This document shows, piece by piece, positions 1 through 64,000 of a stretch of DNA of 64,000 bases (position 1 is the first letter of the stretch; every line of letters starts with the position of its first letter). The notes under the pieces were generated by a model, which saw only the letters and a list, made by a program, of their open reading frames with translations, searched no databases and was not told the DNA's origin. The stretch is from Sinorhizobium numidicum (GTDB lineage: Bacteria; Pseudomonadota; Alphaproteobacteria; Rhizobiales; Rhizobiaceae). Both the position numbers and the translations under genes were made by a program. Where the stretch lies: positions 60,001 to 124,000 of the forward strand of contig NZ_CP120368.1 in assembly GCF_029892045.1 (NCBI RefSeq), in the 5' to 3' direction.

Positions 1-2788
<2,788 letters not shown>

Positions 2789-3155
2789 TCTTGTTGCCTA
2801 TGCTCATCAAACGAAGTTTGATGATGCTATTGTTCTGTCCTGACGCGCCAAACGCGCTCCGGACGGGCCGCGCCGAAAGGCGCGACGGCCGCTGGCCTTG
2901 CGGAGCCAAAGCTCCGGCAAGTGCCACAGGCGCCGTCAAAGACGTGTTCAAAAAGAGGTGCAAACCTCGCCAGCTTCTCAATATGGTTTTGCCATGCAAC
3001 GCATGCGAAACTTGTTCTTGGGCCGACGGTGCATCCCCTCAAAAGGGTGACTGTATGGCCAGCGCGGCTGCCCTTCGAGCGACAAGCGAGAAGGACAAGC
3101 TAGCCGCGCCAGCAAAGAGCAAGATTGCGTTGCCGGCCAAATCTTGCGCTTTGCC
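2789..3155 (+). other. 23S-5S internal transcribed spacer
   Basis: This 367-base stretch holds no gene. It contains GC-rich self-complementary segments, for example GCGCCGAAAGGCGC near 2870, typical of pre-rRNA processing stems. Open frames crossing it on both strands lack start context and run into the 5S gene, so they are treated as spurious. Confidence 0.7.
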
Positions 3156-3272
3156 GACCTGGTGGTTCTGGCGGGGTGGCTGCACCCGTTCCCATTCCGA
3201 ACACGGCCGTGAAACGCCCCAGCGCCGATGGTACTTCGTCTTAAGACGCGGGAGAGTAGGTCGCTGCCAGGT
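3156..3272 (+). rRNA. rrf: 5S ribosomal RNA
   Basis: About 117 bases beginning GACCTGGTGG and closing with GCTGCCAGGTC, whose ends pair to form helix I. The conserved loop text CCGAACACGG lies near 3197 and GAGAGTAGGTCG near 3252. Its position after 23S and before tRNA-fMet is the usual rhizobial rRNA operon order. Ends are accurate to a few bases. Confidence 0.95.
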
Positions 3273-3363
3273 CTGCAAAACGCAAGACAAACAAACCAAC
3301 ATCTTCTCTCACAGCACCGGCGCAAGGCCGGACAGACACGCCGCAACAAGCGACAACCGATAA

Positions 3364-3440
<77 letters not shown>

Positions 3441-3470
3441 ACGAGACTTGCATCGCAAGTCGCTTCTATC

Positions 3471-3506
3471 GAGCTCCTCCGCACAAGCGCCGAGGAGCTC
3501 TTTTTG
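3471..3506 (+). terminator. Rho-independent terminator of the rRNA operon
   Basis: GAGCTCCTC (3471-3479) and GAGGAGCTC (3492-3500) form a perfect 9-bp stem with a 12-base loop, followed at once by a T run. It lies 31 bases after the tRNA CCA end and should end the rRNA transcript. Confidence 0.9.
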
Positions 3507-3970
3507 TTTGACCTCCGGGTCAAGCGCACCAGCCGCCAGGATATGACGCAACAGGAACTCGGCGCTGTAGCCGATGAGGAGCACGAGAGCGAAGCCCCTG
3601 AGGATGGGCATCGTGCCGTGACCCTGCATGTCCGCCGCAATGCGGTCCTTCGTCGCCACCCACTCCGGCACGATCCGCGGCACGGCATCGCGCATGCAGA
3701 TGAGATGGTTCCTGATCGCGGCGACCCATCGCGAAGCGACGCCCGCGGGTGGAGCCGTAGCCGCACCGTCGGCGTGGCGGACTGCCTGGCAGCAAGCCGT
3801 TGCCGCACTTCCGGGTCATCCAGCAGCTCGATCAGTTGCTGGATCTTTGCAGGCGGCGCGACGGTCGCCGGTTCCTGAGCGGCCAGAGGTGCAGCAAGCA
3901 CGAGCTGGAGAAACAGAAGGATCGAGGCGTAAAGGCTATCTCTGCAACCATGCCTGAAGACAGCGCTCAT
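3507..3970 (-). pseudogene. Truncated, frameshifted MscS-type mechanosensitive channel gene
   Basis: The first reading frame, from ATG at 3970, gives a signal-like segment (LLFLQLVLAAPLAAQ) and then PPAKIQQLIELLDDPEVRQ, characteristic of the periplasmic N-terminus of rhizobial MscS-family channels. Near 3755-3775 the frame must shift by one base to continue with the matching text RWVAAIRNHL, MRDAVPRIVPEW and MPILRGFALVLLIGYSAEF, the start of the membrane part. Similarity stops around 3520, where the rRNA terminator begins, so the pore domain and C-terminus are missing. Frameshift plus loss of the channel core make a working protein very unlikely. The break at the end of an rRNA operon suggests rearrangement there. 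The family call rests on recognised sequence character, not on a search. Confidence 0.75.
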
Positions 3971-4094
3971 CCGTTACCCCTTCGCCCAGTATCCCGACGG
4001 CCGCGATTACCTGGCCAGCGGAGACATCGTTGTGCAGGGCGACCGTGAGAGAGGGCGGCCGCGGTATAATCAACAGCATCCGGCGACCCCCAGC

Positions 4095-5324
4095 TCAATG
4101 CCCGGCCAGAACCAGCGTCTGGACCGGCAGGAGCAAGGCCTGCAGCCTGAGGATCATGGCGTGCACCAGCCCCACGGTATCGACCAGATGCAGGAAGAGC
4201 CAGCGCCCAGTGCTTATGTCCGGCGAATGCAATTCGTCGTGGTTGCTGGTGTATGCGTTGGCGATGCAACTGCTTCCCGGCGGGATGCCGGCGAACTGGC
4301 CGTCGAAGAGCGGCTCGAGGAAGGTGGTCAGCGTTCCGGGCCGCGCCATCTGCTGCACATCGGCGAGCTGATCGGTCGGACGAACCTGCCCGGTGGCGAT
4401 CACCTCCTGGACCTCGGTGACGACCATCGGTATGACGGCGAAAGGCTTGCCGACGCAGGTCGCTTCGGCGATCATGCCGGGCTTCATCACCTGTGCCTCG
4501 ATCTGGCCGAAGCCGGCGACCAGACCTATCCGGCGATCATCCGGCACGAGGATGCCGGCCGTGCGGACCATCGGATTGACGATGTCGCCCGGCCGCAGCG
4601 TGAACTGCTGGACTATACCGGCGGTGCCGGCGCGCACTAGGGTCTTGTCGAGCTCGACCTGAGCCTGGGCAAGGGCGGCTTCGGCACTCGCCTTCTGCGC
4701 CGGCAGCAGCGAGGCGATCTTCGTCTCAAGTGTCCGCTTGTTCGAGACGGCGGCGTCGAGTGCGCCTCTGCGGCCGTCCGCTGCCACCTGGCGTCGTTCG
4801 ATCTCCCGTCTTGCCACCACATCCGGATTGCGCCGATTGAGTTCCTGCTGTGCCTCGAGTTCGTCCTGCGCCTGCTGGTAGGCGCCTTGCGCCTGCGCGA
4901 TCATGCCGTCAGCGGCCGCCAGTTCGGTTTGCGCGACTGCCATCTCGGCATCGATTTCGGCCACGCGCCGGCGGGCTGTCTCAAGTGCTGCCCGCTGCAC
5001 CGCATTGTCCAGGCGGAAAAGCGGAGTGCCGGCGGCGACCTTCTCGTTCATGCCGACGAACACCTCGGCCACCCTCCCGTTTGACTCCGGCAAGATGGTG
5101 ACCGTGCGGAAGGCTGCCGTGACGTTCTTCGTCGAGGGATGATAGTAGAAAATGAGCGTGATCAGCGAAAGCGTGAGAATGACGCAGGCGGTGATGCCCC
5201 AACGCAGCTCGAACCACATGGAATAGAGATTGATTTCCCGGCCGATCCTCTTGCCTTGGACGTAGCGGCGGAAGAGGAAGTCAGGCAGGATCGTCAGCAG
5301 GGAGCAGATCATGAATTCCAGCAT
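4095..5324 (-). CDS. HlyD-family membrane fusion / efflux periplasmic adaptor protein
   Basis: A 409-residue protein with one N-terminal transmembrane segment (about residues 45-65, ACVILTLSLITLIFYY). A barrel/lipoyl half follows (TVTILPESNGRVAEVFVGMN; KVAAGTPLFRLD), then a long alpha-helical coiled-coil hairpin (about 110-215, rich in A, E and Q), then the returning lipoyl half (LVRAGTAGIVQQF and PGDIVNP). This is the layout of HlyD/EmrA-type adaptors that bridge an inner-membrane pump and the outer membrane. No pump or TolC gene is adjacent. Its Shine-Dalgarno GGAGGGGG lies within the last codons of the upstream small membrane protein, so the two genes are translationally linked. Substrate unknown. 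Confidence 0.85.
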   Translation of the reverse strand: MLEFMICSLLTILPDFLFRRYVQGKRIGREINLYSMWFELRWGITACVILTLSLITLIFYYHPSTKNVTAAFRTVTILPESNGRVAEVFVGMNEKVAAGTPLFRLDNAVQRAALETARRRVAEIDAEMAVAQTELAAADGMIAQAQGAYQQAQDELEAQQELNRRNPDVVARREIERRQVAADGRRGALDAAVSNKRTLETKIASLLPAQKASAEAALAQAQVELDKTLVRAGTAGIVQQFTLRPGDIVNPMVRTAGILVPDDRRIGLVAGFGQIEAQVMKPGMIAEATCVGKPFAVIPMVVTEVQEVIATGQVRPTDQLADVQQMARPGTLTTFLEPLFDGQFAGIPPGSSCIANAYTSNHDELHSPDISTGRWLFLHLVDTVGLVHAMILRLQALLLPVQTLVLAGH

Positions 5325-5327
5325 CGC

Positions 5328-5810
5328 TCACCCCCTCCGCTCTGACAGACTGTCGCTGGCCGATGATTCCGGTGAGACCGGTGTCCATTGCGGTTCCGTC
5401 TCGATCGGTTGAGGCTTCGCCGGCGCCATGCGAAGTTCCGCCGGCACAGTTTCCAGCGGCCTGTCGTCTCGATCGGCAATTCTGCGGAGCGAGTCGGCCA
5501 TCGAATTCACAGGGCTCGAAAAGTCCGGAAACTCGATCAGCGCCAGCAGCAGCGCCGCGATCCAGAACAGGTGGTTGTGCGTGAACAGCGCAATCAGCGA
5601 CAGAACGGCCACGAGCTGCAACTGAACCTTGTTGGCGCCGTACGCCATGTGTTCCGGCAGCGCGTGCAGGCGCAGATACAGCACTCCAATAAGGAAGATG
5701 AGCAGCACCACGAAGACGGTCATGACGTTCATCAGAACGTCCGTCTCTCCCGGAGCCGTGATGAACGCCGGCAAATGCCCCAATGCCGCAGGATGCAACG
5801 TTTCTTCCAT
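5328..5810 (-). CDS. Small inner-membrane protein paired with the HlyD-family adaptor
   Basis: A 160-residue protein with two or three hydrophobic segments: about 27-46 (MTVFVVLLIFLIGVLYLRL), then about 64-92 (VAVLSLIALF; LFWIAALLLALIEF). A charged, proline-rich soluble tail of about 60 residues follows. It resembles the small inner-membrane partner often encoded before YibH/AaeA-like adaptors. It ends three bases before the adaptor start, and its stop region carries the adaptor's ribosome-binding site, so they form one operon. No domain was recognised beyond the membrane segments, and the start has only a weak Shine-Dalgarno. Function is inferred from context only. Confidence 0.75.
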   Translation of the reverse strand: MEETLHPAALGHLPAFITAPGETDVLMNVMTVFVVLLIFLIGVLYLRLHALPEHMAYGANKVQLQLVAVLSLIALFTHNHLFWIAALLLALIEFPDFSSPVNSMADSLRRIADRDDRPLETVPAELRMAPAKPQPIETEPQWTPVSPESSASDSLSERRG

Positions 5811-6130
5811 ATCTGCGATCCCAGATAATACTTGTTATGAAGGCCCTTCGCGCCGCGCTGCTTGCACGGGCAGGCGTTTCAGCAGTCAAGAAGAAAGCGC
5901 TCGGCCCCGGCGATCTGCCGGGGAACGGGCGAGGCTGGCGAGACCAGTTCATCCTTGGTGAACGGCTCGGGCGCGGTTCGCTCCTGAATGGAGGAGGCGG
6001 ATGCGGCCCCGGCAAGGTCGTCGGTTGCCCGGATATGAACTGCCAAATGCAATGATCTTGTCTGGATCATCTTTTCACTCCCATGGGTAGCCGAGCTCCG
6101 CCATCCCCTGCATTGCTGCCCGTCAGTTGA
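5811..6130 (-). other. Intergenic stretch with one doubtful 63-codon ORF
   Basis: Little is supported in these 320 bases. A minus-strand frame at 5879-6070 encodes 63 residues (MIQTRSLHLAV...). Its ATG has GGGAG nine bases ahead, a fair ribosome-binding site, but the product has no recognisable domain, membrane segment or signal. It could be a small real gene or chance. The promoter of the HlyD operon should lie near 5815-5860, where an AT-rich patch (TATTAT on the minus strand) is seen. Confidence 0.35.
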
Positions 6131-6447
6131 TCAATCGATGTAAACGACGACATAGCGCCCGCCATACGGCTGGTAGTAGGTTCCGCCGCACCGCCAGATG
6201 ACCGTGCCGTTGACGATTGTTTTCGCGCAGGCCGCTGGCAACGTGCTCACATAGACGGTGGACCGCCGGATCACCCGCCGCGTGGTGCGCCGTGCCACGC
6301 CTGCGACGCTGCCGGGCGTTGCGGGTCGGCCGACCACCGCCTGAGCGTCCGCGATGAAGGACAGTTCCGGCATCGCCACGCCGGCGATGTCGGCCAGCAG
6401 GAAAGCGAGGCGACTCCCAAGATCCACTTGCGGATGCCTCGTTTCAT
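6131..6447 (-). pseudogene. Frameshifted small exported protein with a GRPxTPxSxAGVARRTTRR motif
   Basis: A good start exists at 6447, ATG seven bases after AGGAG, giving MKRGIRKWILGVASL, a typical signal-peptide N-terminus. The hydrophobic continuation (AFLLADIAGVAMPELSFI) and the rest of the protein lie in another frame, so the gene needs a one-base shift near 6400-6415. The downstream frame carries VGRPATPGSVAGVARRTTRR and a Tyr/Gly-rich tail with two Cys (PAACAKT; IWRCGGTYY). The same motif occurs in an intact 93-residue gene at 9771. Either this copy is inactivated or the assembly has an indel. No enzyme activity is assigned. Confidence 0.65.
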
Positions 6448-6539
6448 CGCAGGATCTCCTCGAAGAATTCGCCTCAGCTCGGCGGCGATTTCTGGGGCAT
6501 TGGTAGCCGTCATTTGCATTCTGCCTTCCTGATCCCACG

Positions 6540-6839
6540 CTAGTGCTTCGGTGATCGCGGAATCAGGAAGACGTTCGCCCGCTGCAGCGCTTTGGCGATC
6601 TCCTTGGCGAGATCCGCGACAAGATCCTCGTATTCGCGGCGTCGCGCCGCGCGGAGGCTCTCCGGTAAGTGCTCGACGGTTGCGAGAGCCTCTTCGGCGG
6701 CGGCAAGATCGTCGCACATGCCACGAAAATTCTCGTCCCGCTCCAGCAGTTCCTCAATCTGAGGGCCTCGTGAAGGGAAATGCCGAGTCGCGACTTGCAA
6801 CCTGGTTCCCCCACCACCGCTCTCCGAGTGCCGGCCCAT
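6540..6839 (-). CDS. Conserved small hypothetical protein, helical
   Basis: A 99-codon frame. From about residue 20 it is a strongly charged helical protein: PQIEELLERDENFRGMCDDL, then a helix rich in A, E and R (AAEEALATVEHLPESLRAAR), ending in a short loop PRSPKH. This pattern, with its paired Glu/Arg heptads, looks like a small coiled-coil protein common in rhizobia. The ATG at 6839 lacks a clear ribosome-binding site, so translation may start later, around the HFPSRG segment. It lies 92 bases upstream of the frameshifted exported-protein gene on the same strand. Function unknown. Confidence 0.6.
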   Translation of the reverse strand: MGRHSESGGGGTRLQVATRHFPSRGPQIEELLERDENFRGMCDDLAAAEEALATVEHLPESLRAARRREYEDLVADLAKEIAKALQRANVFLIPRSPKH

Positions 6840-6979
6840 TTTAGTGTAGCCTTTGCAACCTGAAATTATTCAAGTGCGATCATATTGCTTTAAATCAATG
6901 CAGGGATGTAATTTACGCGAGCAAACGGGAATATCCGGCGGGTATTGAACCTGCGGCGACCTGTTGGGGGCACAATGCA

Positions 6980-8752
6980 ATGGTCCAGACCCGTTCAGTC
7001 GACGTCGACCCGGCGGCGGCAACCTCATCGCCGACGGAACGCGACATTCGCGCACAGTTGAAACGGATTCAGACGAGTCCGGAATTTGATGTGCCCGAGC
7101 GAGCGCACCGATTTCTTACCTATATCGTCGATGAAGTCGTGGCCGGACGAGGGGACCGGATAAAGGCTTTCTCCATTGCGGTGGAGGTCTTTGGCCGCGA
7201 CTCGTCGTTCGATGCACAGAATGATCCCGTCGTTCGAATAGAAGCAGGGCGCATCAGAAGGGCGCTTGAACGCTATTACCTCGTTGCGGGCCAGAATGAT
7301 CCGATCATTGTCAGCGTGCCGAAAGGCGGATACGTCCCGGTTTTCAGCCGGAACGATCGCGGCCCGGTCGCACAAGCGAACGCTGAAAATACGGAAGAGG
7401 CTGACAAGAATGGTGAGCGGCGGAAGCGTCGCTGGAGACCGGTCTTGCTGGCTGCTGCTGGCGTTCTCATCCTGGCGGTGATCGCCCTTGTTGCGCTCTG
7501 GCGTGCCGATCAGCCGGCGAATGGTCTGCTCGGCACGGCGAATGCGGTGCGCGCGAGACCGGATGTGCCGCGATTGATCGTAATGCCGTTCGAGGACCTG
7601 TCGGGAACCGACAGCTCGAAGATCGTCGCGCGAGGCTTGACCGACAAGGTCATCGAGCAGATTTCCAAGTTCAAGGAGATCGCCGTGATCGCCGGCAGCC
7701 CCTCGGGTTTGTCCGGCGAAACGCTTTCGGGCGCCACGTCGTCCGCGCGCTATGCCCTTTCGGGCGGCGTGCGGCTTGACGGCGACAAACTCTTGCTGAC
7801 CAGCCGCCTCACCAATCGCGACGACGGTTCGGTTCTGTGGGCGGAAACCTATGGGGAGAGCCTGCAGGCCCGGAGCCTGCTCGATCTTGAAACCAACGTA
7901 GCGCGCGCGGTCGCTACCGCCCTGGCACAGCCCTATGGCGTCATTTTTCGCGCGGACGCGTCGAAGGCCGCAGACGCAGCGCCGGACGACTGGGAAGCCT
8001 ATCGATGCACATTGGCGTATTATGGCTATCGCGCCGATCTCAATCCGCAGACGCATGCCTCGGTTCAGGGCTGCCTGAAACGGGCAGTGGAGAGATTTCC
8101 CGGTTATGCGACCGCCTGGGCGCTGCTCTCCCTCACCTACATCGATCAGTTCCGGTTCCGATACCGGCTCAACGCTCCCGCTTCGCCGCCGGTCGATCTC
8201 GCCATGGACGCGGCCAGACGCGCCGTCGAGCTGGATCCGCAGAATGTGCGCGGTCTGCAGGCCGAGATGCTGGTCTTCTTCCTCCGCGGCGACGTCGAGA
8301 CAGCGTTGAAGATCGGCGCGCGGGCACTTGAGATCAACCCAAGCGACCCTGAACTGAGCGCAGAATACGGGCTTCGTTTGGCGCTATCGGGCGAATGGAA
8401 GCGCGGCTGTGAACTCGTCGCGGGAGCAGTCAGCAGAAATCCGGGACCGCTCGGCTACTTCGAGGCATCACTCGCCCTATGCTCCTACATGCAGGAAGAC
8501 TATGTCGTCGCTGAGCAGTGGATCAGAGCGGCCGATGTCCGCGCCAACCCTCTTTATCATTTCATTGCCGCGGCCATCTTGGGACAACTGCAAAAGACGG
8601 CGGAGGCTACCAACGAACGGCAGTGGATCGAGACCAATGCGTTCGACCTTCTGAAGAATATCCGCCGCGAGGTTGCTTTGCGCATCCATCGGCCCGAGGA
8701 CCAAGCCCATTTCATGGACGGGCTAGCAAAGGCAGGCCTTCCCATACGGTAG
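6980..8752 (+). CDS. TolB-like / TPR protein of the adenylate-cyclase-associated type, without a cyclase domain
   Basis: 590 residues in three parts. The N-terminal domain (about 20-130, with RAHRFLTYIVDEV and DPVVRIEAGRIRRALERYY) is the winged-helix-like module seen in rhizobial proteins often mislabelled adenylate cyclase. One transmembrane helix follows (about 155-173, VLLAAAGVLILAVIALVALW). A TolB-like fold (PRLIVMPFEDLSGTDSS; YALSGGVRLDGDKLLLTSRL) then leads into TPR-type helices (about 340-560). No class III cyclase catalytic motif is present. Likely an inner-membrane sensor or scaffold with a cytoplasmic N-domain and periplasmic TPRs; partner and ligand unknown. A decayed true cyclase sharing the TolB-like linker lies at 14.7-15.4 kb. 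Confidence 0.8.
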   Translation: MVQTRSVDVDPAAATSSPTERDIRAQLKRIQTSPEFDVPERAHRFLTYIVDEVVAGRGDRIKAFSIAVEVFGRDSSFDAQNDPVVRIEAGRIRRALERYYLVAGQNDPIIVSVPKGGYVPVFSRNDRGPVAQANAENTEEADKNGERRKRRWRPVLLAAAGVLILAVIALVALWRADQPANGLLGTANAVRARPDVPRLIVMPFEDLSGTDSSKIVARGLTDKVIEQISKFKEIAVIAGSPSGLSGETLSGATSSARYALSGGVRLDGDKLLLTSRLTNRDDGSVLWAETYGESLQARSLLDLETNVARAVATALAQPYGVIFRADASKAADAAPDDWEAYRCTLAYYGYRADLNPQTHASVQGCLKRAVERFPGYATAWALLSLTYIDQFRFRYRLNAPASPPVDLAMDAARRAVELDPQNVRGLQAEMLVFFLRGDVETALKIGARALEINPSDPELSAEYGLRLALSGEWKRGCELVAGAVSRNPGPLGYFEASLALCSYMQEDYVVAEQWIRAADVRANPLYHFIAAAILGQLQKTAEATNERQWIETNAFDLLKNIRREVALRIHRPEDQAHFMDGLAKAGLPIR

Positions 8753-8971
8753 GCCGATCGGGCGTATCATGTTCCCTTGGAGGCGAGTTCCGCACCTGGA
8801 AGACGCCTGCCCACAGGACAAAATCCGGGCTTGCGAGCGCATGGGATCGGCAGAGCTTACGTGATGCTACATGTGCTCGATTAAACTTCATACTAGAAAC
8901 CGCTGCCTAGGAGAGCGTTTGGGCTGCGGCCCGGATTTGCCAAGAGGAGGCAGCAGTGAACAGCTTGCCGA

Positions 8972-9766
8972 ATGACCGACCATGCAACGCCTTTCGAAAG
9001 AACGGCACGACTTACGTCACTGACCTTTCTGCTCGTCGTAGCGGTTTGGTCGCCGACACGCGCTGACGATGCGGACGCGAAAAAGATCCTGAAAGCGATG
9101 TCGGACTATGTCACGGGCCGACAGCATATTTTGTTGCAGTATGACGTCGATATCGAGGTGATCACGCCGCAGTTGGAAAAGCTGCAGTTCGCCTCCTCGG
9201 GCGAGATGAGGCTGAGCCGCCCCGACAAATTGCGAGCGACGCGGACCGGGGGATACACGGATGTCGAACTTGTTTTCGACGGAAAGACCGCCAGCTTGCT
9301 CGGCAGGGACAGCAATACCTTCGCACAACTCGATACACCGGGGTCGATCGACCAGATGATCGATCGGCTGAGAGCCGAACACCATATCGAATTGCCAGGA
9401 GCGGACCTGCTTCTGCCCAACATCTATGACGAACTCGTCGCCGGTGTGATCGAGGCCAAGTACATCGGCCACAGCGTCGTGGATGGCGTCGAGTGCGAGC
9501 ACCTGGCCTTCCGCAACCAGGAGACGGATTGGCAGCTCTGGGTGGAGCGCGGATCCACGCCGATTCCCAGGAAATACGTCATCACGAGCAAGACGCTGGC
9601 CGCGGCGCCGCAGTACACCTTGCGGATCACGGACTGGGATACGGATGCATCGCTTGACGCGAAGACGTTCGCCTTTAATCCGCCTGCGCGGGCGAAATCC
9701 GTCGAATTCACGGCATTGGCTGATGTCGGCGAACTGCCGGCTCCGGCAGAAGCGCTGAAGGAGTAG
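8972..9766 (+). CDS. Exported DUF2092-family protein
   Basis: 264 residues with an N-terminal signal peptide (TARLTSLTFLLVVAVW, cleavage probably after PTRA). The mature part reads as DUF2092: MSDYVTGRQHILLQYDVDIE, SSGEMRLSRPDKLRATRTGG, GVECEHLAFRNQETDWQLW and a C-terminal LRITDWDTDA. The family resembles the LolA/LolB-type half-barrel of outer-membrane lipid carriers; substrate unknown. The nearest strong ribosome-binding site (AGAGGAGG) serves an out-of-frame GTG at 8956, so the ATG at 8972 is chosen for its signal peptide although its own Shine-Dalgarno is poor. It is followed four bases later by a second exported protein, suggesting co-transcription. Confidence 0.8.
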   Translation: MTDHATPFERTARLTSLTFLLVVAVWSPTRADDADAKKILKAMSDYVTGRQHILLQYDVDIEVITPQLEKLQFASSGEMRLSRPDKLRATRTGGYTDVELVFDGKTASLLGRDSNTFAQLDTPGSIDQMIDRLRAEHHIELPGADLLLPNIYDELVAGVIEAKYIGHSVVDGVECEHLAFRNQETDWQLWVERGSTPIPRKYVITSKTLAAAPQYTLRITDWDTDASLDAKTFAFNPPARAKSVEFTALADVGELPAPAEALKE

Positions 9767-9770
9767 TGGG

Positions 9771-10052
9771 ATGGCTATTCATCGAACTGCAACATTCGTA
9801 CTCGCAATTGGTACAGGCACCTTCGCATTGTTCTGGAGCGGCGTGTTCCTTCCCGAACGGCCGGCGGACCTCGTATCGCAGGCGGAAGCCCGAATTGGGC
9901 GACCATTGACGCCCATCAGCTACGCCGGCGTCGCGCGCCGTACGACACGGCGAGCCGTTTACGCTGGCGCGGCTGCCGCGACCTACTATGCGCCTGCGTG
10001 CGTGCCGGTCAGGGATGCCTACGGCAACATCATCTCGTATCGATGCCCGTAG
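9771..10052 (+). CDS. Small exported protein with a GRPxTPxSxAGVARRTTRR motif
   Basis: 93 residues. A hydrophobic N-terminus (TFVLAIGTGTFALFWSGVF) serves as signal or anchor. The motif IGRPLTPISYAGVARRTTRR follows, then an Ala/Tyr-rich segment and a short C-terminal domain with two Cys (PACVPV; SYRCP). The motif and domain order match the frameshifted gene at 6131-6447, so the two are paralogues. It begins four bases after the DUF2092 gene and is probably in the same transcript. The twin Cys could form a disulfide outside the cytoplasm. No known function. Confidence 0.75.
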   Translation: MAIHRTATFVLAIGTGTFALFWSGVFLPERPADLVSQAEARIGRPLTPISYAGVARRTTRRAVYAGAAAATYYAPACVPVRDAYGNIISYRCP

Positions 10053-10239
10053 GCGGCTCGGGCCTGGCGCGACGAAAGCAGCCGCGAACGAGTCGGTTCT
10101 GTTCGATCAACGATGCGAGGCTGCTCCTCTTGGATCGCGGCGAGGCGTAGCCGGAAGCATGAAAGGGGTGGCCTCACTCCCCCCGCCCGAAGAGTACGCA
10201 ACTAACAGGTCATATCCCAACAAACCATGGAGAGTTCAA

Positions 10240-11730
10240 ATGCATTCGATGAGCTTGATCGAGGACTGGACCCTGTTCAGCAGACTCGGCGCGACAGTTG
10301 TCCTCGCGGCCGGTCTTACCGCCTGTCCCATTGCCGACGCATGGACTGCCGAAGCAATCACCGAGGAAGAGGCCCACGCGATCGGCGTGGACGCTTACGT
10401 TTATTTTTATCCGCTGATATCGATGGATATCACCCGCAAGCAGCTAACAAACGTCGAAGCTAAGGCGGGTGCGGTCGGCGGCCCGCCCAACAGTTTCAAC
10501 AACGTCCTCGAGTTTCCGCCGGCGGACATGAAGGTGGTCGTCCGCCCGAATTTCGACACGCTATATTCAAGCGCCTGGCTCGATCTGACGAAGGAGCCTG
10601 TGGTGGTCGCGGCCCCGGACACCGGCGGGCGCTTCTATCTGCTGCCGATGCTCGATATGTGGACGAACGTCTTTGCGGCACCCGGCTGGCGGACGACTGG
10701 AACGGCGGCCGGCCACTTTCTCGTCGCCCCTGGCGGCTGGCGGCCGGACCTGCGGGACAAGTTCGACGAGTTCAAGCTGCCGCAGGGAACCCAGAGAATC
10801 GACGCGCCGACACCCTATGTCTGGATCATTGGTCGCACCAAGACCGATGGCCCGCAGGACTATGACGCCGTCCATAAAATCCAGGACGGCTACCAGATCA
10901 CCCTGCTGTCGGAGTGGGGGAAGGAGGCCAAGCCGGCCGAGGTGAAGATCGATCGTTCCATCGACATGAAGACACCGCCGAAGATCCAGGTCGATACCAG
11001 TTCGGCTGGAGACTATTTCGCTTACGCTGCCGAACTCTTGAAGCTTCATCCTCCGCACATCACCGACCAGCCGATCCTTGCCCGGATGAAGCGCATCGGC
11101 ATCGAACCCGGCAAGAGCTTCGATCTGTCAAAGGCTGATCCGATCGTGCAGAAGGCGCTCGCCACCGTGCCGCAGGACGCCCAGGCACTGATGGCCTGGA
11201 AGGTCAAGACACTCGCACGGGTCGATAATGGCTGGTCGATGAACACCGACACGATGGGCGTCTACGGCAACTACTACCTCAAGCGCGCCATCGTTGCGCA
11301 ACAGGGCCTTGGCGCCAACCTGCCAGAGGACGCCATCTACCCGCTCAACCTCGCCGACAAAGACGGCCAGCCGCTCGACGGCAGGAACAAGTACACGATC
11401 CATTTCGAGAAGCACGAAATCCCGCCGGTCAATGGCTTCTGGTCGATTACGCTGTATGACGATCAGGGCTTCCAGGTCGCCAATCCCCTCAACCGTTTCG
11501 CGGTCAGCAGTTGGATGCCGTTCCAGTACAATGGCGACGGTTCGCTCGATCTCTATTTCCAGCACGAGAGTCCCGGGAAGGACAAGGAACAGAACTGGCT
11601 TCCGGCTCCGCAAGGGTCGTTCAACCTGACCATGCGACTTTACGGACCCAAGGCCGACGCGCTGATCGGGAAGTGGAACCCACCGCCGGTCGCCAAGGCC
11701 AGTGCTGTTCAAGCGCTGACCGCTCAGTGA
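10240..11730 (+). CDS. DUF1254 / DUF1214-family exported protein
   Basis: 496 residues from the ATG at 10240, preceded by GGAGAG. The open frame extends upstream to 9988 but overlaps the previous gene. A signal-like segment (GATVVLAAGLTACPIADAWT) is followed by the DUF1254 block (about 45-165: AYVYFYPLISMDITRKQLTN; RPNFDTLYSSAWLDL) and the DUF1214 block (about 360-470: FEKHEIPPVNGFWSITLYD; NRFAVSSWMPF). Proteins with this pair occur widely in proteobacteria; their biochemical role is not established. The Cys of LTAC could make it a lipoprotein, but the lipobox is imperfect. Confidence 0.9.
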   Translation: MHSMSLIEDWTLFSRLGATVVLAAGLTACPIADAWTAEAITEEEAHAIGVDAYVYFYPLISMDITRKQLTNVEAKAGAVGGPPNSFNNVLEFPPADMKVVVRPNFDTLYSSAWLDLTKEPVVVAAPDTGGRFYLLPMLDMWTNVFAAPGWRTTGTAAGHFLVAPGGWRPDLRDKFDEFKLPQGTQRIDAPTPYVWIIGRTKTDGPQDYDAVHKIQDGYQITLLSEWGKEAKPAEVKIDRSIDMKTPPKIQVDTSSAGDYFAYAAELLKLHPPHITDQPILARMKRIGIEPGKSFDLSKADPIVQKALATVPQDAQALMAWKVKTLARVDNGWSMNTDTMGVYGNYYLKRAIVAQQGLGANLPEDAIYPLNLADKDGQPLDGRNKYTIHFEKHEIPPVNGFWSITLYDDQGFQVANPLNRFAVSSWMPFQYNGDGSLDLYFQHESPGKDKEQNWLPAPQGSFNLTMRLYGPKADALIGKWNPPPVAKASAVQALTAQ

Positions 11731-11870
11731 GCGCGTGCCGAGAAGCGCGAGCGTCCGTTTTTCCGCTGGCGGTACAGGTTCCATCGTCAGCCGGAAAAAG
11801 CGGACTGCTCGCAACCAATCACCAAGAGCGTTGCCACGGCACCTTGTCGGCGCCGGCACTGGGAAAACCC

Positions 11871-13199
11871 GTGAGCAAAAGTCACCATCCGCCGGTCCGC
11901 ACGAAGCCCGTTCCGTCTATCAAGATGGCTCAAGGCATTCTGGTGGCCGCGGCTCTGATAGGTTTTCTGCCTGGATGCGCGAGCCGCCCCACGGGCGTGC
12001 TGCAGCCGGTGGCGGCGGCACCGTCGGCCAACAAGGTGGAGATGCTGGTTGCGACGATGCGGGGCCGCTCGGAAAACCCCGGCGAAATGTTCAGCGGCGA
12101 GCGTGCGCTTCATCCGGCCTTTGCGGAGATCACCGTGTCGATCCCGCCCGACGAGGTTCGCAAGGAGGGCGAGGTCGCCTGGCCGCGCAGGCTTCCGCCG
12201 AATCCGGCCACGGATTTCGCAACGCTCAAGGCTGCGGAGGTCGACCGGCCGGCCGCCGAGAAGTGGCTGAGCAGTTCCGTGCGCAGGAGCCCGGACCGCA
12301 GCGTTCTCGTCTTCATCCATGGTTTCAACAACCATTTCGAGGATGCCGTCTTCCGTTTCGCCCAGATCGTCCACGATTCGGGTGCCCGGAGTGTCCCGGT
12401 GCTGGCGACATGGCCGTCGCGCGGCAGTCTTCTCGCTTATGGCTATGATCGCGAAAGCGCCAACTACACGCGCAATGCCGTCGAAAACCTGTTCCAGTAT
12501 CTGGCGCGCGATCCGGAGGTCAAGGAAGTCTCAGTCCTGGCGCATTCGATGGGCAACTGGCTGGCGCTGGAGTCCTTGCGCCAGATGGCCATCCGCAATG
12601 ACGGGCTGCCGGCCAAGTTCAAGAACGTCATGCTCGCAGCACCCGATGTCGATGTGGACGTCTTTCGCTCGCAGATCGCCGACATGGGCCGGCAGCGCCC
12701 GCGTTTCACGCTGTTCGTTTCGCGCGATGATCGTGCACTCGCTGTTTCCAGGCGGGTTTGGGGCAATGTCTCCCGCCTGGGAGCGATCGATCCGGAGCAG
12801 TCCCCGTACAAGGAGGAACTGGCAGCGAACAACATCGGGGTGATTGATCTCACCAAGGTCAAAGCCGGCGACAAACTGCACCACAGCAAGTTCGCGGAAT
12901 CACCCGAGATCGTGCAACTGATCGGCACCCGCCTTTCAACCGGCCAGACATTGACCGACAGCCGGCTGGGGCTTGGCGATCACATCGTCGCGGCAACCGC
13001 CGGGGCGGCGCAGACGGTCGGAACCGCGACCGCCTTGGTCATTGCCGCTCCGGTTGCCGTTGTCGACCAGCACACCCGGCAGAACTATGCCCACCATGTC
13101 GAGGCGCTGGTCGCGCCTTCCGGCCAGGCGGCGCAAAGCACGACGGGTGCCGCGTGCAGCGACAGAAGCCAGATGGGGACTGGAAGTTGCAGCCGGTAA
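11871..13199 (+). CDS. Alpha/beta-hydrolase lipoprotein (DUF900 family)
   Basis: 442 residues if translation starts at GTG 11871; an ATG at 11925 is the alternative. The first start gives the basic residues a lipoprotein signal needs before the hydrophobic run and lipobox FLPGC. The catalytic core matches DUF900 hydrolases: VLVFIHGFNNHFEDAVFRF (oxyanion HGF), nucleophile elbow VLAHSMGNW (Ser in HSMG), and the following MLAAPDVDVD strand. The likely catalytic His is in KLHHSKF. The C-terminal ~80 residues are low-complexity Ala/Thr. A membrane-anchored esterase/lipase-like enzyme is inferred; substrate unknown. Confidence 0.8.
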   Translation: MSKSHHPPVRTKPVPSIKMAQGILVAAALIGFLPGCASRPTGVLQPVAAAPSANKVEMLVATMRGRSENPGEMFSGERALHPAFAEITVSIPPDEVRKEGEVAWPRRLPPNPATDFATLKAAEVDRPAAEKWLSSSVRRSPDRSVLVFIHGFNNHFEDAVFRFAQIVHDSGARSVPVLATWPSRGSLLAYGYDRESANYTRNAVENLFQYLARDPEVKEVSVLAHSMGNWLALESLRQMAIRNDGLPAKFKNVMLAAPDVDVDVFRSQIADMGRQRPRFTLFVSRDDRALAVSRRVWGNVSRLGAIDPEQSPYKEELAANNIGVIDLTKVKAGDKLHHSKFAESPEIVQLIGTRLSTGQTLTDSRLGLGDHIVAATAGAAQTVGTATALVIAAPVAVVDQHTRQNYAHHVEALVAPSGQAAQSTTGAACSDRSQMGTGSCSR

Positions 13200-13315
13200 T
13201 GACGCCTAACGAAACGTGTCAAAAATTGTTTGGCCGAATCACGGCGCGCGATCATGATCACGCCGGAGAGTTGAATTCGCGCCTCACAGCGGAACGAACT
13301 TTTGTCGGGGGAATA

Positions 13316-14107
13316 ATGACATCTTGCCTCATTCGAACTCTGGCGTCCGTCGGAAGCCTTCTGTGCGCCGGCAGCGCTATCGCCGCGGACATCCATTCGC
13401 CAATGACGCCGCAGGTTCAACAGACCACGACCGAGAACGGCTGGACGTTCTCCTTTGCACCCTATTTCTGGGCGGCGGGGCTCTCGGGCGACGTCGCACA
13501 GTTCGGATTGCCGAAAGCCCATGTCGACGCCAGCTTCAGCGACATCTTCGATCATCTCGATTTCGGCGCGATGGCGATCGGTGAGGCCCGTTACGGCCCC
13601 TACAGCATTTTCGGCGACGTGATGTACACGAAAATCTCCGGCCAAGCTGGTACCCCGAGGGGGATTCTTGCAACCGACGTCGAGCTCTCGTCCGAGACTT
13701 TCGCGGGATTGCTTGGGGCGGGCTATGCGATCTTTGAAGACGGTTCCGCGCGGCTGGATGTCGTCGGTGGCCTGCGCGTCTGGTCCGTCGAAAGCGAGCT
13801 CTCCTTCAGGGGCGGTATTCTCGACGGGCGTTCCAGAACGGACGACGCGACCTGGGTGGACGGGTTGGCCGGCTTTCGCGGCACCTATGCGCTCACGCCC
13901 GAGATTTACCTAACCGGATGGGGGCTTGTCGGCGCCGGCGGTGCGGATCTGGACTGGGACGTCGCGGCGGCGATCGGCTACCGGTTCAGCGACACCGTTT
14001 CGGCCGTGGCCGGCTACCGCGCCCTGGGGGTCGACTACAGCAATGACGGATTCGTCTTCGACGTCGTGCAGCAGGGCCCGATCCTCGGGCTTGTGGTGCG
14101 ATTCTAG
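13316..14107 (+). CDS. Outer-membrane beta-barrel protein
   Basis: 263 residues from the ATG at 13316, which follows GGGGG. It has a signal peptide (LASVGSLLCAGSAIAAD, cleavage after AIA). The mature protein is built of alternating amphipathic strands (WTFSFAPYFWAAGLSGDVA; AIGEARYGPYSIFGDVMYT; LTGWGLVGAGGADLDWDVAA) and ends in an aromatic residue (GLVVRF), the outer-membrane insertion signal. The strand count fits an 8-stranded porin/Omp25-like barrel. It follows the hydrolase lipoprotein after about 115 bases with no visible terminator. Confidence 0.85.
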   Translation: MTSCLIRTLASVGSLLCAGSAIAADIHSPMTPQVQQTTTENGWTFSFAPYFWAAGLSGDVAQFGLPKAHVDASFSDIFDHLDFGAMAIGEARYGPYSIFGDVMYTKISGQAGTPRGILATDVELSSETFAGLLGAGYAIFEDGSARLDVVGGLRVWSVESELSFRGGILDGRSRTDDATWVDGLAGFRGTYALTPEIYLTGWGLVGAGGADLDWDVAAAIGYRFSDTVSAVAGYRALGVDYSNDGFVFDVVQQGPILGLVVRF

Positions 14108-14158
14108 GGCCGCCCCTGTTGACCCGTCGTAGACGCGCCAAAAATCTGAAGGGCACGC

Positions 14159-14611
14159 ATGGAGCCGCCACCAATCGTGGATGATTTTGCGTCGATCATC
14201 CAAACATCCCTCGCACCTGTCTTTCTCCTTGCCGGGACGGCCGGGTTCGTGAGCGTCTACGCGACTAGGCTCGGCCGGGTATCGGATCGCGTGAATGAGG
14301 TGGGGGACAAGGACGAGCAGAGCGAGGCGCGGCGCACGCAACTCGCTTATCTGCGGCGACGGACGCTCGCCCTGGAGATAGCGGTCGGCTTAGGGACACT
14401 GGCTGCGATCTGTACCGGCTGTGCGATCCTGAATCTGCTGGCTGGTGCGCTCGCGTTCGGTTTCCGCGAGGAAAATCTCTTCTGGTTCTTCGGCGGGGCG
14501 ATAGTCTCGCTCATCGGCTCGCTCGTGGCGTTCCTGTTTGAAATGCTCGCCGCCGGACGGAACATGCTGCGCCAGATGCGCAGCGACAAGCCAACCCTCG
14601 AGGGAGATTGA
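14159..14611 (+). CDS. DUF2721-family membrane protein
   Basis: 150 residues with three hydrophobic segments: about 12-35 (SLAPVFLLAGTAGFVSVYAT), 71-97 (LEIAVGLGTLAAICTGCAIL) and 105-128 (FWFFGGAIVSLIGSLVAFLF). Between the first two lies a conserved basic loop, TRLGRVSDRVNEV. This pattern defines DUF2721, a widespread small inner-membrane family with no assigned function. It sits 51 bases after the beta-barrel gene. Only a weak ribosome-binding site (GAAGG) precedes the ATG. Confidence 0.85.
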   Translation: MEPPPIVDDFASIIQTSLAPVFLLAGTAGFVSVYATRLGRVSDRVNEVGDKDEQSEARRTQLAYLRRRTLALEIAVGLGTLAAICTGCAILNLLAGALAFGFREENLFWFFGGAIVSLIGSLVAFLFEMLAAGRNMLRQMRSDKPTLEGD

Positions 14612-14734
14612 CTGTCTCGCTACGAGGGCAGCCGGCGGGCACCCGCGGCGATCTCCGCACGCAGCGCTAGATCAATGGCGCTTCCGGTGCCCACAGCCGG
14701 GACGCGTTCGGCAGATGTAAGCGATGTTGCAGGC

Positions 14735-15385
14735 CTAGAGCCGCGGCTGAATGGCGTCATTCCGATCCAGCCTGCGGACGTTCTGCAAGGCATCCCTGAG
14801 CCGCGATGCGTACTCTGTTTCCCGCCCTGCGCACGCTGCCTTCCAGCAATAGCCTACGCCGAGCTCCCGTCCCACCTGCATCACGTCTATCGCGCGTCCC
14901 TTGTAAACGAAGCTCGAATCTGGGCGACGACGCTAAGCGCTGACACTTTCGAGAGGTCGGTGATGATGTCTTCAGTGATGCCGTCGCTGAAGTATTCCTG
15001 CTCCGCATCGCCGCTCATGTTGGTGAACGGCAGGACTGCGATCGACGCGCCTTCGCCATTTGTGGAGGTTGCCGCCGCAGCAGGCCATGTCCGGGGCGTG
15101 TCGCGCCATGGAATGTCCGAGGCGCGCCATGTGGACCCGTATCGGCCGCTCGATGTTCTTCACGGTATGTTCACCGAAATCCTCGAACTCGGCCGCAAAC
15201 TTGCTGCCGATGTGCTCGCATACGATACCGGAGATCGCGACGCCGCCGGGATCGGCGAGCGATTGCAGGCGCGCCGCGACATTGACCCCGTCACCATAGA
15301 TGTCCTCACCGTCAACGATGATGTAACCGAGATTGATACCGATACGATAGACAAGGCGGCTGTTCTCGGCCTCCTGAGTTCTCGA
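14735..15385 (-). pseudogene. Remnant of a class III adenylate/guanylate cyclase with TolB-like linker
   Basis: Reading the minus strand and switching frames recovers consecutive parts of a cyclase. From about 15375 down to 15110: RIGINLGYIIVDGEDIYGDG, VNVAARLQSLADPGGVAISG and the end of the catalytic domain (KNIERPIRVHMA). After a frame change near 15060-15110: SIAVLPFTNMSGDAEQEYF and SDGITEDIITDLSKVSALSV (to about 14900). After a stop and another shift: the LLEGSVRRAGNRVRIAAQ motif near 14800. The start of the catalytic domain and the whole TPR tail are absent. At least two frameshifts, an internal stop and both-end truncation show a dead gene. Confidence 0.8.
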
Positions 15386-15764
15386 GCAAACGCTTCACAA
15401 CGACGGAAATCCGCCAGCCGGCCCCCAGAAAACCGCCGCCGAACAAACCCGCCGCACAGCGGCAACCTAAAAGTCGCCCGGAAAAGCAGCGTAGAAGCAA
15501 AAGCTCGAAGGCCGCCATCGCCGCGATGCTGGAGTCAATGCAGTTTGAACCGGCGTCATCAGTGGGCGTAGGTGCAGGCGCTTTCATGACTTCCACTCTC
15601 GTGCCCCGCTTTGAAGCTCCCGAAACAGGCGCCGTTTCTACGGCATCATCACTGGCCTTTAGCCGCGAAGCTCGTCTCTCCAAGCAATCGCCAGAATATG
15701 CCAGACGGCGAGCACCCCATGGCGTGCGCGCCGCACACAAAAACGCCCGTCCGTCCCTCGTGGC
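15386..15764 (+). other. Intergenic stretch without a supported gene
   Basis: About 380 bases between the cyclase remnant and the stress promoter of the pyruvyl-transferase operon. A minus-strand frame could encode a small Leu/Gly-rich product starting near 15588, but it runs into the cyclase remnant in the wrong frame and has no recognisable family. Parts may be further cyclase debris. Confidence 0.4.
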
Positions 15765-15789
15765 GGAACCTGCTTTGACGCAACTCGTT
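15765..15789 (+). promoter_or_regulatory. EcfG/RpoE2-type promoter of the pyruvyl-transferase operon
   Basis: GGAAC (15765-15769), 16 bases, then CGTT (15786-15789), an exact match to the alphaproteobacterial general-stress promoter pattern. It lies 35 bases before the TTG start at 15824. Confidence 0.8.
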
Positions 15790-15823
15790 AGGTGCCTGAG
15801 TCGTCCGCGAAGAGGTACGTCTG

Positions 15824-16888
15824 TTGCATCAACTGGGTGTGCTGACCTTTCATCAATGCATCAATTACGGATCGTTCTGGCAGACGCGCTGCCTGGTCGA
15901 TGGTCTTCGTGCGTACGGAGCGGATCCTGTCATTCTCAATCATCACTCCGATCGCATTCGCCGCGCCGAGTGGCGCTGCGCGCTGCAACCGCTCCTGCCG
16001 GTGGGGACGAAGCGTGAGGATTTTCCGCTGTATGCGTCGAAGATCAGGAAGTTTGTCGAGGCCTTTGCGTCGCTTCCGCTTACCCCTCCGTTCGCGCTCG
16101 ACAATCCGGCCGATCTTGAAGACTTCGATCTCGTCATCGTCGGCAGCGACGAAGTGTGGAATCTCCGTCATCCCTGGTATGGAGGATATCCGCTGTTCTA
16201 TGGCGAAGGGCTCGCGGCGCGCCGGCTGGCATCTTACGCTGCAACATTCGGCAGCTATCCTGCGTCCAAGGGGCTCGAGAGTTACTGGGCGGACAGCCTG
16301 CGGAAATTCGACGACATTTCCGTTCGTGACGAGAATTCACGAAGTATCATAAAGGACGCGCTCGGGCTCGAACCCACACTTGTCCTCGATCCTTGCCTCC
16401 AGTTTCCCGAAACCATCCCGCGCAGTCAGGACGACAGCTGCGTCTCGTCCTATCTCGCCGTCTATGGGCACTCGTTTCCATACTGGTTTCAGCAGGCGGT
16501 TCGCCGCTCTGCGGCATCGCATTCCGTCTCCGTCGTCAGCATAGGATACCGCAACGATTGGGCAGATGCCCAATGGATCGACGCAGGGCCCGATGATTTC
16601 GCCCGGTTCATTGCGGGCGCCCGTGCGATCGCCACGAACTTCTTTCACGGCTGCGTGTTTTCGCTCGTCAACACCAAGCCTTTCGTCTGCGTCCTCTCCG
16701 ATTATCGTTGCCACAAGATCCACGATCTGGCGCAGATGGTACGGGCGGAGCGACACGTGGTCTCGGAGGAGACGCCGCAGGCGGACTATGACGCGCTCCT
16801 TGGCGGGGCTCCGGATCCGGTCACCGCAGACCAGCTGGCGAGCCTTCGCCTGCGTTCGAGGACGTATTTGAACAATGTCCTCAATTGA
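15824..16888 (+). CDS. Polysaccharide pyruvyl transferase family protein
   Basis: 354 residues from a TTG start with AGAGG ahead. The family pattern is clear: an N-terminal THQCINYGSFWQTRCLVDGL (the N-Y-G-S/N-x-L/WQ motif), FDLVIVGSDEVWNLRHPWYG (conserved GSDExW), SYAATFGSY, FDDISVRDENSRSII, LVLDPCLQF, and a C-terminal IATNFFHGCVFSLVNTKPFV (H-G loop). These enzymes move pyruvyl or related groups onto sugars of exopolysaccharides or wall glycans. The next gene overlaps by 14 bases and encodes an FrhB-like protein, a pairing often seen in polysaccharide clusters. A stress-type promoter lies just upstream. Confidence 0.88.
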   Translation: MHQLGVLTFHQCINYGSFWQTRCLVDGLRAYGADPVILNHHSDRIRRAEWRCALQPLLPVGTKREDFPLYASKIRKFVEAFASLPLTPPFALDNPADLEDFDLVIVGSDEVWNLRHPWYGGYPLFYGEGLAARRLASYAATFGSYPASKGLESYWADSLRKFDDISVRDENSRSIIKDALGLEPTLVLDPCLQFPETIPRSQDDSCVSSYLAVYGHSFPYWFQQAVRRSAASHSVSVVSIGYRNDWADAQWIDAGPDDFARFIAGARAIATNFFHGCVFSLVNTKPFVCVLSDYRCHKIHDLAQMVRAERHVVSEETPQADYDALLGGAPDPVTADQLASLRLRSRTYLNNVLN

Positions 16889-18293
16889 TCCGCCGTCAGA
16901 TGCCGTTCCGCTCGGTCCAAAGGAGATCGTGAAGTCCGGCCTGTGTATCGGCTGCGGCGCCTGTGCCGCGCAGATACCGGGTAACGCAGCCCGAATGCGG
17001 CTCGACCGCTATGGCGAGTTCAAGCCGGCCGCACCCAGCAGGCGGGCCGAAAGCGAGATGCCGGGTTTCGCGCATATCTGCCCGTTCTCGCCACGTTCCC
17101 ATGATGAAGACGAACTTGCCGCCGAGCGTTTTCCCTCGGCCAAACACCGTGACCCGCTGATCGGCCGGTTCGAGGCCGCCTATGTCGGCTATGTGCGCGA
17201 GCAAGACTTTCGGGCCGTCGGCAGTTCCGGAGGTATGGCAAGCTGGATGGCGGCTGAGCTTCTTGACCGGAAGCTGGTCGATGGCGTCGCTCATGTGGTC
17301 CCCGTAGCTGTCTCGGATGACCGCGGCGACCTCTTCCGCTACCAGATATCGCGCACGACCGGGGACGTGCGCGGAGGCGCAAAGTCGCGTTATCACCCCG
17401 TGGAACTCTCGGCAGTTCTTGCCGAGATCAAAGCCTGGCCGGGACGCTATGCGATCGTCGGAATCCCGTGCTTCATCAAGGCGGTGCATCTCCTTCGCAT
17501 GCAGGATTCCCTGCTTCGCGAGCGCATTGTCTTTACGCTCGGCCTCTTCTGCGGACACATGAAGAGCGCGCGCTTCGTCGAGAGCTTCGCATGGCAGATG
17601 GGTGCGACGATGGAAGCGGTGGAGAGCGCGGATTATAGGCTTAAAGACCCACGCAGACCGGCAAATTGGTACACCGCGCAATTGCGCCTCAAAGATGGGC
17701 GTACTCGCAGCAAGGATTGGTGGCATCTCGCCGATGGCGACTGGGGTGCCGGCTTTTTCCAGAATTCAGCCTGCAACTTCTGCGACGATGTCACGGCGGA
17801 AACCGCGGACATTTCGTTCGGGGACGCTTGGGTGGAACCTTACTCGTCCGACGGTCGCGGCACGAATGTCGTCGTCGTTCGCTCTCCTCTGCTGCACGGC
17901 GTCATCAGTGGTGCCATCGCTGAGGGCCGGCTGGAGCTCACGGAGGTTGACAGCGAATTCGTCGTCCGAACGCAGGCCGCCGGCTTCAGGCAACGGCGGG
18001 AGGGCCTCTCCTTTCGCTTGAGCTGGCCACGTTTGGGAGTGCAGCCGAAGAAACGCGTCGCGCCTCGATGCCGGGGCCTGCCCGCCAGACGCATGCTGAT
18101 CTACTGGATGCGCGCTCGGATCAGCGCCTGGAGCCATCGCATGTTCTGGCTTTCCCGGCTGCTTGGCACGCCGAGGCTCTACATTCGCTGGGCCCGAGCT
18201 GTGCTCGCCCTTTACCAAGCTATCACCTATTCGCGAGGGTGGCTCGGAGCGATGGTCGGCGCGGGACGTCGCGACGAGGATGAGAACGGTTGA
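16875..18293 (+). CDS. FrhB-like iron-sulfur/flavin protein (coenzyme F420 hydrogenase beta-subunit family)
   Basis: 472 residues. The N-terminus carries a ferredoxin-like cluster motif, Cys24-x2-Cys27-x2-Cys30 (LCIGCGACAAQIP), with a fourth Cys at 69 (HICPF). The FrhB N- and C-domains follow: YVREQDFRAVGSSGGMASWM, YAIVGIPCFIKAVHLL, TLGLFCGHMKS, then NSACNFCDDVTAETADISFG with further Cys. F420-independent members of this family are common in glycan clusters next to pyruvyl transferases, where they are thought to reduce or modify a nucleotide sugar; that role is inferred. The C-terminal ~70 residues are basic and Trp-rich, possibly membrane-associated. Its 3' end overlaps the convergent glycosidase gene. 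Confidence 0.85.
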   Translation: MSSIDPPSDAVPLGPKEIVKSGLCIGCGACAAQIPGNAARMRLDRYGEFKPAAPSRRAESEMPGFAHICPFSPRSHDEDELAAERFPSAKHRDPLIGRFEAAYVGYVREQDFRAVGSSGGMASWMAAELLDRKLVDGVAHVVPVAVSDDRGDLFRYQISRTTGDVRGGAKSRYHPVELSAVLAEIKAWPGRYAIVGIPCFIKAVHLLRMQDSLLRERIVFTLGLFCGHMKSARFVESFAWQMGATMEAVESADYRLKDPRRPANWYTAQLRLKDGRTRSKDWWHLADGDWGAGFFQNSACNFCDDVTAETADISFGDAWVEPYSSDGRGTNVVVVRSPLLHGVISGAIAEGRLELTEVDSEFVVRTQAAGFRQRREGLSFRLSWPRLGVQPKKRVAPRCRGLPARRMLIYWMRARISAWSHRMFWLSRLLGTPRLYIRWARAVLALYQAITYSRGWLGAMVGAGRRDEDENG

Positions 18294-19213
18294 CGGTTTC
18301 CGGCTCGATCAATCGATGTCGCTGAGGCCGGTGCATAGCGGGCGGTCATCTCGGCACAGAATTCGGCAAATTCCTCCGGCACGATCGGCGCGCTGGTGTG
18401 GTGCGGCGCCAAGCCCCTATGCTCCGGCGTGAAACAGAAGGTGATGGTGACCTCGAAATCTTCGAGAGCTTTCATCTGGCGATCGAACCATTCAAGCGCA
18501 TTTGGACGGAACCGGTCGGCCCAGGAGAGGCCGGTGCGGAGATAGGTCACGCCCAACCGCTTCATCCACGAAACCGCCTCGTCGAGCCGAGGGTCCTCGA
18601 AATGGAACCATTGCACCAGACCGACGTCCGGTGTCTGCCGGGCAAATTCGTCAAGAGCAAGCTTCGGCGAGCCGTCCTCGCGCAACAAGCCCATATAGAA
18701 ATGCCGATAGTAGGACGAGCCTTCCGCTTCTTTGTGGCGGGTCGTCACTTCCCAGGTGTGCGGCAGATCATAGAGGCTGTACCATTGAATCCGCTCCGCC
18801 GTGCCCTTCAGCAGTTCCGCCGTTCGTTTTAGCCCCCAGAGCTGCACCTCTTCGGCGCCGAAGCTCGATACGCCGACCTCGCTCACCCAGATCGGCAGAT
18901 CCGTGACGGCTCGTAGTTCATCGAGCTTCTGCGGCCATTCATGTATCTGCCAAAGATTCCAGTCGAGCGGAAAACCGTGAGCGGCCACGGCATCGACATG
19001 GTCGAGCACACCATAATCCTTCATAAGGGTCATGAAGGCGGGATCAATCGGGGAAATGCCGCCGAGCACCCTGCTGAGACGAGGATTGATGGTGCGGATC
19101 GCGTCCGCAGCCAATTTTGCCATATGCGCAAAGCGGCTCCAGTCGGGGTCGATCTCAGGATCCCAATGGGATTTGTTGTTCGGCTCGTTCCAGATCATCG
19201 CGGCTTCGATCAT
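18227..19213 (-). CDS. Clan GH-A glycosidase-like protein (beta-xylosidase type), circularly permuted
   Basis: 328 residues from an ATG with GGAG upstream, so the short N-terminus looks native. Residues 1-200 hold the second half of a TIM barrel: the acid/base motif IWNEPNN (Glu10), HPRL-type strand VLGGISPIDP, VDAVAAHGFPLDW, and the nucleophile strand PIWVSEVGVSSFG (Glu112). Residues 200-295 then hold what is normally the first half: MKRLGVTYLRTGLSWADRF, MKALEDFEVTITFCFTPEH, FAEFCAEMTARYAP. In GH39-like enzymes this block precedes the WNEP strand. The last ~35 residues are low-complexity and overlap the FrhB-like gene on the other strand. Hydrolytic activity on xylosides is inferred only. 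Confidence 0.75.
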   Translation of the reverse strand: MIEAAMIWNEPNNKSHWDPEIDPDWSRFAHMAKLAADAIRTINPRLSRVLGGISPIDPAFMTLMKDYGVLDHVDAVAAHGFPLDWNLWQIHEWPQKLDELRAVTDLPIWVSEVGVSSFGAEEVQLWGLKRTAELLKGTAERIQWYSLYDLPHTWEVTTRHKEAEGSSYYRHFYMGLLREDGSPKLALDEFARQTPDVGLVQWFHFEDPRLDEAVSWMKRLGVTYLRTGLSWADRFRPNALEWFDRQMKALEDFEVTITFCFTPEHRGLAPHHTSAPIVPEEFAEFCAEMTARYAPASATSIDRAGNRQPFSSSSRRPAPTIAPSHPRE

Positions 19214-19288
19214 AAGTGGTCTCCGATATACCGCCTCATTTGTCTTCGGTTGCGTCTCTCGGGATATGCTGGTGCCTCACCCGCTCTT

Positions 19289-19888
19289 TCAAGGTACGAT
19301 TTCATTCAGCGTCAGAACCTTGGCGCCCCAGTCCCCCGTCGCGACGATCGAGATTGAGGCCGGCGCGATATCGAAGCGCTGCCATGCATCCGTCGGCAGT
19401 CCGAGGATGTGGCAGACGGCGGTTTTGATGACGTCAGCGTGGCTGACAAGGACGACTTTTCTGTCTTCGGCGCGTTCTGCGAGCGTTGCGATCAGATCCA
19501 TTATGCGCGACTGTACGTCCAGCATAGTTTCGCCGCCCGGAGCGCGCATCAGGCTGCGCATGCTGTTCCATCGACCCCAGAGCGGATCGGCATTGAGCAC
19601 CTCGAAAGTCTTGCCGGACCAGGCGCCGAAGTCCACCTCATCCAGAGCATCGGTCGTTTCTACGCGAGCTATCCCGGAGGCGGCGGCGATAGCGGCCGCC
19701 GTTTCCTCGCTGCGCTTGCGCGGGCTTGCGTAAATCGAAGCGATATTCTCGCGCGCCATACGCGTCGCCAGGCGCTCGGCTTGATCGCGGCCTTGGCTCC
19801 CCAGCGAAACATCGCTGGTTCGACCGGCGAGGAAATTGCCGAGATTGTCATGAGCGGCGTGACGCACCAGAAAGAACGTGGTCGTCAC
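19289..19888 (-). CDS. Histidine phosphatase family protein
   Basis: 199 residues. The phospho-acceptor motif is FLVRHAAHD near residue 6 (RHA where RHG is usual). Other hallmarks are the second catalytic Arg in [13 protein letters not shown], the acid in [16 protein letters not shown], and the C-terminal [19 protein letters not shown] with the second catalytic His. These enzymes hydrolyse small phosphoesters. Its start overlaps the stop of the inositol-phosphate synthase gene by 4 bases (ATGA), so the natural guess is a phosphatase releasing free inositol or acting on a downstream sugar phosphate. That is context-based inference. Confidence 0.88.
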
Positions 19889-20988
19889 TCTGCCGCCCCC
19901 AACAAAGCGCCCGTGTCGCCGGCGATGAAATCCTCCAGATGCCTGCGCGCTTCGGCGTCAGTGAATTGGCGGGGCGGAGACTTCATGAAGTAGCTCGACG
20001 GCGCGATCAACGGGCCGCCGATATCGCGGTCGATCGCCAGCTTCGCGCAGCGAACCGCGTCGATGACGACGCCGGCGGAGTTCGGCGAATCCCAGACTTC
20101 GAGCTTGAGTTCGACGTTGAGCGGCACGCTGCCGAATGTCGTGCCTTCGACGCGGATATAGGCGAACTTGCGATCGGCAAGCCATGGCACATGGTCGCTC
20201 GGCCCGACATGAATATCACCGGGCGAAAGCGTTACGTCCATCTGGCTGATGACGGACTGCGTCTTGGAAACCTTCTTCGATTCCAGCCGCTCGCGCTCCA
20301 GCATGTTGAGGAAGTCGGTATTACCGCCGAAATTGAGCTGGTAGGTCCTGTCGATGCGCACGCCGCGATCGCGAAACAGATTGGCGAGCAGGCGATGGAC
20401 GATGGTTGCGCCGACCTGGCTCTTGATGTCGTCGCCAATCAGCGGCAGGCGACGCTCGGTGAATTTCCTTTGCCACGACTTGTCCGAGGCAATGAAGACC
20501 GGAATGCAGTTGATAAAGCCGCAGCCGGCGGCAAGCGCCTGCTCCGCATACCAGCGCGTCGCCACCTCAGAGCCGACCGGCAGATAGGAGACCACAACAT
20601 CCGTTTCGCTCTGCCGCAGGATATGCGAGACGTCGACGGCGGGTTCGTCCGATTCTTCGATTTCCTCCCGGAGATATCGTCCGATACCGTCGAGCGTCCG
20701 GCCGCGCTGGACGAAAACGCCGGTCGGAGCGACCTCTGCGAAACGATAGGTATTGTTCAGCGGGGCATAAATCGCTTCCGCTACATCGCGGCCGACCTTT
20801 GATGCGGCAACGTCGAAAGCCGCGGAAACTTCGATGTCGCGAATGCGACACCCGCCGAGATTCGCATGCATCAGCCCGGGAACCGGCTCGTCCTCGCTGG
20901 CATCTCGATAGAAAGTCAGGCCCTGGACGAGGGAAGACGCGCAGTTCCCGATCCCGACCAGCCCGATACGAATGGATTTCGATCGCAT
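19885..20988 (-). CDS. Myo-inositol-1-phosphate synthase
   Basis: 367 residues from the ATG at 20988 (GGGAG nine bases before). NAD-binding loop [17 protein letters not shown], conserved [39 protein letters not shown], the catalytic region [19 protein letters not shown] with its Lys, and [12 protein letters not shown] are all characteristic of the shorter prokaryotic inositol-phosphate synthase branch. The enzyme makes 1D-myo-inositol-3-phosphate from glucose-6-phosphate. Most rhizobia use inositol as a carbon source, so a synthase inside a glycan cluster points to an inositol-containing product. It leads an operon with the phosphatase and permuted glycosidase, behind a stress-type promoter. 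Confidence 0.92.
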
Positions 20989-21024
20989 ATCTGCCGCTCC
21001 CGCTAGCATCTACAATGCTTGCCA

Positions 21025-21049
21025 AACCCGCTCCGCGCGGATTGGTTCC
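21025..21049 (-). promoter_or_regulatory. EcfG/RpoE2-type promoter of the inositol-phosphate synthase operon
   Basis: On the minus strand, GGAAC (complement of 21045-21049), 16 bases, then GGTT (ending at 21025). It lies 36 bases before the ATG at 20988. Confidence 0.78.
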
Positions 21050-21133
21050 TTGATGGCCACCGGAGGTTGGCGACGGATCGAAACCGCTCGTCCATGCGTT
21101 CAGCATTTTTTCGAGCCGATGAGGATGAGGAGC

Positions 21134-22891
21134 ATGCTGATCTACGGCGATGCGAAGCGCTTCGAGCGCGCAGACGCCATAGGCGCCGCGATTGCGTCCG
21201 AGTTGCAAGCCCTTGCGCGCCAGCCACCCGGCGTCGACCGCCACGCTGCGCTCGTCCGCATCCTGATCAGGGTCGGTGAATTGGTTCAGGGCCTATGCGA
21301 TGCCGAGTTCGACAGCGTCGGGGCCGACGACTTTTCCGCCGCGCAAGATTGCGGCGGGCGCCTCCTTCTCGATTTGGCGCAGCTCGTCGCCCACTCGTGG
21401 CGGCAAGGTTTTAGAGGGCCGCTGCTCGTGCCGTCCCATGTACCGACACTGCTCCGCAGCCTTAAATCTCCCTTGCCCCTCTGCGTCAAGGAGGCGGAGG
21501 GCTATGCCTTTTATGCGCTTTATCCGGAAAGTTACATCGAGGCCGCCGCCTGCTCCGGTCTTGCGGCGGATACCGTCGTCATCGGCATTCGCAGCATAGG
21601 GACCAGCCTGTCCGCCGCGGTCGCAGCAGCGATCGGCGCCCGTGCGCCCGTTTCGGTGCGGCCGATCGGCCATCCGTTTCAACGGCGCATCGGGGTCGGT
21701 CCGGGACTGACGGAGCGGATACTTGCCGACCGGACGGCGAATTTTGCCATTGTCGATGAGGGACCGGGTCTCTCCGGCAGTTCCTTCGGAGGCGTCGCCG
21801 ATTGGCTGGAAGAGCATGGCGTCAGCGAGAAACGCATCCATTTCTTTCCCGGTCACGGAGGAGCGCTCGGGCCGCAAGCGAGCGATCGCCATCGTAAACG
21901 CTGGGAGGCAAGGCCGCGTCACTTCGTCGACCTGGACGATCTCGTCCTCCGACCCTCCTTGCCGGCCCACCGCCTCGAGTCCTGGATCCGCGAGCTGGTC
22001 GGTCCGCTGGTCCGGCCGCTTGAGGATCTCTCCGGCGGAGCCTGGCGGCGGATGCTTCCCGTCGAGGAGAGCGGCTGGCCCCCGGCCGACCGACGGTTCG
22101 AGCGGAGGAAATTCCTTGCACATACCGCCGACGGGCCGTGGCTGGTCAAGTTTGCGGGGCTTGGCGAAACAGGCCCGCGCAAGCTCGCCAAGGCGCGTCT
22201 CCTTGCCGAAGCCGACCTCGCGCCGCCGGTCGTCGGACTATGCCATGGGTTCCTGGTTCAGAAATGGATCTCAGCCGGGAGGATCGAAGGGGCGAAGTTC
22301 GATCGCGCAAAGCTCATTGGGCATGTAGGCCGGTATCTGGCCTTTCGGGCACGTCATCTGCCGGCGGCGGTGAAAGGAGCTTCTCTTTCCGAATTATGTG
22401 CGATGGCCGTGTTCAACACCGAGGCAGTGCTGGGTGCCGAGGCCGCATCCAGACTGAAGGAAAGAATTTCCGACGCCGGGCACTTCGATGCCGTTGTGAT
22501 GCCGGTCGATACGGACAATCGGCTTCATCGCTGGGAATGGCTCGTCGATGGGCACGGAATACTCATGAAGACGGATTCGATCGACCACAGCGCGGCCCAT
22601 GATCTTGTCGGGTGTCAGGACATCGCATGGGATATCGCGGGCGCGAGCATCGAGTTCGAACTTTCGGCGGAAGAACGCAGCGATCTTCGCGCCGCCGTCT
22701 CCGAAGGCTGCGCTCGCGCCGTGAGCAGGGAGCTGCAGGCAATTCTCGAAATCTGTTACCTGGCCTTTCAACTTGGCTTGTGGACTTCCGCCAAAGCGGC
22801 GTCGGACGAAGAGGAAGTCCCGCGGCTGGAGGCGACCGCAACACGCTATGCGCAAAGCCTGATGCGGATCATCGACGGCCAGGCCGAATAA
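21134..22891 (+). CDS. Phosphoribosyltransferase-like / kinase-like fusion protein, function unknown
   Basis: About 585 residues. The frame stays open upstream, with ATGs at 21053, 21119 and 21125; 21134 is chosen for the AGGATGAGGAG ahead. The first half has a PRTase-type core: VVIGIRSIGTSLSAAVAAAI (about 21585), VSVRPIGHPFQRR, and the PRPP-loop-like FAIVDEGPGLSGSSFGGVAD (about 21745). The second half (from about 22085) resembles aminoglycoside/choline-kinase folds: FLAHTADGPWLVKFAG (strand with Lys), KLAKARLLAEADLAPPV, then DTDNRLHRWEWLV and a metal-site-like CQDIAWDIAGASIEF. This combination is not one I recognise with an assigned role. It diverges from the inositol-phosphate synthase operon; no stress-type promoter is seen on its own strand. 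Confidence 0.6.
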   Translation: MLIYGDAKRFERADAIGAAIASELQALARQPPGVDRHAALVRILIRVGELVQGLCDAEFDSVGADDFSAAQDCGGRLLLDLAQLVAHSWRQGFRGPLLVPSHVPTLLRSLKSPLPLCVKEAEGYAFYALYPESYIEAAACSGLAADTVVIGIRSIGTSLSAAVAAAIGARAPVSVRPIGHPFQRRIGVGPGLTERILADRTANFAIVDEGPGLSGSSFGGVADWLEEHGVSEKRIHFFPGHGGALGPQASDRHRKRWEARPRHFVDLDDLVLRPSLPAHRLESWIRELVGPLVRPLEDLSGGAWRRMLPVEESGWPPADRRFERRKFLAHTADGPWLVKFAGLGETGPRKLAKARLLAEADLAPPVVGLCHGFLVQKWISAGRIEGAKFDRAKLIGHVGRYLAFRARHLPAAVKGASLSELCAMAVFNTEAVLGAEAASRLKERISDAGHFDAVVMPVDTDNRLHRWEWLVDGHGILMKTDSIDHSAAHDLVGCQDIAWDIAGASIEFELSAEERSDLRAAVSEGCARAVSRELQAILEICYLAFQLGLWTSAKAASDEEEVPRLEATATRYAQSLMRIIDGQAE

Positions 22892-22963
22892 CGCATGCTG
22901 CGCTTATGCATTGCTCCAGACCGGGATCACGATCGCGGAAACCACTTGCCTGTTCCGCCTCGT

Positions 22964-23989
22964 TCATCGCCCGTAGATCATGTCGAGCACGTCAGCCACG
23001 GCGATCAGCCCCTCATTGTCTGGATCGAATCCTTCCCCGGCGGCAAGGCGCCTCGCCCAGGCCGCCGCTGCGCGTCCACCCCATCGATCCGGAGGAGATA
23101 CCAACAATTCCCTCTGTGTCCCGCGGTGTCGTTCGGCAATGAAATCGAGAAATGATCCATCAACGTTTCTGAAGCTGGCGCCGCCTTCGGTGCCATAAAA
23201 ATCCGCGCCGATGACGGCATCACATCCGGCCTGCAGACGCCAGGAGCAGGCGAGCCGAGCGACGACGCCGGAGGCAAGCTCAATCGTCGCCACGGCATAG
23301 TCCTCGACCTCGTCGCTGTCTCGGCGAATGGGTGACCCATGCGAAAAAAGTCTACTGTCCACCCGGGCGACTTCCGGAAAATCCAGCATCCAAAAAAGGA
23401 GATCGACGAGGTGCACGCCGAGATCGATGACGCAGCCTCCGCCCGACAGTGCCTTGTCATAGAACCAAGACTTGCCGGGGCCATAGGCGTTGTGGAAGAC
23501 AAGATCGACGGCGAAGACGGTGCCGAGCTCTCCCGAGACGATCAGATCGCGGATCCGTCGGATGCCGCTGGTGTGGCGATAGGACAGGTCGACGGCCAAC
23601 AGCTTGCCGGCGCGCCGGGCCGCTTCAACGACAGCCGCCGTTTCGTCCCTCGTTCGACCGAGCGGTTTTTGGCAAAAGACCGCCACGCCCCGCTCCAGAG
23701 CCGCGATCGATTGGGCGGCATGCAGGGCGCTCGGCGTGGCGATGACGACGCCATCCAGCTTCTGGTCGAGCAGCGCTTCGAATGAGCTGACGATTTCGGC
23801 TTCGGGCGCAAGCTCGCGCGCCGCTGCGGCCATTTCCGGCGAGGGATCGAGAATGGCGGCCGCTTCGATGGCACGGGTTTCGACGATGGCTTTCATCCGG
23901 TCGCGGCCGATCCACCCGACGCCGAGAAAGCCGATCCGGGGCCGTTCCGTGCCTTGTGCGAGCGATTCGACCGGCTGGGTGTCACTCAT
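22964..23989 (-). CDS. Gfo/Idh/MocA-family oxidoreductase
   Basis: 341 residues. The Rossmann N-terminus reads IGFLGVGWIGRDRM with a following acidic strand, then LDGVVIATPSALHAAQSIAA and the catalytic-Lys motif AVFCQKPLGRTRDE (QKP instead of the usual EKP). The C-terminal domain has GIRRIRDLIVSGELGTVFAV and VIDLGVHLVDLLFWML with the conserved D-x-x-x-H pair. Such enzymes oxidise or epimerise sugars, inositols or their nucleotide forms using NAD(P). Its start overlaps the end of the MDR dehydrogenase gene by 8 bases. With inositol-phosphate synthase nearby, an inositol or sugar dehydrogenase role is plausible but unproven. Confidence 0.9.
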   Translation of the reverse strand: MSDTQPVESLAQGTERPRIGFLGVGWIGRDRMKAIVETRAIEAAAILDPSPEMAAAARELAPEAEIVSSFEALLDQKLDGVVIATPSALHAAQSIAALERGVAVFCQKPLGRTRDETAAVVEAARRAGKLLAVDLSYRHTSGIRRIRDLIVSGELGTVFAVDLVFHNAYGPGKSWFYDKALSGGGCVIDLGVHLVDLLFWMLDFPEVARVDSRLFSHGSPIRRDSDEVEDYAVATIELASGVVARLACSWRLQAGCDAVIGADFYGTEGGASFRNVDGSFLDFIAERHRGTQRELLVSPPDRWGGRAAAAWARRLAAGEGFDPDNEGLIAVADVLDMIYGR

Positions 23990-24974
23990 GGCAGATCACC
24001 AGCGCTTTGACGAAGCCTTCGGGTCGATCGCGGGTCATGTCCAAGGCCTCCCCCAAGCGTTCGAGCGGGAACTTGTGCGTATAAAGCGGGAACGGAGAAA
24101 GATGGCCTGCGACCACGGCCTCGATCGCTTCGCGAATGCCATGCATGTAGACGGACGGAGCGCGCTCGTGCGCATTGATCACGTCAAGGCCGCGCCAGTT
24201 CCAGAGCTGCATGTTCACCTGCCGCGGCCCATCCTGGTGATAACCGGCAATGACGAGACGTCCACGCTCCTTCGTCAGTTCGGCGGAAAGATCGAGCGGC
24301 CACTGCTTGCCGACCGCCTCGATGACGCAGTCGCAGAAGCGGCCGGAGGTCAGTTGCTTCACCTTCTCGATGATCTGCCAATGATCGTCCATGGCAATCG
24401 CCTCGCTCGCGCCCGCGCGCCTCGCGAGAGCGAGCGAGAACGGCCGGCGTGAAACCGCGATCACACGCGCACCGGCGGCACTTGCCATCTCCGTCAGAAG
24501 AGTGCCGAGGAAACCTATGCCGACGATTGCCACGGTCTCCCCCGCTTTGATGGCGCTGCGCCGAAAGATATTGAAGGCGCAACCGAGCGGCTCGGCCGGA
24601 AAAGCTTCACCGGCGAGTGCGGCGGGCAGGCGAGCGACCGCGCTCTGATCCGCGATGTCGTGCGTCGCATAGGCGTGATAGGAAAGCGCGGCAACCCGGT
24701 CGCCCGGTGCGAGATCGCGCACGTCCTCGCCAACCGCATCAATGGTCCCCCATCCTTCATGGCCGAGCGCTCCGGGCTCCGTCGGAAACTGCATCCAATC
24801 CGGCCCCGCCCAGGGCACCAGGTTGGAGGCGCAGACGCCGCAGCCTTCAAGCCTGATCCTGACTTGTCCGGGTCCGGGCTCCGGCAGCGGAAGCGTTTCG
24901 ATCTGCACCCTGCCCGGGCCGGTAATGATTGCCGCCGACATCGTCTCGGTTCTTGGCTGCGCCGCAATATCCAT
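23982..24974 (-). CDS. Medium-chain (MDR) zinc-type dehydrogenase, single-zinc form
   Basis: 330 residues from the ATG at 24974 (GGGAGGAAGGAC directly ahead; the longer frame is not needed). GroES-like domain: CGVCASNLVPW (catalytic-zinc Cys) and ALGHEGWGTIDAVGEDV. Rossmann domain: ETVAIVGIGFLGTLLTEMAS and VIAVSRRPF. The four-Cys structural-zinc lobe of classical alcohol dehydrogenases is missing, as in sorbitol/threonine-type variants acting on polyols or sugar derivatives. First gene of a two-gene operon with the Gfo/Idh enzyme. A stress-type promoter lies about 140 bases upstream. Confidence 0.88.
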   Translation of the reverse strand: MDIAAQPRTETMSAAIITGPGRVQIETLPLPEPGPGQVRIRLEGCGVCASNLVPWAGPDWMQFPTEPGALGHEGWGTIDAVGEDVRDLAPGDRVAALSYHAYATHDIADQSAVARLPAALAGEAFPAEPLGCAFNIFRRSAIKAGETVAIVGIGFLGTLLTEMASAAGARVIAVSRRPFSLALARRAGASEAIAMDDHWQIIEKVKQLTSGRFCDCVIEAVGKQWPLDLSAELTKERGRLVIAGYHQDGPRQVNMQLWNWRGLDVINAHERAPSVYMHGIREAIEAVVAGHLSPFPLYTHKFPLERLGEALDMTRDRPEGFVKALVICHE

Positions 24975-25110
24975 GTCCTTCCTCCCGGCTCTGGAGACCA
25001 ACTTTTTGGGCGGGCCGACGCGATATCCAGGCTCTCGCCAGCCCAAGACGGAAACGCACGCCCCTCGCAGCGGAATTGAAGGAATCGCGATCGGCTGCCC
25101 TCGCGGCGTT

Positions 25111-25135
25111 AACTTCATGTTCTGGCTTTTGTTCC
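25111..25135 (-). promoter_or_regulatory. EcfG/RpoE2-type promoter of the MDR/Gfo operon
   Basis: Minus strand: GGAAC (complement of 25131-25135), 16 bases, AGTT (ending 25111). Leader to the ATG at 24974 is about 130 bases, the longest in this set, so the call is a little less certain. Confidence 0.65.
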
Positions 25136-25220
25136 TGGCAGATACCCGTCCGCATGGAACCATGACGGCGGAGTGAGGTTTGTACCTCAAGGGACGCGGG
25201 CGGGGATTAGCTTCGTAGAT

Positions 25221-25244
25221 GTCATAGAAGAAGTCATAGAAGAA
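25221..25244 (+). repeat. 12-bp tandem direct repeat beside a stress promoter
   Basis: GTCATAGAAGAA occurs twice in direct succession (25221-25232 and 25233-25244), ending at the base before the GGAAC of the epimerase/glycosyltransferase promoter. It could be a regulator site or replication slippage. Confidence 0.6.
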
Positions 25245-25269
25245 GGAACATTTGCGTCGCACGTTTGTT
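25245..25269 (+). promoter_or_regulatory. EcfG/RpoE2-type promoter of the eight-gene glycan operon
   Basis: GGAAC (25245-25249), 16 bases, TGTT (25266-25269). It lies about 45 bases before the ATG at 25313 and would drive the run of eight close or overlapping genes up to 33861. Confidence 0.78.
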
Positions 25270-25312
25270 GGAGCTTTGTCTCTATCTCTGATTGATGATG
25301 GTCAGGTGCATT

Positions 25313-26419
25313 ATGACAACGGTTCTCGTTACCGGCGGTTGCGGTTTCATTGGCCGACATGTGGTCGAGGAACTTCTTTCCGGAAATTATGAATTGCGCG
25401 TCCTGGACGTGCTGAATGAACAGGTCCATGCGGACGCGAAAGTCACCATGCCCTCTCGAGTGGAGGTGCTCCGCGCCGATGTGCGGGATGCCGACGCGGT
25501 GCGCAGCGCGCTGACCGGCGTCGACTCCGTCGTCCACCTCGCGGCCGAAGTCGGAGTCGGCCAGTCTATGTACGAGATAGCTCGCTACGTCGGCGTCAAC
25601 GATCTTGGAACAGCCGTCCTGTTGGAAGCGATGATCGGGTTGCCGATCAGGCGGATCGTGGTCGCTTCATCGATGAGCGTTTATGGCGAAGGTCTCTATG
25701 AGGCAGAGACGGGCGAGCATTTCGCGCATGTCCGGCGCTTGCCGGCGCGAGTAAAGGCCGGTCAATGGGATCCGGTCGGACCAAGCGGCGAGCGCCTGAG
25801 ACCGATCGCGACCGACGAGCATAAACCTGTCGACCTGGCATCGATCTATGCGCTGACGAAATATGTTCAGGAACGTCAGGTGCTGATCTTCGGCGAGGCA
25901 TATGGCGTCGAAGCTGTCGCGCTTCGTCTCTTCAACGTCTTCGGGGCGGGCCAGGCGCTTTCCAATCCCTACACGGGCGTTCTCGCCAATTTTGCCTCGC
26001 GTCTCGCGAACCGACAGCCACCGATGATCTTCGAGGACGGCGAGCAGCGGCGCGATTTCGTTCATGTTCGCGACGTGGCGCGTGCCTTCCGCCTGGCGCT
26101 TGAGCAGCCGCAGGCGGCCGGTCACGTCATCAACATCGGCAGCGGTCAGGCCTACACGATCGCCGAGGTCGCCTCGCTCATCGCAGAAGCGATGGGCGTG
26201 CCGGAGATTCAGCCTGATATCATGAACAAGGCTCGCTCCGGTGACATTCGCAACTGCTTCGCCGACATATCCAAGGCGCGGGAACTCCTTGGTTTCGAAC
26301 CTGCCTTCAGGCTCGAAAGCTCGCTCGGGCCTTTCGCGGATTGGGTCCGCAACGTCGGCGCCATCGACCGCGGCGCTGAGATGAAGCGACAATTGGAAGC
26401 GCGGGGGCTGGTATCATGA
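25313..26419 (+). CDS. NAD-dependent sugar epimerase/dehydratase (SDR family)
   Basis: 368 residues from the ATG at 25313; the frame also has in-frame ATGs from 25292. Extended SDR features: cofactor loop VLVTGGCGFIGRHVVEEL, VDSVVHLAAEVGVGQSMYE, the serine strand RRIVVASSMSVYGEG, catalytic Tyr-Lys pair in SIYALTKYVQE, and RLFNVFGAGQ. A C-terminal INIGSGQAYTIAEVASLIAE binds the nucleotide sugar. Probably a UDP- or dTDP-hexose 4-epimerase or dehydratase. It opens the operon and overlaps the next epimerase by 4 bases (ATGA). Confidence 0.9.
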   Translation: MTTVLVTGGCGFIGRHVVEELLSGNYELRVLDVLNEQVHADAKVTMPSRVEVLRADVRDADAVRSALTGVDSVVHLAAEVGVGQSMYEIARYVGVNDLGTAVLLEAMIGLPIRRIVVASSMSVYGEGLYEAETGEHFAHVRRLPARVKAGQWDPVGPSGERLRPIATDEHKPVDLASIYALTKYVQERQVLIFGEAYGVEAVALRLFNVFGAGQALSNPYTGVLANFASRLANRQPPMIFEDGEQRRDFVHVRDVARAFRLALEQPQAAGHVINIGSGQAYTIAEVASLIAEAMGVPEIQPDIMNKARSGDIRNCFADISKARELLGFEPAFRLESSLGPFADWVRNVGAIDRGAEMKRQLEARGLVS

Positions 26420-27537
26420 GCGCCGGGGCTCTCAGCGCCGGCAAGAGGCTGGCAACGCCGTCGGTCTCGAAGAGGGTGGCCCCGATCGTTGTGGTGGGCG
26501 GCAGCGGCTTTCTCGGCTGCAATCTCGCTGACAGCTTTCTGCGCGACGGCGAGGACGTCATCATCCTCGACAATCTCAGCCGCGCCGGCGTGGAGCGAAA
26601 CCTCGAATGGCTTGCGGGCAACCACGGCGCTTCGGTCCACGCCGCCCTGATCGATATCCGCGACTTCGCCGCGATCGAGCCCGTCTTCAGGGAGGCGAAG
26701 GCCGTCTTCCATTTCGCCGCCCAAACAGCGGTGACAACGAGCCTCCTGCAGCCGATCGACGATTTCGAGACGAATGCGCGCGGCACGATAAACGTGCTGG
26801 AGGCGACGCGTCGCGCCGGGCGTAACGCACCCGTCATCTTGGCAAGCACCAACAAAGTCTATGGCGCACTGGCCGACATGGAGATGATGGAGCTCGACGG
26901 GCGCTATATGCCGACGGACGAGACAACAAGGCGGTTCGGCGTCAGCGAGAAGCGGCCGCTCGATTTCTGCACCCCTTACGGTTGCTCGAAGGGCGTCGCG
27001 GACCAATACGTGCTGGACTATGCGAAGTCCTATGGCTTGCCGACTGCCGTTTTGCGAATGAGCTGCGTCTACGGTCCGAGGCAGTTCGGCACGGAGGATC
27101 AGGGCTGGGTCGCCCATTTTCTCCTCTCCGCGCTCGCGGGTGAGCGAATTTCCATCTACGGCGACGGCAAACAGGTCCGAGATATCCTCCATGTCAGCGA
27201 CGCGGTCGCCGCCTACCGTGCGGTACTCGGATCGATCGACCGATTCAAGGGCCGTGCCTTCAATCTCGGGGGTGGCCCCGCCAACGCTGTCAGCGTCGCC
27301 GAGGTTTTGCGCGAGATCGAACTGCTCCTGGGGCGGCCGCTCGCCACGATGAAAAGTGAGTGGCGAGCGGGAGACCAGTTTTTCTTCGTTGCCGACACGC
27401 GCGCCCTGCGGGAGGCACTCGGCTGGAAAGCGCGTATGGCTTGGCGTAGGGGCCTCCGCGATCTCCACGCATGGCTCGTAGAGCATCGCGTGCACGCCCG
27501 CGCAGCCCTGCGCCAGCCGAGGAGGATCATCGCATGA
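26416..27537 (+). CDS. NAD-dependent sugar epimerase (CDP-paratose/tyvelose epimerase-like SDR)
   Basis: 373 residues. After an Ala/Ser N-terminal extension comes the cofactor loop VVVGGSGFLGCNLADSFL, then VIILDNLSRAGVERNLEWL, AVFHFAAQTAVTTSLLQPID, ILASTNKVYGALADM, the catalytic TPYGCSKGVADQYVLDYA (YxxxK), MSCVYGPRQFGTEDQGWVA and GKQVRDILHVSDAVAAY. The T-N-K-V-Y-G serine-strand variant and the QGWVAHFL segment are typical of CDP-paratose 2-epimerase-like enzymes. Substrate cannot be fixed by eye. It overlaps both neighbours by 4 bases. Confidence 0.88.
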   Translation: MSAGALSAGKRLATPSVSKRVAPIVVVGGSGFLGCNLADSFLRDGEDVIILDNLSRAGVERNLEWLAGNHGASVHAALIDIRDFAAIEPVFREAKAVFHFAAQTAVTTSLLQPIDDFETNARGTINVLEATRRAGRNAPVILASTNKVYGALADMEMMELDGRYMPTDETTRRFGVSEKRPLDFCTPYGCSKGVADQYVLDYAKSYGLPTAVLRMSCVYGPRQFGTEDQGWVAHFLLSALAGERISIYGDGKQVRDILHVSDAVAAYRAVLGSIDRFKGRAFNLGGGPANAVSVAEVLREIELLLGRPLATMKSEWRAGDQFFFVADTRALREALGWKARMAWRRGLRDLHAWLVEHRVHARAALRQPRRIIA

Positions 27538-28691
27538 GCGATCATGGCGCAGCCGCTCCTCAACCTACCGGCCTGACAGCTGATCCGGCTCGCACCCCGC
27601 TGCCGCAGCGCATCATCATGAGCGTGGATGCGATCGGCGGTGTCTGGCGCTATGCCATGGATCTTGCCGGGGCTGTTCGCACCGCCGGCGTGGAAACTGT
27701 CTTCGTCGGTTTCGGGCCTGCGCCATCCGAGCAGCAACGACGTGAAGCCGAGCGCATCGGCATGCTTGAATGGACGAATGCGCCGCTCGATTGGACAGTC
27801 GCCGATGAAGAGGAACTCGACATCGTCCCCGATCGGCTGGCGGAGCTGTCGATCAAGCATTCCGCCGAGCTGCTGCAGCTCAACTTGCCGTCTCAGGCCG
27901 CGAGCTGCGGGAATGGGCTACCGGTCGTCGCGGTTTCGCACTCATGCGTCGTCACCTGGTTCGAGGCGGTACGCGCCAGCGCTTTGCCGCCGGAATGGCT
28001 CTGGCAGAAGCGACGCAACCGGCAAGGCCTTGACCGCGCCGACGTGGTTCTGGCGCCAAGCCGAAGCCATGCCGCTGCTTTGGCTCGCTGCTACGGACCG
28101 ATCGGCAATCTCTCGGTCGTTTACAATGCGAGTCGGCAATCCGGCTATGTCGAGGCCAGGGAAAACTTCGTTTTTGCAGCGGGCCGCTGGTGGGACGAGG
28201 GCAAGAACGGTGCCGTACTGGACCGGGCTGCCGCGGCGATCCACTGGCCCGTCGTCATCGCAGGATCCTGCGACGGCCCCAGCGGTCAGCGGTTGACGAT
28301 CGAGCATGCCGACCATCGCGGCGAACTCGCCCACGACGATACGATGGCGCTGATGTCCCGGGCCGCGATCGTCGTCTCGCCTTCGATCTACGAGCCGTTC
28401 GGTCTCGCCGCGCTCGAGGCTGCGCGATCGGGTACGGCGCTTGTGCTCGCCGACATCCCGACCTATCGCGAGCTCTGGGACGGTGCTGCACTTTTCGCCG
28501 ACCCGGCCGACCCCGGTGCACTCGCTGCGGCCGTCAACCGGCTCGTGGATGACGCGCGCCTCAGGGCCGAACTCGGCCGGCGAGCGCGATTGCGTTCACG
28601 CAGATTCACGATCGAAGCGCAGCGCAATGCGATGCTCGACGTCTACCGCCAGGCGGTGCGTGAGCCTCGCCGAATGACTGCAGCGGAGTGA
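27534..28691 (+). CDS. Glycosyltransferase family 4 protein
   Basis: 385 residues from the ATG at 27534, with GAGGAGG ahead and ATGA overlap with the previous gene. GT-B architecture: IIMSVDAIGGVWRYAMDLAG at the N-terminus, VVAVSHSCVVTWFEAV, DVVLAPSRSHAAALAR and VVYNASRQSG. The C-terminal donor site reads AAIVVSPSIYEPFGLAALEA (the E-x7-E motif of retaining GT4 enzymes). It probably adds a sugar from the nucleotide sugars made by the flanking epimerases. First of four consecutive glycosyltransferases. Confidence 0.9.
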   Translation: MSDHGAAAPQPTGLTADPARTPLPQRIIMSVDAIGGVWRYAMDLAGAVRTAGVETVFVGFGPAPSEQQRREAERIGMLEWTNAPLDWTVADEEELDIVPDRLAELSIKHSAELLQLNLPSQAASCGNGLPVVAVSHSCVVTWFEAVRASALPPEWLWQKRRNRQGLDRADVVLAPSRSHAAALARCYGPIGNLSVVYNASRQSGYVEARENFVFAAGRWWDEGKNGAVLDRAAAAIHWPVVIAGSCDGPSGQRLTIEHADHRGELAHDDTMALMSRAAIVVSPSIYEPFGLAALEAARSGTALVLADIPTYRELWDGAALFADPADPGALAAAVNRLVDDARLRAELGRRARLRSRRFTIEAQRNAMLDVYRQAVREPRRMTAAE

Positions 28692-28694
28692 CCG

Positions 28695-29828
28695 ATGAGA
28701 TTCCTCTTCTACACCCATTCCCTTGTCTCCGACTGGAACCACGGCAACGCCCATTTCCTGCGCGGCGTCATGCGTGAGCTGTTGCGGGCCGGCCATGAGG
28801 CGACAGCACTCGAGCCGAGCGACTCGTGGAGCCGTCTCAATTTGCTGGAAGACCAGGGAGTTGGGCCGATCGTAGGCTTTCGCAAACACTTTCCCGAGCT
28901 GCGGTTCGAAGTCTACGACGCGGACTTCGACCATGAGGCGGCGGTGAACGACACGGATGTTGTCATCCTGCATGAATGGACGGAGCCGGCGCTGGTTGCG
29001 CGCCTCGGGCGGGCACGCCGCGACGGCGGCCGTTTCACGCTGGCCTTTCATGACACTCATCATCGAGCCATCACCGCCGAGGCCGAAATCGCCCGCCTTG
29101 ATCTTTCCCATTACGATTTTGTCCTGGCTTTCGGCGAGGCGCTCCGTCAGCGCTATCTTCGCTCCGGCTGGGGCAGACATGTTTATACCTGGCACGAAGC
29201 GGCCGACGCCGCTCTGTTCCATCCAATGCCGGAGGTGGAGAAAACGGGCGATCTCGTCTGGATCGGAAATTGGGGCGACGATGAGCGGAGCGCCGAGATC
29301 GCATCCTTCCTGATCGAGCCGGCACGAAAACTGAAGCTGAAGACGACGGTGCGCGGAGTGCGATATCCTGTTGCGGCCCTTGCGGCGTTGCGGAAGGCGG
29401 GCATCGTCTACGGCGGCTGGCTCGCAAATGCCGCCGTTCCACGCGTCTTCGCCGAATGTCGCGCGACCGTCCACATCCCTCGACGCCCCTATGTCGAGGC
29501 ACTGCCCGGCATACCGACCATACGCGTGTTCGAGGCGCTTGCCTGCGGCATTCCGCTGATCTCGGCGCCGTGGACCGACGCGGAAGGTCTGTTCCGCCCC
29601 GGCAAGGACTTCCTTTTTGCTCGCGACGGCGAAGAGATGACCCGCCTCCTGCGGAAGGTTCTCTCCGACGCGGCTTTCGCCGAAGAAATGGTGGCATCTG
29701 GATTGGAGACGATCCGAGCACGCCATACCTGCCGCCATCGCGTCGACGAGCTTCTCGACATAGTCGCTGCCTATCGCCCTGGAGGGGCCAAGCGCAAACC
29801 AACCATTTTGAAGGAGGCTGCGGTATGA
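28695..29828 (+). CDS. CgeB-like glycosyltransferase
   Basis: 377 residues, starting three bases after the previous stop. GT-B fold with FLFYTHSLVSDWNHGNAHFL at the N-terminus, VVILHEWTEPALVARLG, FVLAFGEALRQRYL, and DLVWIGNWGDDERSAEI. The C-terminal glycosyltransferase domain reads TIRVFEALACGIPLISAPW and DFLFARDGEEMTRLLRKVL, as in the CgeB/spore-maturation-type family. It is related to the two following genes, which share the N-terminal LxxYxxSLxSxWxNG-x4 pattern. The three probably arose by duplication and add successive sugars. Confidence 0.88.
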   Translation: MRFLFYTHSLVSDWNHGNAHFLRGVMRELLRAGHEATALEPSDSWSRLNLLEDQGVGPIVGFRKHFPELRFEVYDADFDHEAAVNDTDVVILHEWTEPALVARLGRARRDGGRFTLAFHDTHHRAITAEAEIARLDLSHYDFVLAFGEALRQRYLRSGWGRHVYTWHEAADAALFHPMPEVEKTGDLVWIGNWGDDERSAEIASFLIEPARKLKLKTTVRGVRYPVAALAALRKAGIVYGGWLANAAVPRVFAECRATVHIPRRPYVEALPGIPTIRVFEALACGIPLISAPWTDAEGLFRPGKDFLFARDGEEMTRLLRKVLSDAAFAEEMVASGLETIRARHTCRHRVDELLDIVAAYRPGGAKRKPTILKEAAV

Positions 29829-30910
29829 GGATTGCCTTCTATGGATCGAGCCTGGTTTCGGCCTACTGGAATGGCGCGGCGACCTATTATCGCGGATTGC
29901 TCCGGGCGCTCGCTGCGCGGGGATACGAGATCACCTTCTATGAACCCGACGTCTACGATCGGCAAAAGCACCGCGATATCGATGCGCCCGACTGGTGCAG
30001 GGTCGTGGTCTATGAGGGAAGCATACCGGCTCTCAAAGCTGCCGCGAAGCAGGCAGCTCAGGCCGATATAGTCGTCAAGGCAAGCGGCGTCGGCTTCGAG
30101 GATGATCTGCTGTTGCACGAAGTCCTGTCCGCCGCCCGCCCCACGGCATTGAAGATTTTCTGGGACGTCGACGCGCCTGCTACCCTCGCCATGCTTCGCG
30201 CCGATCCAGACCATCCTTTGCGGCTTGCGCTTTCCTCCATAGACCTGGTGTTGACCTATGGCGGCGGCGACCCGGTGGTGGAGGCCTATCGCGCTATCGG
30301 CGCCCGTGAATGCATTCCCATCTATAATGCCGTCGATCCACGGACACACTATCCGGTTCCTGCGGATCCGCGTTTTGCCGCCGATCTGGCTTTCCTTGGA
30401 AATCGGTTGCCGGACCGGGAGGCGCGCGTTGAGGCTTTCTTTCTCGATCCTGCGGCTCGTCTCATGGGTCGACGGTTCCTGCTGGGTGGTGCCGGATGGC
30501 AGGACAAGCCGATGTCGGAGAACGTCGCTTATATCGGCCATGTCCCGACCGGCGATCACAACGCCTTCAATGCGACACCAAAAGCCGTGCTGAACATCTC
30601 GCGGACGAGCATGGCCGAGAACGGCTTTTCCCCGGCGACTCGCGTTTTCGAGGCGGCAGGGGCTGGTGCCTGCCTGATTACGGATGCCTGGGAAGGCATC
30701 GAGCTTTTCCTCAAGCCGGGCGAAGAAGTGCTTGTGGCGAGAGATGGGCGGGACGTTGCCGATCTCATGGCGATCCCCGATGAGCGCGCGAAGGAGATTG
30801 GAAAGCGAGCCCTCGCCCGTGTCTTGACAGTGCACACCTACGATCACCGCGCGGCAGAGGCTGACCGTATTTTCCGCGCAAGGATGCGCCCGAGGGAGGC
30901 TGCCGAATGA
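29825..30910 (+). CDS. CgeB-like glycosyltransferase
   Basis: 361 residues from the ATG at 29825, which overlaps the previous stop by 4 bases (GGAGG ahead). N-terminus IAFYGSSLVSAYWNGAATYY; middle IFWDVDAPATLAMLRADP and LVLTYGGGDPVVEAYRAIGA; C-terminus DLAFLGNRLPDREARVEAFF, VAYIGHVPTGDHNAFNATPK, and donor-site text FSPATRVFEAAGAGACLITD. This last block is the hallmark of the C-terminal domain shared with CgeB. Acceptor and donor sugars are unknown. It overlaps the following paralogue by 4 bases. Confidence 0.88.
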   Translation: MRIAFYGSSLVSAYWNGAATYYRGLLRALAARGYEITFYEPDVYDRQKHRDIDAPDWCRVVVYEGSIPALKAAAKQAAQADIVVKASGVGFEDDLLLHEVLSAARPTALKIFWDVDAPATLAMLRADPDHPLRLALSSIDLVLTYGGGDPVVEAYRAIGARECIPIYNAVDPRTHYPVPADPRFAADLAFLGNRLPDREARVEAFFLDPAARLMGRRFLLGGAGWQDKPMSENVAYIGHVPTGDHNAFNATPKAVLNISRTSMAENGFSPATRVFEAAGAGACLITDAWEGIELFLKPGEEVLVARDGRDVADLMAIPDERAKEIGKRALARVLTVHTYDHRAAEADRIFRARMRPREAAE

Positions 30911-32022
30911 GCCGCCCTCTCGACATCGTCGTCCTCGGTCTCTCGCTGTCCTCGTCTTGGGGAAACGGCCATGCAACGACGTTCCGCGCTCTTCTCCACG
31001 GCGTCCACGCCGCCGGGCACAAGCTCATCTTCTATGAACGCGACGTGCCCTGGTACGCGAGCCACCGGGATCTCGCGGAACCGGACTTCTGCAATATCGT
31101 CTTTTATACGAGCGTCGACGAGCTTCTCACGCGCCACGCGCGCACGATACGAGAAGCGGATGCCGTTGTGATCGGCTCCTATGTTCCGGACGGAGTCACC
31201 ATCATAGATGCTGTCGCGAATCTCGCACCCAAACGGCTTTGCTTCTACGATATCGACACGCCGGTGACGCTCGCAAAGCTTGAACGGGGTGACGAGGAAT
31301 ATCTTGCGCGGCGGCAGGTCCCCATCTTCGACGTCTATTTTACCTTTTCCGGCGGAAAGGCGCTCGATCGCTTGCGAGATGATTTTGGCGCGGAGCGCCC
31401 GCAGCCCCTCTATTGTTCGGTCGATCTCGACCTCTACCGCAATACCGGCGAGGAGCTCACATGGGATCTCGGATATCTCGGCACCTTCAGCCCCGACCGC
31501 CAGCCGACGCTCGAACGCCTGCTGTTCGAGCCTGCGCGAAAATTACCGGAGATGCGATTTGTCGTCGCCGGGCCGCAATATCCCGACAACACCGATTGGC
31601 CTGCAAATGTCCAGCACATCGAACATCTGCCGCCTTCCGAACATGCCTCGTTTTACAGCCGCCAGCGTTTCACGCTGAATGTGACACGCGCCGACATGAT
31701 CGCCGCTGGCTGGTCGCCGAGTGTGCGCCTGTTTGAGGCGGCAGCCTGCCGGACTGCGATCATCAGCGATCATTGGCCGGGCATCGAGACTTTTTTCCCG
31801 CCCGGACGAGCGGCCGTCGTCGCATACGGTACCAACGACGTGATCTCGGCGCTGACGAATCCCGACGATTCCCGCCGCAGCAGGCTTGCCGAAGAAGCCT
31901 ATGCCCGGATCGCGACCACGCACAGCGGTTCGGCGCGGGCCAAGACCTTCCTCGCAGCGATCGAGAGCGTCGCTCCGCACGACGTTTGGAATGAAGCATT
32001 CCGAACAGCACAATCTGGCTGA
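30907..32022 (+). CDS. CgeB-like glycosyltransferase
   Basis: 371 residues. N-terminus IVVLGLSLSSSWGNGHATTF; RLCFYDIDTPVTLAKLERGD; VYFTFSGGKALDRLRDDFGA; LGYLGTFSPDRQPTLERLLF; HLPPSEHASFYSRQRFTLNV; and the canonical donor block SPSVRLFEAAACRTAIISD. The third paralogue in a row and the most typical CgeB-type member. CgeB was named from a Bacillus spore-coat maturation locus; in Gram-negatives these genes are usually in uncharacterised glycan clusters. It is followed by the UDP-glucuronate decarboxylase gene after 22 bases containing its own strong ribosome-binding site. Confidence 0.9.
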   Translation: MSRPLDIVVLGLSLSSSWGNGHATTFRALLHGVHAAGHKLIFYERDVPWYASHRDLAEPDFCNIVFYTSVDELLTRHARTIREADAVVIGSYVPDGVTIIDAVANLAPKRLCFYDIDTPVTLAKLERGDEEYLARRQVPIFDVYFTFSGGKALDRLRDDFGAERPQPLYCSVDLDLYRNTGEELTWDLGYLGTFSPDRQPTLERLLFEPARKLPEMRFVVAGPQYPDNTDWPANVQHIEHLPPSEHASFYSRQRFTLNVTRADMIAAGWSPSVRLFEAAACRTAIISDHWPGIETFFPPGRAAVVAYGTNDVISALTNPDDSRRSRLAEEAYARIATTHSGSARAKTFLAAIESVAPHDVWNEAFRTAQSG

Positions 32023-32044
32023 GCACCGAAAGGAGAAACGGCCG

Positions 32045-33085
32045 ATGGCAGAAAGAAAGAAAGCAAATCGCAGCAAGGTGATTCTCGTTGCCGGCGGTGC
32101 CGGGTTTGTCGGGTCGCATCTTTGTACTGTGCTTGTCCGGGCTGGCCACCGCGTCATCTGCGTCGATAGCTATCTTACCGGTTCGCCTGCCAACGTGACG
32201 CACCTGTGCAGCAATCCGTATTTCACCGCTATAGAGCAGGACATCTGCGACGAGGTCGAAATCGACGAACCACTCGACCAGATCTACAATCTGGCATGCC
32301 CTGCATCGCCACCGTTTTATCAGGCCGATCCGATCCACACGATGATGACCAGCGTTTCCGGTACTCGCAATCTGCTGCGTCTGGCGGAGCGGAACGGGGC
32401 GCTGTTTCTGCAGGCGTCGACAAGCGAAGTCTACGGGGATCCGGAAGAGCATCCGCAGCAGGAAGACTATTGGGGTCACGTCAACTGCACCGGACCGCGG
32501 GCCTGTTATGACGAAGGCAAGCGCGCGGCAGAGGCTCTGTGTTTCGATAGCCTCCGCACCGGCAGCGTCGACGCACGGGTCGCCCGCATCTTCAATACAT
32601 ACGGGCCCTGCATGCGGCCGAACGACGGTCGCATCGTCTCGAACTTCATCGTGCAGGCACTGCGAAACGAGCCTTTGACGATCTACGGCAGCGGTGAGCA
32701 GACGCGCTCCTTCTGCTACGTGTCCGACCTTGTAGACGGCCTGATCAAGCTGATGAACCGGAGGCCGAATCCGGGCGCTCCCATCAATCTCGGCAATCCC
32801 GGTGAATTTACCGTCATGGAGCTCGCGGATTTGGTGCTTTCAACGGTCGAGACGAGCTCGCGCGTTGTTCACGCGCCCCCGGCTCCGGACGATCCGCAGC
32901 GGCGTCGGCCGGACATCTCCCGCGCCAAAACGTTCCTCAAGTGGGAACCGAAGGTGCCACTGGCGGAGGGGCTGTCACGGACGATTCTCTGGTTCCAGAA
33001 GTCGCTCGCTATGGAGCGGCCGGTGCATCGAGTGCGCCGTCCTGCGCGCCAGCCGCAGCCCTCCATCCTTTCTCAGGACCTCTGA
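32045..33085 (+). CDS. UDP-glucuronate decarboxylase (UDP-xylose synthase)
   Basis: 346 residues from the ATG at 32045, with AAAGGAG ahead. Signature text of UXS-type SDRs: VAGGAGFVGSHLCTVLVRAG, VDSYLTGSPANVTHL, IYNLACPASPPFYQADPIHT, LQASTSEVYGDPEEHPQQE, catalytic CTGPRACYDEGKRAAEAL (YxxxK), RIFNTYGPCMRPNDGRIVSN and SGEQTRSFCYVSDLVDGL. It decarboxylates UDP-glucuronate to UDP-xylose, using bound NAD. This gives the cluster a concrete donor, UDP-xylose, which fits the beta-xylosidase-like gene at 18.2 kb. It precedes the methyltransferase by 2 bases. Confidence 0.93.
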   Translation: MAERKKANRSKVILVAGGAGFVGSHLCTVLVRAGHRVICVDSYLTGSPANVTHLCSNPYFTAIEQDICDEVEIDEPLDQIYNLACPASPPFYQADPIHTMMTSVSGTRNLLRLAERNGALFLQASTSEVYGDPEEHPQQEDYWGHVNCTGPRACYDEGKRAAEALCFDSLRTGSVDARVARIFNTYGPCMRPNDGRIVSNFIVQALRNEPLTIYGSGEQTRSFCYVSDLVDGLIKLMNRRPNPGAPINLGNPGEFTVMELADLVLSTVETSSRVVHAPPAPDDPQRRRPDISRAKTFLKWEPKVPLAEGLSRTILWFQKSLAMERPVHRVRRPARQPQPSILSQDL

Positions 33086-33087
33086 CC

Positions 33088-33861
33088 ATGATTGAGGAAA
33101 CGAAGGACCGAGCGATTATCGAGAGCCAGATCGCCGCTCTCGGCCCCTGGTTCCACAACATGCGGATCGCAGGTGTAGAAACTTCACCCGACCATTTCCT
33201 CGGGGATTATCCCGCGGTGAAATGGGCGGCCTTCAAACATATCGTCCCGGAAGATCTCGACGGCAGAAGCGTTCTCGACATCGGCTGCAATGCCGGCTTC
33301 TACGCGCAGGAAATGAAGCGGCGCCATGCAGGCCGCGTGCTTGGGATCGACTCCGACCAGCGTTATTTGCGGCAAGCAAGGTTCGCGGCCGAACATGTTG
33401 GAATAGACATCGAGTTCAGGCAGATGTCGGTCTACGACGTGGGCCAGCTCAATGAAAAATTCGACCTCGTCCTTTTCATGGGCGTTCTCTATCACCTGCG
33501 CCATCCTCTGCTGGCACTCGATCTGCTCTATGAACACGTCGTGTCGGACAAAATGCTCTTCCAGTGCATGCAGCGCGGGGAGGAAACGGTCGCGCCTTTG
33601 GAGACCAATTATGATTTTCCAGATTGGAAGATCTTCGATCGTCCGGATTTTCCCAAGCTGTTCTTCGTGGAACACCGCTATGCCGACGATCCGACCAACT
33701 GGTTCATCCCGAACCGGGCTGCCGTCGAGGCGTTGCTTCGCAGCTCCGGCTTTGTCATAGAGGCCAACCCCGAGCGGGAAGTTTACCTCGTTCGTCGCGG
33801 AGAGCGCCCTTACTTGACCGAGCCGCCGCCGCGCGTTCTCGGCACGTTCGACAACGTTTAA
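33088..33861 (+). CDS. SAM-dependent methyltransferase (CmoB-like, TIGR04290-type)
   Basis: 257 residues, starting 2 bases after the decarboxylase stop. The N-terminal helix (IESQIAALGPWFHNMRIAGV, then FLGDYPAVKW) resembles the CmoB/mo5U-methyltransferase group. SAM motif I is SVLDIGCNAGFYAQEMKRRH; motif II is RVLGIDSDQRYLRQA; then DLVLFMGVLYHLRHPLLAL. The C-terminus has an unusual block (NYDFPDWKIFDRPDFPKLFF; DPTNWFIPNRAAVEALL). Members with this layout recur in glycan clusters rather than with tRNA genes, so the acceptor is probably a sugar or its lipid carrier. Last gene of the operon; convergent with the small gene at 33889. Confidence 0.88.
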   Translation: MIEETKDRAIIESQIAALGPWFHNMRIAGVETSPDHFLGDYPAVKWAAFKHIVPEDLDGRSVLDIGCNAGFYAQEMKRRHAGRVLGIDSDQRYLRQARFAAEHVGIDIEFRQMSVYDVGQLNEKFDLVLFMGVLYHLRHPLLALDLLYEHVVSDKMLFQCMQRGEETVAPLETNYDFPDWKIFDRPDFPKLFFVEHRYADDPTNWFIPNRAAVEALLRSSGFVIEANPEREVYLVRRGERPYLTEPPPRVLGTFDNV

Positions 33862-33888
33862 CGGGGCGGCGAGATCGAGTACTACGGA

Positions 33889-34080
33889 TCAGGAATAACG
33901 CCGAAGCTGCTCCGCCTCCGCCTCCAGTACCTGTGCCACCTCATCAATCGGCATGTGGGTGGCGCAAAGGTGGATGGCGCATTCGAGGAACCGCATGGAC
34001 GACCTGCGCAAGTAGGCGGCCTTCTCCCGTTCCGTCAGTTCGGTAAGCGGATCCCTTTTCCGGGGGTGATGATCAGACAT
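33889..34080 (-). CDS. Small helical protein under a stress-type promoter
   Basis: 63 residues with TGGAG ahead of the ATG. The protein is a single helical domain: DPLTELTEREKAAYLRRSSM, then FLECAIHLCATHMPIDEVAQ and a final VLEAEAEQL helix. Two Cys and a His lie close together (ECAIHLCATH), possibly a metal or redox site, but this is speculation. No family name is recognised. A GGAAC...TGTT promoter starts about 85 bases upstream of the ATG. Confidence 0.72.
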   Translation of the reverse strand: MSDHHPRKRDPLTELTEREKAAYLRRSSMRFLECAIHLCATHMPIDEVAQVLEAEAEQLRRYS

Positions 34081-34166
34081 TCGAACACTCCATTCAGTTG
34101 CGGCTCAAATGCGGTTTGCGCCATGCCGGACAGCGGGCGGACCGGCGACGGGGCCACTCCTCTTTA

Positions 34167-34191
34167 AACACTATGTCGGACGGGATGTTCC
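34167..34191 (-). promoter_or_regulatory. EcfG/RpoE2-type promoter of the 63-residue protein gene
   Basis: Minus strand: GGAAC (complement of 34187-34191), 16 bases, TGTT (ending 34167). Confidence 0.7.
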
Positions 34192-34199
34192 CTCGCGGG

Positions 34200-34544
34200 T
34201 CACTGCCAGGAGACGGCGATGGCGTAGACAAGTATGGCGGCCGCAACAATGGCGCCGAGAACAAGCAGCGTTCGTGATCGGTGCGCCGTTGTCTTACGCC
34301 CCATGAGATCCGCAAACGGTCGCATCGCATCGCCGTATTCGAGCGAACGGTCGGCGGGCCTGTTGCGTAGCTGTTCGGCTCTGTCGATTTGCGCCTCTTC
34401 CGCAGTAAGCGGCGCGCCTCCAGCCTCGCTGTCGGTTTCCAAGGGTGCGGCGGCCGGGTCGAAGCCGCGCTTCTTATCTCCGGTCAATCCGCGCTGGATA
34501 TCGCCGCGCACCTGGGCGGGGTTGTTTTCCCTTTCAGACGGCAT
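34200..34544 (-). CDS. C-terminally anchored small membrane protein under a stress-type promoter
   Basis: 114 residues from the ATG at 34544 (AAAGGAG seven bases ahead). The first ~90 residues are hydrophilic and probably disordered (NPAQVRGDIQRGLTGDKKRG; PLTAEEAQIDRAEQLRNRPA). One C-terminal transmembrane helix, TLLVLGAIVAAAILVYAIAV, ends three residues from the stop, so the protein is likely tail-anchored with its bulk in the cytoplasm. No enzyme motif. Its divergent promoter region is shared with the P450 operon: the two stress-type promoters lie head to head within 90 bases. Confidence 0.75.
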   Translation of the reverse strand: MPSERENNPAQVRGDIQRGLTGDKKRGFDPAAAPLETDSEAGGAPLTAEEAQIDRAEQLRNRPADRSLEYGDAMRPFADLMGRKTTAHRSRTLLVLGAIVAAAILVYAIAVSWQ

Positions 34545-34571
34545 TGGCGCTCCTTTCTGCCGCGTCAGCAG

Positions 34572-34596
34572 AACCGGCCCGGTTCGTTTTTGTTCC
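34572..34596 (-). promoter_or_regulatory. EcfG/RpoE2-type promoter of the tail-anchored protein gene
   Basis: Minus strand: GGAAC (complement of 34592-34596), 16 bases, GGTT (ending 34572), 27 bases before the ATG at 34544. Confidence 0.8.
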
Positions 34597-34629
34597 CCTC
34601 CTGCCTGCCCGGCTTCGCGGACGCCGCAG

Positions 34630-34654
34630 GGAACATCCCGGGCGGGGGAAAGTT
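34630..34654 (+). promoter_or_regulatory. EcfG/RpoE2-type promoter of the P450 operon
   Basis: GGAAC (34630-34634), 16 bases, AGTT (34651-34654). The -10 element ends 30 bases before the ATG at 34685, leaving a short leader. Confidence 0.8.
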
Positions 34655-34684
34655 GGGCACCTGCACAAGCGAGCCTGACCTCTG

Positions 34685-35977
34685 ATGAAGTCGATACCCC
34701 GCACATCGTCGTTCGATAGTAGCTTGGCGCTGCTTCGAGAGGGCTACGCCTTCATATCGAGGCGCTGTGATGAACTCGGGACCGATATCTTTCGAACCCG
34801 GCTGATGCTTCGGCCCATCCTCTGCATGCGCGGGGAGGAGGCAGCGCAGCTCTTTTACGGCGGTGACGATGTCACGCGTGTCGGATCGATACCGTGGACC
34901 GTGCTGCGCCTGCTTCAGGACAAGAACAGCGTTCAGCAGCTCGAGGGCGAGATGCACCGGCAGAGGAAAGCGATGTTAGTACACCTGGCGATGAACGATG
35001 GCGCGGTCGCCGCGCTCGTCGAACGCTTTCGCCAGCGCTGGCTTGCTCACTTCGGCGATCGCGAGACGGGTCATTCCGATCTCCGCGAAGTCGCCAATCT
35101 CATCCTGACGAAAGCTTCGGCGGATTGGATCGGCATTCCTGAGCGCTGCCGTGATGACCGCAGGCTCGCGGAAAGCCTCGCACGAATGATCGACAACACC
35201 GGCCGTCCTGGCCCATCGGCATGTCTGGCGCTGATTTCCCGCCGGCGAACCGAGCGGTGGCTCGTATCGATCGTGGAGGCGGTGCGCGACGACTCACTCG
35301 ACTTAGGCGAGGACCGTGTGCTGAAGACGATTTGCTTGCTTTACAGGGACGCCGACGGACGAGCTCTTTCGACGGAAGCCGCAGCGGTCGAACTTCTCAA
35401 CCTGCTGCGTCCGATCGCGGCAATCAGCCGCTGGATCGTTTTCCTGGGCCTGGCGCTTGCCCGCAGTTCCGACTGGCACGAACGGTTCCGCGACGGGCAC
35501 GAAGAGGAGATCGAAGGATTCGTCGAGGAGGGGCGGCGTCTCTATCCGTTCTTTCCGTTCGTTGGCGCGCGGCTGAGAAAGGATCTCGTCTGGCGGGAGC
35601 ACGCGCTCGGCAAAGACGATTGGCTGCTGCTCGATCTCTATGGAACGACCCACGACCCTCGTCTTTTTCCTCAGCCTGCAACCTTCAATCCCGAACGTGG
35701 ATTGTCGTGGCGAAACGGAGACTTCCGCTTCGTTCCGCAGGGCGGCGGCCGGCCCGAAACAAGCCATCGCTGTCCGGGCGAAAAGATCACGGTCGAAATT
35801 CTCAAAGAGACCGTGAAGCTTGTTTGCCGAAGCCGCCCCGCTCGAATAACGCCTGCAGATGCGGACATTCCCCTCGGCTCAATCCCAGCTTCGCCAGTGC
35901 CGCCGATTTCGATAACGCCCGCGGATGCAGCGGCTTATGGCCAGCCGGACGTCATTGCAGCGAGGCCTCGGAAATGA
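34685..35977 (+). CDS. CYP152-type cytochrome P450 (fatty-acid peroxygenase family)
   Basis: 430 residues, close to the 415-425 usual for CYP152. The heme-Cys region is FRFVPQGGGRPETSHRCPGE with the family's GGG...HRCPGE pattern rather than the usual FxxGxRxC. Helix I has LLNLLRPIAAISRWIVF, where Arg-Pro replaces the acid-alcohol pair; in CYP152 this Arg binds the fatty-acid carboxylate and lets the enzyme use H2O2 without a redox partner. FVEEGRRLYPFFPFVGARL supplies the ExxR. It probably hydroxylates or decarboxylates fatty acids using peroxide, which fits a stress-induced gene. A C-terminal proline-rich tail of ~40 residues is extra. It overlaps the next small gene by 4 bases. Confidence 0.88.
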   Translation: MKSIPRTSSFDSSLALLREGYAFISRRCDELGTDIFRTRLMLRPILCMRGEEAAQLFYGGDDVTRVGSIPWTVLRLLQDKNSVQQLEGEMHRQRKAMLVHLAMNDGAVAALVERFRQRWLAHFGDRETGHSDLREVANLILTKASADWIGIPERCRDDRRLAESLARMIDNTGRPGPSACLALISRRRTERWLVSIVEAVRDDSLDLGEDRVLKTICLLYRDADGRALSTEAAAVELLNLLRPIAAISRWIVFLGLALARSSDWHERFRDGHEEEIEGFVEEGRRLYPFFPFVGARLRKDLVWREHALGKDDWLLLDLYGTTHDPRLFPQPATFNPERGLSWRNGDFRFVPQGGGRPETSHRCPGEKITVEILKETVKLVCRSRPARITPADADIPLGSIPASPVPPISITPADAAAYGQPDVIAARPRK

Positions 35978-36255
35978 GCGGTGATGTGGCGAACGACAGA
36001 AAGGCGTTCTACGAAGAATGCTCGCGAATACTCGGAACGCCGCATGCATACAGGAACCCGCCCGGCAAGATCACGCGGTGGAATAATCGAGCCCCGGGCA
36101 ACGGGCGTTTCCCGGGTCGCGGCTTGATTCGGATGTTCGGATCTCACCACATACAGATCGCGCTTCGACGGCCCGTGGAGCTCAATCTTCTGTGCCACTC
36201 CGAGGCGGAAGCGCTCACGGCTCTGCGGGCAGCGTGCCAAGGCACCAAGTCGTAA
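35974..36255 (+). CDS. Small conserved protein translationally coupled to the P450
   Basis: 93 residues; its ATG overlaps the P450 stop (ATGA). The centre is basic and glycine-rich (NPPGKITRWNNRAPGNGRFP, then GRGLIRMFGSHHIQIALRRP), ending in a helix SEAEALTALRAACQ. No domain was recognised. It is hydrophilic, with no signal or membrane segment. The overlap suggests a partner of the peroxygenase, for example a chaperone or specificity protein, but this is only positional inference. A palindromic repeat begins about 40 bases downstream. Confidence 0.7.
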   Translation: MSGDVANDRKAFYEECSRILGTPHAYRNPPGKITRWNNRAPGNGRFPGRGLIRMFGSHHIQIALRRPVELNLLCHSEAEALTALRAACQGTKS

Positions 36256-36295
36256 CAAAAGCGCCGACGAAGAGCATTCCCCGACCAAAGCGACT

Positions 36296-36412
36296 TAGAT
36301 CACGATGATTTTAGGTCGGATCGACCTAAAATCATGAACGTGATCGATTCTAATAAGTTAGCGCGGGATGCGGGCGGAAAACCGCGCACATTTTTCATCA
36401 TCCCGCGCTAGC
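36296..36412. repeat. Palindromic intergenic repeat, family 2, copy 1
   Basis: Two nested palindromes: GATCACGATGATTTTAGGTC mirrored by GACCTAAAATCATGAACGTG, and GCGCGGGATG...CATCCCGCGC. Nearly the same element occurs in opposite orientation at 44332-44447. It is a REP-like extragenic element of the rhizobial type. It lies between convergent transcription units. Confidence 0.8.
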
Positions 36413-36432
36413 TCGCGCCGAGTTACGTCCGT

Positions 36433-36606
36433 TCAGCGGGTTCCGTCCTCGGACGAACGGCCGTATTCCTTTTTTATCTTGCGCTCTTGCGCCTCCTTGA
36501 GGGCCGGTGGAAGCGGTTTCTGCTTCGTGACCGCGTACATAAGGGCACATCCGAGGAGGAAGGCACCACCCGCCGTCGCGAAAAGCCATAGATAATCCGT
36601 AAGCAT
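36433..36606 (-). CDS. 57-residue single-pass membrane protein
   Basis: A short gene starting at ATG 36606, seven bases after AAAGGAGAC, and ending at TGA 36433. It encodes an N-terminal transmembrane helix (MLTDYLWLFATAGGAFLLGC then ALMYAV) followed by a strongly charged tail (PALKEAQERKIKKEYGR). It lies 27 bases downstream of the DUF892 gene on the same strand and is probably co-transcribed under its stress-type promoter. No function assigned. Small membrane proteins of this shape are frequent in general-stress regulons. Confidence 0.75.
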   Translation of the reverse strand: MLTDYLWLFATAGGAFLLGCALMYAVTKQKPLPPALKEAQERKIKKEYGRSSEDGTR

Positions 36607-36633
36607 GTCGCGTCTCCTTTCAGGGCGCTCGCA

Positions 36634-37140
36634 TCAATGTTTTGCCGTGACATCGCGCTGATCCCGATCGAGAAAGGTCCGCGTGATATCCGTCACATGC
36701 TGTTCGAGCCATTCGGCCATTGCGATTTCCTGCTGCAGAATGGTTTCGCAGACCTGCTTTGCTTCTTGGTCGCCGGCATAGTTGGCGGCAGCGATCAGTA
36801 CTCTATAGCTGACGATTTCCATGTGCTCGAACGTATAGTTGGCGAGCGTCCCCTTAACGACTTCGTCGCTGACGAAGAGACCGCTCAGGCCTTGTCCGAC
36901 AGCGACGATCTTGCCGCTGATATCCTTGAGGGCCGAGGTGCCGCCGCCGCCGCGCTCCAGGCATTGCTCCAGCATTGCCGCCTGATCGCGCGTTTCCTGG
37001 AGATGCTTGTCGATCCTGGCCTTGAGCTCTGGATAGTTTTCCAGCCGCCTGGATTGGCTGGTGAGCATTGTGATCGCCTGTTCTTCCATCGCATGCGCAT
37101 CCCTGAGCCATGCCTGCAAATGTTCAGCCGCGGCACCCAT
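36634..37140 (-). CDS. Ferritin-like DUF892 (YciF-type) stress protein
   Basis: 168 residues, almost entirely helical, matching the four-helix DUF892 fold: LQAWLRDAHAMEEQAITMLT, YPELKARIDKHLQETRDQAA, GTLANYTFEHMEIVSYRVLI, and AKQVCETILQQEIAMAEWLE. Glu and His at ferritin-like positions (HAMEEQ; FEHMEI; QQEIAMAEW) could bind a di-metal site. YciF homologues are induced by stress; their reaction is not known. Ribosome-binding site GGGAGG precedes the ATG. A stress-type promoter lies upstream, with a palindromic repeat inside the leader. Confidence 0.88.
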   Translation of the reverse strand: MGAAAEHLQAWLRDAHAMEEQAITMLTSQSRRLENYPELKARIDKHLQETRDQAAMLEQCLERGGGGTSALKDISGKIVAVGQGLSGLFVSDEVVKGTLANYTFEHMEIVSYRVLIAAANYAGDQEAKQVCETILQQEIAMAEWLEQHVTDITRTFLDRDQRDVTAKH

Positions 37141-37189
37141 GGCCCGTTCCTCCCTTCCGACAGTCCGCGCGTTCGGAACGAACGCGCTA

Positions 37190-37266
37190 AGATGCTCTAG
37201 TCCTTTGAATCTGGAGCATCTTTTCCGCTTGATGGTTCCGTTCTGAAGCGGATGACTAGCCGTGCT
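37190..37266. repeat. Palindromic repeat within the DUF892 leader
   Basis: Two adjacent stem-loops: AGATGCTC...GAGCATCT (37200-37221) and TCCGCTT...AAGCGGA (37224-37252), with flanking GAGCACGG on the minus strand. It resembles rhizobial mosaic elements but matches neither of the other two families here. It sits between the stress-type promoter and the start codon, so it would be transcribed in the 5' leader. Confidence 0.6.
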
Positions 37267-37268
37267 CC

Positions 37269-37293
37269 AACCGAAGACTTGGGGAATTGTTCC
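37269..37293 (-). promoter_or_regulatory. EcfG/RpoE2-type promoter of the DUF892 operon
   Basis: Minus strand: GGAAC (complement of 37289-37293), 16 bases, GGTT (ending 37269). The leader to the ATG at 37140 is about 120 bases. Confidence 0.7.
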
Positions 37294-37338
37294 GCAGCGG
37301 CACGCCCTTGGATATCAAGCAGGCAAGGCTTTGCCGCC

Positions 37339-37363
37339 GGAACAATTTTGGCCTTGGGCGATT
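37339..37363 (+). promoter_or_regulatory. Weak candidate EcfG/RpoE2-type promoter
   Basis: GGAAC (37339-37343), 16 bases, GATT (37360-37363). Spacing is right but the -10 lacks the usual G before TT. It points at the two small genes starting at 37473 and 37626. Confidence 0.4.
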
Positions 37364-37472
37364 GGGGCCACACTCGCCAGGATTCGACTCTGGCTCCGAA
37401 AAGAGAAGCCGATGTCTAGGTTTTCAGGCGGCGCCGGTGACGGGACGCCATCAACTGATCGCCGGAGGTGAG

Positions 37473-37604
37473 ATGCCGAATTCCGTAGTAGCAGCGGTGA
37501 TTTTTGTCCTGGTGCTGATTGCAGTGATCTGGGTGGTTTTTCCACTCGAGCAGCCACCCGCCGAAGGACAGCCTTCGCCGCATGCGATCGACCAATCGAA
37601 GTGA
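37473..37604 (+). CDS. 43-residue single-pass membrane protein
   Basis: A short gene with an excellent ribosome-binding site (GGAGG, four bases before the ATG). It encodes a hydrophobic helix (VVAAVIFVLVLIAVIWVVFP) starting at residue 5 and a short polar, proline-rich tail. It is followed 21 bases later by a 107-residue soluble protein on the same strand, so the two are probably co-transcribed. No family recognised. Confidence 0.7.
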   Translation: MPNSVVAAVIFVLVLIAVIWVVFPLEQPPAEGQPSPHAIDQSK

Positions 37605-37625
37605 GAGGGGCTTTCGAGGAGCGCC

Positions 37626-37949
37626 ATGCAGGAAGAACTCAAGATATACCGCTTGTCGCCGCTCGCGGCACCTGACGACCCCAACTGGCAGAACGCCACG
37701 TATCAAGGCGAAGTGACTGTGGTGGCGAGATCCCCAGGCGATGCTCGCATCGTCGCCTCGCAGGCTGAACTGGATTTCCTGGAGATCGACGCAAAGCCCG
37801 CGGAAGGCGTTACGACCGATATGGCGAGCGCCTTTCGCAACGAGAAGCTCTATACCGTCACCGAAGAAGGGCCTGCCCCTGCAGGCGCCAAACGAGAAGT
37901 GATCGGCGGCACCGTCAGGGTCGACAACATCATCTCTACTCAGAAGTGA
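37626..37949 (+). CDS. Conserved small hypothetical protein
   Basis: 107 residues with no signal or membrane segment. It reads as a small alpha/beta domain: LKIYRLSPLAAPDDPNWQNA, GEVTVVARSPGDARIVASQA, ELDFLEIDA, then MASAFRNEKLYTVTEEG and a C-terminal REVIGGTVRVDNII strand. The text VVARSPGDARIVAS is common in small uncharacterised rhizobial proteins. GAGGAG lies ahead of the ATG. Context, between stress genes and after a 43-residue membrane protein, suggests a general-stress function. Confidence 0.7.
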   Translation: MQEELKIYRLSPLAAPDDPNWQNATYQGEVTVVARSPGDARIVASQAELDFLEIDAKPAEGVTTDMASAFRNEKLYTVTEEGPAPAGAKREVIGGTVRVDNIISTQK

Positions 37950-37982
37950 GATTATTCCCACTGGGACAGGAGCGACTCAAGG

Positions 37983-38546
37983 TCAGCCGCGCTGCTCGCC
38001 TTCGCGCTTGGCCTCGGCGAGATCCTCGTCCGTTAGCACGCGAACGTCGAGGTCGGCCCCGCCTCGCTCCGCTGGCGTGAAGCGCAGCTTCTCCATGTAT
38101 GGAGTCGGCTTTTTGCGTCGGTAGTTCGCGAACTCCTTGGCATAGTAGGAACGAGCCTGCTCGACATTCTTTGCACCGGTTACGATGTCATGCATCAGGT
38201 TGAGCGCTAGAAAATTTGCCTGCTCGTCATGGCAGCGCGCGGATACTTCGCCGGCGGTGCGTTCCACGATTACGCTGCCGTCGAACTCTGCGAGTTCGGA
38301 AAACTTTTGCGGAGGAACTCGATAGTCGATTACCGATTCCACCGAGTCGTTGTGAGGCGCGGGGAAGTTGTGCTCGTAGAATGTCTTCGACGCCACGATC
38401 CGCTTCCATGGCCCCGGCTTGTGCCAAATCAATTGGCTTGCCGTTACCTCGTCGGGCTCGCCGTACTGGTTGATCACCAGTTGCGCGGCGTCGCGGGACT
38501 CGTTCGGCCAATTCTCGACATGTTTCGATATCTTCTGTCCAGGCAT
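37983..38546 (-). CDS. Conserved hypothetical protein next to the NHEJ locus
   Basis: 187 residues from the ATG at 38546 (GGAG ahead); the open frame extends upstream but is not needed. Text includes ESRDAAQLVINQYGEPDEVT, LIWHKPGPWKRIVASKTFYE, VESVIDYRVPPQKFSELAEF, VIVERTAGEVSARCHDEQAN, FLALNLMHDIVTGAKNVEQA. This cysteine-poor soluble protein looks like a family common in Rhizobiales and often near ku/ligD, but I cannot name it. It has its own stress-type promoter and diverges from the ku-ligD operon. Confidence 0.75.
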   Translation of the reverse strand: MPGQKISKHVENWPNESRDAAQLVINQYGEPDEVTASQLIWHKPGPWKRIVASKTFYEHNFPAPHNDSVESVIDYRVPPQKFSELAEFDGSVIVERTAGEVSARCHDEQANFLALNLMHDIVTGAKNVEQARSYYAKEFANYRRKKPTPYMEKLRFTPAERGGADLDVRVLTDEDLAEAKREGEQRG

Positions 38547-38574
38547 GACACATCTCCACGATCGACATGCGACC

Positions 38575-38599
38575 AACCGCTGCTGGCCGGGAGAGTTCC
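38575..38599 (-). promoter_or_regulatory. EcfG/RpoE2-type promoter of the 187-residue protein gene
   Basis: Minus strand: GGAAC (complement of 38595-38599), 16 bases, GGTT (ending 38575), about 28 bases before the ATG at 38546. Confidence 0.8.
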
Positions 38600-38642
38600 G
38601 CGGAAGCGGCTCTCCCGCGGCGCTCGGAAGGAGAACGCGCTT

Positions 38643-38739
38643 ACTGCATGTTTCCTTAAAACGGAGCCGATTTAAGGATGCAGCAATTCGAGGTGCTACA
38701 GCGACCTTTGTGCGTCTGAAAAGACGCGCCACGCTATAG
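38643..38739. repeat. RIME1-like palindromic element, copy 1
   Basis: Starts ACTGCATG, has a TCCTTAAAA...TTTAAGGA stem, the core GCTACAGCGACCTTTGTGCG, and closes with a GCGTCT...AGACGC hairpin. Copies at 56303 and 59080 share this order. The roughly 100-base length and two-palindrome design fit the Rhizobium intergenic mosaic element RIME1. It lies between two divergent stress promoters. Confidence 0.8.
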
Positions 38740-38745
38740 GTGATC

Positions 38746-38771
38746 GGAACATTTCGTCCGGCCGTCGGGTT
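38746..38771 (+). promoter_or_regulatory. EcfG/RpoE2-type promoter of ku-ligD (17-base spacer)
   Basis: GGAAC (38746-38750), 17 bases, GGTT (38768-38771). The only site in the set with a 17-base spacer, which the consensus allows. The leader to the Ku ATG at 38928 is about 150 bases. Confidence 0.65.
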
Positions 38772-38927
38772 ACATCGAAAACTGCCGCGCAAAGGCGAAG
38801 GAAGGAACCTTGGAGCCTTCGCGGAAGATGCGGTCACGTGGTCAGGTGCAGGTGCCATGCAGGGGCTCACGAACCATCGAGCCTAGACGTGGCAGACCAA
38901 TGTCGGTCGCGAAGAACAAGGAGAGAT

Positions 38928-39794
38928 ATGCCCGTGGCACCAAGGGCTAACTGGAAAGGTTTCATCAAGATCGGCGAGGTGAGTTGCCCCGTGGCTCTCT
39001 ACACCGCCGCATCGACCTCGGAACGCATTGCGTTCCATACCGTGAACCGCGCGACGGGTCATCGGGTCCGTCGCCAGTTTGTCGACAGCGAGACCGGCAA
39101 GCCGGTCGAGCGTGATGACCAGGTCAAGGGGTATGAAACGGCGTCCGAAGAATTCATCGTGCTTGAGCCCGAAGAGATAGAGGCTGCTGTCCCCGAGAGC
39201 GACAAGACACTTTCGGTTTCCGCCTTCATCGCTTGCGATGACATCGACGACGTCTACTTCGACAAGCCGTATTATCTTGCGCCGGCTGACCGTCACGCGG
39301 AGGAGGCCTATGTTCTGATCCGCGAAGGAATGCGCTCGAAACAGGTGGCCGCGCTTGCGCGCACCGTGCTGTTCCGGCGGGTTCGCACCCTGTTGATTCG
39401 CACCCACGGACCGGGCCTGATCGCAACGACGCTGAACTTCGACTACGAGGTCCGCTCCGCCAAGAACGCTTTCGCGGATGTGCCCGATCTTAAGATCGAG
39501 GGCGAGATGCTGGACCTGGCCGAGCACATCATCAAGACAAAAAAAGGCAAGTTCGATCCAAAGGAATACGATGACAGGTACGAGGAGGCGCTTGCCGAGC
39601 TGGTCAAGGCGAAGCTCGAGGGCAAGAAGATTGCCGCCCGGAAGGAGCCGAAGCGCGAGAAGGTCGTCGACCTGATATCGGCGCTGCGCGAAAGCGCCGG
39701 GCTGATGCACAAGCCTGCAGCGGCATCCAAGACGAAACCCAAAAGGGCCAGCAAAGCCAGCAAGGAAAGTGCTTCACGGCGAAAGGCGAGCTGA
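38928..39794 (+). CDS. ku: Ku protein of bacterial non-homologous end joining (first copy)
   Basis: 288 residues from the ATG at 38928 (AAGGAGAG ahead). The bacterial Ku core is evident: NWKGFIKIGEVSCPVALYTA, RIAFHTVNRATGHRVRRQFV, VKGYETASEEFIVLEPEEIE, YFDKPYYLAPADRHAEEAYV, LARTVLFRRVRTLLIRTHGP, and LKIEGEMLDLAEHIIKTKKG. A Lys-rich C-terminal tail (SKTKPKRASKASK) may bind DNA or recruit LigD. Ku rings load onto double-strand ends and attract LigD, encoded 3 bases downstream in the same operon. A second, divergent Ku is encoded beyond ligD. Confidence 0.95.
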   Translation: MPVAPRANWKGFIKIGEVSCPVALYTAASTSERIAFHTVNRATGHRVRRQFVDSETGKPVERDDQVKGYETASEEFIVLEPEEIEAAVPESDKTLSVSAFIACDDIDDVYFDKPYYLAPADRHAEEAYVLIREGMRSKQVAALARTVLFRRVRTLLIRTHGPGLIATTLNFDYEVRSAKNAFADVPDLKIEGEMLDLAEHIIKTKKGKFDPKEYDDRYEEALAELVKAKLEGKKIAARKEPKREKVVDLISALRESAGLMHKPAAASKTKPKRASKASKESASRRKAS

Positions 39795-39797
39795 TCG

Positions 39798-42368
39798 ATG
39801 GCGACGCTCAAGACCTATCGCCAAAAACGCGACTTCGGGACAACGCCGGAGCCGAAGGGCAGACGGGCGCGCAAATCCGGAAACAGCTTCGTTGTCCAGA
39901 AGCACGACGCCACCCGGCTGCATTACGACTTCCGGCTGGAGTTGGACGGCGTCTTGAAGAGCTGGGCGGTCACGAAAGGGCCGAGCCTCGTTCCCGGGGA
40001 AAAGCGCCTGGCGGTCCATGTCGAGGATCATCCGCTCGAATACGGGGATTTCGAGGGCACCATCCCGAAAGGCGAATATGGCGGCGGCACAGTCATCGTC
40101 TGGGACCGCGGAACCTGGACGCCGGTTCACGACGCGGCCAAAGGCTATGCCAAGGGCCATATGGAATTCGAATTGAAGGGAGAGAAGCTTGGCGGCCGCT
40201 GGCATCTCGTCAGGATGCACCACAGGCCCGGTGAGAAGCGCGAGAACTGGCTGCTGATCAAGGGCGAGGACGATGCAGCGCGATCGGAAGGCGCGCCGGA
40301 TATATTGGAGGAGCGGCCGGAATCGGTGAAGACCGGCCGGGATATAAAGGAGGTGGCCGGCGAAGAGCCCGGATGGTCGTCGAAGACCGGCAAGATCAGC
40401 AGGAAGGGCAGGTCGCAGGCGAAGAGCAAGCGCCCGGCCGCGACGGATGAGCGAGAGGCGCCGGTTCTTCCGGATCTGTCGCGGATCAAAGGGGCGAAGA
40501 AAGCGCCGCTTCCCGCGTTCGTAGAGCCGACATTGGCGACGTTGATGAAGGCGCCTCCCACCGGTCCCCGCTGGATTCATGAGATCAAGTTCGATGGCTA
40601 TCGGCTGCTCGCCCGGATCGAGGCGGGCCGCGTGAAGCTTCTGACCCGCAGCGGTCTGGACTGGACCGAAAAATTCGGCAAGGCCATCGTTGCTGCCTTG
40701 CAGGCAATGCCGATCGGCAGCGCGTTCATCGACGGTGAGCTCGTTGTCGAGCGCGCTTCGGGCGCATCCGATTTTTCGGCGCTTCAGGCTGACCTCAGCG
40801 AGGGCCGGTCCGACCGCTTCGTCTTCTACGTCTTCGATCTGCTCTATCTCGACGGTTTCGACCTGAGATCCTTGCCGCTCATCGAGCGCAAGCAATTGCT
40901 CAGCAAGCTCGCTGGTTCGGGGTTGGGGCTCATTCGTTACAGCGACCATTTTGACGAGCACGGCGCGCTGGTGCTGCGGCATGCCTGCCGCCTTGGCCTC
41001 GAAGGCGTGGTCTCCAAGCTCCGGGACGCAAGCCATCGTCCCGGTCGTGGCAAGGCGTGGATCAAATCGAAGTGCTCGGCCCGGCAGGAGTTCGTCGTCG
41101 CCGGCTACGTACCCTCCACCGTTTCGCGCCGGGCGATCGGTTCGCTCATTCTCGGCGTCTATGACGGTGATAGGCTCGAACATGTCGGCCGCGTCGGCAC
41201 TGGGTTTACGGGTGCGGTAGCCGAAGAACTCTTCCGCCGCCTCGATGGCATGCGGATTCGGGAAAGCCCGTTCTCTGAGCGCTTGACGGCGGACGAGGCA
41301 CGGCAGGCGCGTTTCGTTCGGCCCGAGCTTGTCGCCGAGGTGGAATTCGGCGCATGGACCGCCGATGGCAACCTGCGGCACGCCTCCTTCCGGGGTTTGA
41401 GGGAGGACAAGGCCCCCAGTGATGTAATGCGCGAAGGCTCGAAAGCTGCGGCCAAACTGCCGAAGCCGCCTCGCCGCAGGGTGACGCTCACGCATCCCGA
41501 TCGCCTTTACTGGCCGGATGAAGGTGTGACGAAGGAGGGGCTTGCGGATTACTATACCGAAGTCTGGCGCTACATCGCTCCCTATGTCGTCGGCCGGCCG
41601 CTGGCGCTCGTGCGCTGTCCGAGCGGCATAACGGGCGAGAAGTTTTTCCAGAAGCATGCCTGGAAGGGCCTCAATCCCAATATTGTGCTGGTCAAGGACC
41701 CGAAGGAAAAATCCGAGGAGCCGCTGATTGCGATCGACGATCTCGATGGTCTGATCGGCCTGGTGCAGTCCGCCGTTCTGGAGATTCACCCATGGGGATC
41801 GACCGCTGCCGACTGGGAGCGCCCGGACACGATCATCATGGATCTGGATCCCGGCGAAGGCGTGCCGTGGAATGCCGTCATCGCGGCCGCGAGCGAAACG
41901 AGGGAGCGCCTTGCCGGCGAAGGACTGGCATCCTTCGTTAAGACATCCGGCGGCAAGGGTTTGCATGTGGTGGCGCCGCTGAAGCCAAAGGCCGAATGGC
42001 CGGAGGTGAAGGCGTTCACGAAAGCAATCGCCGATGCCATGGCGTTGGACAGTCCGGATCGGTTCGTTTCGACCATCACCAAATCGAAGCGGCGCGGCAA
42101 GATCCTGGTCGATTATCTGCGCAATCAACGCGGCATGACCGCGGTTGCCCCTTATTCCACCCGGGCGCGGCCGGGCGCTGCGGTATCCATGCCGCTTGCC
42201 TGGGATGAATTGAACGAGGGCATAGGCCCGCCCTATTTTACCGTTTCCAACACACCTACGCGGCTGGTAGCACTGGCAGCCGATCCGTGGGAGGAGTTTC
42301 GCGCGGCGGCCGCGCCGCTAGAAGCGAAGAAGAAAGGCAGAAGCGGCAGAGCCTTTGCGGAACATTGA
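39798..42368 (+). CDS. ligD: Multifunctional DNA ligase D (phosphoesterase-ligase-polymerase)
   Basis: 856 residues with three domains in the order PE-LIG-POL. 3'-phosphoesterase (about 25-170): FVVQKHDATRLHYDFRLELD and IPKGEYGGGTVIVWDRG. ATP-dependent ligase (about 235-530): HEIKFDGYRLLARIE with the adenylated Lys near residue 264, then SAFIDGELVVER and GLEGVVSKLRD. Primase-polymerase (about 560-845): LTHPDRLYWPDEGVTKEGLA, KFFQKHAWKGL, the metal-binding MDLDPGEG (Asp 682 and 684), and FVKTSGGKGLHVVAPL. It processes and seals double-strand breaks with Ku. It ends 14 bases from the convergent second ku gene. Confidence 0.96.
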   Translation: MATLKTYRQKRDFGTTPEPKGRRARKSGNSFVVQKHDATRLHYDFRLELDGVLKSWAVTKGPSLVPGEKRLAVHVEDHPLEYGDFEGTIPKGEYGGGTVIVWDRGTWTPVHDAAKGYAKGHMEFELKGEKLGGRWHLVRMHHRPGEKRENWLLIKGEDDAARSEGAPDILEERPESVKTGRDIKEVAGEEPGWSSKTGKISRKGRSQAKSKRPAATDEREAPVLPDLSRIKGAKKAPLPAFVEPTLATLMKAPPTGPRWIHEIKFDGYRLLARIEAGRVKLLTRSGLDWTEKFGKAIVAALQAMPIGSAFIDGELVVERASGASDFSALQADLSEGRSDRFVFYVFDLLYLDGFDLRSLPLIERKQLLSKLAGSGLGLIRYSDHFDEHGALVLRHACRLGLEGVVSKLRDASHRPGRGKAWIKSKCSARQEFVVAGYVPSTVSRRAIGSLILGVYDGDRLEHVGRVGTGFTGAVAEELFRRLDGMRIRESPFSERLTADEARQARFVRPELVAEVEFGAWTADGNLRHASFRGLREDKAPSDVMREGSKAAAKLPKPPRRRVTLTHPDRLYWPDEGVTKEGLADYYTEVWRYIAPYVVGRPLALVRCPSGITGEKFFQKHAWKGLNPNIVLVKDPKEKSEEPLIAIDDLDGLIGLVQSAVLEIHPWGSTAADWERPDTIIMDLDPGEGVPWNAVIAAASETRERLAGEGLASFVKTSGGKGLHVVAPLKPKAEWPEVKAFTKAIADAMALDSPDRFVSTITKSKRRGKILVDYLRNQRGMTAVAPYSTRARPGAAVSMPLAWDELNEGIGPPYFTVSNTPTRLVALAADPWEEFRAAAAPLEAKKKGRSGRAFAEH

Positions 42369-42382
42369 AGGGTACCCCTGGC

Positions 42383-43195
42383 TTAGCGGCGCTTGGGCGA
42401 CTTTCCCTCCGACGATATGCTCTTTCGCAGCGCATCCATGATGTTGATGACGTTGCTGGGCGGCTCGGTCTCTGCTTCTGTCTTCGCTTTGCCCGCGCGT
42501 TTCTTGCCCTTCTTTTTCGAAGCGATGATATCGAGCAAACGATCCTGTACCGGATCGCTGACCATGGCAGGATTCCAGGACTTGGTCCGCTCGTCGATCA
42601 GCTTTTCCACCAGCGTCATGAGCTTCGCGTCCGGTTTGCTCTCTTTGATATGGCCAAAATAATCCTTTTCACTGCGAACCTCGTCGCCATAACGAAGCGT
42701 CCAGAGGACTATGCCCTTATCGCGAGGCTCCAACATGACTGCGCGCTCGCGCCGGTACATCACCAGCCGTGAAATCCCGACCATTTTGGTCGAAGCCATG
42801 GCGTCGCGGATCACCGAAAACGCCTCTTCGCCGACGGGGTCATCGGGCGTCAGGTAGTGCGGCTTGTCATACCAGATCCATTCGATGCCATCGCGCGGAA
42901 CGAACATGCTGATATCGATCGTGCGGGTGCTCTCAAGCGCCACTGCCTCGATCTCTTCGTCCTCGAGAATCACGTAGTCGTCTTCGCCACGCTGGTAGCC
43001 CTTGACCTCGTCGTCCTCGTCGACCGGCTTTCCGGTCACCGCGTCGACATACTGGCTGGCGAGACGATTGCCGGTTTTCCGGTTGAGAGTGTGAAATCTC
43101 ACTTTCTCATTTTCGGAGGTGGCCGGTGTCATCGCCACCGGGCAGGTCACCAGCGACAGCTTCAGATATCCTTTCCAGAACGAACGCGGTGCCAT
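42383..43195 (-). CDS. ku: Ku protein of bacterial non-homologous end joining (second copy)
   Basis: 270 residues from the ATG at 43195, with GGGAGG eight bases ahead. Core text: SFWKGYLKLSLVTCPVAMTP, VRFHTLNRKTGNRLASQYVD, VKGYQRGEDDYVILEDEEIE, WIWYDKPHYLTPDDPVGEEA, ISRLVMYRRERAVMLEPRDK, and LMTLVEKLIDERTKSWNPAM. The C-terminus is Lys-rich but differs from the first copy. The two Ku proteins diverge enough that each may homodimerise separately or they may form a heterodimer. It has a near-perfect stress-type promoter of its own and is convergent with ligD. Confidence 0.95.
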   Translation of the reverse strand: MAPRSFWKGYLKLSLVTCPVAMTPATSENEKVRFHTLNRKTGNRLASQYVDAVTGKPVDEDDEVKGYQRGEDDYVILEDEEIEAVALESTRTIDISMFVPRDGIEWIWYDKPHYLTPDDPVGEEAFSVIRDAMASTKMVGISRLVMYRRERAVMLEPRDKGIVLWTLRYGDEVRSEKDYFGHIKESKPDAKLMTLVEKLIDERTKSWNPAMVSDPVQDRLLDIIASKKKGKKRAGKAKTEAETEPPSNVINIMDALRKSISSEGKSPKRR

Positions 43196-43216
43196 GCGCA
43201 ACGCCTCCCGCCCCAA

Positions 43217-43241
43217 AACGGCTCCTCCCGGCGTTTGTTCC
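43217..43241 (-). promoter_or_regulatory. EcfG/RpoE2-type promoter of the second ku gene
   Basis: Minus strand: GGAAC (complement of 43237-43241), 16 bases, CGTT (ending 43217): exact consensus, 21 bases before the ATG. Confidence 0.85.
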
Positions 43242-43291
43242 GGTTTTTATGGGATGCGAGCGATGTTCTTGCTGGTAGGGCGATCGCCGGC

Positions 43292-43316
43292 GGAACATCT
43301 TCAGCCGCTCGCGGTT
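43292..43316 (+). promoter_or_regulatory. EcfG/RpoE2-type promoter of the SDR gene
   Basis: GGAAC (43292-43296), 16 bases, GGTT (43313-43316), 34 bases before the ATG at 43351. It is divergent from the second ku promoter 50 bases away. Confidence 0.8.
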
Positions 43317-43350
43317 CCATCGAGACGCGCGTTCGAGATGGAGAGACGCC

Positions 43351-44334
43351 ATGAAGAAACCCTTGAGAGACGCAGTGGTCGTTATCACAGGTGCTTCGTC
43401 CGGCGTCGGACAAGCCGCTGCCGAGGTATTCGCGCGGCGGGGGTCGAAACTCGTGCTTGCGGCGCGCGATGCCGCAGCGCTTCAACGCGTGGCGAAGACC
43501 TGTCGTGATCTGGGCGCCGAGGTCCTGGTTCAGCCGACCGACGTGACGGACGCAGACGCGGTCAAGGAACTGGCCAATAAGGCGATGAGTTTCGGCAAGA
43601 TCGATGTCTGGTTCAGCAATGTCGGCGTCGGTGCGGTCGGCCGATTCGAGGAAACCCCCATCGAGGCTCATGAGCAGGTTATCCGCACCAACCTGATCGG
43701 CCATTTCAACGATGCGCACGCGGCAATCCCGATCTTTCTCAAGCAGCGCCACGGCACCTTCATCAACATGATCTCGCTCGGAGGTTTCGCCGCCACCCCC
43801 TTCGCGGCGGCCTACGGCGCCAGCAAATTCGGTCTGAGAGGCTTTTCCGAAGCTCTCCGCGCCGAGCTTGCCGATGAGCCCGATATCCATATCTGCGACG
43901 TCTATCCCACCTTCATGGACACGCCCGGGGTCGCCCATGGTGCGAATTACACGGGCCGCAAACTCAGCGTTCCTCCGCCCGTCTATGATCCGCGCCGTGC
44001 CGCGCGCGCCATCGTCCATCTCGCAGAACACCCACGCCCGTCGGTCACCGTCGGTCTGGTGGCCAATCTGGCGCGTTTCGCGCATTTCCTCGCGCCCAAC
44101 ACGACGACTTGGCTGACGGCGCGCCTGACGTCGCATTATCTGAGGCAGGCGCCGCCGGTCGCGAAAAGCAACGGCAACTTATTCAGAGCTCCGGCCGTGC
44201 CGGGCGGCATCGAAGGGGGCCTGCGTTCGAAGCGCAGATTTCCGATCGCGACAGTCGCGGCTGTTGCCGTCGTCGGTCTCGCGATCGCTGCTGTGATCGG
44301 TGGCATGCCCCGCACACGACCCTATCGCAGCTAG
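43351..44334 (+). CDS. SDR-family oxidoreductase with C-terminal membrane helix
   Basis: 327 residues. Classical SDR: VVVITGASSGVGQAAAEVFA (cofactor), DVWFSNVGVGAVGRFEE (NVG for NAG), catalytic Ser in NMISLGGFAA and Tyr-Lys in AAYGASKFGLRGFSEAL, then VYPTFMDTPG. Residues beyond 225 form an extension ending in a transmembrane helix (FPIATVAAVAVVGLAIAAVI), so the enzyme is probably tail-anchored. GGAG precedes the ATG. Substrate unknown. The stop codon TAG lies inside the palindromic repeat that follows, so the last residues may differ from relatives. Confidence 0.9.
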   Translation: MKKPLRDAVVVITGASSGVGQAAAEVFARRGSKLVLAARDAAALQRVAKTCRDLGAEVLVQPTDVTDADAVKELANKAMSFGKIDVWFSNVGVGAVGRFEETPIEAHEQVIRTNLIGHFNDAHAAIPIFLKQRHGTFINMISLGGFAATPFAAAYGASKFGLRGFSEALRAELADEPDIHICDVYPTFMDTPGVAHGANYTGRKLSVPPPVYDPRRAARAIVHLAEHPRPSVTVGLVANLARFAHFLAPNTTTWLTARLTSHYLRQAPPVAKSNGNLFRAPAVPGGIEGGLRSKRRFPIATVAAVAVVGLAIAAVIGGMPRTRPYRS

Positions 44335-44491
44335 CGCGGGATGAGGAAAAGTGTGCGCGGTTTTGCGCCCCGCATCCCGCGCTAACTCATTAGAATCGAT
44401 CACGTTCATGATTTTAGGTCGATCCGACCTAAAATCATCGTGATCTAGAGGGGCTGAGGAAAAGTGTGCGCGGTTTTGCGCCCCGCATCCG
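44332..44491. repeat. Palindromic intergenic repeat, family 2, copy 2, with a partial tandem duplication
   Basis: 44332-44447 is the inverted counterpart of the element at 36296, with the same GCGCGGGATG, TTAGAATCGATCACGTTCAT and GATTTTAGGTCGATC blocks. A segment of about 36 bases (TGAGGAAAAGTGTGCGCGGT followed by TTTGCGCCCCGCATCC) at 44342 is repeated at 44456. The first bases form the stop codon of the SDR gene. Confidence 0.8.
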
Positions 44492-44584
44492 CTCTCGTGA
44501 TCTGGACCGCAACGCGGGCGCTGCGCCTGCCTCGACGGACGCGGAAATCCTGCATTTGGGCGACATTCGACAAAGGAGGCCCAA

Positions 44585-45754
44585 GTGAAAGCCCTGACTT
44601 GGCACGGCAAAGGCGATATCCGATGCGAGAGCGTCCCTGATCCGAAGATCGAGGACGATCGGGACGCCATCATCAAGGTCACCGCCTGTGCGATCTGCGG
44701 CTCGGACGTCCACATTTTCAACGGCCTTATTCCTGCCATGGAGCGCGGCGACGTCCTGGGCCACGAGACCATGGGCGAGGTCGTCGAGGTGGGCAAAGGG
44801 ACGACCAAGCTGACGGTCGGAGACCGCGTCGTCGTGCCTTTTACCATAGGATGCGGTGAGTGCTTCTTCTGCCGGCGGGGCTTCTATTCCGGCTGCGAGC
44901 GTAGCAATCCCAATCGCGAAAAGGCCGCAAAGTTGTGGGGCAACTCGCCGTCGGGTCTGTTCGGTTACTCACATCTTCTCGGTGGCTACAGCGGAGGACA
45001 GGCGGAATATCTGCGCGTGCCCTATGCGGATGTGGGGCCGATCAAGGTTCCGGACGAACTGGCGGACGAGCAGGTGCTGTTCCTCTCCGACATCTTCCCG
45101 ACCGGCTACATGGCCGCCGAGTTCTGCAACATCCAGCCGGGCGACACGATCGCCATTTGGGGCTGCGGTCCGGTCGGTCAGATGGCGATCCGCTCGGCAT
45201 TTCTGCTCGGCGCTGAACGGGTCATTGCGGTTGATACGGTTCCGGAGCGGATGAGGCTCGCCGAGTCGGCCGGCGCGATGACCCTCGATTACATGCAGGA
45301 GGGTATTTACGAGCGGATCATGGAGATCACTCGCGGTCGGGGAGCCGATGCCTGCATCGACGCGGTCGGGACGGAGGCAGACAGCAGGGCAAGCCTCGAT
45401 TCCTTTGTCGACCGCGTGAAGGTCGCGACCTTCATGGGAACGGATCGCCCGCACGTGCTGCGGCAGGCAATACATTGCTGCCGGAATTTCGGAACGGTTT
45501 CCATCGTCGGCGTCTATGGCGGATATCTGGACAAGATCCCGATGGGGTCGGCGATCAACCGCGGGCTGACTTTCCGCATGGCGCAGACGCCGGTGCAGCG
45601 TTATCTGCCTTCGCTTCTCGAGCGCATCCGCAACGGCGAGATCGACCCTTCTTTCATTATCACCCACAGGGGCCGCCTCGATGATGGTCCCACACTCTAC
45701 AAGACCTTCGGCGATAAGAAAGACGGCTGCGTAAAGGTCGTGCTGCGGCCATGA
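44585..45754 (+). CDS. Zinc-dependent alcohol/formaldehyde-type dehydrogenase
   Basis: 389 residues. Catalytic-zinc site [18 protein letters not shown] segment ([11 protein letters not shown]) and [14 protein letters not shown]; structural-zinc lobe [17 protein letters not shown] with all four Cys; Rossmann loop [17 protein letters not shown] and [16 protein letters not shown]. The length, the insertion after the Cys lobe ([17 protein letters not shown] region) and [17 protein letters not shown] match the glutathione-independent formaldehyde dehydrogenase branch. It probably detoxifies aldehydes. AAAGGAGG precedes the GTG-adjacent ATG. No stress-type promoter is visible; the palindromic repeat fills the upstream region. 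Confidence 0.9.
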
Positions 45755-45800
45755 GCAGCTTCGTCCGTCCGATCAACGTTGTCGCCGCGATCAGGCAGAC

Positions 45801-46511
45801 TTAAAGTTCAAGTATGGCATAGGGGCGGCCGGTGGGCTTTTCCACATGCGTGGCGACATTGAAAACGGGGGCACCGCCCGGCGTCTGCCCCTCATAGACG
45901 CCCTTGTGCGCATGGCCGTGAACGACGGCACTGACCTCAAAACGGTCGATTGTCTCCGCAAGGCGGGATGAGCCGAGAAACGGGTAGATTTCCTTGGGTT
46001 CTCCGGCGACCGTTTCGGCAATCGGCGCGTAGTGCAGAACCACCAGCGCACGCGGCGTCTTGGCCGTTCTCAAGGCATTTTCGAGCCGCATCGCCTCGTC
46101 GACGCTCTCCGAAACCATCGTCTTTATCGCGGCCTCGCCGAACGCCCCCAACATATGACGCCCAAAGCCGCCGATGAAGCCCTTCGTCCCGGCGAATTCC
46201 ACGCCCGCAATTTCGACGGTCTGGCCGTCGAGAAGATGAACGCCGGCCTTCACGAGAATTGACGAGATTTCCTCGACCGCATTGCATTGGTGATCATGGT
46301 TTCCGAGAACGGCGACAACGGGGATGGTGCAGGACTTCAAGTCGGAGACCAGAAGCTCGGCTTCCGCGGGTTTGCCGAGATCCGTCAGGTCGCCGGCTAT
46401 GACGAGCACGTCCGCGACGCGCGATATCTCTGAAAACAGCTCTGTGTAGGAGACCGACCGGTCCTCTTTCACGTGGAGGTCCGCCACGGCGGCGATCTTC
46501 ACTTTGCTCAT
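45801..46511 (-). CDS. Calcineurin-like metallophosphoesterase
   Basis: 236 residues with all metal-binding motifs in order: VADLHVKED (D-x-H), VIAGDLTDLG (GDxxD), VAVLGNHDHQ (GNHD), VVLHYAPI (H) and VVHGHAHKGVYEG (GHxH). It has no signal peptide, so it is cytoplasmic. Such enzymes cleave phosphomono- or diesters, including nucleotides. Its start overlaps the stop of the nucleotidyltransferase gene by 4 bases, an arrangement suggesting one enzyme makes and the other removes a nucleotide or phosphate mark. The pair shares a stress-type promoter. Confidence 0.9.
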   Translation of the reverse strand: MSKVKIAAVADLHVKEDRSVSYTELFSEISRVADVLVIAGDLTDLGKPAEAELLVSDLKSCTIPVVAVLGNHDHQCNAVEEISSILVKAGVHLLDGQTVEIAGVEFAGTKGFIGGFGRHMLGAFGEAAIKTMVSESVDEAMRLENALRTAKTPRALVVLHYAPIAETVAGEPKEIYPFLGSSRLAETIDRFEVSAVVHGHAHKGVYEGQTPGGAPVFNVATHVEKPTGRPYAILEL

Positions 46512-47326
46512 GATACCTGTTCCTCTATTCCGTCGCGCATCTCGCCGTCGCCGCCGACATCACCGAATCCCCATTCCTTGACGTCGATTTCGTAGTCGAT
46601 ATGGGAATACATCCTTCCACGGCAGATTTTCGTCTGCGGCAGCGGCAGGTCGCGTTGCGCCGCCAGCCTGCTCAGGAGCTCGTCCATCAGCCAGAGCGGA
46701 ACCTTGTTGCGCTCCGAAGGGTATATCCATCGGAAATTGAGAAGATGGATCAACAGGACTTCCCAGTGAGCTTCCATGTATTCGAGCAATCTTGTCCAAT
46801 CGATCCGGTCGTGCGCCTTGAGGATGACGTGCGCCACGTCGGCGCCGTCGTACCGGTCGCGAAACTGGATGAAGGATTTCGACCAGACCAATTCCGTCGG
46901 CGAAACGATCGAAACCGGGCAGGCGTTGAGTTCTACCGGCACCGCATGCGTAAACCAGGCATCGGTCACCAGCATGGTTCCGTTCGGCGAGGCGAAGATC
47001 ACATCGAAGAAGAACCTTCCCTTGAACACTTTCCCGAGCCATCGGTCGTCTTCGATCTCGACGGCGTATCCAAGGGATTTGAAGTGCTGGAGGATGCGGG
47101 CGCAGTCGCCCGCCTTGCAGAACACGTCGAGATCTTTCGTCGGCCTCGATATGCCGGTATAGGCACTCACCGCGAAAGTGCCCGCGATCAGAAACGGAAT
47201 TTTCGACCGCACAAGCTCCGCGATCGCTTCGGCAACAAAGGCTTCGGCTTCTTCATTGACGAGTTGCGGCAGGGCGAGGGGCTCGGCCGTGTTGGCATCC
47301 GGCTGCGGCGGCATGGCTGACGTCAT
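46508..47326 (-). CDS. Nucleotidyltransferase-fold protein
   Basis: 272 residues. The nucleotidyltransferase motif is IPFLIAGTFAVSAYTGISRP followed by TKDLDVFC (G-T/S...DxD). The third acidic residue probably lies in FFFDVIFASPNGT. Then VSPTELVWSKSFIQFRDRYD, GADVAHVILKAHDRIDWTRL and a C-terminal helical part (HLLNFRWIYPSERNKVPLWL). This resembles the nucleotidyltransferases distantly related to MNT/AbiEii toxins, but the size and partner do not match a classic toxin-antitoxin pair. Two-gene operon with the metallophosphoesterase. Ribosome-binding site GGGAG. Confidence 0.82.
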   Translation of the reverse strand: MTSAMPPQPDANTAEPLALPQLVNEEAEAFVAEAIAELVRSKIPFLIAGTFAVSAYTGISRPTKDLDVFCKAGDCARILQHFKSLGYAVEIEDDRWLGKVFKGRFFFDVIFASPNGTMLVTDAWFTHAVPVELNACPVSIVSPTELVWSKSFIQFRDRYDGADVAHVILKAHDRIDWTRLLEYMEAHWEVLLIHLLNFRWIYPSERNKVPLWLMDELLSRLAAQRDLPLPQTKICRGRMYSHIDYEIDVKEWGFGDVGGDGEMRDGIEEQVS

Positions 47327-47359
47327 GCTTTTCTCCCGAACGAACGAGATTTCTACGAC

Positions 47360-47384
47360 AACACCTCAGCCTTGCGGAAGTTCC
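47360..47384 (-). promoter_or_regulatory. EcfG/RpoE2-type promoter of the nucleotidyltransferase/phosphoesterase operon
   Basis: Minus strand: GGAAC (complement of 47380-47384), 16 bases, TGTT (ending 47360), 33 bases before the ATG at 47326. Confidence 0.78.
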
Positions 47385-47535
47385 TCTATGGGCTCGGGGC
47401 CTGCCCCGATTGATATCGTCAGGAGGAACATGCATCATGATGCATTCGCGCAGCGCCCCGCGAGCGTTTGCGCCGGCATTGAAGAGCGGCCGCCGCTCGG
47501 TCCATGGTGGCCGCTCCTGAACTGCGTGGTAGTCC

Positions 47536-48141
47536 TTATGGCATCATGCTGCGATAGCGTTCCCGTTCGCGCCGCACCTGATCGAGCGTGTACGGATCCA
47601 GCCGCTCGTCGAACCGTGTCCACCCTTCTTCGGTGTAGACGCGCCGGCGCAGCGATGGGTCCACTCTGTTCCATTTCCTCATGATCGCGTCCGCTTCAGC
47701 GACCATCATATCATCCACCTTTGCGGTAACAAGCGTTCCGCCGCGGCGCACGCCTTCCGCGTAGAGCTGGGCGTCCTCTTCCCTGACGCCGGAATCGGTG
47801 AGCGCGCCGACAATGCCGCCAGCGGCTGCGCCGGCGACGGCACCCGCCGCAGCGCCTGCTGCCGTCGACGCCAGCCATCCTGCGGCGACAACCGGGCCGA
47901 CCCCCGGAATTGCCATCAGGCCGAGCCCCGTCAACAGACCGATGGCACCGCCGCCGGCAGCGCCGAGGCCGGCGCCCGCTCCCGCCCCTGTCGCGGCTCC
48001 GGAGCTAACGTCGGAATAGCGATCGCCGGCATTGTTGGCGACGATACTGATGTTATCCGAGGGAATCCCGACGCCTTCCAATTCGCTGACGACCTTCCGG
48101 GCATCGTCGTAGTCGTCAAAGAGTCCTGAAATGGTTCTCAT
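47536..48141 (-). CDS. General-stress-type protein with YflT-like N-terminus and glycine-zipper core
   Basis: 201 residues. The N-terminus (ISGLFDDYDDARKVVSELEG, then VGIPSDNISIVANNAGD) matches the small domain of YflT/YdgA-like stress proteins. A Gly/Ala-rich zipper follows (about 50-120), typical of membrane-associating glycine zippers. A charged C-terminal part (EEDAQLYAEGVRRGGTLVTA; WTRFDERLDPYTLDQVRRER) ends the protein. Proteins of this kind are common in rhizobial general-stress regulons. It lies 39 bases after the PepSY-like gene and probably shares its transcript. A GAGCGGCC...GGCCGCTC stem lies just after the stop, without a T run. Confidence 0.8.
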   Translation of the reverse strand: MRTISGLFDDYDDARKVVSELEGVGIPSDNISIVANNAGDRYSDVSSGAATGAGAGAGLGAAGGGAIGLLTGLGLMAIPGVGPVVAAGWLASTAAGAAAGAVAGAAAGGIVGALTDSGVREEDAQLYAEGVRRGGTLVTAKVDDMMVAEADAIMRKWNRVDPSLRRRVYTEEGWTRFDERLDPYTLDQVRRERERYRSMMP

Positions 48142-48180
48142 TCTTTTTCCTCCTCTGGACCCAGATGGGCGCTTCGCCGC

Positions 48181-48492
48181 CTAGAGGGCGGTAATGTTGC
48201 CCTGGAAGTCGAGCGCGACCGAGACGGACTCTCCGTCCTTCATTGCCGTCGCCCGCCAAACGCCCTGGTGGTCGAGCTTCAGCCCTTTGACATCGGTGTA
48301 GCCGGCCTCTTCGATACGCTTCTTCGCCTGGTCCTCTGTGAAGCTGTTCTCGCCGGCGACCGGCGCCGCCGGGTTTTGCGTCCCGGGCGTGGCGATGGCC
48401 GGTGTGTTTCCGGAGGGAGATGCTGTCTGTGCAAGGGCCGGCATTGCAGCTGCGCTTACCAGCACTGCAACGCCAAAGATGGTATTTTTCAT
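48181..48492 (-). CDS. Exported PepSY-like protein
   Basis: 103 residues from the ATG at 48492 (AAGAGG ahead). A signal peptide, MKNTIFGVAVLVSAAAMPAL, is cleaved after ALAQ. A Pro/Ala/Thr linker leads into a small domain of the PepSY type: FTEDQAKKRIEEAGYTDVKG, LKLDHQGVWRATAMKDGESV, SVALDFQGNITAL. Such periplasmic proteins may act as protease inhibitors or stress proteins. First gene of a two-gene stress operon. Confidence 0.85.
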   Translation of the reverse strand: MKNTIFGVAVLVSAAAMPALAQTASPSGNTPAIATPGTQNPAAPVAGENSFTEDQAKKRIEEAGYTDVKGLKLDHQGVWRATAMKDGESVSVALDFQGNITAL

Positions 48493-48536
48493 GGCCTTAC
48501 CTCTTTTCGGGAATCGCGTTGGCTTCCCGCCATCCA

Positions 48537-48561
48537 AACTGGCCGCTCATGGTTTGGTTCC
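48537..48561 (-). promoter_or_regulatory. EcfG/RpoE2-type promoter of the PepSY-like/YflT-like operon
   Basis: Minus strand: GGAAC (complement of 48557-48561), 16 bases, AGTT (ending at 48537), 44 bases before the ATG at 48492. Confidence 0.78.
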
Positions 48562-48630
48562 GTGGCGCTCGCCCGTGCGAAGGAGTGTCAACGCAGATGG
48601 CTCTCGTTCGCTGCAGACCGAAGCACGCGG

Positions 48631-48655
48631 AACTTTATTGACGTTCTTCGGTTGC
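48631..48655 (+). promoter_or_regulatory. EcfG/RpoE2-type promoter of the 49-residue protein gene
   Basis: GGAAC (48631-48635), 16 bases, GGTT (48652-48655), 36 bases before the ATG at 48692. It diverges from the promoter at 48537-48561. Confidence 0.8.
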
Positions 48656-48691
48656 GCTCCTCGTAAATCCAACTCTCTGAGGAGGGCGAAA

Positions 48692-48841
48692 ATGGCCACC
48701 AATCTGAAGGACGGAAAGACCGCGAAAAGTTCCAAGGGAACGCACGGCGGAAACCGCGCAGGCGATCAAGCGAAAAAAGACGACGCAACGAAGAAGAGCA
48801 GTCAGGCTGCGGGCAAGGACCCGCACCGGGGCAGTAAATGA
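48692..48841 (+). CDS. 49-residue disordered, Lys/Gly-rich stress peptide
   Basis: A short gene with GAGGAGGG ahead of the ATG. The product is wholly hydrophilic and low in complexity (TNLKDGKTAKSSKGTHGGNR; KKDDATKKSSQAAGKD) with no hydrophobic core, so it is predicted to be intrinsically disordered. A strong stress-type promoter, ribosome-binding site and clean stop support expression. It may act as a hydrophilin-like or nucleic-acid-binding protectant. No homologue family is named. Confidence 0.7.
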   Translation: MATNLKDGKTAKSSKGTHGGNRAGDQAKKDDATKKSSQAAGKDPHRGSK

Positions 48842-48921
48842 CGAGCGGCGCTGCTGACGGCAGCCGCATCCGTCTACCGCCAGCGGAAGACAGGGAATCC
48901 GTGCAGCGACATCTTTCCGCC

Positions 48922-48952
48922 TTGCACCTCTAGTCGCTAGAGGTCGTAGCCT
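48922..48952 (+). promoter_or_regulatory. MerR-family (CadR/ZntR/PbrR-type) promoter-operator
   Basis: A perfect 19-bp dyad, ACCTCTAGtcgCTAGAGGT (48926-48944), lies between -35 TTGCAC (48922-48927) and -10 TAGCCT (48947-48952). The spacer is 19 bases, the overlong spacing that MerR-type activators untwist. The half-site CTAGAGG resembles sites of cadmium/lead/zinc regulators. No MerR-type gene is in view. Confidence 0.8.
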
Positions 48953-48966
48953 GCTTCGGGAGTCGC

Positions 48967-51237
48967 ATGGAGCAGGCAATGGAAAGCAATGTTCGGGAAA
49001 CGAGATACCGCGTCGAGGGGATGGATTGCGCCTCCTGTGCGGCAAAGATCGACACCGCGGTGCGGCGCGTCGCCGGTGTCGAAGACGTCAAGATTTCTGC
49101 GGCCATGGGGACGATGACGGTCCGGCATACAGGCGCTGTCGGTCCCGTCATTATCCGAAAGGTCGGCGGGCTCGGCTACGGGCTTTCTCCCATGGACGGC
49201 CTAACGCAATCGGAACTGCCGCACGCAGACGATCATGATTGCTGCGGCCATGCGCATGAACACGCCGGGTGCGCACATCGGCACGGCCACGAGCATCCGA
49301 AGGGCGGGGCATCCGCGTTTTTGAACGGTGTTTCTGTGAAATCGTCCGCCGGTCCTCGCGGACATGCCGCCGATCGCTGGTGGAGAACGGGGAAAGGCCG
49401 TCTCGCGGTCGCCTGCGGCATCGCACTTGCCGTCGCTTACGCAGCCGGAAAATTCGTTCCTGCGAGTGGTCCCTGGGTCTTCACGCTCGCCATGCTCGTC
49501 GGGCTGCTGCCGATCGCCAGAAGAGCGGTGATGGCAGCCTTTGCCGGCACGCCTTTTTCGATCGAGATGCTGATGACCATCGCGGCACTCGGCGCCGTCG
49601 TCATTGGTGCAGGCGAAGAAGCGGCAATGGTCGTGTTTCTCTTTCTCATCGGCGAGCTGCTCGAGGGAGTTGCGGCCAGCAAGGCGCGAGCGAGCATCGA
49701 GGCCCTGACAGCGCTCGTGCCGAAATCGGCGCTCATGGAGACCGATGGAGCGACGAGGGAAGTTCCTGCGGAAAGCTTGCCGGTCGGAGCTATCATCCTC
49801 GTTCGGCCGGGCGACAGAGTTTCCGCCGACGGTGTGATCGTCGCCGGCGAAAGCAGCATCGACGAAGCTCCGGTGACCGGGGAGAGCACGCCCGTCTCCA
49901 AGGAAACCGGTGACAGCGTTTTCGCCGGCACCGTCAACGGCGCCGGCGCCCTGCGGATACGCGTTACGGCCGCTTCCGCGGACAACACCATCGCCCGCGT
50001 CGTCAAGCTGGTCGAGGCGGCACAGGAAAGCAAGGCGCCGACGGAGCGTTTCATCGATCGCTTTTCGCGCTACTACACGCCTGCCGTGGTCCTCGTTTCA
50101 GTCCTGGTTGCGATCGTTCCGCCGCTTTTCTGGGATGGCATCTGGCAGGACTGGATTTACAAGGGGCTCGCCCTTCTGCTGATCGGTTGTCCCTGCGCGC
50201 TGGTGATCTCGACGCCGGCGGCAATTGCCGCGAGCCTCTCTGAGGCTGCGCGGCGCGGCCTTCTGATCAAGGGCGGAGCCGTTCTCGAGGATCTCGGACG
50301 GATCACGGCTGCTGCCTTCGACAAGACCGGAACGCTCACGCAAGGTAAGCCGGTCATGACCGATGTCGTCGGTTTCGACATGGCCGAAGCTGAGGTCGTC
50401 CGACATGCTGCCGCACTCGAACAGGGCTCCGGGCACCCGCTTGCGGGGGCGGTTCTTTCGCGCGCCGAGTCCGACGGGCTGACGCTGCCGCGGGTCGAGG
50501 ATGCAAAGGCGATCGGCGGCAAGGGAATTTCCGGTTCGGTGGCCGGTGCGGCGCTTTTCCTCGGTTCATCGCAGGCCGCCGATCAGCGCGTCCCGCTGAC
50601 CGCGGGACAGAAGGAACTGATCGCCGCCCTCCATGACCAGGGCAAGACCGTCTCCGTACTGCTTGCCGACGGCAGGGCGGCAGGGATTCTCGCGATGCGT
50701 GATGAACCGCGCGCGGATGCCGCGAAAGGCGTGAAGGCGCTGACGAATCTCGGCATTCGCGTGGTGATGCTGACCGGCGACAACCGGCGCACCGCGGAAA
50801 CGATCGGCGGCCGGCTTGGCATCGAGGTGCGGTCTGAACTCCTGCCGGAAGACAAGCAGCGGATCATCCGCGAACTGCAGGCCGAAGGGTTTGCGGTTGC
50901 CAAGATCGGCGACGGCATCAACGACGCTCCGGCGCTGGCGGCGGCCGATGTCGGGATCGCCATGGGTGGCGGTACCGACGTCGCGCTCGAAACCGCCGAC
51001 GCCGCCAGCCTGCACGCGCGCGTTTCGGATATCGCCGCGATGGTCGGTCTCTCGCGCGCGACGATGCGCAACATTTACCAGAACATCGGCATGGCGCTTG
51101 GCCTCAAGGCGGTTTTCCTCGCAACCACCGTGGCCGGCGTCACCGGTCTCTGGCCGGCGATCCTGGCCGATACCGGCGCCACCGTTCTGGTGACGGCGAA
51201 TGCGCTGCGGCTCTTGCGGCCCATCGACAGGGTCTGA
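48967..51237 (+). CDS. Zn/Cd/Pb-type heavy-metal P1B-ATPase
   Basis: 756 residues from the ATG at 48967 (GGGAG ahead). Order: an HMA domain with GMDCASCAAKID (Cys21, Cys24); a His/Cys-rich stretch (about 85-115, HADDHDCCGHAHEHAGCAHR) for metal sensing; membrane helices; VSADGVIVAGESSIDEAPVT and the actuator TGES; the ion-site motif CPCALVIS (408-410); phosphorylation motif DKTGTLT (Asp452); and the hinge KIGDGINDAPALAAADVGIA. CPC with this N-terminus marks the Zn2+/Cd2+/Pb2+ exporters (CadA/ZntA). Control is by the MerR-type operator just upstream. Confidence 0.95.
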   Translation: MEQAMESNVRETRYRVEGMDCASCAAKIDTAVRRVAGVEDVKISAAMGTMTVRHTGAVGPVIIRKVGGLGYGLSPMDGLTQSELPHADDHDCCGHAHEHAGCAHRHGHEHPKGGASAFLNGVSVKSSAGPRGHAADRWWRTGKGRLAVACGIALAVAYAAGKFVPASGPWVFTLAMLVGLLPIARRAVMAAFAGTPFSIEMLMTIAALGAVVIGAGEEAAMVVFLFLIGELLEGVAASKARASIEALTALVPKSALMETDGATREVPAESLPVGAIILVRPGDRVSADGVIVAGESSIDEAPVTGESTPVSKETGDSVFAGTVNGAGALRIRVTAASADNTIARVVKLVEAAQESKAPTERFIDRFSRYYTPAVVLVSVLVAIVPPLFWDGIWQDWIYKGLALLLIGCPCALVISTPAAIAASLSEAARRGLLIKGGAVLEDLGRITAAAFDKTGTLTQGKPVMTDVVGFDMAEAEVVRHAAALEQGSGHPLAGAVLSRAESDGLTLPRVEDAKAIGGKGISGSVAGAALFLGSSQAADQRVPLTAGQKELIAALHDQGKTVSVLLADGRAAGILAMRDEPRADAAKGVKALTNLGIRVVMLTGDNRRTAETIGGRLGIEVRSELLPEDKQRIIRELQAEGFAVAKIGDGINDAPALAAADVGIAMGGGTDVALETADAASLHARVSDIAAMVGLSRATMRNIYQNIGMALGLKAVFLATTVAGVTGLWPAILADTGATVLVTANALRLLRPIDRV

Positions 51238-51383
51238 GAATTCCAGGCTGTTGCCGCCTTGGCGACCGGCAACAGCCTGATCTGCCTGTGTATATTCGCG
51301 CTGGACTCTCATCAGCGATCCGGGGAGAGTATAAGGAGATCACGATTGCGGGCTTTCGCACCCGGAAATCGATGATAAACTTA

Positions 51384-51395
51384 TACCAAATGGTA
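51384..51395 (+). promoter_or_regulatory. Candidate operator of the nucleoside-uptake operon
   Basis: TACCA-AA-TGGTA (51384-51395), a perfect inverted repeat in an AT-rich flank (TTA...AAAA), 63 bases before the ABC transporter start. The shape suits a GntR-type or similar repressor. No regulator gene is adjacent. Confidence 0.5.
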
Positions 51396-51457
51396 AAAAA
51401 TTGCCGGCACGGTTTAGGAAGGCCGAAGCGGGCAAGAATTGGGGATCGCGGGCCGAT

Positions 51458-52993
51458 ATGGACGATATTGCCATCGAATTACGTGGGATTGACAAGAGCT
51501 TCGGGCTTGTCCACGCCAACAAGAACATCAATCTCAAGGTTCGCAAAGGCACGATCCACGGCATCATCGGCGAGAATGGCGCGGGAAAATCGACGCTGAT
51601 GTCGATTCTCTATGGTTTCTATCAGGCCGATAGCGGTGAAATTCTCGTGGATGACAAGCCTGTCTCCATGCGGGATCCCAATGCCGCGATCGCCGCCGGC
51701 ATCGGCATGGTGCACCAGCATTTCATGCTGGTCGAGAACTTTACCGTGCTCGAGAACGTCATGCTGGGCGCCGAAGACAGTCAGATTCTCAACAAGGGGA
51801 TCACCAAGGCGCGGGTCGAACTGAAGCGGCTCGAAAAGGAATATGCTCTCGAGGTCAATCCCGACGCGCTGATCGAGGAACTGCCGGTCGGGCTTCAGCA
51901 ACGGGTGGAGATCCTGAAGGCTCTCTACAGGAAGGCCGATATCCTCATCCTCGACGAGCCGACGGGTGTGCTGACACCGCCGGAAGCGAACCATCTTTTT
52001 CGCATCCTCGGGCAGCTCAAGGCCCAGGGCAAGACGATCATCCTCATCACCCATAAGCTTCGCGAGATCATGGCGATCACGGACGAGGTTTCGGTGATGC
52101 GCCGCGGCGAGATGGTTGCAACCCGCAACACCCGCGAGACCTCGGTCGAGGAGCTTGCCGAACTGATGGTCGGTCGCCGGGTGCTGCTTCGGGTCGAAAA
52201 GGGCGAGGCAAGCCCCGGTGACGTGAAACTCGCCGTTCAAGGCTTGACGGTCAAAGACAGCCGCGGCGTCACCATGGTCGACGACGTCTCCTTCGACGTA
52301 CGGGCCGGCGAAATCGTCGGCATCGCCGGCGTCGCCGGCAACGGCCAGTCGGAGCTGCTCGAAGCGATTGCCGGCATCCGCAAGGCGACCTCCGGGACGG
52401 TGTTTTTGAACGGAAAGCCTGTCGACGTGACGGGTCATGCCGATCCGGCCGCGCTTCGGGGTCGCGGCCTCGCCCATGTCCCGGAAGACCGGCATCATGT
52501 CGGGCTCGTCTTGAAATTCGAGGAGAGTGAGAATGCGATCCTCGGCTACCACCATGATGCGCGTTATTCGAACGGCGTGTTCCTCGACATCGATGCGATC
52601 CGCGAGGATGCCGAGGAAAAGATCGGCAAATACGACATCCGTCCGCCGAATGCCCGGCTGAAGACCGCCAATTTCTCCGGCGGCAATCAGCAGAAGATCG
52701 TTCTCGCGCGCGAAATGGAACGCGGGCCCGACGTTTTGATCATCGGTCAGCCGACCCGCGGCGTCGACGTCGGCGCCATCGAATTCATCCACAAGCGCAT
52801 CATCGAGATGCGCGACCAGGGCAAAGCCGTCCTGCTCGTCTCGGTCGAACTCGACGAGATCCGCTCGCTTTCCGACCGCATTCTCGTGATGTTTGCCGGA
52901 CGCGTTGTCGGAGAGCGCAGCCCGGAAGCGACGGAGGGCGAGCTCGGCCTGCTGATGGCCGGCGTCGAAGGCCGCAAGGAGGCCGCGGAATGA
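51458..52993 (+). CDS. Nucleoside ABC transporter, duplicated ATPase subunit
   Basis: 511 residues holding two ATPase modules in one chain, as in RbsA/NupA-type proteins. First half: Walker [13 protein letters not shown] (residue ~38), [38 protein letters not shown], Walker [16 protein letters not shown]. Second half: degenerate Walker [34 protein letters not shown], signature [16 protein letters not shown] and [16 protein letters not shown]. The text [14 protein letters not shown] is typical of the BMP-dependent nucleoside family. Its last codons overlap the first permease gene by 4 bases. No BMP-type binding-protein gene lies in the window. Confidence 0.93.
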
Positions 52994-54123
52994 GCACCCC
53001 TTATGCGAAGCTTCCGGGATGGGTCGAATATGGCCTGATCCCGGTGATCAATCTCGCCGTCGCCTTCCTTGTGGCAGGCCTTGTCGTTTTGCTCGTCGGT
53101 GAAAATCCGCTTGAGGCCGCCTACCACCTGATCAACGGCGCTTTCGGTCGCGGCGAATATATCGGCTTCACGCTTTATTATGCGACGACCTTCATCTTCA
53201 CGGGTCTTGCCGTTGCCGTCGCGTTTCATTGCGGCCTCTTCAACATCGGAGGTGAAGGGCAGGCTTACGTCGGCGGCATCGGCGTAGCGCTCGCCTGCCT
53301 ATGGCTCGACAAGACCATGCCTTGGTACGTGGTTTTCCCGCTCGCCATCGTTGGCTCGGCATTCTTCGGAGCGCTCTGGGCTTTCCTGCCGGGTTGGCTT
53401 CAGGCGAAGCGCGGCAGCCATATCGTCATCACCACCATCATGTTCAACTTCATTGCATCGAGCCTGATGGTCTATCTGCTCACGCGTGTGCTGAAGCCGC
53501 TCGGCTCGATGGCTCCGCAGACGCGGACTTTCGCCGAGGGCGGACAACTGCCGAAGCTCGACTGGTTGCTGTCGATCTTCGGACTGAACGTCGGCACGGC
53601 GCCCTTCAACATTTCCTTTCTCCTGGCACTCGCGGCGGCTTTCGGCGTCTGGGTGCTGATCTGGCGCACCAAGCTCGGCTACGAGATGCGCACGATGGGG
53701 CATAGCCCGTCAGCCGCTCGCTACGCCGGCATTCGCGAGAGCCGTATCACGGTCATTACAATGATGATCTCGGGCGGACTTGCCGGGATGATGGCGCTGA
53801 ACCCGATCATGGGCGAGCAGTTCCGCATGCAGCTCGATTTCGTCCAGGGCGCCGGCTTCGTCGGCATCGCCGTAGCGCTAATGGGGCGTTCGCATCCGGG
53901 CGGCATCATTCCCGCCGCGGTCCTTTTCGGCGTGCTTTACCAGGGCGGCGCGGAAATCGCATTCGAAATGCCGTCGATCTCGCGCGACATGATCGTCATT
54001 ATCCAGGGCCTCGTCATTCTTTTTGCCGGCGCGCTCGAAAACATGTTCCGGCCGGCGATCACCCGTGCCTTCGCGATGCGAGGCCAGCGCGCGGCTGCCG
54101 TAGCGCAGACCAAGGGAGCTTGA
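52990..54123 (+). CDS. Nucleoside ABC transporter permease 1
   Basis: 377 residues with about nine to ten hydrophobic segments, such as [20 protein letters not shown] and [20 protein letters not shown], and the BPD_transp_2 family texts [52 protein letters not shown] and [18 protein letters not shown]. These match the branched permeases of BMP-type nucleoside uptake systems. It lies between the ATPase gene (4-base overlap) and the second permease (3-base gap). Confidence 0.93.
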
Positions 54124-54126
54124 AGC

Positions 54127-55098
54127 ATGGATTTCTTCCACGTCCTCACCGTGCTTCTGGAATCGACGATCCGCGTCTCCGTGCCATTGGTCTTTGCGGC
54201 GCTTGCGGGGCTGTTTACCGAGCGGGCCGGCGTATTCGATATTGGCCTCGAGGGCAAGATGCTCGGTGCAGCCTTTGCGGCCGGCGCCGTCGCCGCGGTG
54301 ACCCAATCGGTCTGGATGGGCCTCTTGGCGGCGATCCTCGTTTCGATCCTTCTGTCCCTGGTTCACGGCTACGCCTCGATCACCCAACGCGGCAACCAGA
54401 TCGTTTCGGGCGTGGCGATCAATTTCATCGTCGCCGGCTCCACCGTGATCCTGGGCGAGGCCTGGTTCCGGCAAGGCGGGCGCACGCCGGCGCTGGCGGA
54501 AGGTGCGCGCTTTCAGACGATCAACTTTCCCTTCGCCGACGCGGTCCGCGAGCTCCCGATCCTCGGCCCGGTCTATGCGGACCTCTTTTCCGGTCATTTC
54601 CTGCTGACCTATGTGGCTTTCGCCATGGTGCCCGCCAGTTGGTGGATCCTCTACCGCACCCGTTTTGGGCTCAGGCTGCGTGCTGTCGGCGAGAATCCCG
54701 GTGCCGTCGATACCGCAGGTATTTCGGTGATCTGGCTGCGCTATCGCGCGGTCATCTGCTGCGGCATTCTCTGCGGCTTTGCCGGCGCCTATTTGTCGTT
54801 GGCGATGACGGCCGGTTTCGTCAAAGGCATGACGGCGGGCAAGGGCTATATCGCGCTTGCCGCCCTGATCTTCGCCAAGTGGCGGCCATTTAACGTGATG
54901 CTTGCCTGCCTTCTCTTCGGCTTTCTCGATGCCTTCGCCATACGCCTGCAGGGCATGCCCTTGCCGCTCATTGGCCAGGTTCCGGTGCAATTGATGCAGG
55001 CTCTGCCCTATATCCTCACTGTCATCCTGCTTGCCGGTTTTATCGGCAAGGCCATACCGCCCAAGGCGGGCGGCGTACCCTACGTGAAGGAGCGCTAG
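54127..55098 (+). CDS. Nucleoside ABC transporter permease 2
   Basis: 323 residues, seven to eight hydrophobic segments. Family texts: PLVFAALAGLFTERAGVFDI, GLEGKMLGAAFAAGAVAAVT, NQIVSGVAINFIVAGSTVIL, GLRLRAVGENPGAVDTAGIS, GKGYIALAALIFAKWRPFNV. It pairs with the preceding permease to form the channel; uptake specificity for nucleosides is inferred from the downstream salvage genes. The cytidine deaminase gene begins 2 bases later, so transport and catabolism are one transcription unit. Confidence 0.93.
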   Translation: MDFFHVLTVLLESTIRVSVPLVFAALAGLFTERAGVFDIGLEGKMLGAAFAAGAVAAVTQSVWMGLLAAILVSILLSLVHGYASITQRGNQIVSGVAINFIVAGSTVILGEAWFRQGGRTPALAEGARFQTINFPFADAVRELPILGPVYADLFSGHFLLTYVAFAMVPASWWILYRTRFGLRLRAVGENPGAVDTAGISVIWLRYRAVICCGILCGFAGAYLSLAMTAGFVKGMTAGKGYIALAALIFAKWRPFNVMLACLLFGFLDAFAIRLQGMPLPLIGQVPVQLMQALPYILTVILLAGFIGKAIPPKAGGVPYVKER

Positions 55099-55100
55099 CC

Positions 55101-55496
55101 ATGTCGAAGAACGAGCTCTTCGTTGCTGCGCGCGAAGCCATGGCAAAGGCGCATGCGCCCTATTCGAAGTTTCCGGTGGGCGCCGCCATTCGCGCCGAGG
55201 ACGGCAAGATCTATACGGGCGCGAACATCGAAAACCTGTCGTTTCCGGAAGGATGGTGCGCCGAGACGACGGCGATCAGCCACATGGTCATGGCCGGCCA
55301 GCGCAAGATCATGGAAGTCGCCGTGGTTGCCGAGAAGCTTGCCCTTTGCCCGCCCTGCGGCGGCTGCCGGCAGCGCCTCGCGGAATTCTCCGGCGCGAGC
55401 ACGCGCATCTATCTCTGCGACGAGACAGGCATCAAGAAGAGCCTCGCACTTTCCGACCTGCTGCCGCACAGCTTCGAGACAGAGATCCTCGGATGA
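55101..55496 (+). CDS. cdd: Cytidine deaminase
   Basis: 131 residues, the usual length for the small tetrameric form. PYSKFPVGAAI, GKIYTGANIENLSFPEGWCA, then the zinc/catalytic site CAETTAI (Glu as proton shuttle) and CPPCGGCRQRLAEF (two more zinc Cys). It converts cytidine and deoxycytidine to uridine forms for the phosphorylases. The WCAETTA variant replaces the more common VCAERTA. It overlaps the next gene by 4 bases (ATGA). Confidence 0.93.
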   Translation: MSKNELFVAAREAMAKAHAPYSKFPVGAAIRAEDGKIYTGANIENLSFPEGWCAETTAISHMVMAGQRKIMEVAVVAEKLALCPPCGGCRQRLAEFSGASTRIYLCDETGIKKSLALSDLLPHSFETEILG

Positions 55497-56290
55497 CGGA
55501 AGCAGCCGAATTCCTGAAAGGGAAATTGGGAGGGCTATCGCCGCGCTACGGTATCGTGCTCGGCTCCGGTCTCGGTTCGCTGGTGGAGGCGATGGCTGAA
55601 CCGATCCGCATCTCCTACGCGGAAATACCGGGTTTTCCCGTGAGCAGCGTTTCTGGCCATGCCGGTGAGGTTGTGGCGGGCAAGCTCGGCGATGTCCCCG
55701 TCGCAATGCTCTCAGGCCGGGTTCACTACTATGAATGCGGCGACGCCAGGGGGATGCGGGTGCCGATCGATACGCTGAAACGGATTGGCGTCGAAAATCT
55801 CATTCTCACCAATTCGGCGGGATCTCTGCGGGAAGACATGCCGCCCGGATCGGTCATGCGCATCGCCGACCATATCGGTTTCTCCGGCGCCAATCCGCTG
55901 ATCGGACTTGAGGGCGACGAGCGTTTCGTCGGCATGACGAGTGCCTATGACGCCGTGCTTGCTGAACGGATGCAAGGAGCAGCCGCGCGGCTCGGCATTC
56001 CGCTGCAGAGCGGCGTCTACATGTGGTTCTCGGGCCCGAGTTTCGAAACGCCGGCGGAAATCAGGATGGCCCGCATTCTCGGAGCGGACGCCGTCGGCAT
56101 GTCCACGGTACCTGAAGTCATTCTGGCTCGCTTTTTCGGGTTGAGGGTTGCAGCGGCCTCCGTCATTACCAATTTCGGCGCGGGCATGACCGGGGCGGAA
56201 CTCAGCCATCACGAAACGAAGGACATGGCGCCCGTCGGCGGCAAGCGGCTCGCCGCCATCCTGAAAGAGATGATTGCCACTGAAGCCTGA
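55493..56290 (+). CDS. Purine nucleoside phosphorylase
   Basis: 265 residues from the ATG at 55493. PNP/MTAP-family texts: GIVLGSGLGSLVEAMAEPIR, VSGHAGEVVAGKLGDVPVAM, LSGRVHYYECGDARGMRVPI, NLILTNSAGSLREDMPPGSV, GVYMWFSGPSFETPAEIRMA, VGMSTVPEVILARFFG and a C-terminal FGAGMTGAELSHHETKD. This fits the trimeric PNP/XapA type, which splits purine nucleosides with phosphate to ribose- or deoxyribose-1-phosphate. A RIME1-like element lies between it and deoC. Confidence 0.92.
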   Translation: MTEAAEFLKGKLGGLSPRYGIVLGSGLGSLVEAMAEPIRISYAEIPGFPVSSVSGHAGEVVAGKLGDVPVAMLSGRVHYYECGDARGMRVPIDTLKRIGVENLILTNSAGSLREDMPPGSVMRIADHIGFSGANPLIGLEGDERFVGMTSAYDAVLAERMQGAAARLGIPLQSGVYMWFSGPSFETPAEIRMARILGADAVGMSTVPEVILARFFGLRVAAASVITNFGAGMTGAELSHHETKDMAPVGGKRLAAILKEMIATEA

Positions 56291-56302
56291 AATGCCGGTC
56301 CT

Positions 56303-56401
56303 ACTGCATGATTCCTCAAATCGGTTCCGATTTGAGGAATCATGCAGCAATTCGAAGTGCTACAGCGACCTTGTGCATCAGAAAGACGCACGGCGCTGTA
56401 G
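56303..56401. repeat. RIME1-like palindromic element, copy 2
   Basis: Starts ACTGCATGATTCCTCAAATC, mirrored by GATTTGAGGAATCATGCAG; core GCTACAGCGACCTTGTGC; closing GCGCTGTAG. It fills the gap between the PNP and deoC genes of what otherwise looks like one operon. Confidence 0.85.
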
Positions 56402-56414
56402 TGGAGGGACGCCC

Positions 56415-57188
56415 ATGATTGAGGCCACCAATCGGCAAGTCGCACAACTTGCGCTTTCGCTACTCGATCTCAGCGACCTCGGCGCCGATTGTACGAAAGA
56501 ATCGATCAAGAAACTCTGTGCCGACGCCCATACGCCCTATGGCAGTGCCGCTGCCATCTGCGTCTGGCCGCGTTTCGTGGCCGAGGCTCGCCGGACGCTT
56601 GGTCCGGAGAGTGCGATCCGGCTCGCGACGGCGGTCAATTTTCCAGGCGGCGATGGCGCAGTCGCCGCGGTTGTCGCCGAAACGAAAGCCGCAATCGCCG
56701 AGGGCGCCGAGGAGATCGATCTCGTCATTCCCTATGAGACACTCATTCAGGGCGACGAACAGGCGACGCGCCGGATGATTTCGGCTGTCCGCGCAGTCTG
56801 CCCCGCATCGATCGTTCTCAAGGCGATTCTCGAAACGGGCGCTCTCAAGGACCTCGCCCTCATCCGCCGAGCGTCCCACATTGCCATCCGGGAGGGTGCG
56901 GATTTCCTCAAAACCTCGACCGGCCAGAGCGAGGTCAACGACACGCTGGAGGCGGCGGACGTCATGCTGACCTGCATCCGCGAGAGCGGCCGCCGGGTCG
57001 GCTTCAAACCTTCGGGCGATGTTCGTACTTTTGCCGACGCCAAACTTTATCTTGATCTCGCGATCACCATTCACGGGCCGGACTGGCTGATGCCCTCGAC
57101 TTTCCGCTTGGGCGCTTCGGGATTGCTCGAAAGCATTCTGGCGGTCATCGAGGCAAGCGATGCAATGCGAAGAACGGCGGTCTATTGA
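56415..57188 (+). CDS. deoC: Deoxyribose-phosphate aldolase
   Basis: 257 residues from the ATG at 56415 (GGAGG ahead). DeoC text: LDLSDLGADCTKESIKKLCA, AAICVWPRFVAEARRTLG, VNFPGGDGAVAAVVAETKAA, EEIDLVIPYETLIQGDE, IVLKAILETGALKD (Schiff-base Lys region), GADFLKTSTGQSEVNDTLEA (second Lys) and VGFKPSGDVRTFADAKLYLD. It splits deoxyribose-5-phosphate into acetaldehyde and glyceraldehyde-3-phosphate. It ends where deoA begins. Confidence 0.95.
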   Translation: MIEATNRQVAQLALSLLDLSDLGADCTKESIKKLCADAHTPYGSAAAICVWPRFVAEARRTLGPESAIRLATAVNFPGGDGAVAAVVAETKAAIAEGAEEIDLVIPYETLIQGDEQATRRMISAVRAVCPASIVLKAILETGALKDLALIRRASHIAIREGADFLKTSTGQSEVNDTLEAADVMLTCIRESGRRVGFKPSGDVRTFADAKLYLDLAITIHGPDWLMPSTFRLGASGLLESILAVIEASDAMRRTAVY

Positions 57189-57190
57189 CG

Positions 57191-58501
57191 ATGCTCCCAC
57201 AGGAAGTGATCCGGAAAAAGAGGGATGGCGGCCAGCTTGAAGCCGACGAGATCGCTGGCTTCATTAAGGGCCTTGCCGACGGTTCGATCTCCGAAGGACA
57301 GGTTGCCGCCTTCGCGATGGCCGTGTGGTTTGCCGGCATGAACCGCGAGGAGTGCGTGGCACTGACGCTTGCAATGCGCGATTCCGGCGAAGCACTCGAC
57401 TGGAGCATCCTTGGCCGCCCGGTCGTCGACAAGCATTCGACCGGCGGCGTCGGCGACAATGTCTCCCTGATGCTGGCGCCGATCGTTGCTGCCTGTGGTC
57501 CGGCCGTGCCGATGATCTCTGGCAGGGGGCTCGGCCACACGGGTGGCACGCTGGACAAGCTCGAATCGATCCCGGGCTATGATATTCAGCCTTCGCCGGC
57601 GCTGTTCCGCAGAGTGGTCGATGAGGTCGGCTGCGCGATCATCGGCCAGACGGCAAACCTCGCACCGGCCGACAAGCGCCTTTACGCGATCCGCGACGTC
57701 ACGGCGACGGTCGACTCGGTGCCGCTGATCACTGCTTCCATCCTCTCGAAGAAGCTCGCCGCCGGTCTCCAGTCGCTCATACTGGATGTCAAACTCGGCA
57801 ACGGTTCCTTTATGGCGGACGCAAGCGAAACGGAGATCCTTGCGCGTTCGCTTGTCGATGTTGCCAATGGTGCCGGCGTGCGCACGTCGGCATTGATCAC
57901 CGACATGAATGAACCGCTCGCCGACGCAGCCGGAAATGCGCTCGAGATCAAGAACTGCCTTGCTTATCTCCGCGGCGAGAAGGCGGGCACGCGTCTCGAT
58001 AAGGTGGTCATGGCCTTAGCTGCCGAGATGCTAGTGGCTGCCGGCGTCGCGGCGGGTCCGGCTCAAGCGGAGGCGATGGCGCGGAGAGCATTGCAAAGCG
58101 GCGCAGCGATGGAGCGTTTCGCTCGCATGATCCATCTGCTCGGCGGGGCTGCCGACTTCGTCGATCATGCCGAGACCTATCTCGCAAAGGCGCCTGTGGT
58201 GGTGCCGGTAGACGCCGGGAGGGATGGCTATCTGACCGCCTGCCGCACGCGCGAGTTGGGCATGGTAGTCATCGCCCTTGGCGGCGGCCGAACGCGTCCG
58301 GACGAGGAAATTGACCACAGGGTCGGCCTCGATGGGCTGAAGCCGCTCGGAACGAGAGTGCAGAAGGGAGAGCCAATTGCTTTCATCCACGCGGCCGATC
58401 GGCAGATGGCCGGGGAGATGCGAAAGATGGTCGCCGCGCTCTACACGATCGAGGATGAACAGCCGGCGCCGCGCCCGGTCATCGTTTCCAGGATCACCTG
58501 A
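57191..58501 (+). CDS. deoA: Thymidine phosphorylase
   Basis: 436 residues from the ATG at 57191; a TTG at 57185 overlapping the deoC stop is an alternative start. Hallmarks: KRDGGQLEADEIAGFIKGLA, the phosphate-site motif VVDKHSTGGVGDNVSLMLAP, MISGRGLGHTGGTLDKLESI, LILDVKLGNGSFMADASETE, LGGGRTRPDEEIDHRVGL. It converts thymidine or deoxyuridine plus phosphate to base and deoxyribose-1-phosphate, then handled by deoB and deoC. Its 3' end overlaps the convergent protease-like gene by 8 bases. Confidence 0.95.
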   Translation: MLPQEVIRKKRDGGQLEADEIAGFIKGLADGSISEGQVAAFAMAVWFAGMNREECVALTLAMRDSGEALDWSILGRPVVDKHSTGGVGDNVSLMLAPIVAACGPAVPMISGRGLGHTGGTLDKLESIPGYDIQPSPALFRRVVDEVGCAIIGQTANLAPADKRLYAIRDVTATVDSVPLITASILSKKLAAGLQSLILDVKLGNGSFMADASETEILARSLVDVANGAGVRTSALITDMNEPLADAAGNALEIKNCLAYLRGEKAGTRLDKVVMALAAEMLVAAGVAAGPAQAEAMARRALQSGAAMERFARMIHLLGGAADFVDHAETYLAKAPVVVPVDAGRDGYLTACRTRELGMVVIALGGGRTRPDEEIDHRVGLDGLKPLGTRVQKGEPIAFIHAADRQMAGEMRKMVAALYTIEDEQPAPRPVIVSRIT

Positions 58502-59021
58502 CGAGATGGAGCGCGCCGCCCTCAACCCGATAGGACGATAGCCGATTCAGGAAAGACATGCCGACGAGCGTGCCCGAAAGTGCCTTGTCCGGGAGAACCA
58601 TGGCGTCGACATCCTTAAGCGAAATGCCGCCGATCTCGACACGGTCGAGTTTGACATAGGCGGCCTCCACGATGCCGTTGGCCGTCTGAGCCCGCGCGTC
58701 AAAGGCGAGGCTTGCAACGGAAATGCCGAACCGCCGGGCGGCGGAGGCATTGATGGCGATCGTGCTGGCACCGGTATCGACCAGCCCCCTTTCAGGTCGT
58801 CCATTGATCCGGAACGTACCGAAGAAATGGCCGGCGCCATCCGCCTCAAGTGCGATGGCTTTGCCGATTGCGTATTTGGCGGTCGCCGCTGGCCCTGTAC
58901 TCGCGGCCTGCGGCGTTGGCGCGGCGCCGTTCTGAGGGGCGAGGTAGGTAGAGGCGAGCTCCGGAACGATCAGGGCCAGGGCGGCAAGTCCTCCGGCAAA
59001 GACGAGCAGGCGTGTGATCAT
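58494..59021 (-). CDS. Retropepsin-like aspartic protease (TIGR02281 type)
   Basis: 175 residues from the ATG at 59021 (GGAG ahead). One N-terminal transmembrane helix (ITRLLVFAGGLAALALIVPE), a linker, then the single-lobe aspartyl-protease domain: HFFGTFRINGRPERGLVDTG, catalytic DTGASTIAINASAARRFGIS, VKLDRVEIGGISLKDVDAMV and VGMSFLNRLSSYRVEGGALH. It is periplasmic, anchored to the inner membrane, and acts as a dimer since one chain gives one DTG. Substrate unknown. It is the odd gene inside the nucleoside cluster. Confidence 0.88.
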   Translation of the reverse strand: MITRLLVFAGGLAALALIVPELASTYLAPQNGAAPTPQAASTGPAATAKYAIGKAIALEADGAGHFFGTFRINGRPERGLVDTGASTIAINASAARRFGISVASLAFDARAQTANGIVEAAYVKLDRVEIGGISLKDVDAMVLPDKALSGTLVGMSFLNRLSSYRVEGGALHLVR

Positions 59022-59079
59022 TCGCAGGCTCCAGGCGTCGGCGCGCTCGCGGTGGGGCTCATTTGAGCAGATCATCGCT

Positions 59080-59184
59080 ACTGCACAATTCCTTAAATCG
59101 AACCCGATTTAAGGATAAAATTATGCGTTAATTGAAAATGTTACAGCGACCTTTGTGCGTCTGAAAAGACGCGCGGCGCTGTAA
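59080..59184. repeat. RIME1-like palindromic element, copy 3
   Basis: ACTGCACAATTCCTTAAATC, paired with GATTTAAGGATAAA; core TTACAGCGACCTTTGTGCGT; closing hairpin GCGTCTGAAAAGACGC and GCGCTGTAA. About 105 bases, close to the published RIME1 length. It abuts the terminator of upp. Confidence 0.85.
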
Positions 59185-59191
59185 TGCCGCG

Positions 59192-59219
59192 CAAAAAAGC
59201 CGCCGGAAAACCGGCGGCG
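59192..59219 (-). terminator. Rho-independent terminator of upp
   Basis: On the minus strand, GCCGCCGG (complement of 59212-59219), loop TTTT, CCGGCGGC, then TTTTTT (complement of 59193-59198): an 8-bp GC stem with T run, 35 bases beyond the upp stop. Confidence 0.88.
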
Positions 59220-59252
59220 CTCAACTGTTTTGCGGTTCGGTTAAGGAAAAAC

Positions 59253-59882
59253 CTACTTGGTTCCGTACATCCGATCGCCGGCATCGCCAAGCCCCGGGAC
59301 GATGTAGCCCTTTTCGTTCAGATGACTGTCGATCGCGGCGGTGAAGACCGGTACGTCCGGATGTGCGGCCTGAAAATTGCGGAGACCTTCAGGTGCGGCG
59401 AGCAGGCAGAGGAAGCGGATGTTCTTCGCGCCGCGCTCCTTCAATTTTTCGATTGCGGCGATCGAGGAATTGCCGGTCGCAAGCATGGGATCGACCACGA
59501 TCACAAGGCGCTCCGACAGGCTCTCCGGCGCCTTGAAGTAGTATTCGACCGGCTGCAGCGTCTCGTGGTCGCGATAGACGCCGATATGCGAAACGCGGGC
59601 CGAAGGCACGAGCTCGAGCATGCCCTCGAGCAGGCCGTTGCCGGCGCGCAGGATCGAGGCGAAGACAAGTTTCTTGCCCTCGAGCACGGGCGCATCGGTC
59701 TCCTGCAAGGGGGTCTCGATCCGCTCCATGGTGAGCTCCAGATCGCGCGTCACCTCATAGCAGAGCAGCGTCGAGATTTCCTTGAGCAGCCGGCGGAAGC
59801 CAGCAGTCGACGTCTCCTTCTTGCGCATGATGGTCAGCTTGTGCTGCACCAGCGGATGATCGATCACTGTAACGCCGTCCAT
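59253..59882 (-). CDS. upp: Uracil phosphoribosyltransferase
   Basis: 209 residues, the standard length. Texts: [80 protein letters not shown], the PRPP-binding loop [18 protein letters not shown], and [16 protein letters not shown] at the end. It makes UMP from uracil and PRPP, completing pyrimidine salvage downstream of cdd and the phosphorylases. A terminator follows. It may share a transcript with add and deoB on the same strand. Confidence 0.96.
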
Positions 59883-60022
59883 GGCTCACCTTCCCGCGAA
59901 ATTGCTCCGTCCGCCTCTTTTCCATGGAAAGAGGCGAAGCCGCAAGGGTATTGGTCCGCTTCCGGCGGAAACATGCATTAGCCACTCCGGCTTAGCAACG
60001 CCGACGCCCGATCGCCTCCGGC

Positions 60023-60997
60023 CTACATATGGAGCATTGCCAGCAGTCTCTGTCTTGTGGGCTCGTCCACGAAAGCGGCTTCGATCGCCGTTCGCGTCAT
60101 CCGGTTTAACTCACCGTCTTCAAAACCCATCACATGCGCCGCGATCTCGTATTCCTGCGCCAGTGACGTGTGAAAGAACGGTGGATCGTCGGAGTTGAGT
60201 GTGACGCGAACGCCGGCCGCGTAAAGCGGGGGCAGCGGGTGTGCCGCGAAGTCGGGGAAGACTTGCAGCGAAATATTGGAGCCGGGGCAGACCTCCAGCA
60301 CGACGTCTTCATCGGCAAGGCGCTTCACGAGGTCGCCATCTTCGATCGCCCGGACCCCATGGCTTATGCGCGACGGCCGGACATGGTCCAATGCGTCGCG
60401 TACGCTGAAGGCGCCAGAAAGCTCGCCGGCATGAATGGTCAGCCCAAGACCGGCGTCGCGGACGATATCGAAAGCGCGGGCGAATTCCGCGACGCTGTGC
60501 ATCCGCTCCTCGCCGGCCAGATTGAAGCCGGTGACGAGCGGATGCCGTAGCGCGGCCGCATATTCGGCGGTGCTGACGACAGATTCCGGGCCGAGATGGC
60601 GAATGCCGGTGATCAGCATGCGAGACTCTATCCCGGTCTTCGCCTTCGCCGCCTCCATGCCGGCGGCAAGGCCTTCGATATAGGCGTCAGCACCGAGCCC
60701 GATCGTGTTGCCGTGGTCGGGCGAGACGATGATTTCGCTGTAGATCGCCCCCGCCTCGGCGAGTTCCGTCAGATAGGTTTCGGCGAGAAGCGCGTAATCG
60801 CCCTCGGTCCGAAACAGCGAGGCGACGCTGTCATAGCATTTCACGAAACTGGTGAAATCGTCCCAGACATAAGCTCCGTCGCGAATGATGGCACTGGTAT
60901 TGACGCCGTATTTACGCGCTTGCCGGAGCGCCAGTTCCGGCGGTGTCGCGCCTTCGATGTGGCAATGCACCTCGGCTTTCTTCAGATGTGCGGTCAA
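60023..60997 (-). CDS. add: Adenosine deaminase
   Basis: 324 residues. Zinc motif [18 protein letters not shown] (H-x-H), [54 protein letters not shown] (zinc His and catalytic Glu), [29 protein letters not shown] and [15 protein letters not shown] (zinc Asp). It converts adenosine/deoxyadenosine to inosine forms for the purine phosphorylase. Its start overlaps the deoB stop by 4 bases, so the two are co-transcribed. Confidence 0.95.
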
Positions 60998-62214
60998 ACG
61001 AGGCTTCTCCCATACGGGCCGGGCGCGATGCCGAGGTGTCTGGCGACGGTTTCGCCGATATGCGCGAAAGTGTTGGCAATGCCGAATGAACGGCTGCGCA
61101 GCGATGGGCCGAACATCAGCACCGGCACGCGCTCCCGCGTGTGGTCGGTGCCCCGCCAGGTAGGATCGCAGCCATGGTCGGAGGTCAGGATGACCATGTC
61201 GCCGGGTTTCAGACGACGGTCGAGGTCCGGCAGGCGGGCATCGAAGGCTTCGAGTGCTGCGGCATAGCCGGGCACGTCGCGACGATGGCCGTGGAGCATG
61301 TCGAAATCGACGAAATTGGTGAAAACGAGATCGCCGTCTTCGGCCTCGTCAACAGCGGCAAGGCTCGCATCGAAGAGCGCCATGTTGCCGTTTGCCTTGG
61401 TGAGCTTGGTCACACCCTGATGGGCGAAGATGTCGCCGATCTTGCCGATCGCGTGGACGGCGCGCCCCGCCTCCTTCAGCCGGTCGAGGATCGTCGGCTG
61501 CGGCGGCAGCACGGAATAGTCACGGCGGTTTCCGGTGCGGGTGAAATTGCTCGGATGCTGGCCGACGAACGGCCGGGCGATGACGCGGCCGATATTGTAG
61601 TCGTCGAGGAGGCGGCGCACGACCTGGCAGAGCTCCAGCAATCGTTCGAGGCCGAAGGTCTGTTCATGCGCGGCGATCTGGAAGACGGAATCGGAAGACG
61701 TGTAGCAGATCGGCTTTCCGCTCCGCATATGCTCTTCGCCATGGCGGGCGATGATGTCGGTGCCGGAGGCATGGCAATTGCCGAGGATGCCGGGAATATC
61801 GCCTTCGCGGCAGATTGCCTCGACGAGCTCGGCCGGAAAGGCGTCGCCCTCGGCCGGGAAATAGCCCCAGTCGAACATCACCGGGGTGCCGGCAATTTCC
61901 CAGTGACCGGACGGCGTGTCCTTGCCGCGCGAGACTTCGCTGGCAGCGCCGTAGACGCCATAGACGCGCTCCGGCAGCGTCATGCCGGCGGGCAGTCGTC
62001 CCGTTGCAAGCTTGGCCGCGTGCATCAGGCCGAGAGCGGACATGTTCGGGAGCTGCAGCGGCCCCTCGCGCAGACCTGCCCGATCGCCGGCGCCGGCCGC
62101 GCAGAATTCGGCGATGTGGCCGAGCGTGTCCGCCCCAAGATCGCCGAACGCCTCCGCATCCGGCGCGCCGCCAATGCCGAAGGAGTCGAGTACGAAGAGG
62201 AATGCACGCGCCAT
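60994..62214 (-). CDS. deoB: Phosphopentomutase
   Basis: 406 residues from the ATG at 62214; the open frame runs further upstream but without family sequence. Alkaline-phosphatase-superfamily metal sites: [35 protein letters not shown] (phospho-acceptor Thr), [47 protein letters not shown]. It interconverts (deoxy)ribose-1- and 5-phosphate, linking the phosphorylases to deoC. Ribosome-binding site is weak (GGGTGG). Confidence 0.95.
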
Positions 62215-62341
62215 GAACCACCCGGTGAACCGGAATGCGGCGACGGGAGGGCCGCTATCCGGTGCTGTTGAACTGCGCGAGAGAGCCGCGCAATCCGGCA
62301 GGAATAGCGCGCCGTCACACCCATTGCAATTCAGCGGTCGG

Positions 62342-62926
62342 TCAGCAATCCGTGCATTTGATCGTGTTGCCGAAGCGTTGGCGATAGTAGGACGTCTTGG
62401 AAAGATTGATCGTGTTGACGTTGCTCGCGAGATTCGGCGCAAAGAGCAGGAGCTCGTGCGGAACCACGAGTTCGGTGCGCACGACAAATGCGTTCACGGC
62501 ATCAAGCTCAGCGGGGACAGTGGCGGTGGAGCCGACGGCATAGGGCGTCGCACCATTCTGGTCGCGTGACCACATGACCTTGCCGCTGGTGGTGCCGCTG
62601 ACCTGGATGCCGGTGATTTTCAGCGCGTAATTTGCGCTGTCATAGGGCGCTATGATGCTTTTCGCCACATGTTTCATGTCGTCCAGCAGTGTCTTGTTGA
62701 TGTCGGTCTGCTGGGAGACGATGTCGGAGATAGCGCTCGAGGCGCGCGCAACCTTGCGGGCGATGGTGAAGCCGAGCGAAATCTCGAAGGCCCCGATATA
62801 GGCCATGATCAGCAGCGGCGCGACGATCGCGAACTCCACGCCGCCGACGCCGCGCCGGTCCCTCCAGAACGAGGAGAATGATCCGAGCGCGCGCCGAGCA
62901 AGCGAGAATCCCTGCAAGCGTCTCAT
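62342..62926 (-). CDS. TadE/TadG-like pilus assembly protein
   Basis: 194 residues. An N-terminal basic segment ([13 protein letters not shown]) runs into a single transmembrane helix, [20 protein letters not shown], the TadE-like motif with conserved Glu. The rest is periplasmic: [40 protein letters not shown], and a C-terminus ending in CTDC. TadE/TadG pseudopilins are minor components of Flp/Tad pili. It lies 7 bases from the start-proximal neighbour on the same strand, forming an operon with it. Confidence 0.88.
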
Positions 62927-62933
62927 GGCGTCC

Positions 62934-63542
62934 TCAGTAGTCTTCGTTGCGGAAGGTTGCGGTCGCGACCATCAGGAAATCGCGGGGCATGCTGCTGCCG
63001 GCGGGGCGCAGGTTCGTGACATAGGGGCGAATGAGATCGGTAATCACTTCCCAACGGTAGTAGGCGCGCACCATGGTGAAAGCCTTCGGACCGCCAGGAG
63101 CGAACTGGAAGCCGCTGGTATCGAGATCAGAGGATGAAGCGGAGCCGACCCGCGGTACCGCCTCTGGAAAGTTCGTCAGATCGGTGATCTCACGGATATC
63201 CAGATGGAGCTTTTCAGCGTCGGTCACTTCCGTTGCGGAACAGGGCATTAAAATCGAAATCTCATCGCAGAAAGCCTGGCGGAACTGCTCCGGTGTCGTG
63301 GTGCCCAATCTGATTTCGCCGGTACGGATTTTCCGCGCCAGCGTGTCCGTTGCGTTCGCAAGCAGCTGTTCACCGGCAAAGGCGACGAAGGTTTCGATCG
63401 AGGCGAAGACGATCACGAAGAAGGGGAGCGCGAGCACCGCGAACTCGATCGCGGTCGCGCCCTGCCTGTCGCCGAACAGACGTCGCAACAGGCGGCGAGG
63501 CGAACGCCTGCGGGGGCCGGAAGTTTCCTCTTCAATCGCCAT
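62934..63542 (-). CDS. TadE-like pilus assembly protein
   Basis: 202 residues. Cytoplasmic basic N-terminus (PRRLLRRLFGDRQG), then GATAIEFAVLALPFFVIVFA, the TadE-like transmembrane segment with Glu. The periplasmic part has LLANATDTLARKIRTGEIRL, two Cys (FCDEISILMPCSATE) for a likely disulfide, and YYRWEVITDLIRPY near the end. It precedes the second TadE-like gene. Start chosen at 63542 although no good ribosome-binding site is seen. Confidence 0.88.
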   Translation of the reverse strand: MAIEEETSGPRRRSPRRLLRRLFGDRQGATAIEFAVLALPFFVIVFASIETFVAFAGEQLLANATDTLARKIRTGEIRLGTTTPEQFRQAFCDEISILMPCSATEVTDAEKLHLDIREITDLTNFPEAVPRVGSASSSDLDTSGFQFAPGGPKAFTMVRAYYRWEVITDLIRPYVTNLRPAGSSMPRDFLMVATATFRNEDY

Positions 63543-63652
63543 TGTGCCGTTCCGTCAGTCACATCTGATCGGCGGCAAAATACCGGGGACTGTTGAAAAT
63601 TCGTTTTCAGTGGTCCGAAGAATTTTAGCGATTCGAATTTTAAGCTTCGGTC

Positions 63653-64000
63653 TCAGTTGCTGCTTGCGGCGGAAACCTGGCGCTCGGCGCGCTCGCAATT
63701 CGGGGTGCAGGAAAGAACGCTCCGCACCGTCTGCCTATAGACGCGCAGGGTATTGCCTTCATCGATCGATACCAGAATACGCTCGTCGACGATGGCGTTT
63801 CCATCCTGGTCGAGAATGACGAGATTGGTCGTGCCGAAATTGCGCCCTGTGAGCACGATCGTTTTCGCGTCCGCCACCGTCGCATCCGCAACCTCCGAAT
63901 TGCCGATGATCACCTTGCTGACCGGCCGGTCGAGCTTCAGCACGCGCGCGTGATCCATATAGACGCGCATCATCTCTTCCGCACGCACCCCACAGGGAGC
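63653..64000 (-). CDS. Secretin-type pilus protein N-domain (CpaC/RcpA-like), cut by the window end
   Basis: The frame stays open to the window edge, so the N-terminal signal peptide is missing. The visible part is the pilus-formation N-domain: MRVYMDHARVLKLDRPVSKV, IIGNSEVADATVADAKTIVL, TGRNFGTTNLVILDQDGNAI, VDERILVSIDEGNTLRVYRQ. This is the N-domain of CpaC/RcpA outer-membrane secretins. The protein ends about 25 residues later with two Cys (SCTPNCERAE), so no secretin barrel follows: this is a short stand-alone N-domain protein, as seen in some rhizobial Tad loci. Confidence 0.85.
   Translation of the reverse strand, partial: APCGVRAEEMMRVYMDHARVLKLDRPVSKVIIGNSEVADATVADAKTIVLTGRNFGTTNLVILDQDGNAIVDERILVSIDEGNTLRVYRQTVRSVLSCTPNCERAERQVSAASSN

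What the first reader, a model, noticed from the sequence alone, without database searches (positions are those of the whole stretch)
15765..48655. Fifteen EcfG/RpoE2-type promoters cluster over 33 kb
Read by eye, GGAAC-N16-NGTT (one with N17) occurs at 15765, 21025, 25111, 25245, 34167, 34572, 34630, 37269, 38575, 38746, 43217, 43292, 47360, 48537 and 48631. Each is on the strand of, and 20-150 bases before, a well-supported start. Fourteen have identical spacing from GGAAC to TT. None was found before the genes at 4-14 kb or before the nucleoside genes. A general-stress regulon is usually scattered; here many members look physically clustered, including several divergent promoter pairs.
Basis: partly seen in the sequence, partly recalled or inferred. 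Interest (0 to 1): 0.85.

Follow-up and report, generated by a model that had tools for sequence, protein, structure and literature searches.

The report
Island of general-stress promoters
A 33-kb stretch of a Sinorhizobium genome carries about sixteen separate switches of the type used by the general stress response, most of them conserved in relatives, which suggests that many stress-survival genes sit together in islands rather than scattered.

Summary
All 15 sites exist (one coordinate is off by 2), and a 16th, 25156+, was missed. They match the EcfG/RpoE2 promoter motif, GGAAC-N16/17-NGTT. The interval is the densest 33-kb window in the 4.67 Mb I could map completely: 17 sites, one of them probably accidental, against a maximum of 11 in 2000 uniform simulations. 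Two other windows exceed every simulation and a third equals the maximum.

Comparative evidence shows that most sites are real promoters. The motif recurs before the same genes in relatives: ino1 17/17, first epimerase 70/79, zinc dehydrogenase 51/68, SDR 24/25, nucleotidyltransferase 35/38, PepSY 11/11. It is nearly absent before genes inside operons (MetPhos 0/38; six others 0 of 58-81) and in a reversed-motif control. An EcfG-NepR-PhyR locus with such promoters is present.

Beyond the finding, flanks of a conserved glycosyltransferase cluster in 80 alphaproteobacterial loci hold 178 promoter-like sites, against 4 for the reversed motif, before 174 genes of 82 families. Clustering with changing membership is therefore widespread. 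Sigma dependence was not tested. One same-genus genome without that cluster showed no significant clustering. I file this as a known regulon in an organisation I did not find described.

The parts
15765..15789 (+). EcfG-type promoter before polysaccharide pyruvyl transferase (15824-16888)
   Evidence: 35 bp. Weakest site: motif before 1 of 6 orthologues (S. meliloti only); matrix score 12.8, lowest among the listed sites
19885..20988 (-). inositol-3-phosphate synthase (ino1)
   Evidence: PF01658; TIGR03450 at 533 bits, below its 638 cut-off
21025..21049 (-). EcfG-type promoter of ino1
   Evidence: Conserved 17 of 17, reversed control 1
22964..24974 (-). zinc-binding dehydrogenase and Gfo/Idh/MocA oxidoreductase, probable operon
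   Evidence: second gene gfo has 0 of 63 motifs upstream
25111..25135 (-). EcfG-type promoter of the dehydrogenase operon
   Evidence: Conserved 51 of 68, reversed 0
   Evidence: Counterparts at -113 to -129 in eight Sinorhizobium/Ensifer loci among the first 12 epi1 rows printed
25245..25269 (+). main EcfG-type promoter of the epimerase/glycosyltransferase operon
   Evidence: Motif before 70 of 79, reversed 1; matrix score 22.5, highest in window
25295..33861 (+). probable operon: two sugar epimerases/dehydratases, GT4, three Glyco_trans_1_2 glycosyltransferases, third epimerase (UDP-glucuronate decarboxylase by S. meliloti annotation), TIGR04290 methyltransferase
   Evidence: internal genes have motif upstream in 0/79, 0/79, 2/80, 0/81, 0/81, 1/78, 0/58
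34167..34191 (-). EcfG-type promoter of conserved 63-aa ORF 33889-34080
   Evidence: ORF has relatives in 22 of 81 loci; motif before 6 of 15, reversed 1
34572..34596 (-). EcfG-type promoter of 114-aa protein 34200-34544
   Evidence: 7 of 7; 9 of 10
34630..34654 (+). EcfG-type promoter of P450/peroxygenase-like gene 34685-35977
   Evidence: 3 of 3
34685..35977 (+). cytochrome P450, CYP152 fatty-acid peroxygenase-like
   Evidence: PF00067; NF053744 363 bits, below its 600 cut-off
36634..37140 (-). DUF892 ferritin-like protein
   Evidence: PF05974
37269..37293 (-). EcfG-type promoter of the DUF892 gene
   Evidence: 5 of 8 (35% identity floor); 4 of 4 (45% floor)
38575..38599 (-). EcfG-type promoter of 187-aa protein 37983-38546
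   Evidence: 3 of 3
38746..38771 (+). EcfG-type promoter (N17) of Ku-LigD
   Evidence: 3 of 3, but reversed control 1 of 3; no orthologue passed the 45% floor
38928..42368 (+). Ku and DNA ligase D (end joining)
   Evidence: TIGR02772 and TIGR02776 over cut-off
42383..43195 (-). second Ku
   Evidence: PF02735
43217..43241 (-). EcfG-type promoter of second Ku
   Evidence: 3 of 3, reversed 1 of 3
43292..43316 (+). EcfG-type promoter of SDR gene 43351-44334
   Evidence: 24 of 25, reversed 0
45801..47326 (-). nucleotidyltransferase-like and metallophosphatase genes, probable operon
   Evidence: PF14907 at 28 bits, below its 31.2 cut-off; PF00149; second gene has 0 of 38 motifs upstream
47360..47384 (-). 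EcfG-type promoter of that operon
   Evidence: 35 of 38, reversed 0
47536..48492 (-). PepSY-like small protein and YflT-domain protein, probably one operon
   Evidence: PF13670 just under its cut-off; motif before YflT in only 1 of 10
48537..48561 (-). EcfG-type promoter of PepSY/YflT
   Evidence: 11 of 11
48629..48653 (+). EcfG-type promoter of 49-aa hydrophilic protein 48692-48841
   Evidence: 11 of 12

Best explanation
Window 15765-48653 is a general-stress island. About 16 EcfG (RpoE2, group ECF15) promoters drive about 15 separate transcription units: an inositol/sugar-nucleotide/glycosyltransferase pathway, a fatty-acid-peroxygenase-like P450, a ferritin-like protein, two Ku proteins with LigD, an SDR, a nucleotidyltransferase/phosphatase pair and several small proteins. 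Under stress, phosphorylated PhyR (RsiB) would bind NepR (RsiA) and free EcfG, which would turn on all units at once (inferred from the known pathway). Shown here: the motif, its position, its conservation, its clustering and the presence of the regulators. Inferred: operon boundaries, sigma dependence, and that the islands formed by genes moving one at a time, each with its own promoter, into or out of stress-rich neighbourhoods.
For: Motif excess over shuffles. Top window genome-wide. Motif before operon heads but hardly before internal genes, reversed control 0 or 1 per gene. A weight matrix trained on 169 sites from other genomes (all fitting the pattern, so not an independent test) gives 17 distinct sites in the island (the 15, 25156 and a variant at 37339+), 1 elsewhere in the window and 8 in 240 kb of background stretches. 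An ECF sigma gene, named EcfG by its place beside nepR and phyR, and EcfG-type sites before nepR and phyR at C2:2.876 Mb. The published consensus GGAAC-N16-CGTT was seen in passages of PMC3892343 (R. etli) and PMC7083833 (Sphingopyxis). In PMC6599016 (passages) a Ku upstream region was tested by lacZ fusion as a potential direct EcfG target, in a figure titled in vivo confirmation. Widespread clustering: 178 promoter-like flank sites against 4 reversed in 80 loci; 109 observed against 13.4 expected in 28 of those. Changing membership: 82 families; SDR and nucleotidyltransferase lie near the glycosyltransferase genes in some same-genus genomes and far away or on other contigs in others.
Against: No transcript or sigma-mutant data for this genome. 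The motif stands before only 1 of 6 orthologues for 15765 and 6 of 15 for 34167. The Ku sites rest on 3 orthologues each, with 1 reversed-control hit each. The ADH gene inside the island (44585) has no exact motif here, and only 7 of 13 or 7 of 29 orthologues have one. Many of the compared genomes are close relatives, so the counts are not independent events. Same-genus genome G010, which lacks the glycosyltransferase cluster, shows no significant clustering: top 4 GGAACA sites in 33 kb, uniform mean 3.6.
Confidence: 0.9

Rival explanations
1. Chance or composition artefact: a weak 8-base pattern read by eye in G+C-rich DNA.
For: Genome-wide the bare pattern barely exceeds its reversed control, 410 to 377, so most single matches in the genome are noise.
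Against: 19 against 3.2 in shuffles; top window with P about 8e-10 after multiplying by the number of start points; conservation in relatives with reversed control near 0.
Confidence: 0.01
2. The island is one biosynthetic gene cluster, so the promoters simply belong to one pathway.
For: Window 15.8-33.9 kb is largely sugar-nucleotide, inositol and glycosyltransferase genes, kept together in S. meliloti and, for the core, in most of 80 loci.
Against: That part holds only 5 of the 16 sites. The rest precede Ku/LigD, P450, DUF892, SDR, nucleotidyltransferase and small proteins. In other genomes the flanking genes differ (82 families).
Confidence: 0.05
3. The clustering is a by-product of horizontally acquired accessory DNA collecting at insertion hot spots; stress promoters are merely common in such DNA.
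For: Membership changes between species; the S. meliloti copy lies on pSymB whereas here it lies on the 3.77-Mb contig.
Against: G+C of the island, 58-64%, equals its surroundings. None of the 60 window ORF entries scanned against Pfam (some are alternative frames of one place) matched an integrase or transposase. The 12 background stretches, 6 of them on the 2.3-Mb replicon, have low density.
Confidence: 0.25
4. Another ECF sigma factor (an EcfG paralogue such as RpoE5, or an RpoE6-type ECF26 factor) reads these promoters.
For: PMC6180224 (passages) reports that RpoE6 targets overlap the RpoE2 regulon and that the motifs are similar. A second NepR gene lies at C2:775.6 kb in another motif-rich stretch.
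Against: -35 is GGAAC, not the GGAATA that the same passages give for ECF26; RpoE5 overexpression had a single putative target in S. meliloti (same passages).
Confidence: 0.08

Closest known systems
RpoE2 (sigma-E2) regulon of Sinorhizobium meliloti (PMC3616915: section 17 and passages; PMC6180224: passages)
   Same: Same promoter class and regulators (RsiA/NepR, RsiB/PhyR, RpoE2/EcfG). A syntenic glycosyltransferase cluster lies on pSymB, with motifs before its pyruvyl transferase, dehydrogenase and epimerase genes in L055.
   Different: Not described as physically clustered in what I saw; the word 'cluster' occurs 0 times in the main text of either paper. In the 46.6-kb S. meliloti stretch no gene is annotated as Ku, LigD or P450 (that gene table is incomplete).
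EcfG1/EcfG2 regulons of Rhizobium etli (PMC3892343, passages)
   Same: GGAAC-N16-CGTT promoter consensus.
   Different: The passages seen speak of a highly conserved ecfG1-phyR region, not of islands of target genes.
EcfG regulon of Sphingomonas melonis Fr1 (PMC6599016, passages)
   Same: Ku tested as a potential direct target by lacZ fusion; Zn-dependent alcohol dehydrogenase and glycosyltransferase genes tested as putative indirect targets.
   Different: Of the glycosyltransferase genes in the table passages seen, #1750 has a near match to the motif and #3506-3508 poor ones; no islands are mentioned in those passages.

Membership tests
EcfG/RpoE2 (ECF15) promoters | -35 GGAAC and -10 NGTT with 16-17 bp spacer | tested here: met
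   consensus in PMC3892343 and PMC7083833 (passages)
EcfG/RpoE2 (ECF15) promoters | Placed shortly upstream of a same-strand start | tested here: met
   14 of 15 at 22-137 bp, one at 157 bp
EcfG/RpoE2 (ECF15) promoters | Conserved before orthologous genes, spacer free to vary | tested here: met
   weak for 15765 (1 of 6) and 34167 (6 of 15)
EcfG/RpoE2 (ECF15) promoters | Genome encodes EcfG, NepR and PhyR | tested here: met
   the sigma gene matches general ECF sigma families and is called EcfG by its place
EcfG/RpoE2 (ECF15) promoters | Transcript starts a few bases after -10, dependent on EcfG | not testable with these tools
   Needs 5'-end mapping in wild type and mutant
Clustered regulon (stress island) | Site density above the genome's own rate | tested here: met
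   17 in 33 kb against at most 11 in 2000 simulations
Clustered regulon (stress island) | Clustering present in other genomes | tested here: met
   80 loci, 28 genomes, G001; not in G010
Mobile genomic island | Atypical base composition | tested here: not met
Mobile genomic island | Integrase/transposase and a flanking tRNA | tested here: inconclusive
   None among 60 ORF entries scanned; one tRNA-Met at 3364-3440, 12 kb from the island; not all ORFs were scanned

The most novel reading that the evidence does not exclude
In many alphaproteobacteria the general stress regulon is organised as an archipelago of islands. Genes enter and leave one by one, each carrying its own EcfG promoter, and a conserved glycosyltransferase/epimerase cluster is a recurrent nucleus. 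Proximity itself is then selected, for example because co-transfer into any host with EcfG works at once, or because a scarce sigma factor finds clustered promoters faster.
Probability: 0.4. Interest if true: 0.75.

Novelty: new variant of a known kind. Interest (0 to 1): 0.6.

Why it matters
Bacterial sigma regulons are usually treated as scattered lists of targets. If the alphaproteobacterial stress regulon is physically clustered, with members exchanged between islands, then promoter density becomes a way to find unknown stress genes (several small, unnamed proteins here), and the question whether position matters for stress regulation becomes testable by moving a unit out of its island. 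It also points to a widespread stress-linked glycosyltransferase cluster of unknown product.

Tried and rejected
Chance: rejected by shuffles, genome-wide ranking and conservation. Single biosynthetic cluster: rejected as the full account. Mobile island by composition: not supported. Extra matches 43294-, 43566+ and 53800- were set aside as palindromic or coding.

Limits of my tests. The 58 sites in 148 kb of other motif-rich stretches are not an independent test of clustering, because I chose those stretches for their sites; the same holds for four stretches of G001 (38 sites in 80 kb). Ten other stretches of G001 and G002 (200 kb) gave 10 matches and 10 reversed matches. The 28 loci were picked by me for taxonomic spread after one search had shown flank counts, so the 80-locus figures are the unselected ones. 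Of the 174 flank genes, 14 are ino1, which belongs to the biosynthetic cluster itself. Families are single-linkage BLAST groups at E 1e-5, on ORFs called with codon usage of this window. Clustering in G010 was tested on 86 of its 91 sites with an assumed contig length and was not significant. In one search I used 2.30 Mb for C1 (true 2.32 Mb); one search uses the true length.

Literature: searches were aimed at clustering or genome organisation of this regulon; their listings (25 of 28, 10 of 93, 15 of 176, 10 of 41 and 3 of 3 papers shown) contain no title on physical clustering of EcfG targets, and I saw only titles and abstract starts for most. The library lacks most subscription papers, including the 2007 S. 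meliloti RpoE2 paper. One search, a lead on the S. meliloti ndi locus recalled from memory, led nowhere; one search tried S. meliloti locus tags recalled from memory and found no paper.
Full report
What was claimed and what is there. A mechanical scan finds 19 matches in the window, against 3.2 in shuffles with a maximum of 8. All fifteen are among them; the last starts at 48629, not 48631. One further match, 25156+, is probably a second promoter of the first epimerase gene: eight Sinorhizobium/Ensifer loci among the first twelve rows printed have a site at the corresponding place. The other three matches look accidental. A simple gene caller puts 14 of 15 sites 22-137 bp before a same-strand start and one at 157 bp.

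Is it more than chance in this genome? The window is G000:C2:60001-124000 of a 6.72-Mb genome in three contigs. Its genus is Sinorhizobium/Ensifer: same-genus genomes coincide in contig number and position with loci of that genus. The bare pattern is common: 410 matches, 377 for the pattern read backwards. By the base after GGAAC, counts against reversed controls are A 116 to 59, T 80 to 77, C 104 to 95. 280 of these 300 positions were listed; the twenty others follow the last ones listed, on the far part of C2 and on C3, so I used the fully listed region (C1 and C2 to 2.34 Mb; 243 sites, 236 after merging overlapping palindromes). The densest 33-kb windows hold 17 (this interval, 43566+ included), 16 (C1:1.213 Mb), 12 (C1:1.685 Mb), 11 (C1:1.286 Mb) and 8 (C2:0.771 Mb, holding a second nepR). 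Two thousand uniform placements gave a mean maximum of 6.9 and a highest of 11. Three windows therefore exceed every simulation, the fourth equals the largest, and the fifth is within the simulated range. These five windows, 3.5% of the region, hold 64 of 236 sites. Twelve background stretches, 240 kb, hold 8 matches, 2 of them promoter-like.

Are the sites functional? I fetched 80 loci around the second glycosyltransferase gene from named genomes of Sinorhizobium, Rhizobium, Mesorhizobium, Devosia, Chelatococcus, Rhodobacteraceae and others (the best 80 of at least 546), plus the S. meliloti region, and searched 300 bp upstream of each orthologue. First genes: ino1 17 of 17, zinc dehydrogenase 51 of 68, first epimerase 70 of 79, 114-aa protein 7 of 7, P450 3 of 3, DUF892 5 of 8, Ku 3 of 3 and 3 of 3, ADH 7 of 13, pyruvyl transferase 1 of 5. 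Other genes: epimerase 2 0 of 79, GT4 0 of 79, the three other glycosyltransferases 2 of 80, 0 of 81 and 0 of 81, epimerase 3 1 of 78, methyltransferase 0 of 58, gfo 0 of 63, histidine phosphatase 0 of 16, FrhB 0 of 5, the 585-aa protein 0 of 15. The reversed motif gave 0 or 1 per gene, including 1 of 3 for each Ku. For the second half of the island I searched 33 same-genus genomes, the own one included, and pooled their 55 other loci with those already held: SDR 24 of 25 distinct upstream sequences, nucleotidyltransferase 35 of 38, PepSY 11 of 11, the 49-aa protein 11 of 12, the 187-aa protein 3 of 3, the 63-aa protein 6 of 15, ADH 7 of 29, the 107-aa protein 1 of 7; metallophosphatase (second in its operon) 0 of 38, YflT 1 of 10; reversed 0 or 1. 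Many of these genomes are close relatives, so the counts are not independent. A weight matrix trained on 169 sites from other genomes finds 17 distinct sites in the island (the fifteen, 25156+ and a variant at 37339+), one more in the window (53800-) and 8 in 240 kb of background; because all training sites fit the pattern, this is close to the pattern itself.

The regulators. An ECF sigma gene (184 aa, called EcfG by its place), NepR and PhyR (with Pfam's PhyR domains) lie together at C2:2.876 Mb, with EcfG-type sites before nepR and phyR. A second nepR lies at C2:775.6 kb. The published consensus, seen in passages of PMC3892343 and PMC7083833, is GGAAC-N16-CGTT. PMC3616915 (section 17 read) reports 202 S. 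meliloti genes raised more than twofold by rpoE2 overexpression, and 76 rpoE2-dependent genes with a mapped start behind such a motif. PMC6599016 (passages) names a Ku gene as a potential direct EcfG target tested by lacZ fusion.

Clustering beyond this genome. Outside the glycosyltransferase core, the flanks of the 80 loci (692 kb) hold 249 merged motif matches against 40 reversed. Promoter-like placements number 178 against 4. They precede 174 genes in 66 of 80 loci, falling into 82 families; 11 families have a match in this island (33 kb), 14 in the other own-genome motif-rich stretches (132 kb), 1 in the background stretches (240 kb) and none in the rest of the window. For 28 of the loci I compared flank counts with each genome's own density: 109 observed, 13.4 expected, 15 of 28 with P below 0.01, and one with none. 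Chelatococcus caeni is striking: 23 distinct places in 40 kb (rows), a stretch that includes the locus L150 if contig C1 is the record, as length and coordinates suggest. Same-genus G001 has a significant island (8 GGAACA sites in 33 kb, simulated maximum 7), whereas G010, which lacks the glycosyltransferase cluster, does not (top 4, mean 3.6).

Membership changes within the genus. Here the glycosyltransferase, SDR and nucleotidyltransferase genes lie within 19 kb. In G001 they lie within about 18 kb. In G002 the SDR is about 30 kb away and the nucleotidyltransferase about 550 kb away. In G003 and G009 the SDR is within 25 kb but the nucleotidyltransferase is on another contig. In G005 and G007 the SDR and nucleotidyltransferase are together, on another contig than the glycosyltransferase. 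Contig breaks may hide some linkages.

How it most likely works. Stress activates PhyR, which removes NepR from EcfG; EcfG-RNA polymerase then fires all these promoters (known pathway, inferred here). The products would alter envelope glycoconjugates and inositol metabolism, store or detoxify iron, repair double-strand breaks and oxidise fatty acids (inferred from families). The likely origin of the island is stepwise gain of self-contained units, since each has its own promoter and partners differ between species; whether proximity is itself useful is open.

Verdict. The promoter class and regulon are known. The physical clustering, with changing membership and a recurrent nucleus, was not found described in the searches named under Tried and rejected, in a library that lacks most subscription papers.

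Noticed in passing
window 25295-33861 and loci L098-L177: A conserved cluster of epimerases, one GT4 and three Glyco_trans_1_2 glycosyltransferases and a TIGR04290 methyltransferase occurs widely in Rhizobiales, Devosia and Rhodobacteraceae, mostly behind EcfG-type motifs; its product is unknown.
   Followed up: partly
L058 and L059 (C1:1205000-1244999): Another motif-rich region of the same genome holds alpha-amylase-family enzymes, a starch-synthase-like protein, an ATP-dependent DNA ligase, a uracil-DNA glycosylase-family protein and a BON protein.
   Followed up: partly
G037:C1:1557609-1598001 (genome of L150, Chelatococcus caeni): 23 distinct EcfG-type matches in 40 kb, with several divergent pairs.
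   Followed up: partly
loci L226, L238, L243, L244: The nucleotidyltransferase-like gene carries a TAG inside the match in four same-genus genomes.
   Followed up: no
window 21134-22891: 585-aa protein beside ino1 with no Pfam family, found in 15 loci without an EcfG-type site upstream.
   Followed up: no
L063:2599-4545: Protein with a protein-isoaspartate methyltransferase domain and an erythromycin-esterase-family domain behind an EcfG-type site.
   Followed up: no
window 33889-34080, 34200-34544, 48692-48841: Small uncharacterised proteins (63, 114, 49 aa) with relatives elsewhere, often behind EcfG-type motifs.
   Followed up: partly
L055:40621-41199: S. meliloti 'nutrient deprivation-induced protein' annotated about 9 kb beyond the syntenic glycosyltransferase cluster.
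   Followed up: no
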